Position numbers and translations under genes: made by a program. 64,000 bases of DNA from Oscillospiraceae bacterium. Its GTDB lineage: Bacteria > Bacillota > Clostridia > Oscillospirales > Acutalibacteraceae. The notes below the pieces were generated by a model. The model searched no databases, had not been told where the DNA came from, and saw only the letters and a list, made by a program, of their open reading frames with translations. Shown piece after piece: positions 1-64,000 of the stretch (positions are counted from its first letter, which is position 1; each line of letters begins with the position of its first letter). The stretch lies in NCBI GenBank assembly GCA_015065425.1, contig SVQH01000008.1, positions 1 to 64,000 on the forward strand. The letters run 5' to 3'.

Positions 1-186
1 TTTGTTTACACACATTTACAGGCACAAATATAATTTTTATCGAAATCTGCCAATATATAAGTATAGCAAAAAATTTTATCGAATAAAAACTATGTAGCTT
101 TATATTACTCTTTTTATTACTTGAATTTTTAGTTTTGTTTTGTTATTATATACTTATAATAAAATCTTATGAAAAGAGGATTGCTT
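1..186. other. AT-rich intergenic, no gene seen
   Basis: Very AT-rich upstream region of the first gene. A TATAAT hexamer lies at 155-160, a plausible -10 box for that gene, but I see no convincing -35 box at 16-18 bp. Nothing else supportable is present. Confidence 0.5.
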
Positions 187-1050
187 ATGATTGCTGTTTT
201 GCTCAAAATACGTTACATTCTGGTTTTACCCCTTTTAATTCTCTCTTTGCTTACAACTCCCGTCGCCGTGTCTACTGACTCTGCCGAGCTCATAGGTGAT
301 GATATGTTTGTTTTCGATCAGGCCCTTATGATGGGGCAGGGTATCACAACAGACGGCGAATATTTTTATACAAGCGGTGCCATTGCCGCACTTAATCTTA
401 CCTTCCTTGCAAAGTTTGATGCGGACAATTTAATGTTTGTCGATGCAAAAATGAATCCCTTGCCCGATGTTTGCTCCGACAGAGGAAACAATCACATTGG
501 CGGCATAAGCTACTATGAAGGAAAGATATATGCTTCTGTTGAAGGTCCCGATGAGGGCTTCCCCTGCATTGCGGTGTTTGACTGTGAAACACTCAAAGCT
601 ACGGGAGAAGTTTATGACCTTGACATTGAAAACTATGACGACGGTGTACCTTGGTGTGCTGTTGACAGAGAAACAGGTCTGCTATATGCTTCAAAGTGGT
701 CCGATGCAGAAACTATTTATGTTTACGACATTGCAAAATCAATGGAACTTGTAAGGGAAATTCCTCTCACGGGTATTGGCGTGATAGACCGCATACAGGG
801 CGGTGAATTTTACAACGGCACACTGTTTCTCTCAAATGACCTTGATAACGGCGGATTTATAAAAAATATTCTCAGCGTAAATATCCAAACTGGCGAAGTT
901 GCTGTTGCAGCAGAGAGAAACGTCGGCGGTGACAATGTTGAAGCAGAGGGAATGACATTTTCTGAAACTGAAGACGGCCTTATTTTGCACGTGCTTGATT
1001 ATAATAAGCTTATAGGTGTCAATATGCGTCACTATAATGTTAATTTTTAA
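187..1050 (+). CDS. secreted beta-propeller-like protein, unknown function
   Basis: The protein has 287 residues. I start it at the second in-frame ATG (187) because the only Shine-Dalgarno, AAGAGGA at 174-180, sits 6 nt before it; the ATG at 169 has none. An N-terminal hydrophobic segment (MIAVLLKIRYILVLPLLIL...) looks like a signal peptide or anchor ending near TTPVAVS. The rest has blade-like repeats with recurring patterns such as GITTDGEYFYTSG, GGISYYEGKIYASV, CAVDRETGLLYASKW and GGEFYNGTLFLSND, as in small six- or seven-blade propellers that read as sugar- or peptide-binding surface proteins. No catalytic motif is recognisable. It stands alone and converges on the transporter downstream, sharing a hairpin terminator with it. 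The fold is an inference from repeat spacing; the function is unknown. Confidence 0.7.
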   Translation: MIAVLLKIRYILVLPLLILSLLTTPVAVSTDSAELIGDDMFVFDQALMMGQGITTDGEYFYTSGAIAALNLTFLAKFDADNLMFVDAKMNPLPDVCSDRGNNHIGGISYYEGKIYASVEGPDEGFPCIAVFDCETLKATGEVYDLDIENYDDGVPWCAVDRETGLLYASKWSDAETIYVYDIAKSMELVREIPLTGIGVIDRIQGGEFYNGTLFLSNDLDNGGFIKNILSVNIQTGEVAVAAERNVGGDNVEAEGMTFSETEDGLILHVLDYNKLIGVNMRHYNVNF

Positions 1051-1115
1051 CTAACCCAAAAAATTAAATGCTGACAAAAATTTTTGTGCAGTTGCTTACC
1101 AAATATCACAAAATA

Positions 1116-1153
1116 ACGGCATCAGGTTTACTTTTCAGTATTCCTGATGCCGT
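1116..1153. terminator. bidirectional hairpin between convergent genes
   Basis: A perfect 11-bp inverted repeat (ACGGCATCAGG / CCTGATGCCGT) with a 16-nt loop lies between the convergent genes ending at 1050 and 1189. Its flanks are AT-rich but have only short T runs. Confidence 0.7.
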
Positions 1154-1188
1154 AAAATATTATGTCTGTATTATCTTATACTGAGAAA

Positions 1189-2757
1189 TTATTTGCTCTT
1201 TCTTGCAGCAATTTCTGCAACCATTTCTCTTTGTCTCTTTTCTGTGACAGTGTAGAAGAACATGGGAACTGCACAGGCAAACATACTGATAACACCTGAA
1301 AGGATAAGCATGTTCCAGAGGGTGCCGGGAGAATCAACATATCCTGTTTCGGGATTGATTCCTGCAACATACATTGATATAACACCAATGAAAGCACCGA
1401 CAGCCATACCGATTTTGTTGATAAGGGTCTGCATTGCGAAGCAAATACCTTCACCTCGCTCACCGGTCTTCCATTCAAGATAATCAACCGTATCACCAAT
1501 CATTGCATAAGTCATGATGTTGTTGACGCCCTGAGGAATACCGAGGAGTATAAGACCGATAGCAGCGACAACGAGCTTCCACGGAGCATCATATCCCACA
1601 AAGTACATTACAGCCATTACGATACCGCCGAAGATATGAACGAATATGTATGTGTACTTTTTGGTGAATTTCTTTGTAAGGAAGGGAACAAGCAAGGAAG
1701 CCACAAGACCGCCGGGAATGACGAGCATTGTAATAATTCCGTAAAGACCTTCATTTTTAAGAACATACTTTGCAAAATAAAGTCCGCCGGTATATGTATA
1801 AACCATTCTTGCACCGCCGAGAATACCTGAAAGAACGATGAGAAGAAGTTCTTTGTTCTTGAAGAGGAGCTTCAGATTGTGAATGAAGGAAGGAGCTTCA
1901 TCTTCAGCAGTAAATCTCTCTTTTGTGTTCTTGAAACCGTAGAAGAACATGGGCATGGCAATAATAACAAATGCTACTGCACAGATGAAATATGTCCACT
2001 TAAGTGTATCAGCGTTTGCCATTGTAAAATCGGGCATAACAGTTCCGACGAAAGAATTGATTGCTTCTTCAGCGGAAATACCCTGTTTTGTGACAAGTTC
2101 AGCAATTTCGGATGCTTTTTCAACAGCAATCTGTTCAGTCATATCAGCAGTATATTTATACTTTGATGTAATAGCATCAGTAAGAATGGGAACACCTATG
2201 GTTACAATACCTGCACCTACAGTACAGGCAAGTCGGGCAACTGTAAGGATGTTACCTCTTACAGTGGTGTCATTTGTAAGACAGGTTGAAAGTCCCCAGT
2301 AAGGCACGTCAGCAACGGTGTATACAACAGACCAGATTACATAAAGTATGGAAATAACAGCAAAGCTCCAAACGGTTTTAGCAGTGAAAACAGGCAGGAA
2401 ACAGAGTATTGTGCATATTCCTATGGGAATTGCCATCCATTTAAGATAGGGACGGCATTTGCCCCACTTTGTTCGAGTTTTGTCAACAACACTGCCCATG
2501 ATGGGGTCGTTGAATGCATCAAATACTCTTGTTACGAGCATAAGAATTGCAACTGCCAATGCACCGTCAATAATACCGATTTTTGTGTCCTTGGCACCGA
2601 ATAAAAGTGCATCTGTCATGAAAACAGTGAGATAAGAGCCTATTATGGTACAGATAAAGTTCTGACCGATACCTGTGACCGAATAAGCAATGGCTTCCTT
2701 CGGCTGAACACCCTTACCGGGAGTTGTGCCGAAGAGTTTGTGAAGAAAGTTATTCAT
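1189..2757 (-). CDS. GPH-family (MFS_2) sugar:cation symporter
   Basis: This is a 522-residue polytopic membrane protein of the glycoside-pentoside-hexuronide:cation symporter family (MelB/XylP type), which imports glycosides or oligosaccharides with H+ or Na+. The diagnostic loop between helices 2 and 3 is present: DAFNDPIMGSVVDKTRTKWG followed by KCRPYL. About 12 hydrophobic segments are visible. The start is the third codon of the longest frame (2757), because AAGGAGA is 8 nt from this ATG and only 2 nt from the upstream one. A roughly 45-residue non-membrane stretch between helices 6 and 7 (around EKASEIAELVTKQGISAEEAINS) is larger than usual. No sugar-metabolism gene is adjacent, so the substrate is not predictable. 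Confidence 0.88.
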   Translation of the reverse strand: MNNFLHKLFGTTPGKGVQPKEAIAYSVTGIGQNFICTIIGSYLTVFMTDALLFGAKDTKIGIIDGALAVAILMLVTRVFDAFNDPIMGSVVDKTRTKWGKCRPYLKWMAIPIGICTILCFLPVFTAKTVWSFAVISILYVIWSVVYTVADVPYWGLSTCLTNDTTVRGNILTVARLACTVGAGIVTIGVPILTDAITSKYKYTADMTEQIAVEKASEIAELVTKQGISAEEAINSFVGTVMPDFTMANADTLKWTYFICAVAFVIIAMPMFFYGFKNTKERFTAEDEAPSFIHNLKLLFKNKELLLIVLSGILGGARMVYTYTGGLYFAKYVLKNEGLYGIITMLVIPGGLVASLLVPFLTKKFTKKYTYIFVHIFGGIVMAVMYFVGYDAPWKLVVAAIGLILLGIPQGVNNIMTYAMIGDTVDYLEWKTGERGEGICFAMQTLINKIGMAVGAFIGVISMYVAGINPETGYVDSPGTLWNMLILSGVISMFACAVPMFFYTVTEKRQREMVAEIAARKSK

Positions 2758-2880
2758 ACACATATTCTCCTTATTATAACATTAATACAATAATATCACA
2801 TTGTAACACAAAATAAAAGTACAAATATCGGGCAAATTGCACTAATTTTATTTAAATTTATTTAAATTTTACAAAAGTTA

Positions 2881-2909
2881 TAGACATCATCCGCAAAAAC
2901 AGGTAAAAT
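2881..2909 (+). promoter_or_regulatory. sigma-A-type promoter of metallophosphoesterase gene
   Basis: TAGACA at 2881-2886, a 17-bp spacer and TAAAAT at 2904-2909, each 5/6 to consensus, end 20 bp before the start codon and are followed by AAGGAGATG. Confidence 0.6.
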
Positions 2910-2929
2910 ATCTCTAAGGAGATGAGAAT

Positions 2930-4231
2930 ATGAAAAAAGTATTATCATTGATTTTAAGCTTAATTATGGTTATTATGGCTGTTATGCCCGTGTTCGCGGC
3001 AAATCCTGTTGCGGCAACAGAAAAGTGGCTCTCCGATTGGGATGAAAGAGCTGAAAGGTCAGGTAAAATATGGCAGAGTCCCGGTGAAAACGAGAATGAC
3101 AGAGTTTTTACATGGTTATCCTCTGACACGGGAAACACTTTTACTTATTCAAACGGTGTAAGCAAGTTTACTCTTACTGCCGAGAGCACAATAACTGTTT
3201 ACGGAGTTGTAAATAATATCAAGCTTTCAGGTCTTAATGACGGAGAGTATAAATACTCCTATACTGCCGATGGTGTTACTTATTCGGGAAAGAAGTTTTC
3301 AATAGACACAAAAACGGAAAGCTTTACTGCTTTGTTCTGTTCTGACCCGCAGCTTGGTCGTTCAGGTGACAATAGCCTTAAGGCTGTGCAGGATGATACT
3401 TACGGCTGGGAAAGAACTCTTGAAGGTGCCATGAAAAACGGTGCGGAGCTCATACTTTGCGGCGGTGACCAGGTAAATGACGGATTTTCTTCTCTTCAGT
3501 ATAATGCATTTTTCTCACCTGATACACTTTCTGCTCTTCCTCTTGCACCCACAGCAGGAAATCACGATTTTTACTCAGCAAGATTCAGCACATATTTTGG
3601 TGATACGGGTGTAGATATGATAGGTAATGATTATTATTTTTCATTCGGTGATGCTCTGTTTATCGTGCTTGACTCCAATAATATTCTTGCCCCCATACAT
3701 AAAAACACAATATCTCAGGCTGTAAATGCATATCCTGATGCACGCTGGAGAGTTATGATGCTTCATCACGGTGCGTACTCAGCAGGTGCAGATGAGTTTA
3801 CAAATAAGATATGTACTTCAATGCTCAAAGGATATTTTGATGATTTTGGCATTGACCTTGTTCTCAGCGGTCATAATCATTTTTATTCGAGAACATATCC
3901 CATATATAACGGTCAGATTTCTTCCTTAGGAACCGTATTTTTTGAAGCAGGTTCAGCCTCGGGCGGCAAATGTTCATCCTATGACACATCAGGCAGTGAA
4001 TATATAGTGCACAGCGTGGACCTCAGCGAGGCATCCTATTCACTGCTGACATTTGAGGAAGACCATATCGTTATCAATTCCTATCTTACCGATTCCGGTG
4101 AAATATTCGACTCGTTTACCGTAGTCAATACAGAAAAGGCTGAAGAAATTCCTCATTTCGGAATTTTTGCAAAGCTTATTGCATTCTTTGAAAAAATTCT
4201 TTCATACATTCCCGTTCCATATAAAAAGTAA
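2930..4231 (+). CDS. secreted metallophosphoesterase, purple acid phosphatase-like
   Basis: The protein has 433 residues with a clear signal peptide (residues 1-24, ...AVMPVFAA). Residues about 30-130 form an Fn3-like beta domain, as in purple acid phosphatases. The calcineurin-type dimetal core follows: D139 in FCSDPQ, D180 in GGDQVNDG, N211-H212 in GNHD, HH at 279-280, and H315/H317 in GHNH. All ligands needed for a two-metal phosphoesterase are present. It acts outside the membrane, probably hydrolysing phosphomonoesters or diesters. The last 25 residues form a Phe/Ile/Lys amphipathic tail (FAKLIAFFEKILSYI), shared in style with three other secreted proteins here. It stands alone, with its own promoter and a strong terminator. 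The substrate is unknown. Confidence 0.88.
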   Translation: MKKVLSLILSLIMVIMAVMPVFAANPVAATEKWLSDWDERAERSGKIWQSPGENENDRVFTWLSSDTGNTFTYSNGVSKFTLTAESTITVYGVVNNIKLSGLNDGEYKYSYTADGVTYSGKKFSIDTKTESFTALFCSDPQLGRSGDNSLKAVQDDTYGWERTLEGAMKNGAELILCGGDQVNDGFSSLQYNAFFSPDTLSALPLAPTAGNHDFYSARFSTYFGDTGVDMIGNDYYFSFGDALFIVLDSNNILAPIHKNTISQAVNAYPDARWRVMMLHHGAYSAGADEFTNKICTSMLKGYFDDFGIDLVLSGHNHFYSRTYPIYNGQISSLGTVFFEAGSASGGKCSSYDTSGSEYIVHSVDLSEASYSLLTFEEDHIVINSYLTDSGEIFDSFTVVNTEKAEEIPHFGIFAKLIAFFEKILSYIPVPYKK

Positions 4232-4246
4232 TAACAATAATTGAAT

Positions 4247-4293
4247 AAAAACAGGCTCAGTTTTACCGTGAAGGCAAAACGAGCCTGTTTTTT
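4247..4293 (+). terminator. Rho-independent terminator after metallophosphoesterase
   Basis: AAAACAGGCTC pairs with GAGCCTGTTTT, and an inner GTTTT/AAAAC extends the stem. It ends in a T6 run. The neighbouring gene converges, so it can serve both strands. Confidence 0.9.
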
Positions 4294-4317
4294 GAATTTA
4301 AATTATAATTTGTATGT

Positions 4318-5280
4318 TTACCAGTTTTTTATTATTTCGGGGCAATTGAAAATTTCATCCAGTTTTTTTATGAACGGCATAATATCAGCCGCACCGCCGA
4401 TTTTATGATCAAAAACAAGGGTTATGGGTAACACTTTTTTTGTTCCGAGCTCAAGAGTTCCGTCTTCTTTTTTGTAAACATATTCTTTGTCCTTTACTCT
4501 TCCCGTAGCAAAAAGAAATACCTGAGGGTACAAAGGGGGAATATAGGTGATGTTTACATCAAGGTTATCGTAAAGAGTTCCCCAGTTTGTATAACATACT
4601 GTTCCTTCGGTGAAATCATCAATTTTCAGACCGTCATAAGGAGCTTTATGGGATGATTTTTTATGTTTTTTCTTTTTGAAAAGCTTTGAAAACTTTGCTA
4701 TTTTCCCTTTTCCGAAATATACTGCCATCACTTGTGACAGTGAGTTCAGGGCTTTACCCTTCAGGGCAAGTCCGAGAATTCTCTGACCGCCTACATTGAA
4801 CATTATTTTTTTCAGATTTGTATTTCCGAGTTTTCTTTTTACTTCCTCTGTGAGTATTGCTGTTTCACGCAGATTTTTGTCTTCAAGTCCTTTAATTTTT
4901 ACCTGAAATGTCTGAGAGTCGGGAAGACATACAGCCATTGCAACATCAATATGTTTTTTTATAATGATTCTTCCGCTGGTTTTGCGGTGATTGTATTCAT
5001 AATGAGCATTGAGTCTCGGGGCTGCCTTTAATCCTTCGACCAGAATTTTTATCATGAGAGTGTTGAAAGTCAGTTTATAATCCACACTTTCTTTCAGCTC
5101 TTTGAATTTTTCGAGAAGTGCCGTAACATCAGCCTCATAGCTGCAGGCTGTTCCCGGAATTTCTTTTTGTGAATTTACAAGCACATTGGATGTTATTCTG
5201 TCTCTTATAGACATATATTCTACTATATCGCCTTGTTCGGGAGCTAATGTGGATGTCTTTATATATTCCTTAAAACTCAT
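4318..5280 (-). CDS. stand-alone 2-oxoacid dehydrogenase E2-type acyltransferase domain
   Basis: The protein has 320 residues and matches only the catalytic domain of dihydrolipoamide acyltransferases. The C-terminal signature is LPITLVFDHKIGGAADIMPF, with the catalytic-type His at 292. There is no lipoyl domain and no E1-binding domain, and no E1, E3 or lipoate genes are adjacent. The usual DHRxxDG motif reads DHKIGG, so the Asp that assists the His is replaced by Gly. A basic insert (KLFKKKKHKKSSHK, about residue 200) interrupts the domain. It may act as a CoA-dependent acyltransferase on a small molecule, like chloramphenicol acetyltransferase, or be catalytically impaired. It is divergently transcribed from csaA. 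Confidence 0.75.
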   Translation of the reverse strand: MSFKEYIKTSTLAPEQGDIVEYMSIRDRITSNVLVNSQKEIPGTACSYEADVTALLEKFKELKESVDYKLTFNTLMIKILVEGLKAAPRLNAHYEYNHRKTSGRIIIKKHIDVAMAVCLPDSQTFQVKIKGLEDKNLRETAILTEEVKRKLGNTNLKKIMFNVGGQRILGLALKGKALNSLSQVMAVYFGKGKIAKFSKLFKKKKHKKSSHKAPYDGLKIDDFTEGTVCYTNWGTLYDNLDVNITYIPPLYPQVFLFATGRVKDKEYVYKKEDGTLELGTKKVLPITLVFDHKIGGAADIMPFIKKLDEIFNCPEIIKNW

Positions 5281-5353
5281 GTTTTCCCTCTTTTCCCTTT
5301 TGTTCTTTTTATGCTATCATAAATACAGAAAGAATTCCACTGTTTTATTCTTC

Positions 5354-5382
5354 TTGTATCATTTTTGGAATTGTGCTATTAT
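5354..5382 (+). promoter_or_regulatory. sigma-A-type promoter of csaA
   Basis: TTGTAT (5354-5359), a 17-bp spacer and TATTAT (5377-5382) lie 33 bp before the csaA start. Confidence 0.5.
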
Positions 5383-5415
5383 TATATCAGAATTATTTCC
5401 TATGGAGGGTATAAT

Positions 5416-5745
5416 ATGGCTGTTTTTGAGGATTTTCTTAAGCTTGATATAAGGGTAGGTACTGTGTTAAGTGCAGAAGTTTTTGAAAAGGCTAAAAAGC
5501 CTGCGTATAAACTTACTGTGGATATGGGAGAAGAAATCGGAGTCAGACGGTCTTCCGCACAGATAACACAGAGATATACCCCCGATGAACTTATCGGTAA
5601 ACAGGTTCTTGCAGTTGTAAACTTCCCTCCAAGACAGATAGCCGATATGATGTCAGAGATATTGGTACTCGGAACTTATTCCGAGGGCGGTGTTGTTCTT
5701 ATTACTACCGACAAAGAAGTTAAAAACGGTGATAAACTGGGATGA
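5416..5745 (+). CDS. csaA: CsaA-like tRNA-binding-domain protein
   Basis: The 109-residue protein is a single OB-fold tRNA-binding domain, close to B. subtilis CsaA in length and sequence (LDIRVGTVLSAEVFEKAKKPAYKL, then SSAQITQRYTPDELIGKQVLAVVNFPPRQI). CsaA is described as an export-related chaperone, and the same domain binds tRNA. The start is at 5416, where GGAGGG precedes ATG by 6 nt; the longer frame from 5365 overlaps the promoter. It is followed after 10 nt by the HD hydrolase gene, probably in one transcript. Confidence 0.88.
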   Translation: MAVFEDFLKLDIRVGTVLSAEVFEKAKKPAYKLTVDMGEEIGVRRSSAQITQRYTPDELIGKQVLAVVNFPPRQIADMMSEILVLGTYSEGGVVLITTDKEVKNGDKLG

Positions 5746-5755
5746 GGAGAATTAT

Positions 5756-6322
5756 ATGAAACCTGAAGAAGTATTGAGTGTTCTGGGTATTGCCGAAAAG
5801 CTTAAATGCATCACACGTCACAGTGATACTTCAAGCGGCAGGCGGGAGAGTGTGGCAGAACACAGCTGGCGGCTTTCACTTTTTGCAATGCTTATGGCGG
5901 ATGAGTTTCCCGAAGCTGATATAAATAAAGTCATAAAAATGTGCCTTATACATGACTTAGGTGAGGCATTTACAGGTGATATTGCAACATTTTGCAAAAC
6001 TGAAGCGGACTGCGAAAAAGAAAAACGGCTTTTTATCGGCTGGATAGAAAGCCTTCCCGATACGGCAAGTCGGGAGTTTATTTCTCTTTACGATGAGATG
6101 GAAAAATGTGAGACAGAAGAAGCAAAGCTTTATAAAGCCCTTGATAAGCTTGAAGCTGTGATACAGCATAATGAAAGCGACATAAAGACATGGCTGCCTC
6201 TTGAATATGACCTGCAACTTACTTACGGCAGTGCTGAAACAGAGTTTTCTGACTATCTTAAGCGTTTTAAGTCACATATTGATGATTGGACTAAGAATAA
6301 GATAGCAACACAAGGTAAATAA
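5756..6322 (+). CDS. HD-domain nucleotidase-like hydrolase (YfbR/HDDC2 type)
   Basis: The protein has 188 residues. The metal-binding pattern of small HD hydrolases is complete: H22 near RHSD, H36 in VAEHSWR, H66-D67 in LIHDLGEAFTGDI, and D130 in ALDKLEAV. Family members of this length (YfbR, HDDC2) are 5'-deoxynucleotidases that dephosphorylate deoxynucleoside monophosphates. The start at 5756 follows GGAGA; the upstream frame overlaps the end of csaA. Co-transcription with csaA is likely. Confidence 0.82.
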   Translation: MKPEEVLSVLGIAEKLKCITRHSDTSSGRRESVAEHSWRLSLFAMLMADEFPEADINKVIKMCLIHDLGEAFTGDIATFCKTEADCEKEKRLFIGWIESLPDTASREFISLYDEMEKCETEEAKLYKALDKLEAVIQHNESDIKTWLPLEYDLQLTYGSAETEFSDYLKRFKSHIDDWTKNKIATQGK

Positions 6323-6325
6323 AAC

Positions 6326-6354
6326 TTGTGCATTGCACTGTTTTGTGATATTAT
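6326..6354 (+). promoter_or_regulatory. possible promoter of cytidylyltransferase-glycosyltransferase pair
   Basis: TTGTGC, a 17-bp spacer and TATTAT are followed by GGGGGTGA just before the next start. The -35 match is only 4/6. Confidence 0.4.
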
Positions 6355-6384
6355 ATATAAATAAATCATTATGGGGGTGAAAAG

Positions 6385-7089
6385 ATGGTAGTTGCGGCAA
6401 TTCTTGCCGGGGGAAAAGGCAGCAGAATGGGTTCAGATTTGCCCAAACAGTTTCTTGAAACAGGAGGGATTCCTGTTATTATAAGAAGCATAAATGCGTT
6501 TCTTTCGTCCTCTGAAGTGGATAATGTAATAATAAGTGTCTGTGCTGATTATTATGATTACACAAAAGAGCTTGTTGGGCAATTTGTTAAAACTGATAAA
6601 GAGATATTTATTATACACGGCGGCAGTACAAGAAGCGATACTCTTTTCGGTATAGTTTCGTTTATGAAAGAAAAAAATATTCTTGACGGAAGTATAGTTC
6701 TGACTCATGATGCAGTAAGACCATTTATTAATGAGAGGATAATTTCTGAGAATATAGAGGCTGCAAAAAAATACGGTGCCTGCAACACCTGTATACCCGC
6801 AGTGGATACCATGCTTATCAGTGATGACGGAGAATTTATTTCGTCTGTGCCTGACAGGAATCATCTTTTCCATGCACAGACCCCTCAGAGTTTTGATGCG
6901 GCTAAGCTTTACAAACTGATGTCTGAAATGTCAGAGGATGTCTTTAATATGCTTACCGACGGCTGCTCGGTATTTACTTACAGCGGTGAGCCTGTTTATC
7001 TTGTAAGGGGAGAGAGTTATAATATAAAAATTACTTTTCCCGATGATATAAAAAGAGCAGAAAGCATAATTAAAGAGTATTATAACTGA
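6385..7089 (+). CDS. TarI/IspD-family cytidylyltransferase
   Basis: The 234-residue protein has the nucleotide-binding signature ILAGGKGSRMG (6-16), PKQF (20-23), HGGSTRSDT (78-86) and THDAVRPF (107-114). Two members of this family look alike: IspD (MEP pathway, CDP-methylerythritol) and TarI (CDP-ribitol for teichoic acid-type polymers). The sequence favours TarI: YGACNTCIPAVDTM, FHAQTPQSFD, LTDGCSVF in place of the IspD TDDAS motif, and the ending RGESYNIKITFPDDIKRAE. The gene is followed after 12 nt by a glycosyltransferase rather than ispF, which also points to a cell-wall or capsule polymer. IspD or a bifunctional role cannot be excluded. Confidence 0.75.
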   Translation: MVVAAILAGGKGSRMGSDLPKQFLETGGIPVIIRSINAFLSSSEVDNVIISVCADYYDYTKELVGQFVKTDKEIFIIHGGSTRSDTLFGIVSFMKEKNILDGSIVLTHDAVRPFINERIISENIEAAKKYGACNTCIPAVDTMLISDDGEFISSVPDRNHLFHAQTPQSFDAAKLYKLMSEMSEDVFNMLTDGCSVFTYSGEPVYLVRGESYNIKITFPDDIKRAESIIKEYYN

Positions 7090-7101
7090 ACGGAGAAAAA
7101 T

Positions 7102-8463
7102 ATGGCGACACTTACAGTAATTGTAACTGCATATAACAGTGCAGATGATCTTAAATATACTTTTGAAGGACTTTGTGAGCAGTCCAGCGAGGATTTTGAT
7201 GTTGTAATAGTTGATACGGGTTGTGATGCCGATTCAAAGACTGTCATCAAAGAGTATTGTGATGAATATGTCGGTTTTCAATCTGTTGAAATTCCTCACT
7301 GTCTTACACCTGAAGCAAGAAACGAAGGTGTAAAATATGCCAAAGGAGAATTGGTTTATTTCATTGACGGCGGCGATTATATTGCCCCGGATACGGTTGA
7401 AAGTATACTGAAAGCGGCAGATGTAACAAAGGCGGATATTTTCACTCCCCGTTATTATTCTGCAGGTGAAAATGAGCCGTATTATGACAGATGGATGGAT
7501 ATGCTTGCCACGGTTCCTGAAATCGATAAATTTGACAGGGCACTTCTCAATACTCTTGATTTTGACGGCAGAGTATACAGAAAGAAGTTTTTTGATTTGT
7601 ATTCACTCAGTTTTCCTGCAACTCCCGTTATGTATAATGCGGCATTTCTCATAAAATGTGTATTTGGCTGTGATGCAAAGGTGTCGGGTGTGGCAGGTGC
7701 CATATATTCAAGAAGAAGAGGTATCTACCGTGACGGTTTCCCGGAAAAGGGTGAGCCTACAGAAAAGAATCTTGATATACTGATAAGTGTTTACGAGGAA
7801 ATTTATGCCGATGCAAAAGCAATAATTGAAGATGAAACAGGTGCTTTTGACGGTGATGAATATACTGCTCAGGAGATACTTACGGTCTATTTTGAAGAAT
7901 TGACTAACAGATTTTACAGATATTTCTGGTATCTCTCAGATGAGACCCTTAAAAAGATAAGGGACAGATATGAAAATATATCAGCTCTTCTTACGGAAGA
8001 AAGAAGAAAGACACTCAACAAGACTTTTGCTGACCTCAGATTCCCCGGTATGTATGTTACGAGACAGGATGCGGCTGATTTACCATTGTTCAGTATTCTT
8101 GCCGATCTTTCAGATAACACTCAGCTTGATGAATTTATTGATTCACTTTATATTCAGAAATTCCCCTTCTTTGAACTGTTTGTCAGAAAGAGTGCGGCAG
8201 AAGACCCTTCCTTCCCCGAGAGATGGAGAAGCGTTGAAAATATCACGGTTCTTCCCGATGAAGGATTTTTTGCCAAAGCAAGAAATGAAGCAAAGGGTGT
8301 TACTATAAATGTAAAGGACCCCACGCCGCTTGACCCGAGAATACTTTCAGAGCTTTCTGTGTCCAAGGCACCGAGAAGCTTCATTCAGTATATGTTTACA
8401 AGTAAAAGAAAACAGTATTCTGCAAAGTCATACCTTAAGAGAAAAGGACTTTCCATTCAATAA
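7102..8463 (+). CDS. GT2-family glycosyltransferase with degenerate second GT-A-like region
   Basis: The protein has 453 residues. Residues 3-120 are a GT-A family 2 fold: TVIVTAYNSADDL, DVVIVDTG, the LTPEARNEG helix (72-75) and a DGGD metal motif (89-92). Residues 120-320 are helical and acidic. Residues 328-420 echo the N-terminal half: a FSILADLSDNTQLDEFIDSL opening, FELFVRKSA where the first copy has DVVIVDTG, then KARNEAKG (393-396) and NVKDPTPLDPRIL where the first has FIDGGDYIAPDTV. The second copy lacks a DxD. The protein probably transfers a sugar or polyol phosphate to an envelope polymer with the adjacent cytidylyltransferase. The acceptor is unknown. Start supported by ACGGAGA. 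Confidence 0.8.
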   Translation: MATLTVIVTAYNSADDLKYTFEGLCEQSSEDFDVVIVDTGCDADSKTVIKEYCDEYVGFQSVEIPHCLTPEARNEGVKYAKGELVYFIDGGDYIAPDTVESILKAADVTKADIFTPRYYSAGENEPYYDRWMDMLATVPEIDKFDRALLNTLDFDGRVYRKKFFDLYSLSFPATPVMYNAAFLIKCVFGCDAKVSGVAGAIYSRRRGIYRDGFPEKGEPTEKNLDILISVYEEIYADAKAIIEDETGAFDGDEYTAQEILTVYFEELTNRFYRYFWYLSDETLKKIRDRYENISALLTEERRKTLNKTFADLRFPGMYVTRQDAADLPLFSILADLSDNTQLDEFIDSLYIQKFPFFELFVRKSAAEDPSFPERWRSVENITVLPDEGFFAKARNEAKGVTINVKDPTPLDPRILSELSVSKAPRSFIQYMFTSKRKQYSAKSYLKRKGLSIQ

Positions 8464-8471
8464 TTGAGTAT

Positions 8472-8509
8472 AAAAAAGCGTATCGGTTGAAATTTCCGAT
8501 ACGCTTTTT
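8472..8509. terminator. bidirectional terminator between glycosyltransferase gene and lexA
   Basis: A 14-bp perfect stem (AAAAAGCGTATCGG / CCGATACGCTTTTT) with a 9-nt loop. The A and T tails serve both convergent genes. Confidence 0.92.
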
Positions 8510-8530
8510 GAATTTCTGCCGTATTCCTTA

Positions 8531-9121
8531 TCAGAAATGTCTGATAAGCGAGATTACTTTTCCGAGAATGATAACTTCATCTCGAATTATGGGTGCATAA
8601 TCATCGTTTTCAGGCTGAAGACGGAAGTGCCCGTCTTCCTTATAAAATCTTTTTACCGTTGCTTCATCTTCTATGAGTGCAACGACAATTTCACCGTTTG
8701 CCGCAACGGGAGTTTTTTCGGCAATTATTATGTCTCCGCTTAAAATTCCGCATTTTATCATGCTGTCGCCCTTGACCTTAAGTGCAAACAAGGGTTTATC
8801 TGCGTTGACAGTACCCGAAAAAGGAACATATCCTTCAATGGCTTCCACTGCGAGAATGGGCATACCTGCAGTTACCGTGCCTATAAGAGGAACATGGGTA
8901 ACCTGGTTTTCCTGTCCTCTTACACGAATGGAGCGTTTATGCATGGGATTTCTTTCGATGTAACCCGCTTCCTCCAGTGCATCAAGGTTGCTTTGTACGG
9001 AAGATGTTGACTTAAGACCGACTGCAGCACATATTTCACGCACAGAAGGCGGCACTCCGTTTTGTGAGCGTTCGGCTAAAAATTCATATATTCTTTTTTG
9101 TGTGTTATTGAGTTCTTTCAT
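8531..9121 (-). CDS. lexA: LexA repressor
   Basis: The 196-residue SOS repressor has an N-terminal winged helix (residues 1-65, VPPSVREICAAVGLKSTSSVQSNL) and a C-terminal self-cleaving peptidase S24 domain. The scissile Ala85-Gly86 (VTAGMP), catalytic Ser120 (GDSM) and Lys157 (ATVKRF) are all present, so RecA-stimulated autocleavage should work. I start at the ATG at 9121, preceded by GGAGG; a longer frame to 9181 runs through the promoter. The promoter carries two LexA-box-like sequences, suggesting autoregulation. Confidence 0.95.
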   Translation of the reverse strand: MKELNNTQKRIYEFLAERSQNGVPPSVREICAAVGLKSTSSVQSNLDALEEAGYIERNPMHKRSIRVRGQENQVTHVPLIGTVTAGMPILAVEAIEGYVPFSGTVNADKPLFALKVKGDSMIKCGILSGDIIIAEKTPVAANGEIVVALIEDEATVKRFYKEDGHFRLQPENDDYAPIIRDEVIILGKVISLIRHF

Positions 9122-9152
9122 ATTTTGCCTCCGCTTATAATATTTCAACATT

Positions 9153-9181
9153 ATTATAGCACAAATGTTCAGAAAAAGCAA
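9153..9181 (-). promoter_or_regulatory. lexA promoter
   Basis: On the minus strand: TTGCTT (9181-9176), a 17-bp spacer and a perfect TATAAT (9158-9153). Confidence 0.65.
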
Positions 9182-9191
9182 ACATTTGTTT
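9160..9191. promoter_or_regulatory. two LexA-box-like sites in the lexA promoter
   Basis: AAACATTTGTTT at 9180-9191 is an AAACA-TT-TGTTT palindrome. GAACATTTGTG (minus strand, 9170-9160) shares its core. Both resemble the Bacillota LexA box (GAACATATGTTC) and overlap the -35 box and spacer of the lexA promoter. Binding is inferred. Confidence 0.5.
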
Positions 9192-9260
9192 ATATTTTTT
9201 TTGAAAATTTCGGAATATTTTTTTCTTTTGGGGACAAAATCAATTTAGGAGGTAATGAAT

Positions 9261-10013
9261 ATGTTGGATGATAATAAAAAAAGTTTCAGAAAAATGCTGA
9301 AAAGCAATGTTTTTTATGTTGCACTCGGACTTTGTCTTCTTGCAGCAGGCGTTGTTGGGTTTTCGGCAGCTGATTCAAAAGTACCGTCAGCTACCACTGA
9401 CAGTACAACAAAAGCGAAAGAAAGTGTGACATATTATGTCAGAATGCCCGATGATGAACCTACAGCAGATGAAATTGAGATAAATATTGATGAATTTACT
9501 GTTCCATATACGCAGGAACCATCAACCGAGCAGGTTTTTGATAACTCTGCCGAGCCGCTTCAGGAGAGCACAACAGAAAGCAGGGAGGTGCTGTTTTATA
9601 CCCCTCTTTCAAACGGTATAGCTGCCGATTACAGTATGGGATATCCTGTTTTTTCCCAGACGATGAAAGACTACAGAACCCACAACGGCGTGGATTTTAT
9701 GGGTGTAAAGGGTGAGAGTGTACGCACTGTTGCAGAAGGAACAGTGGTGTCAGTCTCAAAAGATGAACTGTGGGGAAATACTGTTACGATTGATCACGGA
9801 AACGGTATAGTTTCTTCAATTTCAGGACTTGCAGATGAAGCACTCATAAGTGAAGGAAGCAGTGTGTATTCCGAAACCGTGATAGGTGTAGTAGGGGATA
9901 TCCCCGTGGAAAAAGAAGAACCTGCTCATGTTCATCTTGAAATGAGAGTCAACGGAGCACTTACAGATCCCCTTGAAATTCTCGGTCTTTCAGAGAATTC
10001 AGCAGAGGGATAA
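9261..10013 (+). CDS. SpoIIQ-like membrane-anchored M23 peptidase
   Basis: The protein has 250 residues: a short cytoplasmic head, one transmembrane helix (about 17-36), a Thr/Glu-rich linker (40-110) and a LytM/M23 domain (112-240). Both zinc motifs are intact: H141-x3-D145 (HNGVD) and H223-x-H225 (HVH). The layout is that of SpoIIQ, the forespore partner of SpoIIIAH during engulfment. Many clostridial SpoIIQ proteins keep the zinc site that the B. subtilis protein has lost. It could instead be another envelope endopeptidase. The ATG at 9261 is 8 nt after GGAGG; the ATG at 9255 is too close. Confidence 0.75.
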   Translation: MLDDNKKSFRKMLKSNVFYVALGLCLLAAGVVGFSAADSKVPSATTDSTTKAKESVTYYVRMPDDEPTADEIEINIDEFTVPYTQEPSTEQVFDNSAEPLQESTTESREVLFYTPLSNGIAADYSMGYPVFSQTMKDYRTHNGVDFMGVKGESVRTVAEGTVVSVSKDELWGNTVTIDHGNGIVSSISGLADEALISEGSSVYSETVIGVVGDIPVEKEEPAHVHLEMRVNGALTDPLEILGLSENSAEG

Positions 10014-10028
10014 TTGAATAATAATATA

Positions 10029-10078
10029 AGATGGCTTAAACTTACTTCTTTTGGTAAATTTAAGCCATCTGTATTTTT
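10029..10078. terminator. bidirectional terminator
   Basis: A 12-bp stem AGATGGCTTAAA / TTTAAGCCATCT is followed by GTATTTTT, between the convergent M23 and EamA genes. Confidence 0.88.
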
Positions 10079-11021
10079 ACGCTGCTTTTTTACGGTTTTT
10101 TATTCTGTCTTCTATTTTATCACCGAACTGAGACAGGATTATTGCGGCAAACATGATGATACAGCCAATGCTTTCATTTGGAGTGAGGGCTTTGTGAAGA
10201 ATCGCGGCACTGCACAGCACTCCGAAAACTGATTCAAGGCACATTATTATTGAGGCTATTGTTGATTCAGTATATTTTTGACCGACTATCTGGAAGGTGT
10301 AAGCAAGTCCGCAACTCATAACTCCCGAATAAAGAAGGGGAAGAATGCTTTCGTTTATTGCACTTATCTCAGGAGTCTCGAAAATAAACATGAGAATACA
10401 GGTGAGTAAGCCCGATACCGTGAACTGAGTAAAGGAGAGCTTGACAGGGTCAGAATCTGCGGCAAATTTCTCTATCATAAGAATATGCACGGCATAAGCT
10501 ACAGAGCAGAGAAGAGAAAAAATGTCACTTTTTGTTATTGCCGAGAAGCCTTCACCGCTTACGCACAGGAAGTAAAGACCTACTGTTCCGAGAACCACGC
10601 ACAACCATGTTATAACGGGAATACGTTTTTTGAAAAACAACCCGAGAATAGGTACAAAAAACATATAAAAGGCGGTTATGAAAGCAATTTTTCCCGGAGA
10701 ATGGTCAGGATAAGTAAAAGCATACTGCTGCAAATTACTTGCAACACACAGGGCAATGCCCATTATGCTGCCGCCTGTAAGGATTTTTTTTGCCTCGCTT
10801 TTCAGTTTTTTCTTTTCAGAGCTTCCGTGTTTTTTTATGTTTATAATATCTTTCCCGATTATAAACGGTAAAAGAGTTGCCGCACCGAGTAAGGTTCTTA
10901 TTCCGTTGAATGTAAAGGCTTCTACCGTCTCCATGCCGAGAGATTGGGCAACAAAGGACGAGCCCCAGATAAATGCTGTGATAAAGAGCATTATGATGCC
11001 CTTGAACTGTGATTTTTGCAT
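10077..11021 (-). CDS. EamA/DMT-superfamily transporter
   Basis: The protein has 314 residues with about ten transmembrane segments arranged as two EamA repeats. The first opens with MLFITAFIWGSSFVAQSLGM and the second with SDIFSLLCSVAYAVHILMIEKF. Members export or import small metabolites such as amino acids and nucleosides, and the substrate cannot be predicted. The start is the Met at 11021 (MQKSQFKG); AAAGGG lies 8 nt upstream. The longer frame adds 16 residues without a ribosome binding site. The sigF-end side has a 62-bp gap. Confidence 0.83.
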   Translation of the reverse strand: MQKSQFKGIIMLFITAFIWGSSFVAQSLGMETVEAFTFNGIRTLLGAATLLPFIIGKDIINIKKHGSSEKKKLKSEAKKILTGGSIMGIALCVASNLQQYAFTYPDHSPGKIAFITAFYMFFVPILGLFFKKRIPVITWLCVVLGTVGLYFLCVSGEGFSAITKSDIFSLLCSVAYAVHILMIEKFAADSDPVKLSFTQFTVSGLLTCILMFIFETPEISAINESILPLLYSGVMSCGLAYTFQIVGQKYTESTIASIIMCLESVFGVLCSAAILHKALTPNESIGCIIMFAAIILSQFGDKIEDRIKNRKKAA

Positions 11022-11082
11022 AACAATTACCCTTTGAACATTATTTTCCAAAAAGAAAGGGTAACACAATAAAATCTTGTTG

Positions 11083-11739
11083 TCAAGCCAACATTTTTCT
11101 CAGTTTCGTCAGTATAGCTTTTTCTTTTCTTGATACCTGAACCTGTGAAAGGCCGAGCTGACGGGCTGTGACGGTCTGTGTCATTCCGCGGAAATATCGC
11201 ATATCAATTATTTTCTGTTCATTTTCATCAAGAGAATGAATTGCATTTCGCAGGTCGAGCCTTTCAGACAGCTTTTCGTCAGGCGGGGGGACAGGTATAT
11301 CCGTCTGATTTTCATCTTCACCGGCGGTGAGTGAAATTACCGGAAGACAGGCACTGAGAAGTGCGGCAGTTTCGGCAGTGTCCATATTTGCTGCCTGTGC
11401 TATTTCCGTTGCTGTAGGCTCTCTTCCCGTTTTTGCCGTCAGTTCCTCTTTGATGCTCAGAAGCTGACGTGCTTTTTCTTTGGCAGCTCTGCCGATTTTT
11501 ACACTTCCGCCGTCACGGAATATTCTTCTTATTTCTCCGAGAATGGCAGGTACTGCATAGGTGGAAAATCTGAAGCCTTTATCCGGATCAAAGCCGGCTG
11601 CGGCTTTTATAAGTCCCACACAGCCCGCCTGAAAAAGATCCTCATATTCCACACCTCTGCCTTTGAATCGGATTGCACATGAATGAACAAGACCTATGTT
11701 TTCTGTGATGAGAGCATTGTTTTCAGAAGAATTTGACAT
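11083..11739 (-). CDS. sigF: RNA polymerase sigma-F (forespore)
   Basis: This is a 218-residue sigma-70 family factor with region 2 (EDLFQAGCVGLIKAAAGFDP, FRFSTYAVPAILGEIRRIFRD), region 3 (REPTATEIAQAANM) and a region 4 helix-turn-helix (TQTVTARQLGLSQVQVSRKEK). By sequence it could be sigma-F or sigma-G, but it directly follows spoIIAB with stop and start overlapping (TAATG). It is therefore the SpoIIAC/sigma-F position, held inactive by SpoIIAB until asymmetric division. Confidence 0.93.
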   Translation of the reverse strand: MSNSSENNALITENIGLVHSCAIRFKGRGVEYEDLFQAGCVGLIKAAAGFDPDKGFRFSTYAVPAILGEIRRIFRDGGSVKIGRAAKEKARQLLSIKEELTAKTGREPTATEIAQAANMDTAETAALLSACLPVISLTAGEDENQTDIPVPPPDEKLSERLDLRNAIHSLDENEQKIIDMRYFRGMTQTVTARQLGLSQVQVSRKEKAILTKLRKMLA

Positions 11740-12173
11740 TATTCACACTTTCCCGTTATCTTTTTTGTGAGCGTGACAACGGTACCTTTTCCGGGGGTCG
11801 AGCTGACTTTAAGTTTATCGCAGAAGCTTTCCATGACACTGAAGCCAAGCCCCGAACGTTCATCTCCCGAAGTTGTATAAAGGGGTTCCATTGCCTTTTT
11901 CACGTCTTCAATGCCGCAACCCTTATCTTTTATTCTGATTTTTACAGTGTTATCGGGATAAATTGCGGCATCTATGTAAATTCTCCCTTGTTTTTCTTTG
12001 TATGCGTGAACTACAGCGTTTGTGACAGCCTCACTTACTGCAGTTTTTATGTCACTTATTTCTTCTACCGTCGGGTCAATAAGTGCACAGAAGGCAGCCG
12101 TAACTGCACGTATAAAACCTTCATTTGCCGATTTTGACATGATATTCATCTTAAAATCATTTATTGCTTTCAT
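11739..12173 (-). CDS. spoIIAB: anti-sigma-F factor SpoIIAB
   Basis: This 144-residue GHKL-type serine kinase and anti-sigma factor binds sigma-F and phosphorylates SpoIIAA. The ATP site is intact: N box SEAVTNAVVHAY, G1 box DKGCGI, lid near YTTSGDERSG and G2 box GLGFSVM. Its ribosome binding site overlaps the stop codon of spoIIAA (AGG TGA), and its stop overlaps the sigF start, so translation is coupled across the operon. Confidence 0.95.
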   Translation of the reverse strand: MKAINDFKMNIMSKSANEGFIRAVTAAFCALIDPTVEEISDIKTAVSEAVTNAVVHAYKEKQGRIYIDAAIYPDNTVKIRIKDKGCGIEDVKKAMEPLYTTSGDERSGLGFSVMESFCDKLKVSSTPGKGTVVTLTKKITGKCE

Positions 12174-12179
12174 TTAACA

Positions 12180-12479
12180 TCACCTGAACTCTATTTTATT
12201 TTCCATTCCTGACATCATAAGTATTTTTTTATCTCTGTCACGAAGTCCCGTTACTGCTGTGGTACAACCTACATCAAGAGCAGTTTTATATCTTCCTATG
12301 ACAAAGCCGACCCCTGAAGAATCCATGAAGGAAACATCTGAAAAGTCGAGTATAAGCTTTTGCGGTTTTTGTTTTATTATTTCCGTATCGGTTTTTGCTC
12401 TCAGAGAAGAAGCATTATGGTGATCTATATCCCCAGAAAGAAATACCGTCATTTGCTTGTCCGAAAATGAAATTTTCAT
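12180..12479 (-). CDS. spoIIAA: anti-anti-sigma factor SpoIIAA
   Basis: The 99-residue STAS-domain protein has FMDSSGVGFVIGRYK, with Ser54 aligning with the serine phosphorylated by SpoIIAB in B. subtilis. It carries the GDIDHHNAS motif typical of SpoIIAA. Dephosphorylated protein frees sigma-F. It is the first gene of the operon. GGAGTG is 7 nt before the start and lies directly after a terminator-like hairpin. Confidence 0.95.
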   Translation of the reverse strand: MKISFSDKQMTVFLSGDIDHHNASSLRAKTDTEIIKQKPQKLILDFSDVSFMDSSGVGFVIGRYKTALDVGCTTAVTGLRDRDKKILMMSGMENKIEFR

Positions 12480-12492
12480 AATATATCACTCC

Positions 12493-12533
12493 AAAAAAAG
12501 AAACTCCGCTATCTATATGATAACGGAGTTTCT
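12493..12533 (-). terminator. intrinsic terminator abutting the spoIIAA ribosome binding site
   Basis: On the minus strand, AGAAACTCCG-x-TATC pairs with GATA-x-CGGAGTTTCT around a 5-nt loop, and the hairpin is followed by T7. It ends the glycosidase transcript but leaves only about 14 nt before the spoIIAA start. Confidence 0.85.
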
Positions 12534-12568
12534 GTGAAAAACTTGTCTTATTATGTTTTATCTGAAAA

Positions 12569-15500
12569 TTATTTTATGCCGGGAGTTTTAAGTATTCCTG
12601 TTGTACGAAGAACATATTCATAGCTCCAGTTGATTCCGTCTGAACGCCATGCTCCGGGACCGTGCCAGGATTCCTTAACGTTGACAAGGTGAAGAGGACC
12701 GAAGGAATTGTAACGGTGGAGATATGCTTTAAGTTCCACCTCATGCTCACCTTTTCCGACACCCTTTACCTCGAGAGTATATGGAGGATATATGATATTT
12801 CCTGCTTCTTTTCCGTCAACTCTGACTTCTATAAGAGCACCCATATAATCACTTGCTGTTATTGTCAGAACATCACTGTCAGTTACGGCTTTCATTTTAT
12901 ATGTAACTGCACCGCCGTAGAAGGGAAGTCCCTGAGAAAGCAGTGAGCCGAATGCGAGTTTTTCGGGAAGAGCTGTTATTACGGCAGTTGACCCTGCAAC
13001 TCTTACGCCGAATTTACCTGTAATAAACACATTTTCAATGTTTGCAGTCTCACCGAAGGGAAGAATTATTTCAAGTGTATTGCTGCCTTTGACAATGTCA
13101 GTCAGCTGAAGCTTACCTATGGAAATATCAACATAGAAGCCTTCAAGTCTTTGTGTTATTTCTTTGCCGTTGAAAACAACCTTTGCGACATCTGCATCTT
13201 CAAGTGCAAGAACTGCTCCGGTATAATCAATTTCACTGTCAAAGATGAACTTAAGAGTTACACTGTGGTTTTTCGGCATATCACCGAGAACCCACGGCTG
13301 AACTACATGTCCGCCTCTTTCCTTAATCCCGAGTTTTTCTCTTACTTTGTTGTCAAGACGGAGAATTTCTTCAGACGGTGAGAATTCTTCATCGTCATCT
13401 ATCTTCCACTGTGCCATATCAAGAAGAAGAACATTGTCTTCGGAAAGAGCATAAGGGAAGAATGTGCCTATGGCTTCACCAGCCTCTTCGGGTATATGCT
13501 GAGTGTTTGTGCAGGAGCTTTCTCCCTCGGTAAGTCTCAGAAGAACTGAATCATAGCCAAAAAGCTTATATCTTACCGTAGTCTTTCCGTTGTGATATTC
13601 TGCCTTTATGGGGAATATTTCTCCGCTTGCAGTATCATATATTTCAGGGCTGCAGATTTCATTTATTATTATCTGAATATCGCTTCCGCCGTCAATGTGC
13701 TTGTTGCCGGGTTCCTTTGAATTGCAGATAAACAGCCACTTGCAATCATTGTCCTTACGAAGCTGATAAATGAATTTATCTGTAAGTCTGCCGTCTGCAT
13801 ATCTTATTGTAAGGCTTCTTGAATCATCAAGTGCAGTGAGAAGCGATGCTCTTGAAAAATCTATATTTTCGCATTTGTCAAAGAGTGCCTTTGCAGCGGG
13901 ACAGGGAAGTGCATCAACAAGGGTGGGTGCATCTCCCATGAAAACGAGTTTACCGCCCGCATTCTTGAATGCGTCCAGTCTTTCGAGAGTTGTTTTTCTC
14001 AGTGTCTCACAGCCGGGAACTATGATGACATCATATTCCATCTGACCGACTTTCAGAGGTGCCGAGCCTTCTTTGCACTGAGCGGGAAGAAGTGCTTCCG
14101 ATATGAAGTCAAAGTCAATGCTGCCTTCAAGAAGCCAGTTTGTTACATTGAAAAATCTTTCATCAAGGCTTTCTCTGAAAACTGCAGATTTGTCATTGGG
14201 TCCCCAATGAAGCCAGAAGCTTTCAACGGGATGAATCACACCGACCTTTACAACGGGCTTACCTCTTGTAAGAGCAGTATTTACACGAGCGAAATGGTCT
14301 TCTATAAGGTTATATTTTTTATACCACGGGGATTGATAGTGAATGGAGGCGGGATAGTCTCTCTTTGCTTCACCCTTCATTGCATACCATGAAAGATGCG
14401 GCACACGGATGGTAACACCGAGACATGCCTGCCAGTCACCCTGATGCTTATAGGTTCTGAAATCGCAGTCCCAGCCCGTAACACCGTAAAGCTCGGAGAG
14501 CATTCCCTCATAGCCGTACTGATGAACGGCAGATTGTGCCTGCTTTGCTGTTGTGAATTCATGAGAATTACACAGCATATCAATACCGGGAAGCTGGAAG
14601 TTTCTGTAAGAACGCATAGCTTCACCGAGGGCTGCTGTCTGTGAACGCAGTGAGGGTTCTTCCATCATGTGACCTGTAAGGGCAATGTTGTTTTTCTTGC
14701 ACCATGTACCTACAGTATCGGCAAATGAGGAGGCGAAAAGTTCAGCTATAAAATCATGATAGCGGTAACGGTGTATTGAAGGAGCAGAAGCAGGAAGATC
14801 CCAGAAAACTTCGGGAAGGAAATCAAGTATATCTTCGCAATATGCTTCTTTATAAAGCTCGGGGACTTTATCTGTCCAGGGCATTGTGATATCCATTTTG
14901 TCAAAGGAGTTGTTGAGAACTCTTTTTCTTGTGAACTGAGGTTCATCCGTAAATATTGCGGGAACGGTTTTGTCAAATTCGTCGCCCACTTTTGCTTTGT
15001 ATTTTTCATGGGTCACTTCAATGAATTTTTCTATAGCTTCTTTGTTTAACGTGTCGGCATAAGCCTGATCGTTATACCAGCTTGAGGGAGTATGTACTTC
15101 GAGAAAAGCATACCATTTTGTACCTTTTGCTTCTTCATCTTTACCTATTTTTTTATAGCTTTCAAGATAACCGTCTTTGTCGAGAATTATGTCATAGCAG
15201 GCAATAAGTGTGCCTTTTCCCGAACGTCCGCCCTCTGAACGGGAATCGTTTGATGCGAATGCTTCAGCTTCCTTGAAGGGAGTGAAAAGAAGGCATCTTC
15301 CTCTGTATTTTTCGTCTTTTGTTACGAGTCCGCCTGCTGCACCTGAGGGCCATCGGTCTTCGTCATAGAGCCATGCAAGCATCTCTTCATTTTTTGCTTT
15401 GTCAACACAGTCTTTCATGAGTGACATATATTCTTCACTTAAGTATTCATTTTCAAGTCCTGTTCTTACATGAAGATGAAAACCGCCGAGCCCCATCTCT

Positions 15501-15643
15501 TTGAATACATCAATCTGACGGCAGAGCTCATCTGTTGTAAGTCGTGAGTTCAGTGCCCAGAAGGGAGTTCCTCTGTATTCGGATGTGGGGTTTTCAAAAA
15601 GGCTTTTGCTGAGATTTTTTTCACTGTTTTTTTTGTATAGCAT
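12569..15643 (-). CDS. GH106-like (alpha-L-rhamnosidase-related) glycoside hydrolase
   Basis: The predicted 1024-residue protein has no evident signal peptide, so it is probably cytoplasmic. The N-terminal TIM-barrel region has the family pattern YRGTPFWALNSRLT, GLGGFHLHVRTGL and YDEDRWPSGAAGG, and later IFTDEPQF with a candidate catalytic Glu. The middle has a glutamine-amidotransferase-like Rossmann segment (YDVIIVPGCETL...GGKLVFMGDAP). The C-terminal 300 residues contain galactose-binding-like beta domains. Relatives are annotated as GH106 or sugar-binding GH2-like proteins that remove rhamnose or related sugars from plant polysaccharides. The start at 15643 is 6 nt after AGGAGGTG; the longer frame would translate this ribosome binding site. 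It has its own terminator. Confidence 0.78.
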   Translation of the reverse strand: MLYKKNSEKNLSKSLFENPTSEYRGTPFWALNSRLTTDELCRQIDVFKEMGLGGFHLHVRTGLENEYLSEEYMSLMKDCVDKAKNEEMLAWLYDEDRWPSGAAGGLVTKDEKYRGRCLLFTPFKEAEAFASNDSRSEGGRSGKGTLIACYDIILDKDGYLESYKKIGKDEEAKGTKWYAFLEVHTPSSWYNDQAYADTLNKEAIEKFIEVTHEKYKAKVGDEFDKTVPAIFTDEPQFTRKRVLNNSFDKMDITMPWTDKVPELYKEAYCEDILDFLPEVFWDLPASAPSIHRYRYHDFIAELFASSFADTVGTWCKKNNIALTGHMMEEPSLRSQTAALGEAMRSYRNFQLPGIDMLCNSHEFTTAKQAQSAVHQYGYEGMLSELYGVTGWDCDFRTYKHQGDWQACLGVTIRVPHLSWYAMKGEAKRDYPASIHYQSPWYKKYNLIEDHFARVNTALTRGKPVVKVGVIHPVESFWLHWGPNDKSAVFRESLDERFFNVTNWLLEGSIDFDFISEALLPAQCKEGSAPLKVGQMEYDVIIVPGCETLRKTTLERLDAFKNAGGKLVFMGDAPTLVDALPCPAAKALFDKCENIDFSRASLLTALDDSRSLTIRYADGRLTDKFIYQLRKDNDCKWLFICNSKEPGNKHIDGGSDIQIIINEICSPEIYDTASGEIFPIKAEYHNGKTTVRYKLFGYDSVLLRLTEGESSCTNTQHIPEEAGEAIGTFFPYALSEDNVLLLDMAQWKIDDDEEFSPSEEILRLDNKVREKLGIKERGGHVVQPWVLGDMPKNHSVTLKFIFDSEIDYTGAVLALEDADVAKVVFNGKEITQRLEGFYVDISIGKLQLTDIVKGSNTLEIILPFGETANIENVFITGKFGVRVAGSTAVITALPEKLAFGSLLSQGLPFYGGAVTYKMKAVTDSDVLTITASDYMGALIEVRVDGKEAGNIIYPPYTLEVKGVGKGEHEVELKAYLHRYNSFGPLHLVNVKESWHGPGAWRSDGINWSYEYVLRTTGILKTPGIK

Positions 15644-15744
15644 AGGTACACCTCCTATATTATTCAATTTATTTTAGCATATTAATAAAAGTAACTCAAT
15701 AAAGATGTACTGATAACACTTTACAAAATAAAAGGAGAAAATTT

Positions 15745-16506
15745 ATGAAATTTGCCTTGTTCGGAAAAAAGGATGTATCGCTTTTTATTATAATGCTTAT
15801 TTGGATATTGGTTATAATCGGTGTGGTGAGTTTCACTCTGAAAACAAGTACTGTAAGTGCAGACAGGCGGTTGCCCGTTTACAGTGTTGATACAGCAGAA
15901 AAAACAGTTGCATTGACTTTTAACTGTGCATGGGATGATAAGGGACTTGATGAGCTTCTTTCACTTCTTGAAAGTGAAAGCATCAGATGTACATTTTTCT
16001 TTGTCGGTGAATTTGCGGAGAAATATCCCGAAGCTGTAAGGAAAATATATAATAAAGGTCATGAAACAGGAAATCATTCCATGCATCATAAAGACCCTGT
16101 GAAACAGGAATTTGCCGATATCTTAAGTGATATAAATGCCTGTAACGAGCTGCTTTTTTTCATTACCGGCACAAAACCGACACTTTACCGTGCCCCCTCC
16201 GGCTCCTATGACAACAAAACTGTTGAAGCTGCAGAAAGTCTCGGTATGACAGCTGTGCAATGGGATGTGGACAGTATAGACTGGAAAGATCCGTCGCCCG
16301 AAAAAATAATAAGCCGTGTCACAGATAAAGTGACAAACGGCTCGATTATTTTATTTCATCTCGGAAAAGAAAACACTCTTGAAGCTCTTCCCGAAATTAT
16401 AAAGTTATTGAAAAAAGAAGGTTACAGCTTCAGTAAAGTGAGCGATATGCTGTTGACGGGAGATATATATTTGGATGGTAGCGGCAGACAAAAAACGAAG
16501 GAATAA
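15745..16506 (+). CDS. PdaB-like polysaccharide deacetylase
   Basis: The 253-residue protein has an N-terminal transmembrane anchor (about 12-31) and a NodB deacetylase domain. Motif 1 reads VALTFNCAWDD, with Asn where many family members have the catalytic-base Asp. Motif 2 is GNHSMHH and motif 3 is RAPSGSYD. The spacing and FNCAW variant resemble the sporulation deacetylase PdaB and other clostridial homologues, which act on peptidoglycan or related polymers outside the membrane. AAGGAGA precedes the start. It is divergent from the GH106-like gene. Confidence 0.83.
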   Translation: MKFALFGKKDVSLFIIMLIWILVIIGVVSFTLKTSTVSADRRLPVYSVDTAEKTVALTFNCAWDDKGLDELLSLLESESIRCTFFFVGEFAEKYPEAVRKIYNKGHETGNHSMHHKDPVKQEFADILSDINACNELLFFITGTKPTLYRAPSGSYDNKTVEAAESLGMTAVQWDVDSIDWKDPSPEKIISRVTDKVTNGSIILFHLGKENTLEALPEIIKLLKKEGYSFSKVSDMLLTGDIYLDGSGRQKTKE

Positions 16507-16543
16507 GCAGACAGTTGTCGAAGTTATCCCGAAAATTACTTTT

Positions 16544-17605
16544 TCAGTATATCGGTAATTCCAAATCAAAAACAATGATACTGTTATTTTTATTGGTAAC
16601 ATTAATCTTCCCGTTGTGTAATTCAATAATTCTTTTTACCATGGGAAGTCCCAAACCGTTTCCGCTTGTAAAATGTGATTCGTCTCCCTGATAGAATTTG
16701 TCAAATATGCGGTTCAGCTGATCGTCGGAAACAGTCTTGCCGTAGTTTCTGAGAGAAATATAAACATTATTTTCATCTCTTGTAATACGGAATATAACTT
16801 CTTTGCTTTCAGGTGAAAACTTTATTGCGTTATCAAGAAGATTTATCCACACCTGCCCCAGCATTTCTTTGTTTGCATTGATAAATATGTCTTCACCCTC
16901 AAAAACTATATCAAGATTTTTAGCGGACCATTTCGTATAAAGAGAGCCTATGATAATTCTTATCTGCTCACTTAAATTGAATTCTGTTTTGTTGGTAAGT
17001 ATTGTTTGTTGTTCAAGCTTTGAAAGGGACAGAATATTTATGGAAAGGTTGCTGAGCCTTTCACTTTCCTGAAGGATAATATCAAGATATTCGTTTTTTT
17101 CTTCATCGGACAGGTTTTCATCCTTCAGAAGCTTTGCAAAGCCGTTTATTGATGCTATGGGGGTTTTGAATTCATGGGAAAAATTACTTATAAAATCATT
17201 ACTAAGCATCTCTGTGCTTCCAAGCTGCTGTGCCATGTTATTGAACATATCAACTGTGCGGTTTATGAATTTTTCATGCTTTTTCTGCTTTCTGAGACGG
17301 ACGGAAAAATCTCCGTTGGCAATCTGCTCCATGGCATCAAGAAGCTTCTGCATTTTTGCGGCAGGACGATGTACCACAATTATGGACAGAATAAAGCCTA
17401 TAACGGTACAGACACCTGCATAGTCGATTACCATAACAGTTTTATAATTGAATTTATCAACTATGCCGTATTTTGATAAAATGAAGTATATAAGCGTTGC
17501 AATGCCTAAGGTTAAAAGCAGAATGAAAAGAAGGGCAAGACCTGAGAACAGAGTTATTTTTACTCTGCCGTAATTCTGTTTTTTCTTATGCTTTTTTTTC
17601 ATCAT
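16544..17605 (-). CDS. two-component sensor histidine kinase
   Basis: The protein has 353 residues: a basic N-terminus, two transmembrane helices (about 18-43 and 57-78) with a very short extracytoplasmic loop, HAMP (79-130), HisKA with His144 (FSHEFKTP) and a HATPase domain (NLLDNAIKFSP, NYGKTVSDDQ, NGLGLPMVKRI). The short loop suggests sensing within the membrane or through a partner. It overlaps the end of the response regulator gene by 20 bp, so the two are translationally coupled. It is probably the sensor for the regulator controlling the adjacent giant protein. Confidence 0.92.
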   Translation of the reverse strand: MMKKKHKKKQNYGRVKITLFSGLALLFILLLTLGIATLIYFILSKYGIVDKFNYKTVMVIDYAGVCTVIGFILSIIVVHRPAAKMQKLLDAMEQIANGDFSVRLRKQKKHEKFINRTVDMFNNMAQQLGSTEMLSNDFISNFSHEFKTPIASINGFAKLLKDENLSDEEKNEYLDIILQESERLSNLSINILSLSKLEQQTILTNKTEFNLSEQIRIIIGSLYTKWSAKNLDIVFEGEDIFINANKEMLGQVWINLLDNAIKFSPESKEVIFRITRDENNVYISLRNYGKTVSDDQLNRIFDKFYQGDESHFTSGNGLGLPMVKRIIELHNGKINVTNKNNSIIVFDLELPIY

Positions 17606-18272
17606 TTATCACCGCCATATAACCTACTCCTCTTATGGCGATTATTTCAAATTCCGTCCAGCCTTCAAAACGCTTTCTCAGACGGTTGATGTGAACATTT
17701 ACCGTTGTATCAACGGATTCGGAATTCATCCCCCAGATGCTGTCCATAAGCTGAAGGCGGGTGAATACCTTTTCGGGAGAGGAAAGAAGTGTATAGAGAA
17801 GATAGAATTCTTTCTGAGGAAGAACCTGAAGCTGTCCGTTTTTACTGACAGAGAGAGAATCATAATCAAGTGTTATGTCGCCTATACGCAGTTTATGTTC
17901 ACTTATTATCTGTGAACGACGAAGAAGTGCTTTTATTCTGAGTAAAAGCTCCATTTCGTTTACGGGCTTGACCATATAATCATCGGTACCTGCAAGGAAG
18001 CCCTCGCATTTGTCCTCATTCTGATATTTTGCTGTTACCATAAGTATGGGAGTGTTATTGCCTGACTGGCGTAACTGTCTTGTAAACTCATAGCCGTCCA
18101 TTTTCGGCATCATTACATCAAGAACAATGAGGTCGATGTGTTTTGAATCCATTATTTCGAGTGCTTCAATGCCGTTTGTCGCCGTAACAACTTTATAGCC
18201 TGCCTGATTGAGTATTATTTTCATGAGCTTTGCTGAATTGAGATTATCTTCTGCAACAAGTATCTGGAACAT
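17586..18272 (-). CDS. OmpR-family response regulator
   Basis: The 228-residue protein has a receiver domain (2-115) with Asp52 (VLDVMMP) and Lys in MVKPVNEME, and a C-terminal winged helix (VFTRLQLMDSIWG, VDTTVNVHINRLRKRF, IRGVGYMAV). The start has AGAGGTAAATC in front. Upstream, its promoter contains a perfect tandem 11-bp repeat, the usual shape of an OmpR/PhoB-type site, mirrored at the promoter of the giant secreted protein. Confidence 0.94.
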   Translation of the reverse strand: MFQILVAEDNLNSAKLMKIILNQAGYKVVTATNGIEALEIMDSKHIDLIVLDVMMPKMDGYEFTRQLRQSGNNTPILMVTAKYQNEDKCEGFLAGTDDYMVKPVNEMELLLRIKALLRRSQIISEHKLRIGDITLDYDSLSVSKNGQLQVLPQKEFYLLYTLLSSPEKVFTRLQLMDSIWGMNSESVDTTVNVHINRLRKRFEGWTEFEIIAIRGVGYMAVINDEKKA

Positions 18273-18300
18273 GATTTACCTCTTTTCTCGAAAATATTTC

Positions 18301-18343
18301 ATTATGTATAATAACACAGAAAAATAAACAAAAAATAAACAAA
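18301..18343 (-). promoter_or_regulatory. two-component operon promoter with tandem 11-bp repeat
   Basis: On the minus strand, two exact TTTGTTTATTT units (18343-18333 and 18332-18322) precede a CATAAT -10 box (18306-18301). The start of the second unit is 26 bp from the -10. Confidence 0.6.
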
Positions 18344-18380
18344 GTATGCATGTTCATAATTTATTAATAAATTCGCCTAT

Positions 18381-18423
18381 TTTGTTTATTGTTTGTTATT
18401 AATTAATTGGTATCATCTATAAT
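18381..18423 (+). promoter_or_regulatory. giant-protein promoter with tandem 11-bp repeat
   Basis: TTTGTTTATTG (18381-18391) and TTTGTTATTAA (18392-18402) sit in place of a -35 box, and TATAAT lies at 18418-18423. The start of the second unit is 26 bp from the -10, the same as in the divergent promoter. Confidence 0.6.
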
Positions 18424-18459
18424 GATGGATAATAGGCAAATAGTATGCCTGTGTTCAAT

Positions 18460-18529
18460 ACCTGCTTATTGTCCCGAGACCGTTTGGCATTTGCTCTGAT
18501 GCCGGACGGTGTCGGAATGATTGACAGGT
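18460..18529 (+). promoter_or_regulatory. long imperfect hairpin in the 5' leader of the giant gene
   Basis: A 31-bp stem in perfect register (18460-18490 with 18499-18529, 8-nt loop) has 27 paired positions, several of them G-U, and only four mismatches (478/511, 473/516, 467/522, 465/524). It lies between the promoter and the ribosome binding site. The G-U pairs argue for an RNA structure. No T run follows, so it is not an intrinsic terminator. Confidence 0.6.
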
Positions 18530-18553
18530 GAGATTAAGGAAAGGAAGATTTTT

Positions 18554-21500
18554 ATGAAAATCGCAAAGAAATCCCTGAGCATGTTTTTGTCACTTCTTAT
18601 GATATTTACAGCTTGCTCAGTGGGCTTCAACGGTGCTTTTATTTCTGCTGCGGCAGCAACAGCAGACGAAGTAAAAACACTTGTTGCTGAAGCTGTCAAC
18701 GTCGCTGATATCGGCGGTGCCACAGGCGACAAATGGTCTTATACCGTTACAAGCAAAGAGACCTATGTTGTTTTAGAGGCAGCACAGGCAATTTATGACT
18801 ATGCGGTAGAAGTTCTCGGTGCAAGAAGCATAAATACCGAAGAGCTTTATGCGGAGGTTATAGGTAATCTCGGCTTTGCCGCCGGCACAGAGGGTGCCCA
18901 GCTGGTGAAGAATATTATTTCTCCTTCAGGTTCCTCAGTTTATAATTCTTCAAATACCACTTACAAAACAACCGGTACAACGACACAGGCAAAACGGTAT
19001 ACTGCCGGTCAAGCTATTGATGCCGGACAGTACACTGCACCCTCAGGGCTTAATGCTGTTGCTAAATCAGCAACGATAACCGTGGATGAAAAAGCATTTT
19101 TGTTGTCTTATGATTCTATTGAAGCTTTCCCCGAAAACATTGTTTCTTCAGTAAGCTTCAGCTTCAATAATACAACAAAGGTAACCGCAACGGCTAATGC
19201 TGATACAGTTTATACCCCCGCGAGCGGTTCAGGTACAAATAAGAAGCCTGAATCATATTCAACTTCTTATACTGTATATCTTTTCCATGTTATTGATTCA
19301 AAATCAACATCATCTTCATCAACTCCGATAGCTTCAAATTTTGAGGCTTTTGTCGCAGCTTTTACAGATGAAGCACTCGGACAGACAAGAGCAGATTTGC
19401 TTAAAAAGACAGAAGCAGAGCTTGAAAGTGAATACGATACGGCTTATGCGGCTTTCAATTCCGTTTATAATGCATACGGAAAAGAATTTATCGATCATTT
19501 CTACGGTGACGGAACTGCCGATAAGATAATTGCTTATATGGCTGACCTTACCTTTGCTGAAAGAGTAGTCAGAGCTATTCCTTCTGTTAAGGCTCTTTAT
19601 GAGGCTGTTAACACAACCTATGATGAGACTGACTATGATGCAATGTATTCTCTTTATGTAAGCATTGATGCTCTCCAGCCTGTTGCGGAAGAGCTCACTT
19701 CAGAAGAGCTTCAGTATATAGTAGATGGATATAGTCTTACAGGTCTTACTGTTGAAAGTGTAGAAGCTTTCAAGGCAGAGCTTTATCTTGATATGGAAAC
19801 TGTTAAGCTGGAAGAAATAAAGGCTTCTGTTGATGCTGATATTGAATATTATCTTCCTCTCGTTCAGGATAATCTTAATTTTAATGATATATCGGATGAT
19901 GAGCTTGCAACTCTTCCCGGAAAATTCCAGGCTTATGCAGAAGCTGTTGCAAACTACAGCTATGCAGCTCAGAACAGAGTATTCTCCGAAGGTTATTCAG
20001 CTTATGTTGCAGAAATTCTTTCTCTTATTAATGAAAAGCTTGCAACTCGTGAAGCAAATGCTATATATCTTCCTATCTATGATTACTTTTCATTAATATT
20101 CACCAATTTTGCTGATTGGGCAAACGGTGATTTTGCTTGGGAAGCAGAAGATGAAAACGGTGAAACAATAATCGTCGGCAGATATGAGGAAGACCTTAAA
20201 AAGCTTCCGGAAATTGATGCTGTTTATAATGAAATAGTTAATAAATACGGCAAAGATATTGCTGATGCTATCGTCAAGGTAACCTACGAAGGCGAAGAAA
20301 TGAGCCTTAAAGAAGCTGTAGAGAAGTATCTCGATGTTGTTCTTGATGCAGCTAAGACCCGTGTTGAAGAAACACTTACAGCAGTAAACACTTATGCTGA
20401 TGCTATCCCCGAAACAGAAGCTTATGATGTAAACTTCTCAAATGTTGTTGAACTCGGCACAGCTCTTCTTAAGTACAGCGAAGTTCTTTACACTTATATG
20501 GATGGTAAGGGTGTTATCGACAGCGAATATGATGCTATTGCAGCAAAGGTAAATGCAATCAAGGAAGCTTATGATGCATTTATCGCAACCGGCGGTCTCG
20601 GTAACTTTGTTAAGGTTGAATATGACGAAAACGGCATTTATACCGTTCGTTATGCAGGTATGGAAAATGACCTTGCAAGAGAAGGCGAAGAAGACAACTA
20701 TGAAGTAACAGATGAAAAGATTGAAGCTATCATAAATAAGCTTGACGGCTTTATCACTTCTGAAGAATTCTGTTCTCTCGTAGGTCTTGCTGACGAAGAA
20801 GGCAATCCCTATACAAGCCTTAATGAAGCTGTAAACGGACTTATCGGCGGACTTTTCACTGATGATATAATCAATACAATTATCGGTGCTCTTTTCCCGA
20901 TGATAACAAATCTTCTTGAAACTGAAATTCCCGGCTTGATTGCAGGTCTTGGCGGCGACGAGCCAATGACACCCACTGATACCAATGCATCAGCAGCTAT
21001 TGACTTCGCTACATTAGATCTTGTTGATGGTCTTTCAGGTAAACTTGATATTTATCTTGATAAAGCCACTTATAATGGAACTCAGCTTCAGAGAGGTTTT
21101 GCAGATGTATTTGGTGGTATTGGTGTTAATCTTTATCCCAAATATCTCGCTCAGAGTCTTGCTAACTCCGGTGTTCTTGCTACGGATTCTGATTTTTATA
21201 AAGCAATGATTGCTGCAAATGATAATTGGGTAGCACTTGCTGTTGATCCCACAGCAGAAGAACCTACCTATGAATTCGATTATGCTTGGGGAATAACAGA
21301 TTATGAGTCTTTTACAACAGTTCTCGGTGCAATCCTTGATGCTCTTAAGCCTCTTCTCGGTGCACTCTTAGGCAATCAGTCATATAATTCAGGTAATATT
21401 TCAAATGTAGGTTATGCAAAGGGTAATGCTTCTCTTAGCATTCTTAATGCCGGAGCTACTGCACAAGCAGGTATTAATCTTACGGTTCATCCTATAAATG

Positions 21501-24500
21501 TATTTGATAAGGTTTGGATTCCCATTATGGAAGCTCTTAATCTCACAGAAGGCGAAGGAGCTTATGCATTAAGCCAGATGCCCGCTGATCCCAGCGGTAA
21601 AACTGCTGTAAAGGCATTGCTTGATCCTCTTTTTGCTCTTCTTGATAAGATTTTAGCCGCTCCCGTAAATGAGGTTGTTTCACTTCTTCCCTCTTTGGCG
21701 TATGCTCTTTCAATGGATAAAGTGCAGGGTCTTCTTAATGACCTTTCAATATACCTCAGTCTGGATCTTGTTCTTGAAAATATAGAGCTTTCATTCTCCG
21801 GTCTTGCTGCGTTGTTGAATCCTCTTGCAAGCCTTATTACCGGAGGTCTTGAGGGTACTCCTATAAATGTTTTAACAGCCGATGAGCCTATGATTGCTCT
21901 CGGTGACGAGCTTGATCTTAAGGATATGCTCGGTGTTGACTACAGAAACCTCAACGAGCTTATCGGTATGCTTGCATCCGATATATATCTTCCTCCCATT
22001 TCTCAGACAGATCTTATCTTCCTTGCTGATGTTGATACAAATGCTCCCTCTTACAGATCATCAGGCAGCCGTATTAAGTTCACTGCAGACAAGGCAGACG
22101 TTCTTTACTTCCTTCTTGACTACCTTGCAGGTGCACTTAATGAAGATCTCCTTAATTCCATAATCGGAATGATTCAGGGTGAACCCGAAGAAGGCGAAGA
22201 AGCTGAACCTGTTGAAATTCCCGCATTTGTATTTGACCTTCTCGGTAATGTGAACGGCAATACATTGGGACTTATCACAGTTCTTTCCGAAATCTTTGTT
22301 CCTCAGACTTATTCCATGACAGAAATTGACTGGTATGAGTCAAGTGTAAGTGATGCTCCCTATAATGCTGTTTATCTCAAGTACGGTACAGACTGGACAA
22401 GAGAAGATGCTGTGGCACTTGTTGAAAATCTTGATTCTCTTCTCAAGACCATTCTTGACCTTGCAGGAACAGATCTTGATATAAACACATATCTTCCCGA
22501 ACTTATCAACGGTGCACTTGAAGGTGCATTCACAAACAGTAACCTTACAACCGTTATTTCAGGTATCGCATCTCTCGGTAAGACCGAAATGGATGCAATG
22601 CTTGCAGATATTCTCGCTGATGTGCTCGGTGCTGACCTCGCAGAAATCTACAATGCATTCGGCTATCTCTTCGTAACAGAAGAAGAAATGGCAGAAGAAG
22701 GCTTTGTAGCTCCTCTTACTCCTGCAGATGCAGGCTATGTAAACAACACAGGAGTTGAAGCTGTTGTTGATGCAGAAGGCAACATCACTTGGACATTCGG
22801 CGGCGAAGCTATGACAGACGGCGACAGAACAATGTTCTTCAACATCCTCTTCGCAGGTCTCTCACCCTTTATGCCCACACTCGAAAAGCTTCTTACTGGC
22901 GGCAGCCTTGAAGCTCTCGGAATTCTTGAAATTCCTTGCTATGACGGATATGCTTACACATTCGCACAGCTTCTTGAAGTTCTCGGTGTTGAAGATGTTC
23001 TTTCTCAGGCAGAATTTGAAGCAATTTGTGCAAATGAAGGTATTGAAGCTGCTCTTATTAGTGTAATAGATGCAGTATTTTCAAGACTTGATGAAATTCT
23101 CACAGGCAGTGTTATTCTCAACCTTGCTGAGATTCTTCCCAACCTTCTCTATTTCATCGAAAGCAACGGACTTTCTGCATTCGTAAGAAATCTTCTTAAG
23201 CCCGTACTCGTTCTCATTGACAGCTTAAGACCTCTTGTTGATGTTGATATTAATGCAGTTCTTACTTACTTTATTTCCGAGCTTGCTAACGGCAAAGAAC
23301 TTGCACTTGATGTTGATGTGATCCTTAATATGATCTTCAAGGGTGAAATTCCCACTCCCGAAGATCCCGAAAACTACAAGACAGTGGCTATCAATATAAC
23401 AGATCTCAGACTTTCAAGTCTTCTTAAGATTGCTGATGCATATCTCGGAACCAACCTTTACAACAGTCCCATTGTAAATCCCGGACTTGATACAATGTTC
23501 GCATTTACAGAAAGCTATGTTTCCGCAACAGGTGAGACTGCTTACAGAACAAACATCGAAATACCCGATGCTCTTACAGTTCTTATTTCTGCACTTCTTG
23601 AGTCTCTTATATCTCCCGTAGATGAAAACACAACAAATGCAGATGTTATTTTCGCACTTATCGAAGATGAAAACATTGTAAATATTATCAATGCTGTTAT
23701 CTCTCTTATCGGCGGATCTGAAATTACAGTCGATAAGTACCGGACTCCCAACTGGGCATATATGTATGACGGTGAAGATGCACTCCGGCAGCTTATAGAT
23801 GCTGAAGGTGAGTTCCCCGTAAGAACAGGCAATGCTTTTGATATTTATACTCAGTATCAGAATAACTGGAGTAAAGAAACAGCAGAATATATCAACAGCG
23901 TTCTTGATATGTTTGTAAAGAACATTGTTGATATAGCAAAGGGCGACGGTTCAACTCTCGGTACAATTCTTGACGATGCTATAGTAAACGGCATTTATAC
24001 AGACAGTATTCTCAATTCCATAATTGAAGCCGTTGTCGGTCTTATTGTTGATTACGAAGACATAATTGTTGCTGCAGGCGGTCTTCTTGATGCCCAAGGA
24101 CTTCTTGATTGGATCGACTGGTGTGAAATCACAGAAAACGAAGACGGCACAAGAACAGTTAAGTGCGTAAAGGATTGGGGAATGGATTCCGCAGAGACTA
24201 ACGAAGCAAAGAAAGAAGCATTCGTTGAAGGCTTTGTTGAAACTCTCAAGCCCGCTTACAGACTTCTTGCATGGCTTCTTTTCGGTGAAGATATCACATT
24301 CTTCGACGGAGTAACTAAGGAAGCACTTATCACAATCACAGGCGGCGAAGGCTATAAGTATGCATTTGTTCCGCTTCTTGAAGCACTTGGTGCAACAATG
24401 AATTATGAAGGCACTGATACAGGCATTAAGCCCGTTGAAGCTTTCTATGAAGACGGCGTTCTCAATATGGAACAGGCTGTAAGAGATATTTTCTCTGCAG

Positions 24501-26608
24501 TTGTAGGTGTTCTTTCCGCAATCTGCGGTGACCTTCAGAATGTAACAGAAGGTACAGGAACTCTTTCAGCTATGCTTGAAATCGTTCCCAATGTATTCTA
24601 CTTCATTAATGCAGGCGGACTTAAGGCTGTTGTAAATAACCTCCTTCTTCCCGTAACTGCAGTAACCGATAAGCTTGGTGCTCTCGGTCTTGAAGTTGAT
24701 TTTGCAACACTTATCCCCGATATCAATATCACAAGTCTTGACTTCCCCGAAGTATTCAAGATTCTTGAAAATCTTCTTCCTCTCTACTTCCCGCAGTACA
24801 CTCAGGACTTCCTTTCCACCTTCTATATGGGTAAAGCTGAAGCTTACACATCTGCAAACGGTCAGACAGCATATAAGATGGTATTTACAGAAGATGAAAC
24901 AAGAGCAGATTTCATCACAGTTGTAATTTCCTTCGTAGCTGATGCATTTGCTGACTCCAGAAATGAAGCAACGATCAAGGGCTGGTTCGGTGCAGATAAT
25001 GAAGGTATCTATGACGTGCTTATGGCATATTTCACAGATAAGGCTGTAAAGGTACCTATGGCTGAATTTGAATGGGCTCTCACAGATAAAGCTGACACAG
25101 GTGAAGTTCTTTCTCCCGTAACTATGGACAGCATCTATTCTTATGTATACGGTGAACTCTATACGAGAGAAATGGGTGAATACATCGAAAAGTGGCTTCC
25201 CGATTTTGTTGACACCATGATAGTTCTCCTTGGTATTCAGGATGCTGAAGGTGAAAACTATACGGGACTTGAAGATGTCCTTGATACTCTTGTCGGAACA
25301 TCAGTTTATAAGCCTGAACTTGTTCAGCAAATTGCTGATGCCGTAAACGGACTTATCGGTGACCTTAAAGAAGGTATCGGAGAAGAGTTCTATGCACAGG
25401 TAACAACGATTCTGAAGAATGCTCTCGGTGTTGATATTTCTGTTATTGAAACCTTCACTGTGGCTGAATTTGCAGAAGGAGACCGTGAGGCATTTGTTAA
25501 TGAGCTTCTCAGACTTCTTGCTCCCGTTTATCCCGTTCTTTCATGGCTTCTTACTGATGACAGTCTTTCATTCTTCCACACAGCAGACGGAACAGGTGCT
25601 GACAGAATTATTATTCGCGGTGCAGAAGGTTATAAGTACGGTATAATTCCGATACTTGAAGCACTCGGCTGTGAAGATGTTCTTACTTATGAAGAATATA
25701 AAGCTGATGCAACTACTCCCGAAGCACTTCTCAGAAATATTATCGAGCCTATACTCAACAAGGTCGATGTGCTCCTCGCTGATCCCGTAAATGAAGTTGT
25801 CGAACTTCTTCCCGGCGTAATTTACTTCCTTAACTCCAACGGTCTTGATACTGCAGTAAGAAATGTTCTCAACGCAGTATTCAGCCTCCTTGAAACAATA
25901 GAGCCTATTGCAGGTGAAATTGATCTCTTTGAGGTTATCGGCTTTGACTTCAAGCTTAACATTGAAGACATTCTCGGTGAGCTTCTTGAAGGCGTAGAAG
26001 AAGACACAGGTTTCAGACTTAAGGAAATCGCAATGGAAGCTGTAAATGAACTGACAGTCGGTGAAATAGTTTCCTTCACTTCAAAGAATGGTCTTACAGC
26101 ATACACAATGAAGTATGCAACAGGCGGCGACAGTGCGGATATGATATCTGTTATTCTTCGTCTTGTTCTTGCATTTGTATCTGAACCCGAAAATGTTGTC
26201 GCTCTTGAAGCAATGCTTTACGACAACCTCAGCGGTGAAGGATATACCTTCCTTTGTTCACTTCTTGAAAACTTCTCTCAGATGGCAGCACATGAGGGTG
26301 GTATGGAACAGGTACTCTATACAGTTTACCAGATATTCTATGCAGCAAATGTTGCAGCACACAAGACAAACGACTGGCTTGACAATTTCAACGGAGACTT
26401 CTCCTTCCTTAACCAGTTGTTTGCTACCAGTGACCTTCCCTTCCTCAAAGACCTGGGTGCTTCACTCGGCGAGCTTCTTGACAGGGTAGGCGACGGAATC
26501 TTTGACAGTGACGGTCTTGCATCAGAAGGACTTATCAAGTTCTTTACAAATATCATAGAATTCTTCAAAAAGATTGTTGAATTCTTCAAATCACTGTTCG
26601 TATATTAA
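18554..26608 (+). CDS. giant secreted repeat protein, 2684 residues, unknown function
   Basis: The protein has a signal peptide (MKIAKKSLSMFLSLLMIFTA... to about residue 33). A Ser/Thr-rich beta-looking part follows, then an acidic helical part up to about nt 20700. The C-terminal 60% consists of four divergent tandem units of roughly 425-480 residues. Landmarks recurring in the units are a YKYxxxPLLEALG box (nt about 21511, 22949, 24352, 25630), a helix pair around NEVVELLPGVIYFLNSNGL with a downstream LEPxVDxD-like segment, and a YTREMGEYIEKWLPDFVDT-like segment. The protein is strongly acidic. There is no LPXTG motif, SLH domain or dockerin. The last residues form a Phe/Ile/Lys amphipathic tail (FFTNIIEFFKKIVEFF). 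I start it at the ATG at 18554 after AAGGAAAGGAAG; a TTG start at 18521 lies in the leader hairpin. No enzyme motif is recognised. A surface structural or adhesive role is a guess. Confidence 0.85.
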   Translation: MKIAKKSLSMFLSLLMIFTACSVGFNGAFISAAAATADEVKTLVAEAVNVADIGGATGDKWSYTVTSKETYVVLEAAQAIYDYAVEVLGARSINTEELYAEVIGNLGFAAGTEGAQLVKNIISPSGSSVYNSSNTTYKTTGTTTQAKRYTAGQAIDAGQYTAPSGLNAVAKSATITVDEKAFLLSYDSIEAFPENIVSSVSFSFNNTTKVTATANADTVYTPASGSGTNKKPESYSTSYTVYLFHVIDSKSTSSSSTPIASNFEAFVAAFTDEALGQTRADLLKKTEAELESEYDTAYAAFNSVYNAYGKEFIDHFYGDGTADKIIAYMADLTFAERVVRAIPSVKALYEAVNTTYDETDYDAMYSLYVSIDALQPVAEELTSEELQYIVDGYSLTGLTVESVEAFKAELYLDMETVKLEEIKASVDADIEYYLPLVQDNLNFNDISDDELATLPGKFQAYAEAVANYSYAAQNRVFSEGYSAYVAEILSLINEKLATREANAIYLPIYDYFSLIFTNFADWANGDFAWEAEDENGETIIVGRYEEDLKKLPEIDAVYNEIVNKYGKDIADAIVKVTYEGEEMSLKEAVEKYLDVVLDAAKTRVEETLTAVNTYADAIPETEAYDVNFSNVVELGTALLKYSEVLYTYMDGKGVIDSEYDAIAAKVNAIKEAYDAFIATGGLGNFVKVEYDENGIYTVRYAGMENDLAREGEEDNYEVTDEKIEAIINKLDGFITSEEFCSLVGLADEEGNPYTSLNEAVNGLIGGLFTDDIINTIIGALFPMITNLLETEIPGLIAGLGGDEPMTPTDTNASAAIDFATLDLVDGLSGKLDIYLDKATYNGTQLQRGFADVFGGIGVNLYPKYLAQSLANSGVLATDSDFYKAMIAANDNWVALAVDPTAEEPTYEFDYAWGITDYESFTTVLGAILDALKPLLGALLGNQSYNSGNISNVGYAKGNASLSILNAGATAQAGINLTVHPINVFDKVWIPIMEALNLTEGEGAYALSQMPADPSGKTAVKALLDPLFALLDKILAAPVNEVVSLLPSLAYALSMDKVQGLLNDLSIYLSLDLVLENIELSFSGLAALLNPLASLITGGLEGTPINVLTADEPMIALGDELDLKDMLGVDYRNLNELIGMLASDIYLPPISQTDLIFLADVDTNAPSYRSSGSRIKFTADKADVLYFLLDYLAGALNEDLLNSIIGMIQGEPEEGEEAEPVEIPAFVFDLLGNVNGNTLGLITVLSEIFVPQTYSMTEIDWYESSVSDAPYNAVYLKYGTDWTREDAVALVENLDSLLKTILDLAGTDLDINTYLPELINGALEGAFTNSNLTTVISGIASLGKTEMDAMLADILADVLGADLAEIYNAFGYLFVTEEEMAEEGFVAPLTPADAGYVNNTGVEAVVDAEGNITWTFGGEAMTDGDRTMFFNILFAGLSPFMPTLEKLLTGGSLEALGILEIPCYDGYAYTFAQLLEVLGVEDVLSQAEFEAICANEGIEAALISVIDAVFSRLDEILTGSVILNLAEILPNLLYFIESNGLSAFVRNLLKPVLVLIDSLRPLVDVDINAVLTYFISELANGKELALDVDVILNMIFKGEIPTPEDPENYKTVAINITDLRLSSLLKIADAYLGTNLYNSPIVNPGLDTMFAFTESYVSATGETAYRTNIEIPDALTVLISALLESLISPVDENTTNADVIFALIEDENIVNIINAVISLIGGSEITVDKYRTPNWAYMYDGEDALRQLIDAEGEFPVRTGNAFDIYTQYQNNWSKETAEYINSVLDMFVKNIVDIAKGDGSTLGTILDDAIVNGIYTDSILNSIIEAVVGLIVDYEDIIVAAGGLLDAQGLLDWIDWCEITENEDGTRTVKCVKDWGMDSAETNEAKKEAFVEGFVETLKPAYRLLAWLLFGEDITFFDGVTKEALITITGGEGYKYAFVPLLEALGATMNYEGTDTGIKPVEAFYEDGVLNMEQAVRDIFSAVVGVLSAICGDLQNVTEGTGTLSAMLEIVPNVFYFINAGGLKAVVNNLLLPVTAVTDKLGALGLEVDFATLIPDINITSLDFPEVFKILENLLPLYFPQYTQDFLSTFYMGKAEAYTSANGQTAYKMVFTEDETRADFITVVISFVADAFADSRNEATIKGWFGADNEGIYDVLMAYFTDKAVKVPMAEFEWALTDKADTGEVLSPVTMDSIYSYVYGELYTREMGEYIEKWLPDFVDTMIVLLGIQDAEGENYTGLEDVLDTLVGTSVYKPELVQQIADAVNGLIGDLKEGIGEEFYAQVTTILKNALGVDISVIETFTVAEFAEGDREAFVNELLRLLAPVYPVLSWLLTDDSLSFFHTADGTGADRIIIRGAEGYKYGIIPILEALGCEDVLTYEEYKADATTPEALLRNIIEPILNKVDVLLADPVNEVVELLPGVIYFLNSNGLDTAVRNVLNAVFSLLETIEPIAGEIDLFEVIGFDFKLNIEDILGELLEGVEEDTGFRLKEIAMEAVNELTVGEIVSFTSKNGLTAYTMKYATGGDSADMISVILRLVLAFVSEPENVVALEAMLYDNLSGEGYTFLCSLLENFSQMAAHEGGMEQVLYTVYQIFYAANVAAHKTNDWLDNFNGDFSFLNQLFATSDLPFLKDLGASLGELLDRVGDGIFDSDGLASEGLIKFFTNIIEFFKKIVEFFKSLFVY
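21430..26400 (+). repeat. four long degenerate tandem units within the giant gene
   Basis: Units begin at about 21511, 22949, 24352 and 25630, at spacings of 1438, 1403 and 1278 bp. They share protein motifs (LLPxxxYFLxSNGL, YKYxxxPxLEALG), but the DNA has diverged, which points to old duplications rather than recent expansion. Confidence 0.65.
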
Positions 26609-26627
26609 TAAGTTAAAATTCTCCGCA

Positions 26628-26666
26628 GATGCAGAAATGTTCTTAGCGAACATTTCTGCATCTTTA
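26628..26666 (+). terminator. terminator of the giant gene
   Basis: A perfect 15-bp stem GATGCAGAAATGTTC / GAACATTTCTGCATC with a 5-nt loop is followed by TTTATT. Confidence 0.92.
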
Positions 26667-26680
26667 TTCACTTACGGCGA

Positions 26681-26804
26681 GTGATATTGTTACATGGTGT
26701 TATTTGCTTTGCAAGTTATATGTGAATAGAGAATATCACTAAGTTTAACGGACTTAATATCACTTTCGCAAAGCGAAAATATTATGCTGACGACAGTCAG
26801 CATA
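26681..26804. repeat. palindrome-rich intergenic element with ATATCACT motifs
   Basis: GTGATATT (26681-26688) and two AATATCACT copies (26732-26740, 26756-26764) flank small hairpins: AAGT...ACTT (26741-26755), TTTCGC-aaa-GCGAAA (26764-26778) and TATGCTGAC-gaca-GTCAGCATA (26783-26804). The layout matches dispersed REP/MITE-like palindromic elements I associate with Ruminococcaceae-type genomes. It has no coding capacity. Confidence 0.55.
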
Positions 26805-26820
26805 TATTACATAACAGACA

Positions 26821-26860
26821 AAAAAGAGAAGACTCGTAATTGAAACGAATCTTCTCTTTT
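26821..26860. terminator. hairpin, probable bidirectional terminator
   Basis: AAAAGAGAAGACTCG (26822-26836) pairs with CGAATCTTCTCTTTT (26846-26860) with one mismatch. A/T ends allow function on either strand. Confidence 0.6.
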
Positions 26861-26887
26861 CTGTTAAAAGCAAGTAATTTGATATAT

Positions 26888-26930
26888 AAAAACCTTTCCG
26901 TTATCTTTTTGAAGGACAGGAAAGGTTTTA
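26888..26930 (-). terminator. terminator after jag
   Basis: AAAACCTTTCC pairs with GGAAAGGTTTT. It lies 8 bp past the jag stop on the minus strand and ends in T-rich sequence. Confidence 0.82.
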
Positions 26931-26937
26931 ATTTATC

Positions 26938-27984
26938 TTATTCTTCTGTGGTCTTTGCAGGAATTTCTATTTTTCCGTAAAGAGAACCTGCAGAATCTTT
27001 TCTGGGAGCTCTTGTTGTTTCAGGCTGGTAGGCTTCCTTTTTCTGATAGCCACCTTTACCGCCTCTGCGGTTATCGCGTCTGCCGCCTCTGTTGTATCCG
27101 CCCTTTGAAGGATGTGTAGGCTGTACGCCTTCTTCAAGAGAAATTACAACTTTTCTTCCGGCATCAACTCCGACAGAGTGGGAGGTTACGCCATCAATTT
27201 CCTGAATTGCTGTATGAACTATTCTGCGTTCATAAGGATTCATGGGGTCAAGAACAACATTTCTGCCGTATTTAAGTACCTGTTTTGCACTTCTGTGAGC
27301 GAGTGCTCTGAGGTTATCGTTTCTCTTTTCTCTGTAGTTGCCGATATTTACGGAAACCTTGCGGTGCTTATCATCGTCAATCCCTTTATTTACGGAGAGA
27401 CGAAGAAGATACTGGATAGCATCAAGTGTTTCGCCACGTCTGCCGATAAGAGCACCATCTTCTTCGCAATGGATAGTATAAACATATTCATTGCTGTCAT
27501 TCATTTTTGAAAGAGAAAGTGAATAGTCAGAAATTCCCATTCCTTCAATAAGCATTCTGAGATATTTTGCTGCACCGTCATTATCATTGATTTCTTCAAT
27601 CTGTGAAACTTCGGGAGCGGGAGCAGCCTTGGGAGCAGCTTCTTCCTTAGGAGCTTCGGTCTTTGCGGGAGCTTTTGCAGCAGGCTTTGCTGCTTCTTTG
27701 TGGTGATTATTCTTGGGCTGTGCTTTAGGTGCAGGCTTAGGTTCAGCCTTCTTTTCTTTTACGGGAGTAATTTTTTCTGTCTTTGCAGGAGCGACGGGCT
27801 TATCGGGAAGTTCATACCATACTTTTACTTTAGCAGGTTCAATCTTAAGTCCGAAAAGCTTTTTTTTCGCATCCTGAATAATTTCCTGATGAAGTTCGGC
27901 ATCTTCAGGAGCAGCCAATAATAATTTGGCATTTTCATAGGCTTCAGCAATGCTGTTACCTGTGCCGATTTTTTCAATTATCAT
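26938..27984 (-). CDS. jag: Jag/KhpB RNA-binding protein
   Basis: The 348-residue protein has an N-terminal Jag_N domain (1-57, EKIGTGNSIAEAYENAK), a long Lys/Ala/Pro linker (60-127), a KH domain with GRRG at 181-184, and an R3H domain (NPYERRIVHTAIQ, R253/H257). A Gly/Arg-rich tail (295-320, RGGRRDNRRGG) is an extra basic extension. KhpB/Jag works with KhpA as an RNA chaperone linked to cell elongation and is classically encoded beside yidC (spoIIIJ). It is the last gene of the rpmH operon, 56 nt after yidC. Confidence 0.94.
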   Translation of the reverse strand: MIIEKIGTGNSIAEAYENAKLLLAAPEDAELHQEIIQDAKKKLFGLKIEPAKVKVWYELPDKPVAPAKTEKITPVKEKKAEPKPAPKAQPKNNHHKEAAKPAAKAPAKTEAPKEEAAPKAAPAPEVSQIEEINDNDGAAKYLRMLIEGMGISDYSLSLSKMNDSNEYVYTIHCEEDGALIGRRGETLDAIQYLLRLSVNKGIDDDKHRKVSVNIGNYREKRNDNLRALAHRSAKQVLKYGRNVVLDPMNPYERRIVHTAIQEIDGVTSHSVGVDAGRKVVISLEEGVQPTHPSKGGYNRGGRRDNRRGGKGGYQKKEAYQPETTRAPRKDSAGSLYGKIEIPAKTTEE

Positions 27985-28040
27985 TGATAACGAAATCCTT
28001 TCTTGTATTGTGAGCCGTAAAATACGGCATTGCTTTCAAA

Positions 28041-29051
28041 TTATTCTGTTGTATCTTCTTGTTCTTTTAAGAGCTTTGCTTTGATTTTAATATTCTGTTC
28101 TCTTGAACGACGCTGTACTGTTTCGTCAATCATTTGTCCTGCAATTACTGCATCGGGCTTGACTGCAAAATGAAGTGCAACTGTCTGGATAAATGAGAGT
28201 ATGTTGGAGATTATCCAGTAGAAACCGATACCTGCAGGCATCTGATATGAAAAAAAGACGGACATAAGGGGAGACATAAATGTCATACAACCCATCATAG
28301 GATTCTTTGCAATTTCAGGATTTGTCTTTCTCTGTTTAAGGAACATGAATACACTGGTGAGCATGGCGGTAATACCTGCAAAGACAGGAATCAGAATAAG
28401 TATCCAACCGAGAGTTCTCCACTGTGAAGGAGTATCGGTAAGATCAATTCCTAAAATTTGGAAATTCTCAATGAAATTCTCAATTTTAGCTATAATGTCC
28501 TGTGTTACAATGGAAGGATCAAGCGAGTCCTTGAAATCTGCAAACTTGTTAAGGGCATTGAGCTCAAAATAATAATCGTTTTTAAGACTTGCGGTTATCT
28601 GCTCAGCAGGGAGAGAGGTAATAAAGAAGTCATAACCTCTTTTAAGTTCTGTCATTACAGATTCACTGAGACGTAAAACCAACGACAAGGGAGAATAGAT
28701 TGCACCGTAAAGACCGAGCATAACGATAAGTTGAATTATCATCGGAAGACAGCCCATGTTGCCCATGCTGAAGCCTTCTCTTCTGTAAAGCTCCTGTGTT
28801 TCCTCGGAGATCTTCATCTGAGCTTCTCTCGGATTGAGAGTGGCATATTTTGCTCTTATTTTATTTACCTTTGCCTGAAGACGCATCTGCTTTGCAGAGT
28901 TCTTCTGTTGTTTAATGGTCTGCGGAAGCATAGCAAGTCTTACCACCAGAGTAATTATCAGAAGCGAAAGCAGATAGTTGCTTGTAAATTCAAACAGATA
29001 ATGAAGAGCAAATCCGAAAGGGATTGCCATTATTTCTCTAATTATGTTCAT
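28041..29051 (-). CDS. yidC: YidC/SpoIIIJ/Oxa1 membrane insertase
   Basis: The 336-residue protein has five hydrophobic segments. The conserved core starts at [20 protein letters not shown] with the hydrophilic-groove Arg, followed by [23 protein letters not shown]. It inserts membrane proteins alone or with SecYEG. There is no lipoprotein signal, so this is the shorter, non-lipobox clostridial form. The start overlaps the yidD stop (ATGA). A roughly 100-residue loop between helices 2 and 3 is helical and acidic. Confidence 0.94.
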
Positions 29052-29305
29052 TCAGAAACCTCCGAGTCTTTCCTGTTTCTTTTAGTCTTAAGATCCGGAA
29101 CAGGGTCGACCCCACCCGGAAATAACGGGTTGCATCTTAAAATTCGCAGTGCTCCCATGGCACCGCCGCGAAAGAAGCCGTAACGGTCGATGGCTTCAAA
29201 AGTATAATGGGAACAGGTAGGGTAGTATCTGCATACAGGCGGAAACAGTGGGGAAATGAACCGCTGATAAAAGCGAATTGCCTTAAGTGCCGCTTTCTTT
29301 AGCAT
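29048..29305 (-). CDS. yidD: YidD membrane protein insertion efficiency factor
   Basis: The 85-residue protein has the conserved core [28 protein letters not shown], including the Cys pair and amphipathic start of YidD, which helps YidC at the membrane. It overlaps rnpA by 23 bp and yidC by 4 bp, giving a tight translationally coupled cluster. Confidence 0.94.
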
Positions 29306-29636
29306 CCCTTATAACACCTGCCGAAATCAAATGTTTACGCATGATAATGCTTATATCCGTACTTTTTTTGTGGACCGTTTTTGTTCTGGCTACAAACACA
29401 ATATCAAAACCGCCGCAGGGGTTGTCCTGTGAAAGAAAAGCCTCTCTTATAACACGCCTTGCACGGTTTCTCTCTACTGCGTTGCCTATTTTTTTGCTTG
29501 TTGTTATTCCAATACGACAAATTCCCGCGCGGTTTTTTACTACATAAGTAACCAACGCAGGATTTGTGTATACCTTTCCGCGGCCATAAGCCCTGCGGAA
29601 ATCAGTGTTGGAATTTAATGTTACGAATCGGGACAA
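29283..29636 (-). CDS. rnpA: RNase P protein component
   Basis: The 117-residue protein has the signature [20 protein letters not shown], which binds the RNase P RNA and pre-tRNA leaders. It is the usual length. It lies 25 nt after rpmH in the conserved rpmH-rnpA-yidD-yidC-jag order. Confidence 0.95.
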
Positions 29637-29661
29637 TTTCCACGGATCCTTTCAGCTTTAA

Positions 29662-29796
29662 TTAGTAAGAAAGCTGCTTTCTGCCCTTTGCTCTGCGGCG
29701 GGCGAGAACCTTACGGCCGTTTCTGTCTGCCATTCTCTTACGGAAGCCGTGCTCCATCTTACGCTGACGCTTTTTAGGCTGATATGTTCTTTTCAT
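29662..29796 (-). CDS. rpmH: 50S ribosomal protein L34
   Basis: A short 44-residue, highly basic protein ([20 protein letters not shown], ending KGRKQLSY). The start is preceded by GGAGGGG. It is the first gene of the operon. dnaA, which usually faces rpmH in Bacillota, is not here. Confidence 0.97.
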
Positions 29797-29897
29797 CTGA
29801 GAACCCCTCCATTCTTTTCTTCTTTAACAGCTAAGTAACGGAAAAACGCTGTATACTCGAAAAAAGGTGCAATGCACCCCTGTTTCTACAGTTTCTC

Positions 29898-29926
29898 ATT
29901 ATATAATAGATATGGGGGCATGTCAA
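29898..29926 (-). promoter_or_regulatory. consensus sigma-A promoter of the rpmH operon
   Basis: On the minus strand: TTGACA (29926-29921), a 17-bp spacer and TATAAT (29903-29898), matching consensus at all 12 positions. The leader is about 95 nt and contains a small GGTGC/GCACC hairpin. Confidence 0.9.
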
Positions 29927-30035
29927 CTGTTTTTTTTGAAGTAAAATCTTTTAAATTTTTTTAATAATGTTGTATTAATGTCTTTTTTGGTGTATTATAT
30001 TTATAAAAATATTAATTTGCTGCCCGAGGTGAGCT

Positions 30036-31268
30036 TTGTTGAATCCTGTTACGGAAAAAAGACGTGCAACTTTGATAAATGTTGCGTATTTCGCAGTTGT
30101 TTTTGCACTTTTATATGTATTTTTTGAATATCTTTTTCCCCTTGTTACTCCCTTTATAATAGCTTTTATTGTGGCAAGTATTCTCAATAAGCCTATATCT
30201 GCCATAAATAAAAAGGTCCCCGTTATAAAGCGTTCCATTCTGAGTGTCGTGTGTGTGCTTCTGCTGGTGGGAGTATTTGCTGCAGTTTTCTTTTTTATAG
30301 GAATGGAATTATTTGAGAAGATAAAAGGGCTTTTTAACTATGTTATGTCTCTTTTTCAGAATATCGGTGATGTGGTTAACATTGTAAAAATATGGATACT
30401 TGACAGCACTGCATTTCTTCCTGAGACTATCAGGGCTGTTCTTCATGAAAACCTTACTGTGTTCTTTGACGGTATCATAGAAAACGGATTCAAAAATATT
30501 CCCATTGATATCAGTGCTATTGACTGGTCTTCCCTTCTTTCAAAAGGCGGAGCTATGCTTTCGGGAACAGTAGGTCAGATACCGTCTTTTCTTATTGCCT
30601 GTGTTATAAGTGTCATTTCAACAGTGTTTATTATAAATGATTACGACAGGATAATCGGTTTCTTTATGCGTCAGCTCTCGGAGCATAATGCCCATAAGCT
30701 TGTCACGGGATGGCAACTCGGCGTTTCTTCTCTTAAGAAAATGATAAAGGCATATTGCCTTATTATTCTGTTTACCACGTTTGAACTCACGGTGGGTTTT
30801 TATATACTGAAATTTATCGGTGTTCTCAATATTCCTTATATTATTCTGATAGCGTTCATAATTGCTCTTATTGATATAATTCCTGTGCTCGGAACAGGTA
30901 CGGTGCTTCTGCCGTGGGCAGTAATCTCTTTTATTACGGGGAAAATCGGACAAGGACTCGGTCTTCTTGCACTATATGTTGTTATACTTGTTGTAAGACA
31001 GATAATTGAACCCAAGCTTGTTGCAGGTCAGGTGGGACTTTCTCCCATCGTGACCATTGTCGCAATGTATATCGGAACCAAGACTCTCGGTGTGCTCGGT
31101 TTCTTTATTCTGCCTTTTGTTGTGATTCTTATAAAAGTGTTGAATGATGAAGGAGTGATAAGCGTATTCAAGAGTGCAGTTTCCGAAAGATTCAATGCAG
31201 GGAAAAAGCCTGCTGATGACAGCACACGGGCAGACAGTGATGCGGATAAAAATGAAACTTGTGAATAA
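30036..31268 (+). CDS. AI-2E/YtvI-family membrane protein
   Basis: The 410-residue polytopic protein has about eight transmembrane segments of the AI-2E transporter (PerM) family, including the typical LIDIIPVLGTGTVLLPWA segment and RQIIEPKLVAGQVGLSP. In spore formers the closest named relative is the sporulation membrane protein YtvI, so a sporulation role is possible but unproven. It starts at TTG (30036, or the next TTG at 30039) after GAGGTGA; no ATG is available. It is divergent from rpmH, in the position normally held by dnaA. The C-terminus is a charged tail. Confidence 0.82.
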   Translation: MLNPVTEKRRATLINVAYFAVVFALLYVFFEYLFPLVTPFIIAFIVASILNKPISAINKKVPVIKRSILSVVCVLLLVGVFAAVFFFIGMELFEKIKGLFNYVMSLFQNIGDVVNIVKIWILDSTAFLPETIRAVLHENLTVFFDGIIENGFKNIPIDISAIDWSSLLSKGGAMLSGTVGQIPSFLIACVISVISTVFIINDYDRIIGFFMRQLSEHNAHKLVTGWQLGVSSLKKMIKAYCLIILFTTFELTVGFYILKFIGVLNIPYIILIAFIIALIDIIPVLGTGTVLLPWAVISFITGKIGQGLGLLALYVVILVVRQIIEPKLVAGQVGLSPIVTIVAMYIGTKTLGVLGFFILPFVVILIKVLNDEGVISVFKSAVSERFNAGKKPADDSTRADSDADKNETCE

Positions 31269-31399
31269 TTGTGCTTTCAGAGAAAACTGTAGTGTTGATT
31301 CAGTGGATCACTCTTTTTGATTCAACGGTTCATAAGTCAAAAACAGAAGAAAATTTCAGAATTATTAACAAATTGTCAAAAAAATCAACAAAATTAATT

Positions 31400-31445
31400 T
31401 ATAATTCTTTTTTAGAATTATATTGTGCTGTTAGTGTGATACAAT
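31400..31445 (+). promoter_or_regulatory. AT-rich palindrome plus extended -10 box ahead of a small ORF
   Basis: TATAATTCT-ttttt-AGAATTATA (31400-31422) is a perfect 9-bp inverted repeat covering the -35 region of an extended -10 box, TGATACAAT (31437-31445). It is a candidate operator. A terminator role is unlikely because no T run follows. Confidence 0.45.
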
Positions 31446-31485
31446 CTGTACAGTATTGAATTTATTCGTTGGAGGCATGATAAGA

Positions 31486-31758
31486 ATGCTTAGTACTTTA
31501 ATACAGACTATTGCTAATCTTGGTTTTGATGCGACGGCAATTACAAATGCTTTCACAAAGGTAATTGAGACCATTCAGATGGGTGATACATCTTCTCTCG
31601 CAGGGCTTACTGATATTTTTGCAGGAATTGTATCTGCTTTTACAGGTGCCAGCGTTGCTGATATAACAGCAATTCTTACATCTCTTGTGACAAGTATTAT
31701 AGAGATACTTTCTGATGATACGACAAGTACTGTTCTTTCCACTATCACAGGTGCCTGA
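31486..31758 (+). CDS. small Thr/Ile-rich hydrophobic protein, unknown
   Basis: The 90-residue protein starts at 31486 after GGAGG (an ATG at 31477 is too close). It has no signal peptide and is rich in Thr, Ser, Ile, Ala and Leu with few charges (MLSTLIQTIANLGFDATAIT..., ending TTSTVLSTITGA). Several amphipathic helices are likely. It has its own promoter, a possible operator and a strong terminator, which supports it as a real gene. I recognise no family. The low charge and helix pattern resemble small membrane-active or self-assembling proteins, but that is only an impression. Confidence 0.7.
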   Translation: MLSTLIQTIANLGFDATAITNAFTKVIETIQMGDTSSLAGLTDIFAGIVSAFTGASVADITAILTSLVTSIIEILSDDTTSTVLSTITGA

Positions 31759-31780
31759 TAATCTTGTGTTTTCTTTATTT

Positions 31781-31812
31781 GCCCGATAGGTTTCTGTCGG
31801 GCAGTATTTTTT
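31781..31812 (+). terminator. terminator of the small ORF
   Basis: GCCCGATAG-gttt-CTGTCGGGC (one G-U pair) is followed by AGTATTTTTT. Confidence 0.88.
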
Positions 31813-31893
31813 GCCTTGCCTGCCGTAAAATGCGGGCTGTGTTTTTTCAGATCTATGTATATATAATGTAATTAATAATTAAGGGAAATTGTC

Positions 31894-32541
31894 ATGAAAA
31901 GAATTGCACCGATAATTATTTTTGTGTTGGTATTGTCTCTGACGGCTTGCCGGCTCGAGCTGCCTGAAGTGACGACCGAAAATTATACGGATGAAGCTTC
32001 TGCGGAGCTTACTGAAAATCAGACAGATATTTCAATGGAAACAACTGCTCATTATTCTGTTGAAGAGAGTACATCCGAGGAGCATACGAGTGTCATCACA
32101 GACCCTCATTTGACAACAGAGACAACAACCCGGTATCAATCTGAGGTGCAAACAACTGAGTTTTATGAGGTTCCTTCGGATTTTGAAGATGTTATTTCAA
32201 TGCCCGAGAAAAACGGAACGATGGTGACGGATAAGAGTCCTGATAATAAATTTATAAAAATTGTTTGCAAAGAAAGAAAAATAGACGCTGAACTTTTAGT
32301 TGCAGTGTATTCGGTTCCTGAATCGGGTCAGAATTATGTTTTTGAATTCAGAAATGAAACAGACCGTGAAGATGACGATCTCAGAAGAGTCTATCTTATT
32401 AACGAAAAAGGAAAGATAACTTCTGTCGCGGCGGTTGACGGCAAGGAAAAGGAGAATATATCTTCTATTGAAAACTGGTTCAGTATGAATGTACTTATTA
32501 AAGAAGTTATCTTCCCGGCTATTGAAAAAGACCTCAGATAA
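31894..32541 (+). CDS. lipoprotein with Thr/Glu-rich linker
   Basis: The 215-residue protein has a lipobox (LSLTAC, Cys19) after a hydrophobic signal, so it is lipid-anchored outside the membrane. Residues 25-100 are a low-complexity Thr/Ser/Glu stalk. Residues about 115-215 form a small mixed domain (FIKIVCKERKIDAELLVAVYSVPESG, then YVFEFRNETDRED...RVYLINEKGKITSV). No family was recognised. A second lipoprotein with the same stalk style is encoded at 58693. Confidence 0.75.
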   Translation: MKRIAPIIIFVLVLSLTACRLELPEVTTENYTDEASAELTENQTDISMETTAHYSVEESTSEEHTSVITDPHLTTETTTRYQSEVQTTEFYEVPSDFEDVISMPEKNGTMVTDKSPDNKFIKIVCKERKIDAELLVAVYSVPESGQNYVFEFRNETDREDDDLRRVYLINEKGKITSVAAVDGKEKENISSIENWFSMNVLIKEVIFPAIEKDLR

Positions 32542-32576
32542 TTTGATTAACCCGGCTGCGTGTTGAAATTTTTACT

Positions 32577-32596
32577 AACCTGATAAAGCAGGTTTT
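32577..32596 (+). terminator. weak hairpin after lipoprotein gene
   Basis: AACCTG-ataaag-CAGGTT is followed by TT and then A-rich sequence. The stem is short, so the terminator call is weak. Confidence 0.4.
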
Positions 32597-32756
32597 GAAA
32601 AATGGTAAATAAAAGCGGAAATGAACAGTAAAGCATTAAAAAATGAATAAAAAACAATAATATACAGCAGTTATGCAATAAAATATGAATAAATTTACAT
32701 GGTGCAAAGCTGATAAAAAAAATAGCAGATTTTACGAAAAATTTTTCAAAAAATTG
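32597..32756. other. AT-rich gap before the ribosomal promoter
   Basis: An A/T-rich spacer with no credible gene; short frames here lack ribosome binding sites. The ribosomal promoter and leader follow. Confidence 0.5.
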
Positions 32757-32785
32757 TTGCATTTTACAGAAAAGTGTGTTAGAAT
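32757..32785 (+). promoter_or_regulatory. S10 operon promoter
   Basis: TTGCAT (32757-32762), a 17-bp spacer and TAGAAT (32780-32785) lie about 325 bp before rpsJ. Confidence 0.7.
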
Positions 32786-32791
32786 ACACGA

Positions 32792-33104
32792 GTGCTTTAA
32801 TGGATTGGGTAAATTATGCCCATTTCAGACAAAGCTGATGTGCGATGATACGGAAGGTGGCTACGCATGACGTAGGGAATTTCCGTGGAGTATGTCCGAT
32901 TAAAAAACCGGGCGAAGTATGACCGTTCAAGGGGGAAATCTGTGCCTTAACCGGATTTCCGTTGCCCTTTTGCGGCGAAAATTTCTGAAAATGAGTCCGG
33001 AATAGCTTGCGAATATTCCGGATTTAAAAAATGGAAGGTGCGAACAACCCGGCACCGTGTAGAAATTTTCAACTTAAGCAGCCCGCCAAATTTCTAAGGA
33101 GGCG
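32792..33104 (+). promoter_or_regulatory. structured 5' leader of the S10 operon
   Basis: The roughly 315-nt leader holds five hairpins. One is a two-tier stem ACGGAA...CTACG-catga-CGTAG...TTCCGT (32850-32886). The others are GGAAATC/GATTTCC extended by AAGGG/CCCTT (32929-32969), TCCGGAATA/TATTCCGGA (32996-33022), GGTGC/GCACC (33037-33056) and AGAAATTT/AAATTTCT (33061-33095), which abuts the rpsJ AAGGAGG. Leaders of ribosomal protein operons often bind an encoded protein such as L4, and this is a candidate for such feedback. No known class was recognised. Confidence 0.6.
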
Positions 33105-33109
33105 TTCCC

Positions 33110-33424
33110 ATGGCAGTTAAGGAAAAAATCAGAATCAGACTTAAGGGCTACGATCATTCACTCGTAGACAAAGCAGCGGAAAGAATCGTTGAAACAGCAA
33201 AGCGTACAGGTGCTCAGGTTTCAGGTCCCGTACCGCTTCCCACAGAGAAGGAAGTTGTTACTATCCTTCGTGCTGTTCACAAGTATAAGGATTCCCGTGA
33301 ACAGTTTGAGCAGAGAACCCACAAGAGACTCATTGATATTATCAGACCCTCAGCAAAGACTGCTGAAGCTCTGACAAATCTTGAGCTTCCCGCCGGCGTT
33401 GATATCGAAATCAAAATGATGTGA
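33110..33424 (+). CDS. rpsJ: 30S ribosomal protein S10
   Basis: The 104-residue protein opens the S10 operon ([43 protein letters not shown]). It is part of the 30S head and also serves as NusE in antitermination with NusB and NusG. The start follows GGAGG. It is separated from rplC by 93 nt with two hairpins. Confidence 0.98.
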
Positions 33425-33427
33425 TTT

Positions 33428-33491
33428 CGGTTGGCTATAGACAACCGCAGAGGTTGCCAGGCACCGCAGGTCAAGTCGGCACCAAGCCGAC
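33428..33491 (+). other. two hairpins between rpsJ and rplC
   Basis: CGGTTG-gctataga-CAACCG (33428-33447) and GTCGGC-accaa-GCCGAC (33475-33491) are perfect 6-bp stems. No T tracts follow, so they are more likely RNA processing, stability or regulatory structures than terminators. Confidence 0.5.
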
Positions 33492-33517
33492 CAATAATCT
33501 GAAGGAGGAAAAACAAA

Positions 33518-34153
33518 ATGCAAAAAGGTCTTATCGGTAAGAAGATTGGCATGACTCAGCTTTTTGACGAAAAGGGAAATGTTATTCCCGTAACAGTTCT
33601 TGAAGTTGGTCCTTGTGCAGTCGTACAGAAGAAGACAACAGAGAAGGACGGCTATAATGCTGTTCAGCTCGGATTCGGCGACATGAAAGTAAACCGCGTA
33701 AACAAGCCCATGAAGGGACATTTCGCAAAGGCTGATGTTGCCCCCAAGAAAGTTCTCAAGGAGTTCAGACTCGCTGACACTGACTCAGTAAACGTAGGCG
33801 ATATCATCAAGGCTGACGTATTTGCAGCAGGTGAGAAGGTTGACGTTTGCGGCACAAGTAAGGGTAAGGGTTATGCAGGTGCCATCAAGAGATGGAACTT
33901 CGGCAGACTTAAAGAAACACACGGTACCGGTCCCGTAGCAAGACATCAGGGTTCAATGGGTGCATGCTCTGACCCCTCAAGAGTTTTTAAGGGAAAGAAG
34001 ATGCCCGGTCATCTCGGTGCTGAAAAGGTCACAGTTCAGAATCTGGACGTAGTTAAGGTAGATGCAGAAAACAATCTTATCGCTGTAAAGGGTGCTGTAC
34101 CCGGTGCAAAGGGCGGTTACATTGTTATCACAAATGCCGTTAAGAAAGCGTAA
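33518..34153 (+). CDS. rplC: 50S ribosomal protein L3
   Basis: The 211-residue protein ([57 protein letters not shown]) has a long internal loop that reaches the peptidyl-transferase centre. AAGGAGG precedes the start. It is of normal length. Confidence 0.98.
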
Positions 34154-34167
34154 GGGAGGAATAGAAG

Positions 34168-34791
34168 ATGCCTAAAATTGACGTATTAAATATGGCTGGT
34201 GCTAAGGTATCCGAACTTGAGCTTTGCGAAAGCATATTCGCTATTGAGCCCAATACTTCGGCTATGCACATCGCAGTTGTAAATTATCTCGCAAATCAGC
34301 GTCAGGGAACTCAGTCTACTCTCACTCGCTCTGAAGTATCAGGCGGCGGAAAGAAGCCTTGGAGACAGAAAGGAACCGGTCGTGCAAGACAGGGTTCAAC
34401 AAGAGCCCCTCAGTGGTATCACGGCGGTATTGCTCACGGTCCCAAGCCCCGTAGCTACAGATTTGAAATCAATAAGAAAGTTAAGAGACTTGCTCTCAAG
34501 TCTGCTCTTTCTTCTAAGGTTGCAGCAAGCGAAATGATCGTTCTTGACGAATTCAAGCTTGATGCTATCAAGACAAAGGAAGTTGTTAATGTTCTTACAG
34601 CTGTTAAGGCTGCAAAGAAGACACTTATCGTTCTTCCTGAAAAGAATGATGTAATCTATCGCAGTGCTCGTAACATCGAAGGCGTTAACGTTACATTTGT
34701 TAACACTCTCAATGTTTATGACATCCTTAACTGCGACAGCATCGTAGTTTCAAAGGATGCGGTAGCAAAGATTGAGGAGGTTTATGCATAA
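34168..34791 (+). CDS. rplD: 50S ribosomal protein L4
   Basis: The 207-residue protein has the tunnel-lining loop GGGKKPWRQKGTGRARQGS intact. L4 is the known autogenous regulator of the S10 operon in some bacteria, relevant to the structured leader here. Its stop codon overlaps the rplW start (TAATG). Confidence 0.98.
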   Translation: MPKIDVLNMAGAKVSELELCESIFAIEPNTSAMHIAVVNYLANQRQGTQSTLTRSEVSGGGKKPWRQKGTGRARQGSTRAPQWYHGGIAHGPKPRSYRFEINKKVKRLALKSALSSKVAASEMIVLDEFKLDAIKTKEVVNVLTAVKAAKKTLIVLPEKNDVIYRSARNIEGVNVTFVNTLNVYDILNCDSIVVSKDAVAKIEEVYA

Positions 34792-35087
34792 TGAGTAAGT
34801 TCGCACAGGATATAATCCTCAAGCCGGTAGTTACCGAAGAAAGCATGATGGCAACAGCTTATAAGAAGTATACCTTCGTAGTTGCCAAGGATGCAAATAA
34901 AATTGAAATCGCCAAGGCTGTTGAAGAGCTTTTCGGTGTTAAGGTTGACAAGGTCAACACAATGAATGTTCGTGGTCATTTACGTCGTTACGGCCGTTTT
35001 GAAGGCTACAAGCCCTCATGGAAAAAGGCAGTTGTAACTCTTACTGAAGACTCCAAGACAATCGAGTTCTTTGACGGTATGTTCTAA
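34791..35087 (+). CDS. rplW: 50S ribosomal protein L23
   Basis: The 98-residue protein (DIILKPVVTEESMM; KVDKVNTMNVRGHLRRYGRF) lies at the tunnel exit, where it binds trigger factor and SRP. Translation is coupled to rplD through TAATG. Confidence 0.98.
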   Translation: MSKFAQDIILKPVVTEESMMATAYKKYTFVVAKDANKIEIAKAVEELFGVKVDKVNTMNVRGHLRRYGRFEGYKPSWKKAVVTLTEDSKTIEFFDGMF

Positions 35088-35093
35088 TAGACC

Positions 35094-35141
35094 TTCCGGA
35101 CAGCGATGTATGGTTTAGCCAGGCCGCTAAACTCTCCGGAA
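35094..35141 (+). other. nested hairpin between rplW and rplB
   Basis: An outer TTCCGGA/TCCGGAA and inner GTTTAG/CTAAAC form one nested structure in the 98-nt gap ahead of rplB. There is no T tract. Confidence 0.5.
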
Positions 35142-35185
35142 TCGAACACAATTTTTTCAAAATTATGAAAGGCGTGTGAAATAAA

Positions 35186-36019
35186 ATGGCTATAAAAGTC
35201 TATAAGCCGACAACAAACGGTCGCCGTAACATGTCTACAACAGACTACTCTCAGTTGTCTAAGGTTGCTCCCGAAAGAAGCCTCCTTGAACCCCTCAAGA
35301 AGACTTCCGGCAGAAACAGCTACGGCAGAATCACCGTACGTCATCACGGCGGCGGTAACCGTCAGAAGTACAGAGTAATCGATTTTAAGAGAAACAAGAT
35401 CGATATGCCCGCAACAGTACTCACTCTTGAATACGATCCCAACCGTTCAGCATTTATTGCACTCATCCAGTATGAGGACGGCGTTAAGAATTATATCATT
35501 GCTCCCTCAGGCCTTAAGGTCGGAGACACAGTTGTTGCAGGTCCTTCTGCTGACATCAAGACAGGTAATGCTCTTCCTCTTGTGAATATCCCCACAGGTA
35601 CATTCATTCACAATGTAGAACTTTATCCCGGTCGCGGCGGTCAGCTTGCAAGAAGTGCAGGTAACGCAGCACAGCTTATGGCTAAGGAAGGTAAGTATGC
35701 TCTCCTTCGTCTTCCCTCAGGTGAACTTCGTAATGTTCCCGTTGAATGTATGGCTACTATCGGTACTGTAGGTAACGAAGACCACATTAATGTTAAAGTC
35801 GGTAAGGCAGGCCGTACCCGTCACATGGGTATCCGTCCCACAGTCCGCGGTTCTGTTATGAACCCCTGTGATCACCCTCACGGCGGTGGTGAAGGTAAGT
35901 CCCCCATCGGTCGTCCCGGTCCTGTTACTCCCTGGGGCAAGCCCGCTCTCGGTTATAAGACTCGTGCAAAGCATAAGCGTTCAGATAAGCTTATCGTAAG
36001 ACGCGCTAATGCTAAATAA
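35186..36019 (+). CDS. rplB: 50S ribosomal protein L2
   Basis: The 277-residue protein carries the highly conserved [19 protein letters not shown] segment near the peptidyl-transferase centre, plus [16 protein letters not shown] near the N-terminus. It is of normal length. The start is preceded by AAAGGCGTG, a weaker ribosome binding site than its neighbours have. Confidence 0.98.
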
Positions 36020-36039
36020 ACGGAAAGGAGCAATAAATA

Positions 36040-36321
36040 ATGGGCAGAAGTGTTAAAAAAGGACCTTTCGTGCAGCCTAAGCTTCTCGAAAGAGTCATTA
36101 AAATGAATGAAAAGGGCGAAAAAATCGTTCTTAAGACCTGGAGCCGCAGCTCCACAATCTTCCCTGATTTTGTTGGTCACACCTTTGCCGTTCATGACGG
36201 ACGTAAGCACGTTCCGGTTTATGTAACAGAAGATATGGTTGGTCACAAATTAGGTGAATTTGCTCCTACAAGAACCTTCAAAGGTCATGCAGGATCCAAG
36301 ACATCAAATAACGGTAAATAA
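36040..36321 (+). CDS. rpsS: 30S ribosomal protein S19
   Basis: The 93-residue protein ([39 protein letters not shown]) lies in the 30S head and contacts S13. It starts 20 nt after rplB behind AAAGGAG. Confidence 0.98.
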
Positions 36322-36340
36322 GCCGAAAGGAGTGTAAACA

Positions 36341-36676
36341 ATGGAAGCAAGAGCAAAAGCGACTTTTGAGCGTATAGCTCCCCGTAAGGTTAAGCTCGTT
36401 CTCGACCTTATAAGAAATAAGCCCGCTGAAGAAGCTATGGCAATCCTTAAGTTCACACCCAAGGCTGCGTGTGAACCCGTTGCAAAGCTTCTTAAATCCG
36501 CTATGGCAAATGCGGAAAACAATTACGATATGGATGTTACAAGACTTTATGTTGCAGAATGTTCTGTTTCTCAGGGTCCCACTCTTAAGAGAATAAGACC
36601 CAGAGCTCACGGCAGAGCTTTCAGAATAAACAAGAAGACATCACACATCAACCTTGTACTCAAGGAAATGGAATAA
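36341..36676 (+). CDS. rplV: 50S ribosomal protein L22
   Basis: The 111-residue protein ([42 protein letters not shown]) contributes a beta-hairpin to the exit tunnel. The hairpin loop is of normal length. Confidence 0.98.
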
Positions 36677-36697
36677 TCGGGGAGGAGGAATTAAACA

Positions 36698-37369
36698 ATG
36701 GGACAGAAAATTAATCCTACCGGTTTAAGAATCGGTGTCATTAAGGATTGGGAATCTCGCTGGTATGCAGGTAAGTCCACTTTCGGCGATACTCTTGTTG
36801 CTGACTACAATGTTCGTGAGTATCTCCTTAACGCACTCAATTCCGCAGGCGTTCCCAAAATCGAAATTGAGCGTGATCCCAAGAGAGTCCGCATCAACAT
36901 CCACTGTGCAAAGCCCGGTATGGTTATCGGTAAGGGCGGTGCAGAAATCGAAAAGATAAAAGCAACTTGCAAAAAGATGCTCGGTGAAAACAAGGATGTA
37001 TTCATCAACATCATCGAAATCAAGCAGCCCGATCTCAATGCTCAGCTTGTAGCAGAAAAGATCGCTATGCAGCTTGAAAAGAGAGTATCCTTCCGTCGTG
37101 CAGTTAAGCAGGCAATCGGCAGCACAATGAGACTTGGTGCAGCAGGTATCAAGATTCAGTGCGGCGGCAGACTCGGCGGTGCAGAAATTGCTCGTTCCGA
37201 GACATATAAAGAAGGTACTATTCCGCTTCAGACAATCAGAGCTGACATTGACTACGGCTTTGCTGAAGCAAAGACAACCTACGGCCGTATCGGCGTAAAG
37301 GTTTGGATATACAAGGGTGAAGTTCTTCACGAAGCAACACCTAAGAAAAGAAGAGACAGGAGGGCTTAA
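36698..37369 (+). CDS. rpsC: 30S ribosomal protein S3
   Basis: The 223-residue protein has a KH domain ([15 protein letters not shown]) and a C-terminal domain ([31 protein letters not shown]). It lines the mRNA entry site. It starts after GGGGAGGAGG; rplP follows after 2 nt. Confidence 0.98.
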
Positions 37370-37371
37370 AA

Positions 37372-37797
37372 ATGTTATTGCCTAAGCGCGTTAAATACCG
37401 CAGACAGCAGAGAGGTCGTCTCAAAGGCGCTGCACATCGCGGCAATACTGTTACCTACGGCAATTTTGGCCTTGTAGCACTTGAGCCCGCATGGATCACC
37501 TCAAATCAGATCGAAGCAGCCCGTATCGCTATGACAAGATACATCAAGCGTGGCGGTCAGGTCTGGATAAAGATTTTCCCCGACAAGCCCATCACAGAGA
37601 AGCCTGCTGAAACCCGAATGGGTTCAGGTAAAGGTTCACCTGAATACTGGGTAGCAGTTGTTAAGCCCGGCAGAGTTATGTTTGAAATCGCCGGTGTTGA
37701 AGAAACAGTAGCAAGAGAAGCTATGCGTCTTGCTGCAAACAAACTTCCCATTAAGTGTAAGTTTGTAACTAAGGAAGAACAGGGTGGTGAGTCATAA
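37372..37797 (+). CDS. rplP: 50S ribosomal protein L16
   Basis: The 141-residue protein ([57 protein letters not shown]) lies near the A site of the 50S subunit. Its stop overlaps the rpmC start (TAATG). Confidence 0.98.
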
Positions 37798-38000
37798 TGA
37801 AAGCCAGTGAAATCAGAAAGATGTCCGCTGCGGAGTTGGATGCTAAGCTCCTTGAACTTAAGGATGAACTTTTTAAGCTGCGCTTCCAGCAGGCCATCAA
37901 CCAGCTCGAAAACCCCATGCGTATCAGCGCCGTTAAGAAGGACATCGCAAGAGTACTCACAGTACGCAGAGATGTAGAACTTCACGGTAAGGATGCTTAA
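37797..38000 (+). CDS. rpmC: 50S ribosomal protein L29
   Basis: A 67-residue two-helix protein ([38 protein letters not shown]) at the tunnel exit next to L23. It is coupled to rplP. Confidence 0.97.
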   Translation: MKASEIRKMSAAELDAKLLELKDELFKLRFQQAINQLENPMRISAVKKDIARVLTVRRDVELHGKDA

Positions 38001-38019
38001 GACAGGGAGGACAGAGTAA

Positions 38020-38274
38020 ATGGAAAGAAATTTAAGAAAGACCCGTGTCGGCATTGTAACAAGTGATAAGATGGATAAGACCGTAGTTGTTTCTGTAAAG
38101 GACAAGGTAAGACATCCTCTTTATAACAAGATCGTTAATCATACCATCAAGCTTAAAGCTCATGATGAAAAGAACGAGTGCGGCATTGGTGACCGTGTAT
38201 TACTGATGGAAACCCGTCCTCTCTCCAAAGATAAGAGATGGCGTGTGGTTGAAATCATCGAGAAAGCAAAATAA
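38020..38274 (+). CDS. rpsQ: 30S ribosomal protein S17
   Basis: An 84-residue OB-fold protein ([41 protein letters not shown]) that binds helix 11 of 16S rRNA. Confidence 0.98.
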
Positions 38275-38286
38275 GGAGGCACATTC

Positions 38287-38655
38287 ATGATTCAGCAGCA
38301 GACTTTACTCAAAGTCGCCGATAATACCGGTGCTAAGGAGCTTATGTGCATCCGTGTACTTGGTGGTACAGGCAGAAAGTATGCCAATATCGGTGATGTT
38401 GTAGTCGCTTCTGTTAAGAAGGCTACACCCGGCGGCGTTGTTAAAAAGGGTGACGTCGTTAAGGCAGTTATCGTTCGTTCTGCAAAGGGCGTAAGAAGAG
38501 ATGACGGCACATACATCCGTTTCGATGAGAACGCAGCTGTTATTATTAAGGAAGATAAGAACCCCAGAGGTACACGTATCTTTGGACCGGTAGCAAGAGA
38601 GCTTCGTGATAAGGATTATTCCAAGATCCTCAGCCTCGCTCCCGAAGTACTTTAA
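38287..38655 (+). CDS. rplN: 50S ribosomal protein L14
   Basis: The 122-residue protein ([40 protein letters not shown]) lies at the subunit interface and is the RsfS binding site. GGAGG precedes the start. Confidence 0.98.
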
Positions 38656-38670
38656 TCGGAGGTGCGAAGA

Positions 38671-38994
38671 ATGAGTAAGAAAGTTCATGTAAAAACCGGC
38701 GATACCGTTATTGTTATCAACGGCAAGGACAGAGGCAAGACCGGCAAGGTTATGGCAGTTTCTCCTTCCGAAGGCAAGGTAATCGTTGAAGGTGTAAATA
38801 TCGTATCCAAGCATGTTAAACCCAGAAAGATGGGCGAAGCAGGCGGTATCATCAAGGCAGAAAGTGCTCTTTACGCAGATAAGGTTCAGCTTGTTTGCCC
38901 CAAATGCAAAAAGGCTGTAAGAGTTGGACATGTTATCAACGAAAAAGGCAACAAAGTACGCGTTTGCAAGAAGTGCAATGCACATATTGACTAA
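38671..38994 (+). CDS. rplX: 50S ribosomal protein L24, zinc-ribbon form
   Basis: The 107-residue protein has a KOW motif (VIVINGKDRGKTGKVMAVSP) and a C-terminal pair of Cys-x2-Cys (CPKC, CKKC) typical of zinc-binding L24. I start at the ATG at 38671, 8 nt after CGGAGG; the GTG at 38662 lies within the ribosome binding site. Confidence 0.96.
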   Translation: MSKKVHVKTGDTVIVINGKDRGKTGKVMAVSPSEGKVIVEGVNIVSKHVKPRKMGEAGGIIKAESALYADKVQLVCPKCKKAVRVGHVINEKGNKVRVCKKCNAHID

Positions 38995-39013
38995 TTAAGG
39001 GAGGACAACAAAA

Positions 39014-39553
39014 ATGGCAAGACTTAAGACAATGTACAATGCTGACGTTGCTCCCGCACTTATGAAGAAATTCAACTATAAGAGTGTTATGCAGATTCCC
39101 AAGATTGATAAGGTTGTTATCAATGTTGGCTGCGGTGAAGCACGTGATAACCCCAAGGCAGTTGACGCTATCGTAGGCGATATCGGTAAAATTACCGGTC
39201 AGAAGCCCGTAGTTTGCCTTGCTAAGAAATCAGTCGCTAACTTTAAGCTTCGTGAGGGTATGCCCAACGGTGTTAAAGTTACTCTCAGAGGCGAAAGAAT
39301 GTATGAGTTCCTTGACAGACTCTTCAATCTCGCTCTCCCCAGAGTTCGTGACTTCAGAGGCATCAACCCCAACTCCTTCGACGGCAGAGGTAACTATTCT
39401 CTCGGCGTAAAGGAACAGCTCATTTTCCCTGAAATTGAGTATGACAAGATCGATAAGGTTCGCGGTATGGATATTTGTATCGTTACAACCGCTGCTACCG
39501 ATGAAGAAGCAAGAGAGCTCCTTTCACTTATGGGCGCTCCCTTCGCAAAATAA
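39014..39553 (+). CDS. rplE: 50S ribosomal protein L5
   Basis: The 179-residue protein ([41 protein letters not shown]) binds 5S rRNA and forms a bridge to S13. Confidence 0.98.
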
Positions 39554-39565
39554 GGAGGGGTAAAA

Positions 39566-39751
39566 ATGGCAAAGACATCAATGAAAGTTAAGCAGGCAAG
39601 ACCTGCCAAATATTCAACCAGAGCTTATAACAGATGCAAGATTTGCGGTAGACCCCACGCTTATTTGCGTAAATACGGTGTATGCCGTATCTGCTTCAGA
39701 GAACTTGCACATGCCGGACAGATTCCCGGTGTTAAGAAAGCAAGCTGGTAA
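39566..39751 (+). CDS. rpsZ: 30S ribosomal protein S14, zinc type
   Basis: A 61-residue protein with CKIC...CRIC zinc motif, the short C+ form of S14. It starts 12 nt after rplE behind AAGGAGGGG. Confidence 0.97.
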
Positions 39752-39782
39752 TTAGAGCTTAAAGCAAAAGGAGGTTTACGGT

Positions 39783-40181
39783 ATGCAGATTACCGATCCC
39801 ATCGCTGATATGCTTACAAGAATAAGAAACGCTAATTCTGCTAAGCATGACACAGTTTCTGTTCCTGCTTCTAACATGAAGAAGGCTATAGCTCAGATTC
39901 TTGTGGACGAGGGTTATATAAAGAGTTTCAAGGTAATTGAGGACGGCAAGCAGGGCGTTATCGAAATCGCTCTCAAGTACGGTCCCAATAAGAGCCAGGT
40001 ACTTCTTGGCTTACGCAGAGTTTCAAAGCCCGGTCTGCGTATATACACTGATTGCGAGAATATGCCCAAGGTTATGAAAGGCCTCGGCATTGCAATTCTC
40101 TCAACTTCCAAGGGCATTATGACAGATAAGGATGCACGCAAAGCTAATGTAGGCGGCGAAGTCCTTGCATTTATTTGGTAA
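39783..40181 (+). CDS. rpsH: 30S ribosomal protein S8
   Basis: The 132-residue protein ([39 protein letters not shown]) is a primary 16S rRNA binder and, in E. coli, the repressor of the spc operon. Confidence 0.98.
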
Positions 40182-40196
40182 GGAGGAACACAAGGG

Positions 40197-40742
40197 ATGT
40201 CACGTATAGGCAGATTACCCATTACTGTTCCGGCCGGTGTTGACGTTAATATTGACGGCAACAATGTTACTGTAAAAGGTGCAAAGGGTACACTTACCGG
40301 AACATTCAACAGCAATATGACAATCACTCTTGACGGCGGCGTAGTTACTGTTACCCGTCCCAATGACCAGAAAGAGAACAGAGCTCTTCACGGTCTTACA
40401 AGAACTCTTATTGCTAACATGATCGAAGGCGTTAGCAACGGCTTCAAGAAAGAGCTCGAAATCGTAGGTATCGGTTATCGTTGTGCTCTTCAGGGAAAAG
40501 ACCTCGTTCTTAACGTTGGTTACTCACATCAGGTAACCATGACACCTCCCGAAGGTGTAACTGTTGAGGTTCCCGCTCCCAACAAAATCATTGTAAACGG
40601 TTATGACAAGCAGAAGGTCGGACAGTTTGCAGCAGAGGTCAGAGGCGTTCGTCCTCCCGAACCCTACAAGGGCAAGGGCATCAAGTATGTTGATGAAGTT
40701 GTTCGCCGTAAAGAAGGTAAAGCCGGTAAGGGCGGCAAATAA
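40197..40742 (+). CDS. rplF: 50S ribosomal protein L6
   Basis: The 181-residue protein has two related domains and the conserved end [20 protein letters not shown]. It lies near the factor-binding centre of the 50S subunit. Confidence 0.98.
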
Positions 40743-40760
40743 TAACAGGAGGATACTTTT

Positions 40761-41120
40761 ATGGTTAACAGACCTAACACAGCAAAGGCAAGACAGGCTC
40801 GTCATAAGAGAGTCCGCGGTAAGATCCACGGCACTGCCGAGTGTCCTCGCCTCAATGTTTTCCGCTCACTCAAGCACATCTATGCACAGCTTATCGATGA
40901 TGATAAGGGTGTAACACTTGCAAGTGCATCAACTGCTGAAAAGGCATTTGAAGAGTACGGCGGAAACGTAGAAGCCGCAAAGAAAGTCGGCTTAGCATTA
41001 GCTCAGAGAGCTGCGGAAAAGAATATTGAATGTTGCGTATTCGACCGCGGCGGTTACATCTATCACGGCCGTGTCCAGGGCTTGGCCGAAGGCGCCCGTG
41101 AGGGTGGCCTCAAGTTCTAA
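40761..41120 (+). CDS. rplR: 50S ribosomal protein L18
   Basis: The 119-residue protein ([40 protein letters not shown]) binds 5S rRNA. The Asp-rich turn (IDDDKG) is typical. AGGAGG precedes the start. Confidence 0.98.
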
Positions 41121-41137
41121 TGAAGGAGGAATGACTT

Positions 41138-41641
41138 TTGGCTAAGTTTGAAGCACAGAAAGAAAACGAGCTCCAGGAGAGAGTTGTTGCTATTAACCGT
41201 GTATCAAAGACTGTTAAGGGTGGTCGTATCTATAAGTTCGCTGCTCTCGTAGTAGTCGGTGACGGAAACGGCACAATCGGTTTTGGTCTCGGCAAATCCG
41301 GCGAAGTTCCGGATGCTATCCGCAAGGGTATTGAAGACGCTAAAAAGAACCTTATGAAAGTTTCTCTCAGAGGCACCACAATTCCTCATGAGATTATCGG
41401 CAAATTCGGTGCAGGCGTAGTTCTTCTTAAGCCCGCAGCACCCGGTACCGGCGTTATCGCTGGCGGTCCAGTTCGTGCCGTTGTTGAAACAGTTGGTATC
41501 AAGGATATCAGAACAAAGGCTCTTCGTTCAAATAATCCCTGCAACGTAGTAAGAGCAACACTTAACGGACTTTCCCTTCTTCGTACTGCTGAAGAAGTTG
41601 CAGCTGTAAGAGGAAAGACAGTTAAGGAAATATTAGGATAA
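41138..41641 (+). CDS. rpsE: 30S ribosomal protein S5 (TTG start)
   Basis: The 167-residue protein ([40 protein letters not shown]) is involved in decoding fidelity and mRNA unwinding. The only in-frame start after AAGGAGGAA is TTG at 41138. An ATG at 41131, between it and the ribosome binding site, is out of frame. TTG starts are uncommon for ribosomal proteins and may lower initiation. Confidence 0.97.
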
Positions 41642-41655
41642 GGAGTGAAGTACTA

Positions 41656-41835
41656 ATGGCAGAAATCAAGGTAAAGCTCGTAAAGAGCCTCATCGGTTGC
41701 AAGAAAGACCAGATTGCCACAGCACAGTCACTCGGTCTTCGTAAAATTGGTGACGTTTCGGTTCAGCCCGACAACGCTCAGACCAAAGGTAAGGTAAACA
41801 AAATCGGTTTCCTTCTCGAAGTTACTGAAGCTTAA
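41656..41835 (+). CDS. rpmD: 50S ribosomal protein L30
   Basis: A 59-residue protein ([20 protein letters not shown], then [15 protein letters not shown]). AAGGAGTG precedes the start. It sits in the usual rpsE-rpmD-rplO order. Confidence 0.97.
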
Positions 41836-41857
41836 GAGCAGAAAGGATGCTTAAATT

Positions 41858-42304
41858 ATGAAAATTCACGAGTTATCGCCTGCTCCCGGTTCAAACAGAC
41901 CGGTTAAGCGTATAGGCAGAGGACCCGCTTCCGGTCAGGGTAAGACCGCCGGTAAGGGTCACAAGGGTCAGAAGGCAAGAGCCGGCCGTGGTATGAATCC
42001 CGGTTTTGAAGGCGGTCAGATGCCCTTACAGAGAAGACTCCCCAAGAGAGGCTTCAACAACATCTTCGCAAAGGAAATTGCTATTGTTAATGTAGCAGCA
42101 CTTGATAATGCTTTTGAAGATGGTGCAGTTATTGATTCTGCAGCTCTCATCGAAAAAGGCCTCGTTAAGAAAGAACTTGACGGTATCAAGATCCTTGCAC
42201 ACGGTGAACTCACAAAGAAGTTCACAGTTAAGGCACACGCCTTTTCCGCAGAAGCAAAAGCAAAGATCGAGGCAGCAGGCGGCACAGCCGAAGTTGTAGA
42301 ATAA
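41858..42304 (+). CDS. rplO: 50S ribosomal protein L15
   Basis: The 148-residue protein has the Gly/Arg-rich N-terminal extension ([37 protein letters not shown]) that penetrates 23S rRNA. It is followed after 51 nt by secY. Confidence 0.98.
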
Positions 42305-42355
42305 TAAATCTTTGAATTTACTTAATAACGGAAAAGGAAGGAGCGTGTTTTACAC

Positions 42356-43684
42356 ATGATAAAAACTATGGTCAATGCATGGAAGATTGCGGACCTTCGT
42401 AAAAAAATCATTTACACTGCGTTCATTCTCTTCCTGTTCAGATTAGGTTGCGCAATACCTGTTCCTTTTATCAATATCGTTAGTGAACAGGGACTCGTTG
42501 GCGACAATACCGGTACTTTCCTCAACTACCTTTCAATGATGACCGGTGAGGCATTTAACTATGGTCGTGTTTTTGCATTAGGTATTACACCGTACATTAA
42601 CTCTTCCATTATCCTTCAGCTTTTAGCTGTTGCTATTCCGGCACTTGAAAAGCTTTCTCACGATGAGGAAGGCCGTAAAAAAATGGCAGCCATAACCCGT
42701 TATGTAACAGTAGCACTTGCTATACTTCAGGGTATTGCTTACTATGTTTACATCTGGAGCCAGGGAATGCTTACTCCCGATGCTAACGGCGTAAAATACA
42801 CAGGCTTCGGTGCTTTCTTCCAGGGCTTGGTAATCGTTTGTGTTCTTACTGCAGGTTCCGCACTTGTTATGTGGCTCGGTGAACAGATAAACGAAAAGGG
42901 CATCGGTAACGGTATCTCACTCATCCTTTTTGCAGGTATCGTTTCAAGAATCCCCGCAATTCTTACTCAGATGTTCGATGCGGTATACAGAATGGGTAAA
43001 TGGTATTATCTCATTGCTCCTCTTGCACTTATCGGTCTTCTTGCTATGATCGTCTACATCTGCTTCATGGATGGCGGCGAACGCAGAATTCCCGTGCAGT
43101 ATGCAAAGAGAGTTGTAGGCCGTAAGATGTACGGCGGACAGAGCTCCAACATTCCGATTAAGGTTAATATGTCAGGTGTTCTCCCCGTTATCTTCGCAAG
43201 CTCAATTCTTTCTCTTCCTCCCACTGTTGAAATGTTTATTCAGGATAAAATCACTGATGGTTCTTTCTGGCAAACATTCTTCGGATGGTTCAAGGCAGAC
43301 AGTTGGGTTTACGGTGTTATCTATTTCTTACTCATAATTTTCTTCGCATATTTCTATTCATCAATTCAGTATAATCCCGTTGAAATGGCTAATAACCTTG
43401 CAAAGAACTCAGGTATGATTCCCGGAATCCGTTCCGGTAAGCCTACTGCAGAGTACATTGCAAAAATCATCAGCAAGATGGTTCTTCTCGGTGCTCTTAT
43501 GCTGAGTGTGTGCGCACTTTTCCCCGTTATCTTCTCTCAGATTACAACAGCTGTTGGTTACGGCGATATCGATGTTTCAATCGGCGGTACATCAATCATA
43601 ATTCTTGTTGGTGTTGCTCTTGAAACTGTATCTCAGATTGAGAGTCAGATGATGATGCGTCACTACAAGGGCTTCCTTGATTAA
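42356..43684 (+). CDS. secY: SecY protein translocase subunit
   Basis: The 442-residue protein has ten transmembrane segments (LFRLGCAIPVPFIN; ITPYINSSIILQLL; GIGNGISLILFAGI; QYAKRVVGRKMYGGQSSNIP). It forms the Sec channel with SecE and SecG and is driven by SecA. It would export the many signal-peptide proteins in this window. The spc-operon position is conserved. Confidence 0.97.
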   Translation: MIKTMVNAWKIADLRKKIIYTAFILFLFRLGCAIPVPFINIVSEQGLVGDNTGTFLNYLSMMTGEAFNYGRVFALGITPYINSSIILQLLAVAIPALEKLSHDEEGRKKMAAITRYVTVALAILQGIAYYVYIWSQGMLTPDANGVKYTGFGAFFQGLVIVCVLTAGSALVMWLGEQINEKGIGNGISLILFAGIVSRIPAILTQMFDAVYRMGKWYYLIAPLALIGLLAMIVYICFMDGGERRIPVQYAKRVVGRKMYGGQSSNIPIKVNMSGVLPVIFASSILSLPPTVEMFIQDKITDGSFWQTFFGWFKADSWVYGVIYFLLIIFFAYFYSSIQYNPVEMANNLAKNSGMIPGIRSGKPTAEYIAKIISKMVLLGALMLSVCALFPVIFSQITTAVGYGDIDVSIGGTSIIILVGVALETVSQIESQMMMRHYKGFLD

Positions 43685-43700
43685 TAAGGAGGATAAACCG

Positions 43701-44333
43701 ATGAATATAATTTTTCTCGGTGCCCCCGGTGCAGGTAAAGGTACACAGGCGGAAATAGTAAGCGAAAAGCTTGCTATTCCCACCGTATCTACCGGTAATA
43801 TTATCCGTGCTGCACTTAAAAACGGCACACCTATGGGTCTTAAGGCTAAAGAATATATCGAATCCGGAAAGCTTGTTCCTGATGAAGTCGTAATCGGCAT
43901 CATAAAGGACAGACTTCAGGAAGATGACTGTAAAAACGGTTTTATTCTTGACGGTTTCCCCAGAACCATTCCTCAGGCGGCAGCACTTGATGAAATGGGT
44001 ATAATTATTGACAAGGTAATTGACATTGAAGTTGCAGATGAAAGAATCGCAGCAAGAATGTCAGGAAGAAGAGTATGCAAGGCTTGCGGAAATTCGTATC
44101 ACCTTGAATATAAGAAACCTGCAAACGACGGTGTCTGTGATGCTTGCGGCGGTGAGCTTGTTCAGAGAAAGGACGATGCTCCTGAGACAGTTCTTGAACG
44201 TCTCAAGGTTTACCACGAGGAAACAGAGCCTCTTAAGGATTATTATGAAAAGCAGGGTAAGCTTTTCATTGTTGAGGGGCAGGAAGAAGTCAGTGATACA
44301 ACTGCTCTTACCCTCAAAGCAGTGGAGGATTAA
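43701..44333 (+). CDS. adk: adenylate kinase, zinc-lid form
   Basis: The 210-residue enzyme catalyses ATP + AMP = 2 ADP. It has P-loop GAPGAGKGT, the AMP-binding region STGNIIRAAL, DGFPRT, and a lid with four Cys (CKAC, CDAC) that bind zinc, as in Gram-positive enzymes. I start at the ATG at 43701, 8 nt after GGAGG; the longer frame overlaps secY. Confidence 0.97.
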   Translation: MNIIFLGAPGAGKGTQAEIVSEKLAIPTVSTGNIIRAALKNGTPMGLKAKEYIESGKLVPDEVVIGIIKDRLQEDDCKNGFILDGFPRTIPQAAALDEMGIIIDKVIDIEVADERIAARMSGRRVCKACGNSYHLEYKKPANDGVCDACGGELVQRKDDAPETVLERLKVYHEETEPLKDYYEKQGKLFIVEGQEEVSDTTALTLKAVED

Positions 44334-44335
44334 GC

Positions 44336-45085
44336 ATGATAGTGCTGAAAACACGCCGTGAACTTGAACTTATGCGTGAAGCCGGAAGAATTTCGGCAAC
44401 GGCACTGAAACTTGCCGGTGAAGCGGTACAGCCCGGTATTACTACCAAGGAAATCGATAAGATAGCTTATGACTATATAAAAAGTCAGGGAGCTGTTCCG
44501 AGTTTTCTGAACTATAACGGCTTTCCGGCAACTGCATGCATTTCCATAAATCAAGAAGTTATTCATGGAATCCCCGATAAAGAACATGTGATCAGAGAAG
44601 GCGATATCGTAAGCATAGATCTGGGAGCGGTTTATAACGGCTTTCACGGTGATAATGCGGCGACATTTCCCTGCGGAAAGATATCCCCGTCTGCCGAGCG
44701 GCTGTGCAACACCACAAAGGAGTCTCTCTATGTAGGACTTTCAAAGGCTGTTGCAGGAAACAGACTGGGAGACATCGGTTTCGCAATTCAGGATTACTGT
44801 ACAAAGAGAGGATACGGAGTTGTCCGTGATTACACAGGTCACGGTATAGGAACTCATCTCCATGAAGATCCTTCGGTTCCGAATTACGGCAAACCCGGAA
44901 AGGGAGCTCGACTCCTGCCCGGCATGACCATTGCCATTGAACCGATGATTAATGAAGGAACTCACGATGTCAGAGTTCTTAAGAACAACTGGACGGTTGT
45001 GACTGCTGACGGAAAACTGTCAGCACATTTTGAACACACTGTCGCAATAACCGAAGGCGAGTGTATAATTCTTACACAAGTATAA
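44336..45085 (+). CDS. map: type I methionine aminopeptidase
   Basis: The 249-residue enzyme removes N-terminal Met. It has the conserved dimetal ligands in SIDLGAVYNGFHGDNA, the GHGIGTHLHEDPSVPN motif, and the Glu residues of AIEPMINEG and SAHFEHTVAITE. It starts 2 nt after the adk stop. Confidence 0.97.
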   Translation: MIVLKTRRELELMREAGRISATALKLAGEAVQPGITTKEIDKIAYDYIKSQGAVPSFLNYNGFPATACISINQEVIHGIPDKEHVIREGDIVSIDLGAVYNGFHGDNAATFPCGKISPSAERLCNTTKESLYVGLSKAVAGNRLGDIGFAIQDYCTKRGYGVVRDYTGHGIGTHLHEDPSVPNYGKPGKGARLLPGMTIAIEPMINEGTHDVRVLKNNWTVVTADGKLSAHFEHTVAITEGECIILTQV

Positions 45086-45095
45086 GAGGTGCAGG

Positions 45096-45341
45096 ATGTT
45101 TTTAAGAGGACAGGTAGTAAGATCACTTGCAGGAAGAGATAAAGGTTATCTCATGACTGTAACTGATTATGACGGAACTTATGTATATGTGTGTGACGGA
45201 AAAGAGAGAAGACTTTCGGGTCCTAAGCGTAAAAATCCGCGGCATATAGAAAAAACACCTTGGCTCCTGGCTGAAAACAGGATGCACTCTGACAGAGGGT
45301 TAAGAAAAGCCCTCAGAGAATTAGAGTTCAACAAAGAATGA
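45096..45341 (+). CDS. KOW-domain RNA-binding protein (L14e-like)
   Basis: An 81-residue protein with an N-terminal KOW/SH3-like barrel ([40 protein letters not shown]) and a helical tail. It corresponds to the small KOW protein often encoded between map and infA in Clostridia. A ribosome-associated role is likely but not established. It overlaps the extended infA frame by 4 nt. Confidence 0.85.
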
Positions 45342-45355
45342 CGGAGGTAATCGTT

Positions 45356-45574
45356 ATGTCCAAACAGGATAACATCGAAATCGAAGGTACCGTTGTAGAA
45401 GCTCTCCCCAATGCGGCATTCAAAGTAGAGCTTGAAAACGGAAAAGTGATCTTAGCTCATATCTCAGGTAAGCTTCGTATGAACTATATTCGTATTCTTC
45501 CCGGAGATAAGGTTACGGTCGAACTTTCACCCTATGATCTCACAAAGGGACGCATTACTTGGCGTTCCAAATAA
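45356..45574 (+). CDS. infA: translation initiation factor IF-1
   Basis: The 72-residue OB-fold protein ([51 protein letters not shown]) binds the 30S A site during initiation. The start at 45356 lies 8 nt after CGGAGG; the longer frame adds six residues upstream of the ribosome binding site. Confidence 0.97.
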
Positions 45575-45580
45575 AAAACG

Positions 45581-45605
45581 GATAGAAACGTTTCTCGTTT
45601 TTATC
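45581..45605 (+). other. hairpin between infA and rpmJ
   Basis: GATAGAAACG-tttct-CGTTTTTATC forms a 10-bp stem with one G-U pair in the 59-nt gap. It may be a weak attenuator or stability element. Confidence 0.4.
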
Positions 45606-45633
45606 AGTGCAAAAATATTAGGAGGTATTCACA

Positions 45634-45747
45634 ATGAAAGTCAGACCTTCTGTAAAGAAAATTTGCGAGAAGTGCAAAATCATTAAGCGCAAGGGAAAAG
45701 TAATGGTTATCTGTGAAAATCCCAAGCACAAGCAGCGTCAGGGCTAA
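45634..45747 (+). CDS. rpmJ: 50S ribosomal protein L36, zinc form
   Basis: A 37-residue protein ([20 protein letters not shown], then [13 protein letters not shown]) with the Cys3-His zinc site of the C+ form. TAGGAGGT precedes the start. Confidence 0.97.
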
Positions 45748-45787
45748 GCCTTGACCAACAACCTATTAATGGAGGTGCAACTGACAA

Positions 45788-46156
45788 ATGGCGCGTATAT
45801 CTGGTGTAGACCTTCCCAGAGAGAAGAGAGTTGAAATTGCTCTTACTTATATCTATGGTATAGGTCATAAAACTGCAAGCGACATTATTAAGGCAACAGG
45901 TGTTGATCCTGACATCAGAGTCAAGGATTTAACAGAAGACGATGTTTCTAAACTTCGTGAGTATATCGACCACAATGTTAAGGTTGAAGGTGATCTCAGA
46001 AGAGAAACAGCATTTGATATCAAGAGACTTATAGAAATTGGCTGCTATCGCGGTGTTCGTCATCGTAAGGGTCTCCCCGTAAGAGGTCAGCGTTCAAAGA
46101 CAAACGCTCGTACACGTAAGGGTCCCAAGAAGACAATTGCTAATAAGAAGAAGTAA
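45788..46156 (+). CDS. rpsM: 30S ribosomal protein S13
   Basis: The 122-residue protein ([38 protein letters not shown]) in the 30S head contacts tRNA and L5. GGAGG precedes the start. Confidence 0.98.
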
Positions 46157-46170
46157 GGAGGAGTATCAGT

Positions 46171-46572
46171 ATGGCTAAGGCTGTAGCTAAAAAAGGCACA
46201 ACTCGTAAGCGTCGTGAACGTAAGAATATTGATCGTGGTGCTGTACACATTCAGTCCACATTCAATAACACAATAGTTACTATTTCTGATACTCAGGGAA
46301 ATACCGTTTCATGGGCATCTGCCGGTGAAATGGGCTTCAGAGGATCAAGAAAGTCCACTCCCTTTGCAGCACAGACAGCTGCTGAAACAGCTGCTAAGAT
46401 TGCAATGGAGCATGGCATGAAGACCGTTGAGGTTTATGTTAAGGGCCCCGGACAGGGCAGAGAAGCAGCAATCCGTGCTCTTCAGACTGCAGGTCTTGAG
46501 GTTACAATGATTAAGGATGTAACTCCCATTCCTCACAACGGCTGCCGTCCTCCCAAAAGAAGACGTGTATAA
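46171..46572 (+). CDS. rpsK: 30S ribosomal protein S11
   Basis: The 133-residue protein ([53 protein letters not shown]) lies on the 30S platform. Confidence 0.98.
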
Positions 46573-46597
46573 GATATTACAGGAGGTGTCATAAACT

Positions 46598-47224
46598 ATG
46601 GCAAGATATACCGGTGCGGTATGTAAATTGTGCCGCCGTGAAGGCAAGAAGCTCTTCTTAAAGGGTGAAAGATGCTATACCGGCAAATGTGCGATCGAAC
46701 GCCGCAACTATGCACCCGGCCAGCACGGTCAGGGACGTAAAAAGGCTTCCGAATACGGAACACAGCTTCGTGCAAAGCAGACCGCAAGAAGATATTATGG
46801 CATAAACGAATTACAGTTCAGCAAATATTTTGAAATGGCAGAGAAGCAGGCAGGTATGACAGGTGAAAACCTTCTTCGTATCTGTGAGAGCCGTCTTGAT
46901 AACATTGTTTATCTTTTAGGCTGGGCTTCATCCCGTGCAGAAGCAAGACAGCTTGTTACACACGGTCATTTCCAGGTTAACGGCAGAAAGGTTGATATTC
47001 CTTCCTACCTTTGCAAAGCAGGAGAAGTTCTTTCTATAAAGAAGGAAAGCCTCGACAGTGAAAAGTTCAAGGCTGTTCTCGAAGCTAACGCTTCAAGACC
47101 TGTTCCCCAGTGGCTCGAAGCTGCTGCAGAAACTCATACAGCAAAGATCGTTGCTCTTCCCGAAAGAGATCAGATTCTCGTTCCCGTTGAAGAACACCTT
47201 ATCGTTGAGTTCTACTCCAAATAA
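46598..47224 (+). CDS. rpsD: 30S ribosomal protein S4, zinc form
   Basis: The 208-residue protein has an N-terminal four-Cys site (CKLC and CYTGKC) and an S4 RNA-binding domain ([20 protein letters not shown]). It is a primary 16S binder and in many bacteria an autogenous repressor of the alpha operon. A 77-nt gap with a hairpin separates it from rpoA. Confidence 0.98.
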
Positions 47225-47261
47225 GCTTGATCTTTACTCATTTGTTTCTAAATTTTCGGAG

Positions 47262-47280
47262 CAGAACATTTTATGTTCTG
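47262..47280 (+). other. hairpin between rpsD and rpoA
   Basis: CAGAACA-ttta-TGTTCTG type stem (7 bp) lies just ahead of the rpoA AAGGAGGG. It has no T tract. Confidence 0.45.
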
Positions 47281-47301
47281 TAATAATAAGGAGGGTTTTG
47301 A

Positions 47302-48252
47302 ATGATAGGTATCGAAAAGCCCAGCATAACTACTGTTGATTTGAGTGATGACGGTTCACACGGCATATTTGTACTTGAACCCCTTGAAAGAGGCTATGGT
47401 ACAACACTCGGTAACAGTTTGCGTCGTGTACTTTTATCATCACTTACAGGCTATGCCATTACATCTGTTAAGATCAATGGTGTACTTCATGAGTTTTCTA
47501 CCATTGATGGCGTGAAAGAGGATGTTACTGAAATCGTCCTTAACTTAAAGAACGTTATTCTCAAGATTTTCGGCGATGAACCCAAAACGATGTATATCGA
47601 TGTAAGCAATGCTACAGAGATCACTGCCGGAGATATTCAGACAGATTCGGAGGTTGAAATCCTTAACCCCGACTGGCACATTGCTACACTCAGTCCTGAT
47701 GCTCATGTCAGAATGGAGCTTACTGCTGATATCGGCAGAGGCTATGTGTCAGCGGAGCGTAACAAGGCTTTGCTTAATCCCGCTATCGGCGTTATAGCAA
47801 TAGACTCTATTTACACTCCTGTGAGCAAGGTAAATTATACCGTAGAGAACACACGTGTCGGCGATATTACCGACTACGATAAGTTAACTCTTGAGGTATG
47901 GACAAACGGAACACTTACGGCAAAGGATGCTGTTTCGTTTGCAGCCAAGATTCTCAACGAACATCTCAATCTCTTTGTTGACCTTTCAGAAGAAGCAGGA
48001 AACGTTGAGGTTATGGTCGTTAAGGATACCGATTCTAATAAGCAGACATTAGAGATGACCGTTGAGGAGCTTGACCTTTCAGTTCGTTCATTTAATTGTC
48101 TTAAGAGAGCGAACATTCACAAGGTTGGCGATTTGATAGAAAAGACTGAAGATGACATGATGAAAGTCAGAAATCTCGGCAAGAAGTCACTTGACGAGGT
48201 TGTTGCAAAACTTGCACAGTTTGGTTTATCTCTTCGTCAGGAGGATGAATAA
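47302..48252 (+). CDS. rpoA: RNA polymerase alpha subunit
   Basis: The 316-residue protein has an N-terminal dimerisation domain ([20 protein letters not shown]) and a C-terminal UP-element/activator-binding domain ([32 protein letters not shown]). It is of normal length. GGAGGG precedes the start. Confidence 0.98.
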
Positions 48253-48297
48253 TCCTTTCACAATCTAACCTTTTTAGGTATTAAGGAGTGATTTTAA

Positions 48298-48639
48298 ATG
48301 CCCGGAACCAGAAAGCTCGGCAGACCTACTGATCATCGTAGAGCTATGATGAGAGCTATGGTAACTTACCTTTTGGAAAATGGCAAAATTGAAACCACCG
48401 TTACAAGAGCTAAGGAAGTTCGTGCTATTACCGAGAAAATGATTACTCTCGCTAAGGTAAACTCCCTTCACAATAGAAGACAGGCAATGGCTTACATCAC
48501 AAAGGAAGACGTTGTTAAGAAGCTCTTTGACGAAGTTGCACCTAAGTATGCAGAAGTTAAGGGTGGTTATTGCCGCATCATCAAGACAGGTCCCCGCCGC
48601 GGTGACGCTGCCGAGATGTGCATAATCGAACTCATCTGA
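48298..48639 (+). CDS. rplQ: 50S ribosomal protein L17
   Basis: The 113-residue protein ([40 protein letters not shown]) lies near the tunnel exit and is the last gene of the supercluster. A strong terminator follows. Confidence 0.98.
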
Positions 48640-48670
48640 GTTTATTCCAAAAAGCAAAGCATATAAAATG

Positions 48671-48701
48671 ACGGAGCACCGAAAGGTGTTCCGTTTTTTT
48701 T
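48671..48701 (+). terminator. terminator of the ribosomal supercluster
   Basis: ACGGAGCACC-gaaa-GGTGTTCCGT with a GNRA-type loop is followed by T8. Confidence 0.95.
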
Positions 48702-48743
48702 GCTCTGTCAATTTAAGATTTGATTAAGATTTTTTTATCAGTA

Positions 48744-48771
48744 TTGATTTCACGACTTTTACAGATATAAT
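48744..48771 (+). promoter_or_regulatory. sigma-A-type promoter
   Basis: TTGATT (48744-48749), a 16-bp spacer and TATAAT (48766-48771) lie 36 bp before the next gene. Confidence 0.6.
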
Positions 48772-48807
48772 GTAAGTGTGTAGAATCAGCAAGATGAGGG
48801 GAATGTT

Positions 48808-49371
48808 ATGAATAAAAAACTATCAAAAATCGGACTTTTATTGATAGCAATATTAAATTGCCCGTATGTTCTGTTTTTAATCAGCGGATTAAAGCCTAAT
48901 CCTGTTACAAATAAAATAGTTGCCGAAAATACGTGGTTTGCAATAATTACATCGGCAATTTTAATACTGTTGTGTGTTGCGGGGCTTTTTGTAAAAGAGA
49001 GACATATAGATAAATACAGGAAATGTTCAAAGCTCTTTGCAGGTCTAAGAGTAGTTGCCGGCGAATTTGGTGTTTTTTGGTTTACCTTTTACGAAGTGTG
49101 GAAGGACGCAGGTGTCACAAACCCATTAAGTATTTTTGCCGAACTTGATAAGCATAGCCTGTTTTTGGGTTTTGGAATTATATTATTGCTTTTTTCTTTA
49201 CCTCTTATGGGACATGTGGCTGCTTTGATGTGCTTTGAATACGGTCTTGAAAAAGAAAAGCGAATGAAAAAACTTAATATATATAAAATACTTCTTATTT
49301 GTCTGTCAATTATCGCATTAATCGGAATTGCGGTTTCAGGTGCAGTTTTATACAGTCAATATGTTCATTGA
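48808..49371 (+). CDS. four-helix membrane protein, unknown
   Basis: The 187-residue protein has four hydrophobic segments (about 7-28, 43-64, 117-140, 160-180) and a short charged cytoplasmic stretch. The start follows GAGGGGAATG. I recognise no family or catalytic motif. It is probably monocistronic. Confidence 0.7.
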   Translation: MNKKLSKIGLLLIAILNCPYVLFLISGLKPNPVTNKIVAENTWFAIITSAILILLCVAGLFVKERHIDKYRKCSKLFAGLRVVAGEFGVFWFTFYEVWKDAGVTNPLSIFAELDKHSLFLGFGIILLLFSLPLMGHVAALMCFEYGLEKEKRMKKLNIYKILLICLSIIALIGIAVSGAVLYSQYVH

Positions 49372-49473
49372 GCAGATTGATGTTACGGCAAAGCAATTTG
49401 TGTCTGATATGGGATGCTATAAAAAAGTAAAATGTCTATTGTGCAAAATTACACATTTTGATAATATTTTATG

Positions 49474-49502
49474 TTGACAATTAACAATTTAAGGATTATA
49501 CT
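49474..49502 (+). promoter_or_regulatory. sigma-A promoter of the SLC13-like gene
   Basis: TTGACA (49474-49479), a 17-bp spacer and TATACT (49497-49502). A terminator-like hairpin begins about where transcription would start. Confidence 0.7.
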
Positions 49503-49507
49503 TATAT

Positions 49508-49537
49508 CTCGGTGCGGTAAACGTGCCGAGTTTTTTT
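49508..49537 (+). terminator. terminator-like hairpin at the 5' end of the SLC13-like mRNA
   Basis: CTCGGTGC pairs with GTGCCGAG (two G-U pairs) and is followed by T7. It lies between the promoter and the ribosome binding site ACGGAG. It may terminate upstream reads or protect or attenuate the mRNA. Confidence 0.55.
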
Positions 49538-49552
49538 GTACGGAGATATGAA

Positions 49553-50659
49553 ATGACAAAGGTGATTGATTTTGTAAAAAAGAACGTGGTAATGGAAATT
49601 GCATTTGTTGCTGCTATTATTACTATGTTTTTTGTTCCTCCTGATAGGGAATATATCGGATATTTTGATTTCAAGACTCTTTCCTGCCTTTTCTGTGTGC
49701 TTGCAGTTGTCTGTGCATTAAAGCATATAAGGTTTTTCTATATTCTCGCAAGAAAGATAGTTGAAAGCTTCGGTAATATAAAATACTGCGTTCTTGCACT
49801 TGTCTATATAACCTTTATCGGGTCAATGCTTATTGCCAATGATATGGCACTTCTGACTTTTTTGCCACTGGGTTATTTTATACTTGAAGCAACCAAACAG
49901 CAGAAATACATGGCATTTACCTTTATAATGCAGAATATTGCCGCAAATCTCGGTGGTATGCTTACTCCCTTCGGAAATCCTCAGAATTTATATCTCTACA
50001 CCAAATTTGAAATTCCGAACGGTGAGTTTGTAAGTATTATGCTTCCGCCCTTTATCGTGGCAGTAATTATTATCACAGTTTGCTGCCTTGTATTTGTAAA
50101 AAGTGAAAAGCTTGAAATAACAGGAGAACCCATAAAACTTGATTACAAAAGAGCAGGTTTATATCTCGCACTGTTTATACTTTCAATAGCAATAGTTTTC
50201 AGAACCGTACCTTATGTAATAGGTCTAATCGTAATTCCCGCTGTGCTCCTTGTTTTTGACAGAAAAGCACTGAAAGAGGTTGATTATCCGCTTCTTCTGA
50301 CCTTCGTTTTCTTCTTTGTATTCGCTGGAAATATGGCAAGAATTGATATAATAAGAGAAGTATTTTCTTTCCTTCTCAATAAGAGTGTCCTTCTTTTCAG
50401 TGTTATATCCTGTCAATTTATCAGCAATGTTCCCTCTGCAATTCTCCTTTCACAGTTTACCGAGAATTATCCTGAACTTCTTTTAGGCGTAAATATCGGC
50501 GGTGTGGGTACTCTCATTTCTTCTCTTGCAAGTCTCATTACATTCAGAGAATATCACAAGCACAATCCGAAAAAGACACTTTATTATGTATGTCTTTTTT
50601 CGCTTTTCAATTTCGGTTTTCTCTTTCTTCTTTCGGGAATTGAAATGGTTATTATATAA
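49553..50659 (+). CDS. SLC13/CitMHS/ArsB-type ion transporter
   Basis: The 368-residue polytopic protein has about ten hydrophobic segments of the ion transporter superfamily. Signatures are ANDMALLTFLPLGYFIL and NIAANLGGMLTPFGNPQNLY in the first half and FISNVPSAILLSQFT with GVNIGGVGTLISSLAS in the second. These are the substrate and Na+ or H+ clamshell motifs of dicarboxylate, citrate or arsenite carriers. The exact substrate is open. I start at the ATG at 49553, 7 nt after ACGGAG; the longer frame begins inside the hairpin. Confidence 0.83.
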   Translation: MTKVIDFVKKNVVMEIAFVAAIITMFFVPPDREYIGYFDFKTLSCLFCVLAVVCALKHIRFFYILARKIVESFGNIKYCVLALVYITFIGSMLIANDMALLTFLPLGYFILEATKQQKYMAFTFIMQNIAANLGGMLTPFGNPQNLYLYTKFEIPNGEFVSIMLPPFIVAVIIITVCCLVFVKSEKLEITGEPIKLDYKRAGLYLALFILSIAIVFRTVPYVIGLIVIPAVLLVFDRKALKEVDYPLLLTFVFFFVFAGNMARIDIIREVFSFLLNKSVLLFSVISCQFISNVPSAILLSQFTENYPELLLGVNIGGVGTLISSLASLITFREYHKHNPKKTLYYVCLFSLFNFGFLFLLSGIEMVII

Positions 50660-50662
50660 ATA

Positions 50663-50696
50663 ATGCGGCTCTTCATTTTACGAAGAGCCGTATTTT
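50663..50696. terminator. bidirectional terminator
   Basis: CGGCTCTTC-attttac-GAAGAGCCG with flanking A/T lies between convergent genes ending at 50659 and 50713. Confidence 0.85.
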
Positions 50697-50712
50697 ATGT
50701 CATATTAACTGT

Positions 50713-52050
50713 TCATTGAAAAAGAATGCTAAAATCCATTAGTTTTTTTGAATTGTTGACAGATTCCTGAATTTTACGGCAGGTGGTTTCAGATAATAAA
50801 ATTTTACCGTTTTCGTCCGTGTATGCCATAATAGCATCAAAACGCATCAAATAAGTCTTTTTTAAATTAGTATAATCTGATTGCATACCGTTTATGCCCT
50901 TAGTCAGTTCCGCCGCGTTTTTGATTTCTTTTGTGGCAAGAATAGTGTAGGAAATAAAATCCTCATAATTTCGGATTTTAAGAGCTTCACTTGCAGCAAA
51001 ATCAAATGATGAAATGTTTTCAGTAATTGTTTTTAATTTATTTTGTGTATCTGAAATTTCATTTTTGTTTGCTCCGCAGAAAGAGCATAAGCCGACTTTG
51101 TTGAAGTGGTGTTCTCCTTTTTGAAAAACATCTTTCTTGCAGATTACGCATTTACCGGTATTATAGCAGCCCTTATTTTCTTCAGTGTGATGACCGGCAT
51201 TTGCCGATAGCTTAAAGCTTTTGCCTGTAATTTCACATAAAAATATGAATTCACCGCCGTTTTCACATGAAGCATTTTCTTCGGGAGAAGCTATATATCT
51301 GTGATAAACTGCTTTTTCAAGACCTACGGCTGCACGAAGAGCATAACGAGCATCCGAAGCGGTAATTTTTTCATCATAATCTGCATTTGCATAGGGGAGA
51401 GACATTAAATCAATGCTTTCAAGCCCCACTGCAGTACGAAGAATTGTTCTTGCATCATGAGCAGATACCTTCCCGTCAGTATTTGCATCACCCAATTGAT
51501 AGCATTCTGTAACCGTCGAAAATACTGCTTTTCCGTCTTTCAGAAAATAAGTGTTTGTGCCTGTCTGAGAGCTATTCTCAGAACTTATTGTATATTCAAC
51601 GGTTATAGTATCAGTCTCAGAAAAGCTATCATTTGCTTTTATTGTTATATTAAGTAAACGGAAGCTGTCATCACTTGAATATTCGTTTATAAAGAATCCC
51701 GAAAAGCAGACTTTATCGGTTGTAGACTCATTAAAAAAAGTGAAATGATTGGAAACAGAGTCCGGATTTGCCGGTAAATCATCAAATGAGGTGCCGACAC
51801 GCTCACTGTCGGTATTTTTAACAGAGCTTTCGGTAATTTCAAGGTGATCATTATTTATAAAAAGCTTTATATCAATATCCGTGATTTTTTCGGGAGAGTC
51901 AATGATAAGTGACACTGTATAAAAGTCTTCATTGAGAGTGATTGATACATTAATGTTATTTTCAAAGGCACGGGATGAAATGGAGAAGAGAAGAATCAGT
52001 ATAAGCACAGAAGTCCCCGTAATAAATCGTTTTATGCTTTTTTTTATCAT
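50713..52050 (-). CDS. secreted protein with cohesin-like domain, type I dockerin and Cys-rich module
   Basis: The 445-residue protein has a signal peptide (about 1-28, ...LLFSISSRAF). Residues about 30-155 are an all-beta region with the length and pattern of a cohesin/CBM-like fold. A type I dockerin follows with two calcium repeats (GDANTDGKVSAHDARTILRT; YDEKITASDARYALRA, the second with only partial Asp ligands). Next comes a Cys/His-rich stretch (CENGG..., CYNTGKCVICKKD, CSFCG) that could bind zinc, and a helical C-terminus. The start at 52050 follows GGAAGTG; the frame from 52065 has no ribosome binding site. A dockerin implies attachment to a cohesin-bearing scaffold, but no scaffoldin is in this window. 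Confidence 0.82.
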   Translation of the reverse strand: MIKKSIKRFITGTSVLILILLFSISSRAFENNINVSITLNEDFYTVSLIIDSPEKITDIDIKLFINNDHLEITESSVKNTDSERVGTSFDDLPANPDSVSNHFTFFNESTTDKVCFSGFFINEYSSDDSFRLLNITIKANDSFSETDTITVEYTISSENSSQTGTNTYFLKDGKAVFSTVTECYQLGDANTDGKVSAHDARTILRTAVGLESIDLMSLPYANADYDEKITASDARYALRAAVGLEKAVYHRYIASPEENASCENGGEFIFLCEITGKSFKLSANAGHHTEENKGCYNTGKCVICKKDVFQKGEHHFNKVGLCSFCGANKNEISDTQNKLKTITENISSFDFAASEALKIRNYEDFISYTILATKEIKNAAELTKGINGMQSDYTNLKKTYLMRFDAIMAYTDENGKILLSETTCRKIQESVNNSKKLMDFSILFQ

Positions 52051-52071
52051 TTTTCGCACTTCCATTAAAGT

Positions 52072-52099
52072 AAAAAGCCTCCGTTTTTTAGCGGAGACT
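52072..52099 (-). terminator. terminator after PHP-domain gene, abutting the dockerin gene
   Basis: On the minus strand, GTCTCCG and CGGAGGC pair around CTAAAAAA (one mismatch), followed by T5. Only about 20 nt separate it from the dockerin gene start. Confidence 0.8.
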
Positions 52100-52107
52100 C
52101 AAATTAT

Positions 52108-53454
52108 TTAGATAGCTCTGATGATCTCCTGAATAAGAACATAAAGCAATGAGCTGGTGAAAGCTTTGATGAACTTTTCGATGATGCTCTTGTTCTGTTC
52201 ACTGAATTCAAGAGGTTCTTCACCGTTGTCTATTGTGAGAGCCTGTGTAACGGTGATGCCGCCTTCGCTGATGATTTCCGCACGAACATAAAGGAAATCC
52301 TTTGCACCGTCGATTGTGTCAAGGTCAAGTGTGAACTCACCGTCTGTCATTGAACCCTTATAAATTACCTTGCCATCTGCAATCCACTGAATAGTTTCTG
52401 CATCAGTTGCTTCTACCGTAATCTTATGACCGTCAACTGCAACCTTTGTGAACATGGGATATGCAAGGTCTGTATTGCAAGCATCAATGGGCTTATCGGG
52501 ACCTATTTCAAAATCACTTGCCCTGAGGGATCTTGTTGTGGAGAAGAAAGCTCCGTTTGTCATAGTTTCCTTGATGTGGTCAACATCGTTTTCTTCCATC
52601 ATAAATGTCATAAAGGAAGTGTCAATATTGTTTTCATCGTGTGCATCGGTGTTAGCATAGCCAATGATTGTTTTTCCGTAGGGAAGAGCGTACATAAGCA
52701 TATTGTCCCAAAGAACTCTGTCATAGCCTGTAGGACCGTTATCCTCATTGAACACCTCGATGCCGTAGCAGGAGTCATATTTAAGGATTATGTCTGTGAG
52801 GAATGCAATGTTTTCAGGATCGTTTACTGCATCGGGATTTGAGTTTGAATCAAGCCAGTCACCGGGGTGATTAATGTGGGAAATGCCGCCGTTTTTGTCA
52901 GTAAACTTAACAGCTGCTTCAAAAGCATTTTCACCGCCGCGGAAGCCGGTGCCAACACCTTCGGGAAGGAAGTAGCCGTTAACATGGCACTTTGTGAGAG
53001 TAAGATCGTTGAGCTCGTTAGCACCGACAACACAGGTCATTTTTTTGCCTCTGTTGTTATATGTGCCTGTAATCATACCTTCGTATTCTTCATCGGTAAG
53101 AGTTGTCTGCTTGTTTCCGAGGATGAACTGATAATTGTAAAGGATGGGATATTTGGGTTTTCTGTTCCATTCAACACCTGTTACACCGTGGTCAGCGTTA
53201 GCAAGGAAGTCGAAGCCCTTATCATAATATGCTTTGACCATTGTAGCAAGATCAACATCTGCGTCAGAATAGGTTGTGTGGGAATGAAGAGTGCCCTTGT
53301 ATGCACCCCAAGCACCGTCACCGTCCCAGATAACCTCCTCGTAGGGTGAAACGATAACATAGTCATTTTCTGCGGCAGATACTGCAAAAATACCGACGGG
53401 GAAAATCATAAGAGCAGTTAATAAAAAGCAGAGTAATTTTTTTGTGTTTTTCAT
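52108..53454 (-). CDS. secreted PHP-domain metal hydrolase
   Basis: The 448-residue protein has a signal peptide (1-28, ...GIFAVSAA). The PHP metal site is visible: H57/H59 (LHSHTTYSDAD), D88-H89 (ADHG), a later His in INHPGDW and D-x-H in NTDAHDE. PHP enzymes are usually intracellular phosphoesterases, so an exported one is less common and may act on extracellular phosphate esters. The C-terminal third is a beta domain with a bacterial Ig-like pattern. It ends in an amphipathic tail (IIEKFIKAFTSSLLYVL). AAGGAGA lies 11 nt before the start. Confidence 0.83.
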   Translation of the reverse strand: MKNTKKLLCFLLTALMIFPVGIFAVSAAENDYVIVSPYEEVIWDGDGAWGAYKGTLHSHTTYSDADVDLATMVKAYYDKGFDFLANADHGVTGVEWNRKPKYPILYNYQFILGNKQTTLTDEEYEGMITGTYNNRGKKMTCVVGANELNDLTLTKCHVNGYFLPEGVGTGFRGGENAFEAAVKFTDKNGGISHINHPGDWLDSNSNPDAVNDPENIAFLTDIILKYDSCYGIEVFNEDNGPTGYDRVLWDNMLMYALPYGKTIIGYANTDAHDENNIDTSFMTFMMEENDVDHIKETMTNGAFFSTTRSLRASDFEIGPDKPIDACNTDLAYPMFTKVAVDGHKITVEATDAETIQWIADGKVIYKGSMTDGEFTLDLDTIDGAKDFLYVRAEIISEGGITVTQALTIDNGEEPLEFSEQNKSIIEKFIKAFTSSLLYVLIQEIIRAI

Positions 53455-53531
53455 TTTTTATTTTGTCTCCTTGAAAATATTTCATTTAATAATATAATAC
53501 TAAATTTTACGGATTAAGTCAATAACTTTGT

Positions 53532-53555
53532 GTATTATTCTGCGTATTATTCTGC
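53532..53555. repeat. 12-bp tandem duplication spanning a stop codon
   Basis: GTATTATTCTGC occurs twice in tandem and contains the minus-strand stop of the ybaK-like gene, so the codons GCA GAA TAA are duplicated just after the end of the frame. Confidence 0.8.
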
Positions 53556-54113
53556 GGATAGCTTTTCCGGATCGGGAAGATCAACAACAACATATTCTCT
53601 TCCCATTGCAGGAATAATTTTATTTATGAGGTCATCCGTGGAAATCTTAATCGTAGATGTGTTTATACAGGGATGAACACCGATGTGGGACAGAGACAGT
53701 AAATCCTTGTCAATAAGAAGCTTAACCGCTTTTTCGCTGTCATTCAGAAGTCCCATAACACTGACCGAGCCGGGAGTTATATCAAGATATTTTTCCAGAT
53801 TTTCTGCCGAACCGAAGGAAAGCCTGGAAGAGTTAATTTGCTTTGAAAGAAATTTTGTCTTAAAAACCTTTTTACCCGGCATCATAAGAAGATAAAAGGA
53901 CGTTGCCTGAGCGTTGCATAAGAACAGGTTTTTACAAATCTCGGCACCGAGTTTTTCTTCTATTTTTTCGCATATTTCCATTGTGTCTGCACTGTCATGG
54001 GAAAGCCCGTATATGCCTGTGCCGATTTTTTCAAGAAAACCGTAAACTCTGTTTTCTTTGTCCTCTCTGTTTTCAGGGGAGGGAGCATTTGTAAAAGGAT
54101 CGGATATATTCAT
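53547..54113 (-). CDS. YbaK/ProXp-family aminoacyl-tRNA deacylase
   Basis: The 188-residue protein belongs to the YbaK/INS editing-domain family (FLCNAQATSFYLLMMPGKKV; SVSVMGLLNDSEKAVKLLID; HPCINTSTIKIS). Relatives such as ProX/PrdX hydrolyse mischarged Ala- or Cys-tRNA(Pro). Its start overlaps the whiA stop (ATGA), indicating translational coupling, which is an unusual partner for whiA. Confidence 0.85.
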   Translation of the reverse strand: MNISDPFTNAPSPENREDKENRVYGFLEKIGTGIYGLSHDSADTMEICEKIEEKLGAEICKNLFLCNAQATSFYLLMMPGKKVFKTKFLSKQINSSRLSFGSAENLEKYLDITPGSVSVMGLLNDSEKAVKLLIDKDLLSLSHIGVHPCINTSTIKISTDDLINKIIPAMGREYVVVDLPDPEKLSAE

Positions 54114-55003
54114 TTTTTCAGTTCCTCCGCAATTTTCATTATCCTCTTGAATCTGTGATTAACTCCTGATACTGTTATGCTGACAGACAGCATTTTTGCT
54201 ATTTCGGAATTGCTCAGCTCTCTGTCATTGTACCGCAGCTTTGCAATTTCCTGCAGGTCTTCAGGGAGAGAGTCGAGACCTGCCTTTTCCTTTATCAGTG
54301 CTATTGCCTCATATTGCTTTGCTGCAGCTGCAATGGTTCTTGCAAGATTGGCATTTTCAAAATTGACTTTTCTGTTGACGGTGTTTCTGATATCCTTGAA
54401 TACCTTAGCCCCCATGAACTGCAGAGAATTCTCAGTAGCTCCCATAATAGCGAGTACATCTTCAATATCGGTGGAATTCTTGAAATAAACGGTGTAAGAG
54501 CCGCTTCGCTGTGTCATTTTAGGTGACGGGTCATATTCATCAAAAATTTTTATTATATCCTCGCAAAGTCCTTTTGTGGATACGGAAAATTCAAGATGAT
54601 ATTCTTTTTCGGGATTTGTAACGGTGCCGCATGCAAGAAATGCCCCTCTTATAAATGCTGAAAAGCAGCATGGATTCGGAAAATTTGCGAAATTGACCCT
54701 GCGTTTTATCTGTCCGTCCGAAAGTCCTGTTTTTTCAAGTATCTTTTTTATTGAATCTCTGTCATCAATATGAACCTTATATTTACCGCCTGCCGTTACA
54801 ACGGGAGATATCTCGGTATCTGAAAAATAGCGGAACGCTTCGCAATAAGCTTCTGCAACAGCAGAATTTTCCGTTAGAAAAGAAAATTCTGTGGCTGAAA
54901 AAGCCCTGCCGAAAAGCAGGATGCCGTAATTCATGGCATGCTTGCAGCAGGGGTTGTTTTCTGTATTCAGTAATTCGTTTTTGACTTCACTTGAAAATGA
55001 CAT
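54110..55003 (-). CDS. whiA: WhiA family DNA-binding protein
   Basis: The 297-residue protein has an N-terminal LAGLIDADG-like domain pair (to about 200) and a C-terminal helix-turn-helix (NDRELSNSEIAKMLSVSITVSG). It influences cell division and growth in Bacillota and sporulation in actinomycetes. In most Bacillota whiA follows rapZ and yvcK, but here it follows murB directly with no such genes. Confidence 0.93.
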   Translation of the reverse strand: MSFSSEVKNELLNTENNPCCKHAMNYGILLFGRAFSATEFSFLTENSAVAEAYCEAFRYFSDTEISPVVTAGGKYKVHIDDRDSIKKILEKTGLSDGQIKRRVNFANFPNPCCFSAFIRGAFLACGTVTNPEKEYHLEFSVSTKGLCEDIIKIFDEYDPSPKMTQRSGSYTVYFKNSTDIEDVLAIMGATENSLQFMGAKVFKDIRNTVNRKVNFENANLARTIAAAAKQYEAIALIKEKAGLDSLPEDLQEIAKLRYNDRELSNSEIAKMLSVSITVSGVNHRFKRIMKIAEELKK

Positions 55004-55007
55004 TGTA

Positions 55008-55925
55008 TCAGTCCTTTAATATCTCAACTTCAGGCTCAAGTAAAACCCCGTGTTTTGTCATAACTTCGTTTTTAATAATATCCATAAGAGTTATAACATC
55101 GTTGAAGGTGGCATTTCCTGTATTTATTACAAAGCCTGCGTGTTTTTCGCTGACACAGGCATCGCCGACACATCTTCCTTTAAGACCGCATTCATCAATG
55201 TGTGCTGCAGCATAACCTTCAGGAGGACGCTTGAAAGTGCTTCCTGCACTGGGATATTGCAACGGCTGAGAATTCTTTCTCTTTGCCATCAGTTCATCCA
55301 TTTTTGCTTTGATTTCATCGCAGTTGCCTTTTTTTAGACGGAAATAAGCACATGTTATTATTCTGCCGTTTGTCATGAAGGAGGTATTTCTGTAGGAGAG
55401 TTGAATTTTATCAGCAGTGACTTCTTCAGGAATACCTTTAATTCTGTCGATACTCCTGACGGACATGAGTACATTTTTGATTTCTCCGCCGTAGGCACCT
55501 GCATTCATGTATACGGCACCACCGACAGTTCCCGGTATACCGTAGGCAAACTCAAGACCGCTCAGTGAATGCTCAAGAGCAAAATTGCAAAGACGGGTAA
55601 GAGATACGCCTGCACCGCAGGATATTATACCGTCCCCGAGATAAATAAGCTCTGTGAGACCGCCCATAAGTTTTACTGTGATTCCCTTAAGACCTTCATC
55701 GGCAATAAGAACATTGCTTCCGTTTCCGAGAATATGGAAAGAAATATTCCTCTCTGAGACATATTTTATTATCTCAGAGAGAGTTTTTTCATTTTCGGGG
55801 ATTACAAGAATTTCCGCATTGCCTCCGATTCTGAAAGAGCAGTGCTCCTTCATAGGTTCATCAAAAAGTATACGGCATTGCATTTTATGGAAATGTGCTG
55901 AAAATGAGAGTTGCAAGTCAGTCAT
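55008..55925 (-). CDS. murB: UDP-N-acetylenolpyruvoylglucosamine reductase
   Basis: The 305-residue FAD-dependent enzyme reduces UDP-GlcNAc-enolpyruvate to UDP-MurNAc, an early step of peptidoglycan synthesis. It has the FAD-binding FHILGNGSNVLIADEG and GIPGTVGGAVYMNAGAYGGE, and the substrate and catalytic segment YRNTSFM with AGSTFKRPPEGYAAAHIDEC, including the proton-donor Ser. AGAGTGAT precedes the start. Confidence 0.95.
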   Translation of the reverse strand: MTDLQLSFSAHFHKMQCRILFDEPMKEHCSFRIGGNAEILVIPENEKTLSEIIKYVSERNISFHILGNGSNVLIADEGLKGITVKLMGGLTELIYLGDGIISCGAGVSLTRLCNFALEHSLSGLEFAYGIPGTVGGAVYMNAGAYGGEIKNVLMSVRSIDRIKGIPEEVTADKIQLSYRNTSFMTNGRIITCAYFRLKKGNCDEIKAKMDELMAKRKNSQPLQYPSAGSTFKRPPEGYAAAHIDECGLKGRCVGDACVSEKHAGFVINTGNATFNDVITLMDIIKNEVMTKHGVLLEPEVEILKD

Positions 55926-55942
55926 AGTATCACTCTTTATTA

Positions 55943-56893
55943 TTATTCGTCAAGAAGAGCAGCACCGATGATTCCTGCATCATTGCCGAGCTGTGCTGCA
56001 ACAAGCTGAGTCTGTTTCTTGGCGTGGATGGAATACACTTCGGATTTAAGGAGTTTTCTTACGGGGGCGAGAAGATTTTCTTTCTCATTTCCGACACCGC
56101 CGCCGACACATACCATGTCAGGCTGGAAGGTATTGATTATGTTGCCGATACCGCAGGAAAGATAAAGTACATAAGTATTGACAACTTCCTGAGCAGTGAG
56201 GTCACCCTTTCTCATAGCTTCAAAAGCTGTTCTGCCGCTGACCTTTGTGATATCTCCGCCTACAAGGTCCCACATGAGTGAATTGAAGTTCTTTCTCATG
56301 GCATCTTTAGTCTGTGAAATAAGTGCAGTTGCGGATGAATACTTTTCCCAACAGCCTTTTCTGCCGCAGTTGCACTGAAGTCCGTCAAACACAAGTACTG
56401 TGTGACCCATTTCACCTGCTGCATAATTTACACCTGTTACGAGTTTTCCGTTTACGATGATACCGCTGCCGACACCTGTGCCGAGGGTTATCATAACAAA
56501 ATCCTTTACACCCTTACCGCAGCCTGCAACTGCTTCGCCGAGAGCGGCACAGTTTGCATCATTGTCAAAATATACATTCTGAATTCCGAGTCTGTCTCTG
56601 AGAAGCTTATAAGCAGGAACATTGTTGAATCCGAGATTGTTTGCAAATTCGATAAGTTCATCTGCCTTGTTTACCGAACCGGGAGTGCCGACACCTACTG
56701 AAATAACTTCATCTTTTGTGATATAAAGCTGACTCATAGCATCTTTTACTGCTGCAGCCATGTCATCAAATATAAGCTCTGCCGCTCTCGGAGCATTTGT
56801 CTTTCTTGATGCCTTTGCCAGTATTTTGTTGTTTTCATCAATTATACCTGCAACGATGTTTGTACCGCCCAGGTCTATTCCTATTCTATACAT
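55943..56893 (-). CDS. glcK: ROK-family glucokinase
   Basis: The 316-residue sugar kinase has an N-terminal ATP motif (IGIDLGGTNIVAGI), catalytic Asp in DNDANCAALGE, and the ROK zinc motif GHTVLV...CNCGRKGCWE. It lacks the N-terminal helix-turn-helix of ROK repressors, so an enzyme is likely. I start at the ATG at 56893, 7 nt after GGAGG. It lies next to hprK, linking sugar phosphorylation with catabolite control. Confidence 0.9.
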   Translation of the reverse strand: MYRIGIDLGGTNIVAGIIDENNKILAKASRKTNAPRAAELIFDDMAAAVKDAMSQLYITKDEVISVGVGTPGSVNKADELIEFANNLGFNNVPAYKLLRDRLGIQNVYFDNDANCAALGEAVAGCGKGVKDFVMITLGTGVGSGIIVNGKLVTGVNYAAGEMGHTVLVFDGLQCNCGRKGCWEKYSSATALISQTKDAMRKNFNSLMWDLVGGDITKVSGRTAFEAMRKGDLTAQEVVNTYVLYLSCGIGNIINTFQPDMVCVGGGVGNEKENLLAPVRKLLKSEVYSIHAKKQTQLVAAQLGNDAGIIGAALLDE

Positions 56894-56927
56894 ATTTTTA
56901 CCTCCGTAAAATAATTCCTCTTTTATT

Positions 56928-57896
56928 TCAGTGCCATACTTCAAGAACATTCGGTGAGCCGTGACTGTCTTCTTCGTCTACCATGCCGAGACTCTGAAGA
57001 AGTTCCTTTGTGGCATTGTACCCCATTCGCTTTTGTCTGTTGTTCATTGCCGCACATTCTATGATTATGGCAAGGTTTCGTCCCGGTTTAACGGGAACAG
57101 TGATGGCGGGAATGTTTATTCCCAGTATTTCCATATATTCTTCTTCAAGACCGAGTCTGTCATAGACCTTATTTTCATCCCATAATTCAAGGTTGATTAT
57201 AATGTCTATTTTTTCTGTCATTTTGACAGCACCGATACCGAAAAGATTTCTTGCATTGATAACACCGACACCTCTGAGCTCCATGAAATGTCTGATGTTT
57301 TCGGGGGCTGAGCCTACAAGGCTCTTGGATGATACCCTTCTTATTTCAACGGCATCATCGGCAATGAGACGGTGACCTCTGTTTATGAGTTCTATTGCCG
57401 TTTCGCTTTTACCGACGCCGGAGTTACCTATAATAAGAACACCTTCGCCGTATACTTCAACAAAAACTCCGTGCCGTGTTATTCGTTCTGCGAGTTCAAC
57501 TCCAAGAAATGAAATCAGCGTTGACATGCAACCCGAAGTGGAGTCTGCAGACCTGAGTACGGGAACTGAGTGCTTTTTTGCCAGCTCCATGAACTCTTCC
57601 ATAGGAGCGATATTTCTTGAACAAATGATACAACTGGGTTCATAAGAAAAGAAATGTTCAAGGCACTTAGTCCTTTTTTCACGTGTAAGTGAATTAATAA
57701 AACCAAATTCCGTAAGTCCGAAAAACTGTAAACGCTTCGGGTCAAAAAAGTCATGATAACCTGCAAGTATAAGCCCGGGGCGGTTTACATCTCTTGATGT
57801 TATAAATATTTTATCAAGGTCATCCGGCGTGAAAAGAACTTCGAGGGAATTATATTTGACCATTTTCTGAAGAGAAACCGAATATTCCTGACTCAT
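56928..57896 (-). CDS. hprK: HPr kinase/phosphorylase
   Basis: The 322-residue bifunctional enzyme phosphorylates and dephosphorylates HPr at Ser46, controlling carbon catabolite repression. It has an N-terminal domain (1-130), RHGVFVEVYGEG with His142, P-loop GNSGVGKS (157-164), and the HprK signature ELRGVGVINARNLFGIGAV. It starts 17 nt after the upstream lipoprotein gene. Confidence 0.95.
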   Translation of the reverse strand: MSQEYSVSLQKMVKYNSLEVLFTPDDLDKIFITSRDVNRPGLILAGYHDFFDPKRLQFFGLTEFGFINSLTREKRTKCLEHFFSYEPSCIICSRNIAPMEEFMELAKKHSVPVLRSADSTSGCMSTLISFLGVELAERITRHGVFVEVYGEGVLIIGNSGVGKSETAIELINRGHRLIADDAVEIRRVSSKSLVGSAPENIRHFMELRGVGVINARNLFGIGAVKMTEKIDIIINLELWDENKVYDRLGLEEEYMEILGINIPAITVPVKPGRNLAIIIECAAMNNRQKRMGYNATKELLQSLGMVDEEDSHGSPNVLEVWH

Positions 57897-57913
57897 ATAT
57901 CTTTCCTTTCTCG

Positions 57914-58576
57914 TTAACCGTCAATAAGACCTTTTGTGATAAGATTATCTTTAAGCTGATAGTTGTGTCCGCCTTCGACGGTAACAGAAGAGCCGTTTGT
58001 GAGCACGACCTTGACGGGTGTATCTGTGTGATTGCAGATGACAGCCGTAGTGTTTCTTGCCGTGACCTGTGTCACTGTACCCGAATGAATATGAAGGGTT
58101 GCATTTTTGCCGGAAATATATATTTCTCCGCAGTCATATTTTATATCGGCGTTGATATTCTCACCTTTTAATATTATTTTTCCTGCTTCCGCGTTTGCCG
58201 TAAATCCGCCGTCAGCAGCAAGAAGAACCATTGCGTCGCATGAACTGTTGAGCTCAACTTTGCCTGTAGTTTTTACGGAAACTGTTTTCGCGATATGCTC
58301 ACTTTCTGCAATGGTGATGTCGTGAGGTCCGTAATAAGCTGCTGCATGTAAATCGGGATTTGAAAGAGCGTTATTGAATGCTTCGGGGGTTGCTGTTGCA
58401 TTTGCTTCTTCAGCAATGGAAATCAATTCTTCCGCATCTTCTATCGTATTTTTTACGGTTGCTGCTTCGTCATTGCTTCCGAGAGTTGCCTGCTCTCCTT
58501 CGGGTGCCTTGCACGCAGTGAAAATGCTTAAACAAAGAACAGCAGTAATAATACATGCGAATATTCTTTTATACAT
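57914..58576 (-). CDS. lipoprotein with repetitive beta domain, upstream of hprK
   Basis: The 220-residue protein has a lipobox (SIFTAC, Cys21). Residues 30-75 are helical and acidic. Residues about 90-215 are short beta repeats (TVSVKTTGKVELNSSCDAMV; KIILKGENINADIKYDCGEI; ATLHIHSGTVTQV) resembling a small right-handed beta-helix. No enzyme motif is seen. GGGAGG precedes the start and hprK follows in the same transcript, so they are probably co-expressed. The function is unknown. Confidence 0.75.
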   Translation of the reverse strand: MYKRIFACIITAVLCLSIFTACKAPEGEQATLGSNDEAATVKNTIEDAEELISIAEEANATATPEAFNNALSNPDLHAAAYYGPHDITIAESEHIAKTVSVKTTGKVELNSSCDAMVLLAADGGFTANAEAGKIILKGENINADIKYDCGEIYISGKNATLHIHSGTVTQVTARNTTAVICNHTDTPVKVVLTNGSSVTVEGGHNYQLKDNLITKGLIDG

Positions 58577-58647
58577 ACAAATCCTCCCGTAAAAAGTATT
58601 TTCTGTTACAGTTTATTTTGTTCTCCGTTTGGCAGAGAAGTAAATAA

Positions 58648-58674
58648 TTTTGCCGGAGAAAATCCCCGGCAAAA
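58648..58674. other. hairpin downstream of Thr/Glu-rich lipoprotein gene
   Basis: TTTTGCCGG and CCGGCAAAA can pair around a 9-nt loop. It is placed like a terminator for the minus-strand gene, but the T run after the stem is poor. Confidence 0.45.
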
Positions 58675-58692
58675 AAGTGATTTTATGTCGGA

Positions 58693-59976
58693 TTACTGTG
58701 CTGTCACTTCTTCTGAAGAAGTTTCCTCTGTAATTTCATCTGTTGAAATTACATCAGTTGTTTCGCCAGCTGCAGTTTCTTCATTTGTAGTATCGGCAAC
58801 ATCTTCTGCCGATTCTTCTGTTGTTTCATTGTTGTCGGAAGCTGCTGCAGTTGTGTCTTCTGCGTTTACAACATCTTCTTCAACGGGATATGTAAATTCA
58901 TAATTCACAGACTTTGAAAGAGTGAATACGATTTCGATTTCACCGTAGGAAGCAAGTGAACCGACACCTTCAGCCTTTACGGTAACCTTCATATTCTTTT
59001 CAAAATTGATAAAGCTTACGGTTTCTTCTGAAATATCAGCATCTGCAGTAACTTTACATGCTTCGTATTCTACAGAGTAATCAAGAACTTTGATGTAATC
59101 TTTAATGTTGTCAAAATTCTTGATGACATCTTCCTTATTTTTGAGAGAACCGAAAACATTTTCTATATCAGCATCATCAGCATATACGATTACGGTTTCG
59201 GGTTCAGCAGTTTCTTCCTCAGCAGTTTCTTCTTCGGAAACTGTAGTTTCTTCGGCAGCGGCCTCAGTTGTTTCTTCAACTGTTTCGGTTGTTTCTTCAG
59301 CTATTTCAGTTGTTTCTTCAACAGCCTCAGTTGTTTCTTCAGAAGTGTCTGTCAGAGATTCTGCTTCTTCTGCAAGAATGCTTTCAAAATAATTGAATGT
59401 GAGGTGAAGAGTGTTGTCGTTTTCAAACTGTGTTGTAAGAACAACATTTTCCTTTTCGCCATTTTCATTTGTTACTATTTCAGTGACTTCCTTTTCGTTT
59501 TCATCGGTAACATTTTCTGTCACGATGTTTCTTGAAAAGTCAAGACCGAGTATAAGTGCACTGTCGAAATCCTTGAGAAGAGAATCAGTTACATCCTTCT
59601 TCTGAGCTTCGGGATCAGTGTTATCGGTATCCTTGAGCACAAAATATTCACTGCCGGGATTTCCTGACATTATGAAGTTTTTCAGCTGATTTGCACCTGC
59701 GTCAAGCACACCTGCTTCTTCACCGTCTTTGAAAACGTCGGGTGTGCCTGCAGAATAACTGATATTTTCAGTGATTTTTACTGCACTGTCAAGTGAATTC
59801 TTGATATACTTGTTGAATTCAGCAACAACTACATCCTCTGAAGGTGTGTCAAGAATTGCAGGAGGTTCTGCATTGAGAGCCGACTGCATACTCTCAATAA
59901 GAGAACAGGATGCAAGGGAAAGAACTAAAACTGTTACTGTGATAAATGAGAATACTGTTTTGAGTGATTTTTTCAT
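58693..59976 (-). CDS. lipoprotein with Thr/Glu repeat segment
   Basis: The 427-residue protein has a lipobox (SLASCS, Cys25). A helical or mixed domain covers 30-210 (FNKYIKNSLDSAVKITENIS...; ...NDNTLHLTFNYFESIL). Then comes a low-complexity Glu/Thr segment built from EETTE-type units (about 220-270), a second small domain (IVYADDADIENVFGSLKNKE...; VKAEGVGSLASYGEIEIVFT) and another Thr/Glu tail. The repeats are encoded by near-identical 15-21 bp units prone to slippage. The family is unknown. Confidence 0.78.
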   Translation of the reverse strand: MKKSLKTVFSFITVTVLVLSLASCSLIESMQSALNAEPPAILDTPSEDVVVAEFNKYIKNSLDSAVKITENISYSAGTPDVFKDGEEAGVLDAGANQLKNFIMSGNPGSEYFVLKDTDNTDPEAQKKDVTDSLLKDFDSALILGLDFSRNIVTENVTDENEKEVTEIVTNENGEKENVVLTTQFENDNTLHLTFNYFESILAEEAESLTDTSEETTEAVEETTEIAEETTETVEETTEAAAEETTVSEEETAEEETAEPETVIVYADDADIENVFGSLKNKEDVIKNFDNIKDYIKVLDYSVEYEACKVTADADISEETVSFINFEKNMKVTVKAEGVGSLASYGEIEIVFTLSKSVNYEFTYPVEEDVVNAEDTTAAASDNNETTEESAEDVADTTNEETAAGETTDVISTDEITEETSSEEVTAQ

Positions 59977-60009
59977 TGGAAATCTGCTCCTTTTAAATTA
60001 TACAAAGTG

Positions 60010-60038
60010 AGTATAACAGATAAGGGAATATTTTTCAA
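60010..60038 (-). promoter_or_regulatory. promoter of Thr/Glu-rich lipoprotein gene
   Basis: On the minus strand: TTGAAA (60038-60033), a 17-bp spacer and TATACT (60015-60010). Confidence 0.6.
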
Positions 60039-60116
60039 GATAAAAGTATTAAAAATATAAATATTTTGTAGAACGGTTAATTTGATAGGACGCATAATGT
60101 CACAGTCTTAAGAAAG

Positions 60117-60143
60117 AAAAAACTGCCCGAAAAAATCGGACAG
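60117..60143 (-). terminator. terminator of M28 peptidase gene
   Basis: CTGTCCGA / TCGGGCAG stem (one mismatch) is followed on the minus strand by T6. Confidence 0.82.
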
Positions 60144-60153
60144 CTTTATTGAA

Positions 60154-61404
60154 TCAATATTCAGTTTTAAGTCCCTGTTCATCAAAGAGGAACACGGTTT
60201 CAAGAGCAATTTCTACACCTTTTTCAATGGTTTTAAGGTTGAGTATATCAGCCTTGTCATCTCTTGTGTGATAGTACTTGGGAGGACCGGGATTCATAGC
60301 TGCAAATGTTGTTGCGTGTACACCTGCCTGAGTCATTGCTGCGGCATCAGATGCACCTGCAAAAAGGAGAGCATAAGGAAGGTCAACACCTGCGTTTTCG
60401 CCGCCTTTTTTAAGGAGGGCACATGCTTTTCTGCAGTGCTTTGTGAGTCCTGACATGTCCTTGTGATAAATTGCCATATCATCATAGTCAGTAATGGTAT
60501 CAAATGCAATGAACACTGTTTCAACAGCAGGGTCTTTGAATTCGGGATGAAGCTTAGCTGAAGCCTTGGCTCCTCTGAGACCTTCTTCTTCTGCACCGGA
60601 GAACATGGCGATAACTTCTGTGTTTTCAAATCTTATATCGTTGTCTCCCATAAACTTAAGAACTGCTGCACCTGTCATACAGCCTGTAAGATTGTCATTT
60701 GCACCGTCAACACAGATTTTATAATTCATGAAAATTACAAGACCGATGTAGCCGGGAATAAATGCACAGTCAATGGCAAGAAGAACAGGATTAATATCTT
60801 TTGTAACAAGCATATATATAGTGGTCGCAACGGTATAAACAAGACCTACAGCAGGATATACATAAGCAACATACATAAGGGGAGCACCGCCGATGTGTGT
60901 AAATCTCCACTCTATTGATGAATCGGAATGTCCTGCAATAATAATTCTTCTCTTTGTTTCGCCCGAGGCTTTTCTTACACAGTATGTATTGTGGGAAGTG
61001 ACCTTTTTAAAGAAAGGATCGATAACGGGTTTGTAAAAAAGGAATTCACCGAATATCATAATGGCTGTAAGTACACAGCAAACTGCGGATACGATGGGGG
61101 CAAAGAAAACTTCAGGAACGAAAATATTAGCGATGTTGGCAACTACAACGATAAGCATTAAAATACCTGCAAGTCTCAGCCAACCGAGGAAAGCTCGGTG
61201 AGAAACCTTGAATTCTTCCTGACGGACTTCGTCCGCAGCGTCACCTATCTGCTTTGCCATGTAATTCTGTGCGTCAAGTTCTGCCTGAGTACCTGCCTCA
61301 CGCGGACCTATTTCAGCACATACTTTTTTGATGGTCCTCGCTGCAAAATTTGCATACATGCGAAGACCTGATTTGTAATTCGGAATGCTTTCCGATGCTT
61401 TCAT
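60154..61404 (-). CDS. membrane-embedded M28-family zinc peptidase
   Basis: The 416-residue protein has the dizinc site of M28 aminopeptidases: H159 (IAGHSDS), D233 (VDGANDN), E272-E273 (GAEEEGLRG), a later Asp (AFDTITD) and the His of YYHTRDDK. Two transmembrane helices (about 77-95, 100-124) precede the core. Two more (about 174-200, 207-228) are inserted between the first zinc His and the bridging Asp, so the catalytic domain is split by a membrane hairpin. I start at the ATG at 61404 after AAGGAGA; the longer frame overlaps the promoter. The substrate is unknown. Confidence 0.85.
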   Translation of the reverse strand: MKASESIPNYKSGLRMYANFAARTIKKVCAEIGPREAGTQAELDAQNYMAKQIGDAADEVRQEEFKVSHRAFLGWLRLAGILMLIVVVANIANIFVPEVFFAPIVSAVCCVLTAIMIFGEFLFYKPVIDPFFKKVTSHNTYCVRKASGETKRRIIIAGHSDSSIEWRFTHIGGAPLMYVAYVYPAVGLVYTVATTIYMLVTKDINPVLLAIDCAFIPGYIGLVIFMNYKICVDGANDNLTGCMTGAAVLKFMGDNDIRFENTEVIAMFSGAEEEGLRGAKASAKLHPEFKDPAVETVFIAFDTITDYDDMAIYHKDMSGLTKHCRKACALLKKGGENAGVDLPYALLFAGASDAAAMTQAGVHATTFAAMNPGPPKYYHTRDDKADILNLKTIEKGVEIALETVFLFDEQGLKTEY

Positions 61405-61433
61405 AAAAAACTCTCCTTTGGGTATGATGATTG

Positions 61434-61462
61434 ATTTTAGCATATTTTCCAACACTTGTCGA
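61434..61462 (-). promoter_or_regulatory. promoter of M28 peptidase gene
   Basis: On the minus strand: TCGACA (61462-61457), a 17-bp spacer and an extended TGCTAAAAT -10 (box 61439-61434). Confidence 0.6.
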
Positions 61463-61571
61463 GAGATAAAAACTTATAAACATTATAAAATTTATTGTGG
61501 GTTTTTAACAAATCATAAACAAAGTTATCCTTCATTTCTTTCGTTTGTGCAATAAAACAGACACGGCGTTT

Positions 61572-61618
61572 AAAAAAACGAAAACGGTCCGCTGCAGTAA
61601 CGCAGAAAAACCGTTTTC
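61572..61618 (-). terminator. terminator of the spore protein gene
   Basis: GAAAACGGT / ACCGTTTTC stem with an inner small CTGC/GCAG hairpin; on the minus strand it is followed by a T7 run. Confidence 0.82.
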
Positions 61619-61652
61619 TTTTTCAGACAGAAATCTATATCCGTTGAATGAT

Positions 61653-61850
61653 TTACTTCATGCCGTTTTCATAAGCTTCAATCATCTTTTTTACCATCTG
61701 ACCGCCGACAGAACCTGCCTGACGGGATGTGAGATCACCGTTGTAGCCCTGCTTGAGGTTTACACCTACTTCTGAAGCAGCTTCCATCTTGAACTTGTTG
61801 AGAGCTTCTCTTGCTTCGGGTACAAGACTTGAATTACTACCCTTCATCAT
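61653..61850 (-). CDS. alpha/beta-type small acid-soluble spore protein
   Basis: The 65-residue protein has the two conserved SASP regions: ALNKFKMEAASEVGVNLKQG, including the germination-protease cleavage context (KMEAASE), and GDLTSRQAGSVGGQMVKKMI. It coats spore DNA. AAAGGAGTG precedes the start (a second ATG follows at once). A minus-strand CATAATA (61901-61895) could be a sigma-G -10 box, but the matching -35 is weak. Confidence 0.95.
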   Translation of the reverse strand: MMKGSNSSLVPEAREALNKFKMEAASEVGVNLKQGYNGDLTSRQAGSVGGQMVKKMIEAYENGMK

Positions 61851-62034
61851 GTTTCACTCCTTTTGCAAAATGTTTTGTTTTTGCTTTGCATTAGTATTAT
61901 GCACACAAAGAACCGATATATATAAGGAAGTTTCTGTAAATGTTCCTTGCATATACAGATTCTTATGTGCTGTGAATATTATGTGAAAATGATATAAGAT
62001 AATTACCGGAAAATATTGAAAAAATATTGAAAAA

Positions 62035-63999
62035 TTACCTGAAAAGATAATTAAGGAATTTTCTTATTTCCGTTATCGTGCGGATAAATGCATCGCAGAT
62101 GCTTTTGAAAAATGAGTAATCTTTTTCAGAGATTGTGCTGTCACTGCCTTTGGCTTCGGAATCAAATACGAATGCAAATCTTCCTCCGGGAGCGGCATCG
62201 CCGTTTATGTAGAAATCCATTGCATCTTCGCCCTGATGATTGTCAGACCACTTGAAATTGAATTTGACTTCATCTCCTGTAAGTCCGAGGGCAGTTCTCG
62301 GAACCTCAATCTGAAGTACATTGTCATATATGCTGATATCCACTTTGCATATTTCCGAAAATTCAAGCCCGCCGAGACATTTTTCAAGAGTGGCTTTTCC
62401 GTCCTTGGGGGAGTTTCTGTTTATCAGATATTCAAATCCCTCCCAGTTTGTTTCTGTACCTTCGGTATCTGTGTCAATAAGCAGTCTCATCCAGCTGCTG
62501 TCGTCGCTTGATGTAAGCTTGTCTGCAGTTTCAACATAAAAATATATGTTTTTACTGTCATAAGCTATTTTTGCCTTGACAATATCATTTCTGAAGGAAT
62601 CGTTTTTGTAATAATAACCCTGCCAGCCGCTACTGTCTCTGTCTTCATTTCCCTTATAATGATTATATTCAGGATATACGCTGTCCCACTGTGAAAGATC
62701 TCCGTTTATATTAATAGTTTTTTCGGCTTCGGTTGCGGGTAAGGAATTTGTACCTTTGAAACGGCGTACATTTTCCACAAGCTGATAATAGTAGTGGTCC
62801 TTGAGAATACCCTTTGAAGGCTCGATATCGCGGGAGTATTCGGGGCTGAACTGATCCGGGAAGGCATTCTCTGTGCCGTTCCATTCATCAAATCTTCCTG
62901 CTATCCATTCATTGAAGCCTGTAATAAAGATAAATTCGGGGTCGGCTTCGAGGGCATAGTTCCACTGCTGTTGGAAATTAAGACCGTAGAGAAGGGCATT
63001 TTCGGTATTCTTGTCAACGGTTATCTCTTTTCCTCCGTATGTGTATGTATATGAAAAATAACCATCCGTAAAGCTTCTGCCCTGAACCGTACCAACGGGA
63101 CTGTTCATTGCGGTAAGACCGTATTCATTTGCATTCTGTGCAACGGATACACATATCTGTTCCACATTCCCGAAAATGTCTTTGCCGAATTTTGCCTGAG
63201 GATAATCAGAACACCATCCCCATACTTCTTTAATTTTTGAAAAATCATCTGTGAAATATGTTGACTCATTTTTTCTGAATGTGAAGAAATTATAAATTTC
63301 ACGGTCCTTTGCCACTGTCAGATCAAGTGCTTTTATGTCCGCCATTACAAGAGGTTTTCCGTCCCATCTGAACCACAGGTCTTCATATCTGCCTGCAGCA
63401 TAAATGTCGTCATAAATCTTATAAAGCTGATTTTTTATCATGGTTTTATCTGAGAAATTGAGCATGAAGGTTATCTGCGGAGTATTTACGCCTTCATTTC
63501 TTGCTTTGCTCCACACACGAAGAAGTGCTTCATAGCCCTCAGGGAAGACTATATCCTGATTAGTTGCATCAAAAATTACCGTATCAATATCCGCATCAGC
63601 AAGAAGCTCTGCGTGTTTTCTGAGGACATATTCATCTGTGTTTGTGTAAAAGCCGTATAAAGGCTCGTCCCAGAAATAAGGTCTGCCCGAATATGTGCCG
63701 TTCCATGCAGGGTGCTCCCAATCATTTACGGCTTCCGGGTATTTATCAAGTACACTGCCTGTCGTGACAGGTGCATGGTCATTTATCCACGGATAATGCC
63801 ATATCCAGTAAAACATTCCCACAAAGCGGTCATCTCTTTTGTTGCCTGTTTCTTTATTAAGTGAAAGTGTTCTGCCGAGTCCGTCAACAGCAGCCCATGA
63901 GGAAGGTGAGATTTCCTGTGCAGCAGCCGCTGAAGATAATACGGGCAAAACTCCCGAAAGAATACAGAGTGTTAAAACTGCTGAAATAAGTTTTTTCAT
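62035..63999 (-). CDS. secreted GH99/GH71-like glycosidase with CBM9-like domain
   Basis: The 654-residue protein has a signal peptide (1-25, ...LPVLSSAAAA). The TIM-barrel part (about 50-440) resembles endo-alpha-mannanase or alpha-glucanase families: MFYWIWHYPW, a DTVIFDATNQ strand, FMLNFSDKTMIKNQLYKIYD, WFRWDGKPLVMAD, and ITGFNEWIAGRFDEW with a candidate catalytic Glu. Residues about 455-620 match a CBM9/DOMON-like sugar-binding domain (KTININGDLSQWDSVYP; KIAYDSKNIYFYVETADK). It ends in an amphipathic tail (FFKSICDAFIRTITEI). The ATG is at the window edge, so the ribosome binding site is not visible. Family assignment is tentative. Confidence 0.75.
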   Translation of the reverse strand: MKKLISAVLTLCILSGVLPVLSSAAAAQEISPSSWAAVDGLGRTLSLNKETGNKRDDRFVGMFYWIWHYPWINDHAPVTTGSVLDKYPEAVNDWEHPAWNGTYSGRPYFWDEPLYGFYTNTDEYVLRKHAELLADADIDTVIFDATNQDIVFPEGYEALLRVWSKARNEGVNTPQITFMLNFSDKTMIKNQLYKIYDDIYAAGRYEDLWFRWDGKPLVMADIKALDLTVAKDREIYNFFTFRKNESTYFTDDFSKIKEVWGWCSDYPQAKFGKDIFGNVEQICVSVAQNANEYGLTAMNSPVGTVQGRSFTDGYFSYTYTYGGKEITVDKNTENALLYGLNFQQQWNYALEADPEFIFITGFNEWIAGRFDEWNGTENAFPDQFSPEYSRDIEPSKGILKDHYYYQLVENVRRFKGTNSLPATEAEKTININGDLSQWDSVYPEYNHYKGNEDRDSSGWQGYYYKNDSFRNDIVKAKIAYDSKNIYFYVETADKLTSSDDSSWMRLLIDTDTEGTETNWEGFEYLINRNSPKDGKATLEKCLGGLEFSEICKVDISIYDNVLQIEVPRTALGLTGDEVKFNFKWSDNHQGEDAMDFYINGDAAPGGRFAFVFDSEAKGSDSTISEKDYSFFKSICDAFIRTITEIRKFLNYLFR

Positions 64000-64000
64000 T

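Follow-up and report, generated by a model that had tools for sequence, protein, structure and literature searches.

Surface proteins determine how gut bacteria retain their enzymes and fibre-degrading complexes at the cell surface, and in these uncultured Clostridia many secreted enzymes and repeat proteins appear unattached, as they show no known anchor. The stretch of DNA analyzed here, 64,000 nucleotides in length and called the window below, raises the question of what the C-terminal ends of such proteins do. Many unrelated exported proteins of a group of uncultured gut bacteria, including four encoded in the window, share one type of tail, a short and greasy helix.

All four tails were present at the genes where the first-pass annotation had placed them, and a simple rule bore out the signal peptides that it assigned to these proteins. 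The metallophosphoesterase (433 aa, 2930..4231, + strand; PF00149, E 4e-12) ends in the tail FGIFAKLIAFFEKILSYIPVPYKK (4157..4228, + strand), which scored 8.6 with the matrix described below and whose hydrophobic positions are conserved in three orthologues. The giant secreted protein, a 2695-aa ORF (18521..26608, + strand) ending in IKFFTNIIEFFKKIVEFFKSLFVY, had a signal peptide by the rule when counted from residue 12, and its start is likely the internal Met 12, at about 18554; Pfam returned nothing for it at E ≤ 0.001, and its tail GLIKFFTNIIEFFKKIVEFFKSLFVY (26528..26605, + strand) had a matrix score of 11.5, a value equalled in 0 of 100 column permutations. The 448-aa protein on the – strand (52108..53454) had been called a PHP protein, and this label held in part: NCBIfam NF038032 supported a CehA/McbA-like assignment at E 3.5e-13, but at 49.7 bits, below the cut-off of 80. 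Its tail NKSIIEKFIKAFTSSLLYVLIQEIIRAI (52111..52194, – strand) was detected by the amphipathic rule and had a matrix score of –8.8. The fourth protein, of 654 residues (62035..63999, – strand), had been labeled GH99-like, for which we found no confirmation, with no Pfam match at E ≤ 0.001 (best, DUF7893 at E 0.98) and none in a PDB sequence search at E ≤ 0.1; its tail is DYSFFKSICDAFIRTITEIRKFLNYLFR (62038..62121, – strand; moment 0.69, matrix score –4.1). As annotated, none of the four proteins contained LPXTG in its last 60 residues or an SLH or dockerin (PF00404) domain by Pfam at E ≤ 0.001, and when lipoboxes were considered all four were of the signal peptidase I type by rule.

The helical moment exceeded that of a tail's own shuffled versions in three of the four window tails (p ≤ 0.044, 0.002, and 0.014, the last for the 654-aa protein) and did not do so in the PHP tail (p ≤ 0.13). 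Aligned with each other, the window tails matched poorly, with two invariant columns, and the case therefore rests on a sample of the source genome (799 kb, 29% of the genome, GC 40%), in which tails were enriched even without the window. Using an amphipathic rule that was stricter than a loose hydrophobicity score and was set after the sample had been seen, we found C-terminal tails in 20 of 56 signal-peptide proteins, 11 of 290 cytoplasmic-type proteins, and 0 of 12 lipoproteins. With the window excluded, the counts were 17/49 versus 11/266 (p = 8e-9). The remaining 36 of the 56 proteins lacked a tail by the rule, in a signal-peptide class that contains false calls. Genus mates gave 5/20 signal-peptide versus 2/160 cytoplasmic-type proteins. 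Outside the genus, the rule found 0 of 42, a count that comes from 16 genomes, each without a framed-module match (see below) where listed, and that is not informative on the 11 other genera positive for this module. One of these 42 proteins (L189:3126) ends in KRTWWEKLADFFNNIFS, which looks tail-like by eye and was not caught by the rule.

Most of the plain tails are amphipathic. Among 18 picked by hand, the moment exceeded that of shuffled sequences at p < 0.05 in 14 and was not significant in 4, net charge was positive in 15, and polar residues recur every few positions, leaving no uninterrupted membrane span.

A second form of the tail is found in other proteins, again at the very C-terminal end, where the same helix lies inside a C-x3-CH-x25-CxCG-x2-H module with seven invariant positions, mostly Cys or His, beside the variable helix. 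To compare the two forms, we used a matrix of a 17-column core that was trained solely on Cys-framed cores. This matrix ranked plain tails of signal-peptide proteins first, and for each of the top six no more than 1 in 100 column permutations scored as high; a rank test over the whole classes was not significant (p 0.49), the difference being confined to the upper tail of scores. Because a matrix built from Cys-framed cores finds plain tails, plain and framed tails share a pattern. With the flanks of the Cys-framed tails included, a matrix of 25 columns gave no separation (p 0.16). Counting matches to either the matrix or the Cys motif, with Cys-framed proteins included and the window excluded, we obtained 11/49 signal-peptide versus 3/266 cytoplasmic-type proteins, which supports the co-occurrence of tail and signal peptide that the first-pass annotation had proposed to check with a profile. 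One of the three cytoplasmic-type matches is Cys-framed and truncated by the edge of its stretch; its longer ORF likewise begins without a signal peptide.

The framed module has 12 copies in the source genome and was found in 23 of 26 genomes of the genus. A profile of 32 sequences detected it in at least 38 of 398 genomes of the family and in at least 12 of 135 genera, with one positive genus resting on E 9.7e-4; confinement to a single genus, considered initially, is thus wrong. In the order sample it was found in at least 1 of 394 genomes, the source genome alone, and two further matches (L077 and L078, E 6.6e-4 and 9.4e-4) were rejected as marginal and not tail-like on inspection. No convincing relative emerged from Pfam, NCBIfam, or the PDB. 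At E ≤ 1, the 32 members hit two Pfam families, with one member each (best, Zn_ribbon_Nudix at E 0.012), and four NCBIfam families, again with one member each, the best being an unrelated archaeosortase model that matched just 1 of the 32 framed tails at E 0.0039. A literature search of open-licence papers found such tails nowhere described. Ten of the 12 copies in the source genome were inspected: the rule assigns a signal peptide to six, inspection by eye adds one (C40, 2269 aa), and in three (C19:101951, C24, and C6) the ORF start lacks one. C24 and C6 appear to be frame-broken. Among 37 loci with the framed pattern, the N-terminus fell outside the locus in 30, and four of the other seven proteins were of the signal-peptide class. 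The Cys and His residues of the module probably bind metal, which would hold the helix in place at its two ends or bring two tails together as a pair.

Neither this framed form nor a cohesin context had figured in the first-pass annotation. In the source genome, a 182-aa protein consists of a signal peptide, a cohesin, and a tail, and an 881-aa protein consists of a signal peptide, a sub-threshold cohesin, LRRs, and a framed tail; the cohesin at L200:10735-11283 scored 42.6 bits, over the Pfam cut-off of 24.1, and that at L200:1556-4201 scored 23.6 bits, just below it. Genus mates yielded 28 cohesin ORFs, of which the rule classed 11 as lipoproteins and inspection by eye about five more; among the 23 whose stop codon lay within the locus, none ended in a tail, so the cohesin-tail arrangement is seen in the source genome only. 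Tails were also found in 0 of 6 dockerin-ended proteins (flagged by pattern among 66 signal-peptide proteins), an absence with a chance of 0.10 that is not significant alone.

We think it somewhat probable, judging from sequence, that the tail retains Sec-exported proteins on the cell as a C-terminal anchor, one that would sit peripherally on the outside of the cytoplasmic membrane. After export and cleavage of the signal peptide, a linker would leave a helix of about 17–25 residues free; rich in Phe, Ile, and Leu, with Lys and Arg on a narrow polar face, this helix would rest in the membrane's outer leaflet and tether to the cell not only enzymes and repeat proteins but also two or more cohesin proteins. 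The tail would then be one option beside a lipobox, a sortase signal, or a terminal dockerin, and the framed version would hold the same helix between C-x3-CH and CxCG-x2-H. Membrane binding, metal binding, and retention are what we infer from these features, and a retention role, one of those suggested by the first-pass annotation, receives only indirect support, from the placement of the tail in cohesin proteins, the character of the helix, and the lack of overlap with terminal dockerins. More tentatively, these tails may constitute a lineage-specific system of surface display with a C-terminal module of its own, built from an amphipathic membrane helix in the clasp of a Cys/His frame that binds metal, or else acted upon by a processing step. 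Such a system would serve many unrelated proteins per genome, including cohesin scaffoldins, beside attachment by sortase, lipid, or dockerin.

One alternative is chance or composition, namely that hydrophobic C-termini of an A+T-rich genome were selected by eye. The sample GC would allow this, and cytoplasmic-type proteins gave matches too, 14/290 at a loose score of at least 10 and 11/290 by the final rule; the loose score was dropped as a detector because it also matches membrane proteins and some cytoplasmic ends. We nevertheless regard chance as very improbable, since tails are enriched by protein class, the loose score was reached by 19 of 66 C-termini of signal-peptide proteins versus 0.9% of 660 internal segments of the same proteins, two genus mates with 56–58% GC also have such tails, and the order of the matrix columns matters. 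The tails might instead associate, among themselves or with a partner protein, to build surface complexes, with the Cys/His frame binding metal between subunits. Amphipathic helices do form bundles, and Cys/His clusters at both ends of the helix could bridge subunits; the tail-bearing enzymes, LRR/repeat proteins, and cohesin proteins, however, share no partner domain. Orthologous metallophosphoesterases also conserve hydrophobicity more than identity, with tail identity of 0.42–0.68 versus 0.70–0.73 for the body and 0.91–1.00 of hydrophobic positions conserved. This pattern fits contact with a lipid surface more readily than a specific interface, and we consider assembly decidedly unlikely. 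Among 20 metallophosphoesterase loci inspected by eye, one without a signal peptide (L010) has a hydrophobic C-terminal stretch, and several with hydrophobic N-termini lack a tail.

A dedicated enzyme or receptor might also read the tail, perhaps via the Cys/His frame, and attach the protein, by linkage or docking, to the cell wall or to some surface layer, in the manner of sortase-type systems. The invariant frame residues look recognized or chemically used, the spread of the framed module within the family sample is limited, and the genome has three sortase matches. Yet the plain tail has neither a fixed motif nor LPXTG, and with a polar residue every few positions it does not make a membrane span. 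We consider recognition of this kind unlikely and favor a retention anchor. If the tail anchors, these secreted enzymes and repeat proteins would have to be counted as attached to the cell, an anchor would be supplied for some cohesin proteins that lack one, and a short transferable tag would become testable in a laboratory strain.

PEP-CTERM is a C-terminal sorting signal. Sortase LPXTG and PEP-CTERM-like signals resemble the tail in being short, C-terminal, and shared by many different proteins that one lineage exports; the tail differs from them in lacking both a processing motif and an uninterrupted membrane span. A precedent lies in D,D-carboxypeptidases of the PBP5/DacA type, which, in the portion of PMC2909392 that bears on this point, have a signal peptide and a C-terminal amphipathic helix expected at the outer face of the cytoplasmic membrane. 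The likeness is an exported protein with a C-terminal amphipathic helix of about 18–25 residues; the difference is that this portion concerns one enzyme family, whereas here unrelated proteins carry the helix and a Cys/His-framed module exists. The three window proteins other than the metallophosphoesterase, which belongs to PF00149, had no S11 match at E ≤ 0.001, and the closest S11 carboxypeptidase of the source genome has a C-terminal helix whose moment (0.37) was not above that of shuffled sequences (p ≤ 0.174). As the window proteins are not S11, the tail would work like a PBP5 anchor without being assigned to that family. The third comparison is with anchoring scaffoldins of cellulosomes, such as ScaE of Ruminococcus flavefaciens, which combine a signal peptide, a cohesin, and a C-terminal anchor; the anchors named in the relevant excerpts are SLH, LPxTG, LysM, C-terminal TM helices, and Cu-amine-oxidase-like domains (PMC12484212, PMC11557425). 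Compared with the scaffoldins in those excerpts, the cohesin proteins of the source genome likewise combine a signal peptide, a cohesin that in one protein is sub-threshold, and a C-terminal element, and they differ in ending with an amphipathic or Cys/His-framed tail that would serve as the anchor.

Amphipathic C-terminal tails, Phe/Ile/Leu/Lys-rich helices of 20–25 residues, had been claimed for four window proteins by the first-pass annotation and were found on all four: a metallophosphoesterase (2930–4231, +), a giant protein (18521–26608, +), a PHP protein (52108–53454, –), and a 654-residue protein (62035–63999, –). The signal peptides claimed for these proteins were likewise present in each by a simple rule. 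Pfam bore out the metallophosphoesterase identity; for the PHP protein, NCBIfam gave the appropriate CehA/McbA match but below threshold; and domain and sequence-match searches did not support the GH99 label of the 654-residue protein. The gene adjoining the PHP gene (50713–52065, –) encodes a tailless signal-peptide protein with dockerin-like repeats (17.1 bits; Pfam cut-off 22.9), and ~33–48 kb (+) holds an ordinary cluster of ribosomal-protein genes, where L2, SecY, and RpoA were matched along with a methionine aminopeptidase-like protein.

The tail was concentrated on exported proteins. Our sample of the 2.79-Mb, 59-contig draft genome (window, C49:1–64000) comprised 40 stretches plus the window (799 kb, 29%). 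ORFs, picked longest first with a codon filter and classified by simple rules rather than a trained predictor, included 56 signal peptidase I-type (SPI), 12 lipoprotein, 146 membrane-class, and 290 cytoplasmic-type proteins. By a criterion fixed after the sample was seen (an amphipathic 18-mer near the C-terminus, a Cys motif, or a matrix score >0), tails occurred in 20/56 SPI, 0/12 lipoprotein, 10/146 membrane-class, and 11/290 cytoplasmic-type proteins, with the giant protein tallied as membrane-class despite its signal peptide. With the window excluded, the counts were 17/49 SPI versus 11/266 cytoplasmic-type (p = 8e-9). Three genus mates gave 5/20 versus 2/160 (p = 1.9e-4), and 16 genomes outside the genus gave 0/42 versus 6/341.

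Metallophosphoesterases share a fold and differ at their ends. PF00149 matches 40 times in the genome. Among 20 such loci judged by eye, six (L002, L004, L008, L009, L015, and L019) had a signal peptide that looked cleavable together with a C-terminal stretch of hydrophobic or amphipathic character, a combination absent from most of the others. L010 was an exception, with a hydrophobic C-terminal stretch and no signal peptide, and several loci (e.g., L001, L003, and L014) had a hydrophobic N-terminus yet no tail. The nearest named relatives of the window enzyme (67–70% identity) come from Oscillospiraceae bacterium SIG574 and Clostridia bacterium RGIG6358 and RGIG3116 (sheep and goat rectum according to MAG record titles). 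Between this enzyme and three orthologues, tail identity (0.42–0.68) was lower than body identity (0.70–0.73) in every pair, and hydrophobic tail positions were kept at 0.91–1.00. More distant relatives (genus mates L264–L277; L050:6972–8390) carry in place of the tail a longer conserved module of ~45 residues, starting near FFRKL (FFRKL...GTIYAVFNN...DLKEDGY...FF).

Besides plain tails, further secreted proteins in the sample ended in a tight Cys/His motif, C-x3-CH-x25-CxCG-x2-H. One example with papain-like, lectin-like, and LRR domains (L030:4251–8873) ends in CSHICHKSGFMGLIWKILRFFWKLFKMSPVCDCGVAHY. A five-sequence profile found 12 framed copies in this genome (E≤0.001) and matched 23/26 genus genomes, including 12/12 of ≥90% completeness and ≤5% contamination. 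A 32-sequence profile matched at least 38/398 genomes and at least 12/135 genera in a family sample and at least 1/394 genomes in an order sample, this genome alone among the matches listed. In a search confined to the last 70 ORF residues, 37/43 loci contained the pattern, with 0–10 residues trailing the final His; a thirty-eighth (L100) had it at its end with longer spacing. C1, C5, H6, C32, C34, G35, and H38 were invariant across 32 aligned sequences. At E≤1, these 32 sequences gave single-member matches only in Pfam (best 0.012, Zn_ribbon_Nudix) and NCBIfam (best 0.0039, archaeosortase ArtE), and a PDB profile search gave no match; the module appears to be without a name in these libraries. 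Similar ends occur on gut Clostridia proteins. Two framed ORFs (C24:37710 and C6:37429) are flanked by pieces in other frames and are either decayed genes or draft-assembly errors.

Judged by sequence, plain and framed tails have a pattern in common. When C-termini lacking the Cys motif were scored with a matrix of 17 columns built from 28 framed cores, the highest values went to L026:2346 (20.3), the giant protein (11.5), the window metallophosphoesterase (8.6), L033:15547 (8.4), L037:88 (6.7), and L056:13073 (5.2), six C-termini matched by at most 1/100 column permutations. Scores exceeded zero for 8/52 SPI, 0/12 lipoprotein, 5/146 membrane-class, and 2/289 cytoplasmic-type proteins. The PHP (–8.8) and 654-residue (–4.1) tails scored below zero; their kinship depends on the general tail rule. 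Among 18 hand-picked plain tails, maximal helical moments were 0.42–0.98 and exceeded shuffles in 14 (p<0.05; exceptions, PHP, L023, L058, and G608 tails); net charge was positive in 15, zero in L002, and negative in L058 and L059.

Cohesin proteins offer a further comparison. The genome has 3 sortase and 13 cohesin matches; one of its cohesin proteins (L059:5066–5638) is a lipoprotein. In L200 (C55:11001–23913), the genes at 1556–11283 form a cluster for proteins with cohesins, dockerins, and LRRs or other repeats, resembling a cellulosome-type assembly on a small scale that is built on non-enzymatic repeat proteins. Its products are signal peptide–cohesin–plain tail (182 residues), dockerin, LRR, and repeats (1515 residues), signal peptide–three cohesins–dockerin (482 residues), a lipoprotein, and signal peptide–cohesin (slightly below cut-off)–LRR–framed tail (881 residues). 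Cohesins matched in 25/26 genus genomes. Of 28 genus-mate cohesin ORFs, the rule classed 11 as lipoproteins and inspection by eye added about five; one had a PATGD-type sortase-like end, and two ended in dockerin-like repeats. The 23 whose stop codon lies within the locus all lacked a terminal tail, and the cohesin–tail arrangement was confined to this genome among the ORFs examined. In this genome, the tail thus takes the position that a membrane anchor holds in other cohesin proteins. None of six flagged dockerin-ended SPI proteins had a tail (chance 0.10). One S11 carboxypeptidase has a modest C-terminal helix; another D-Ala-D-Ala carboxypeptidase (S11; L152:1378–2499, C37) has a dockerin-like end (PF00404, 19.9 bits; cut-off 22.9), unusual on a cell-wall enzyme.

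Our best reading is a peripheral anchor, in which the helix would hold the exported protein at the outer leaflet. The framed form, with two Cys/His clusters spaced ~25 residues, suggests a metal, and the module may instead be read by a dedicated enzyme or receptor. We found no description of such tails in open-licence literature: the main text of a review of monoderm surface display contains neither "amphipathic" nor "amphiphilic" (PMC5817068), and the consulted sections of a survey of cellulosome bacteria list other anchors and lack the words "amphipathic" and "lipoprotein" (PMC11557425). ScaE, as described in PMC12484212, resembles the 182-residue cohesin protein in architecture but has LPXTG. 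The peripheral-anchor reading follows the manner of E. coli PBP5, which has a C-terminal helix as its peripheral membrane anchor and, according to PMC2909392, becomes soluble and poorly localised when its C-terminal 18 residues are removed. The mode of anchoring would be a variation on an already known kind of anchor.
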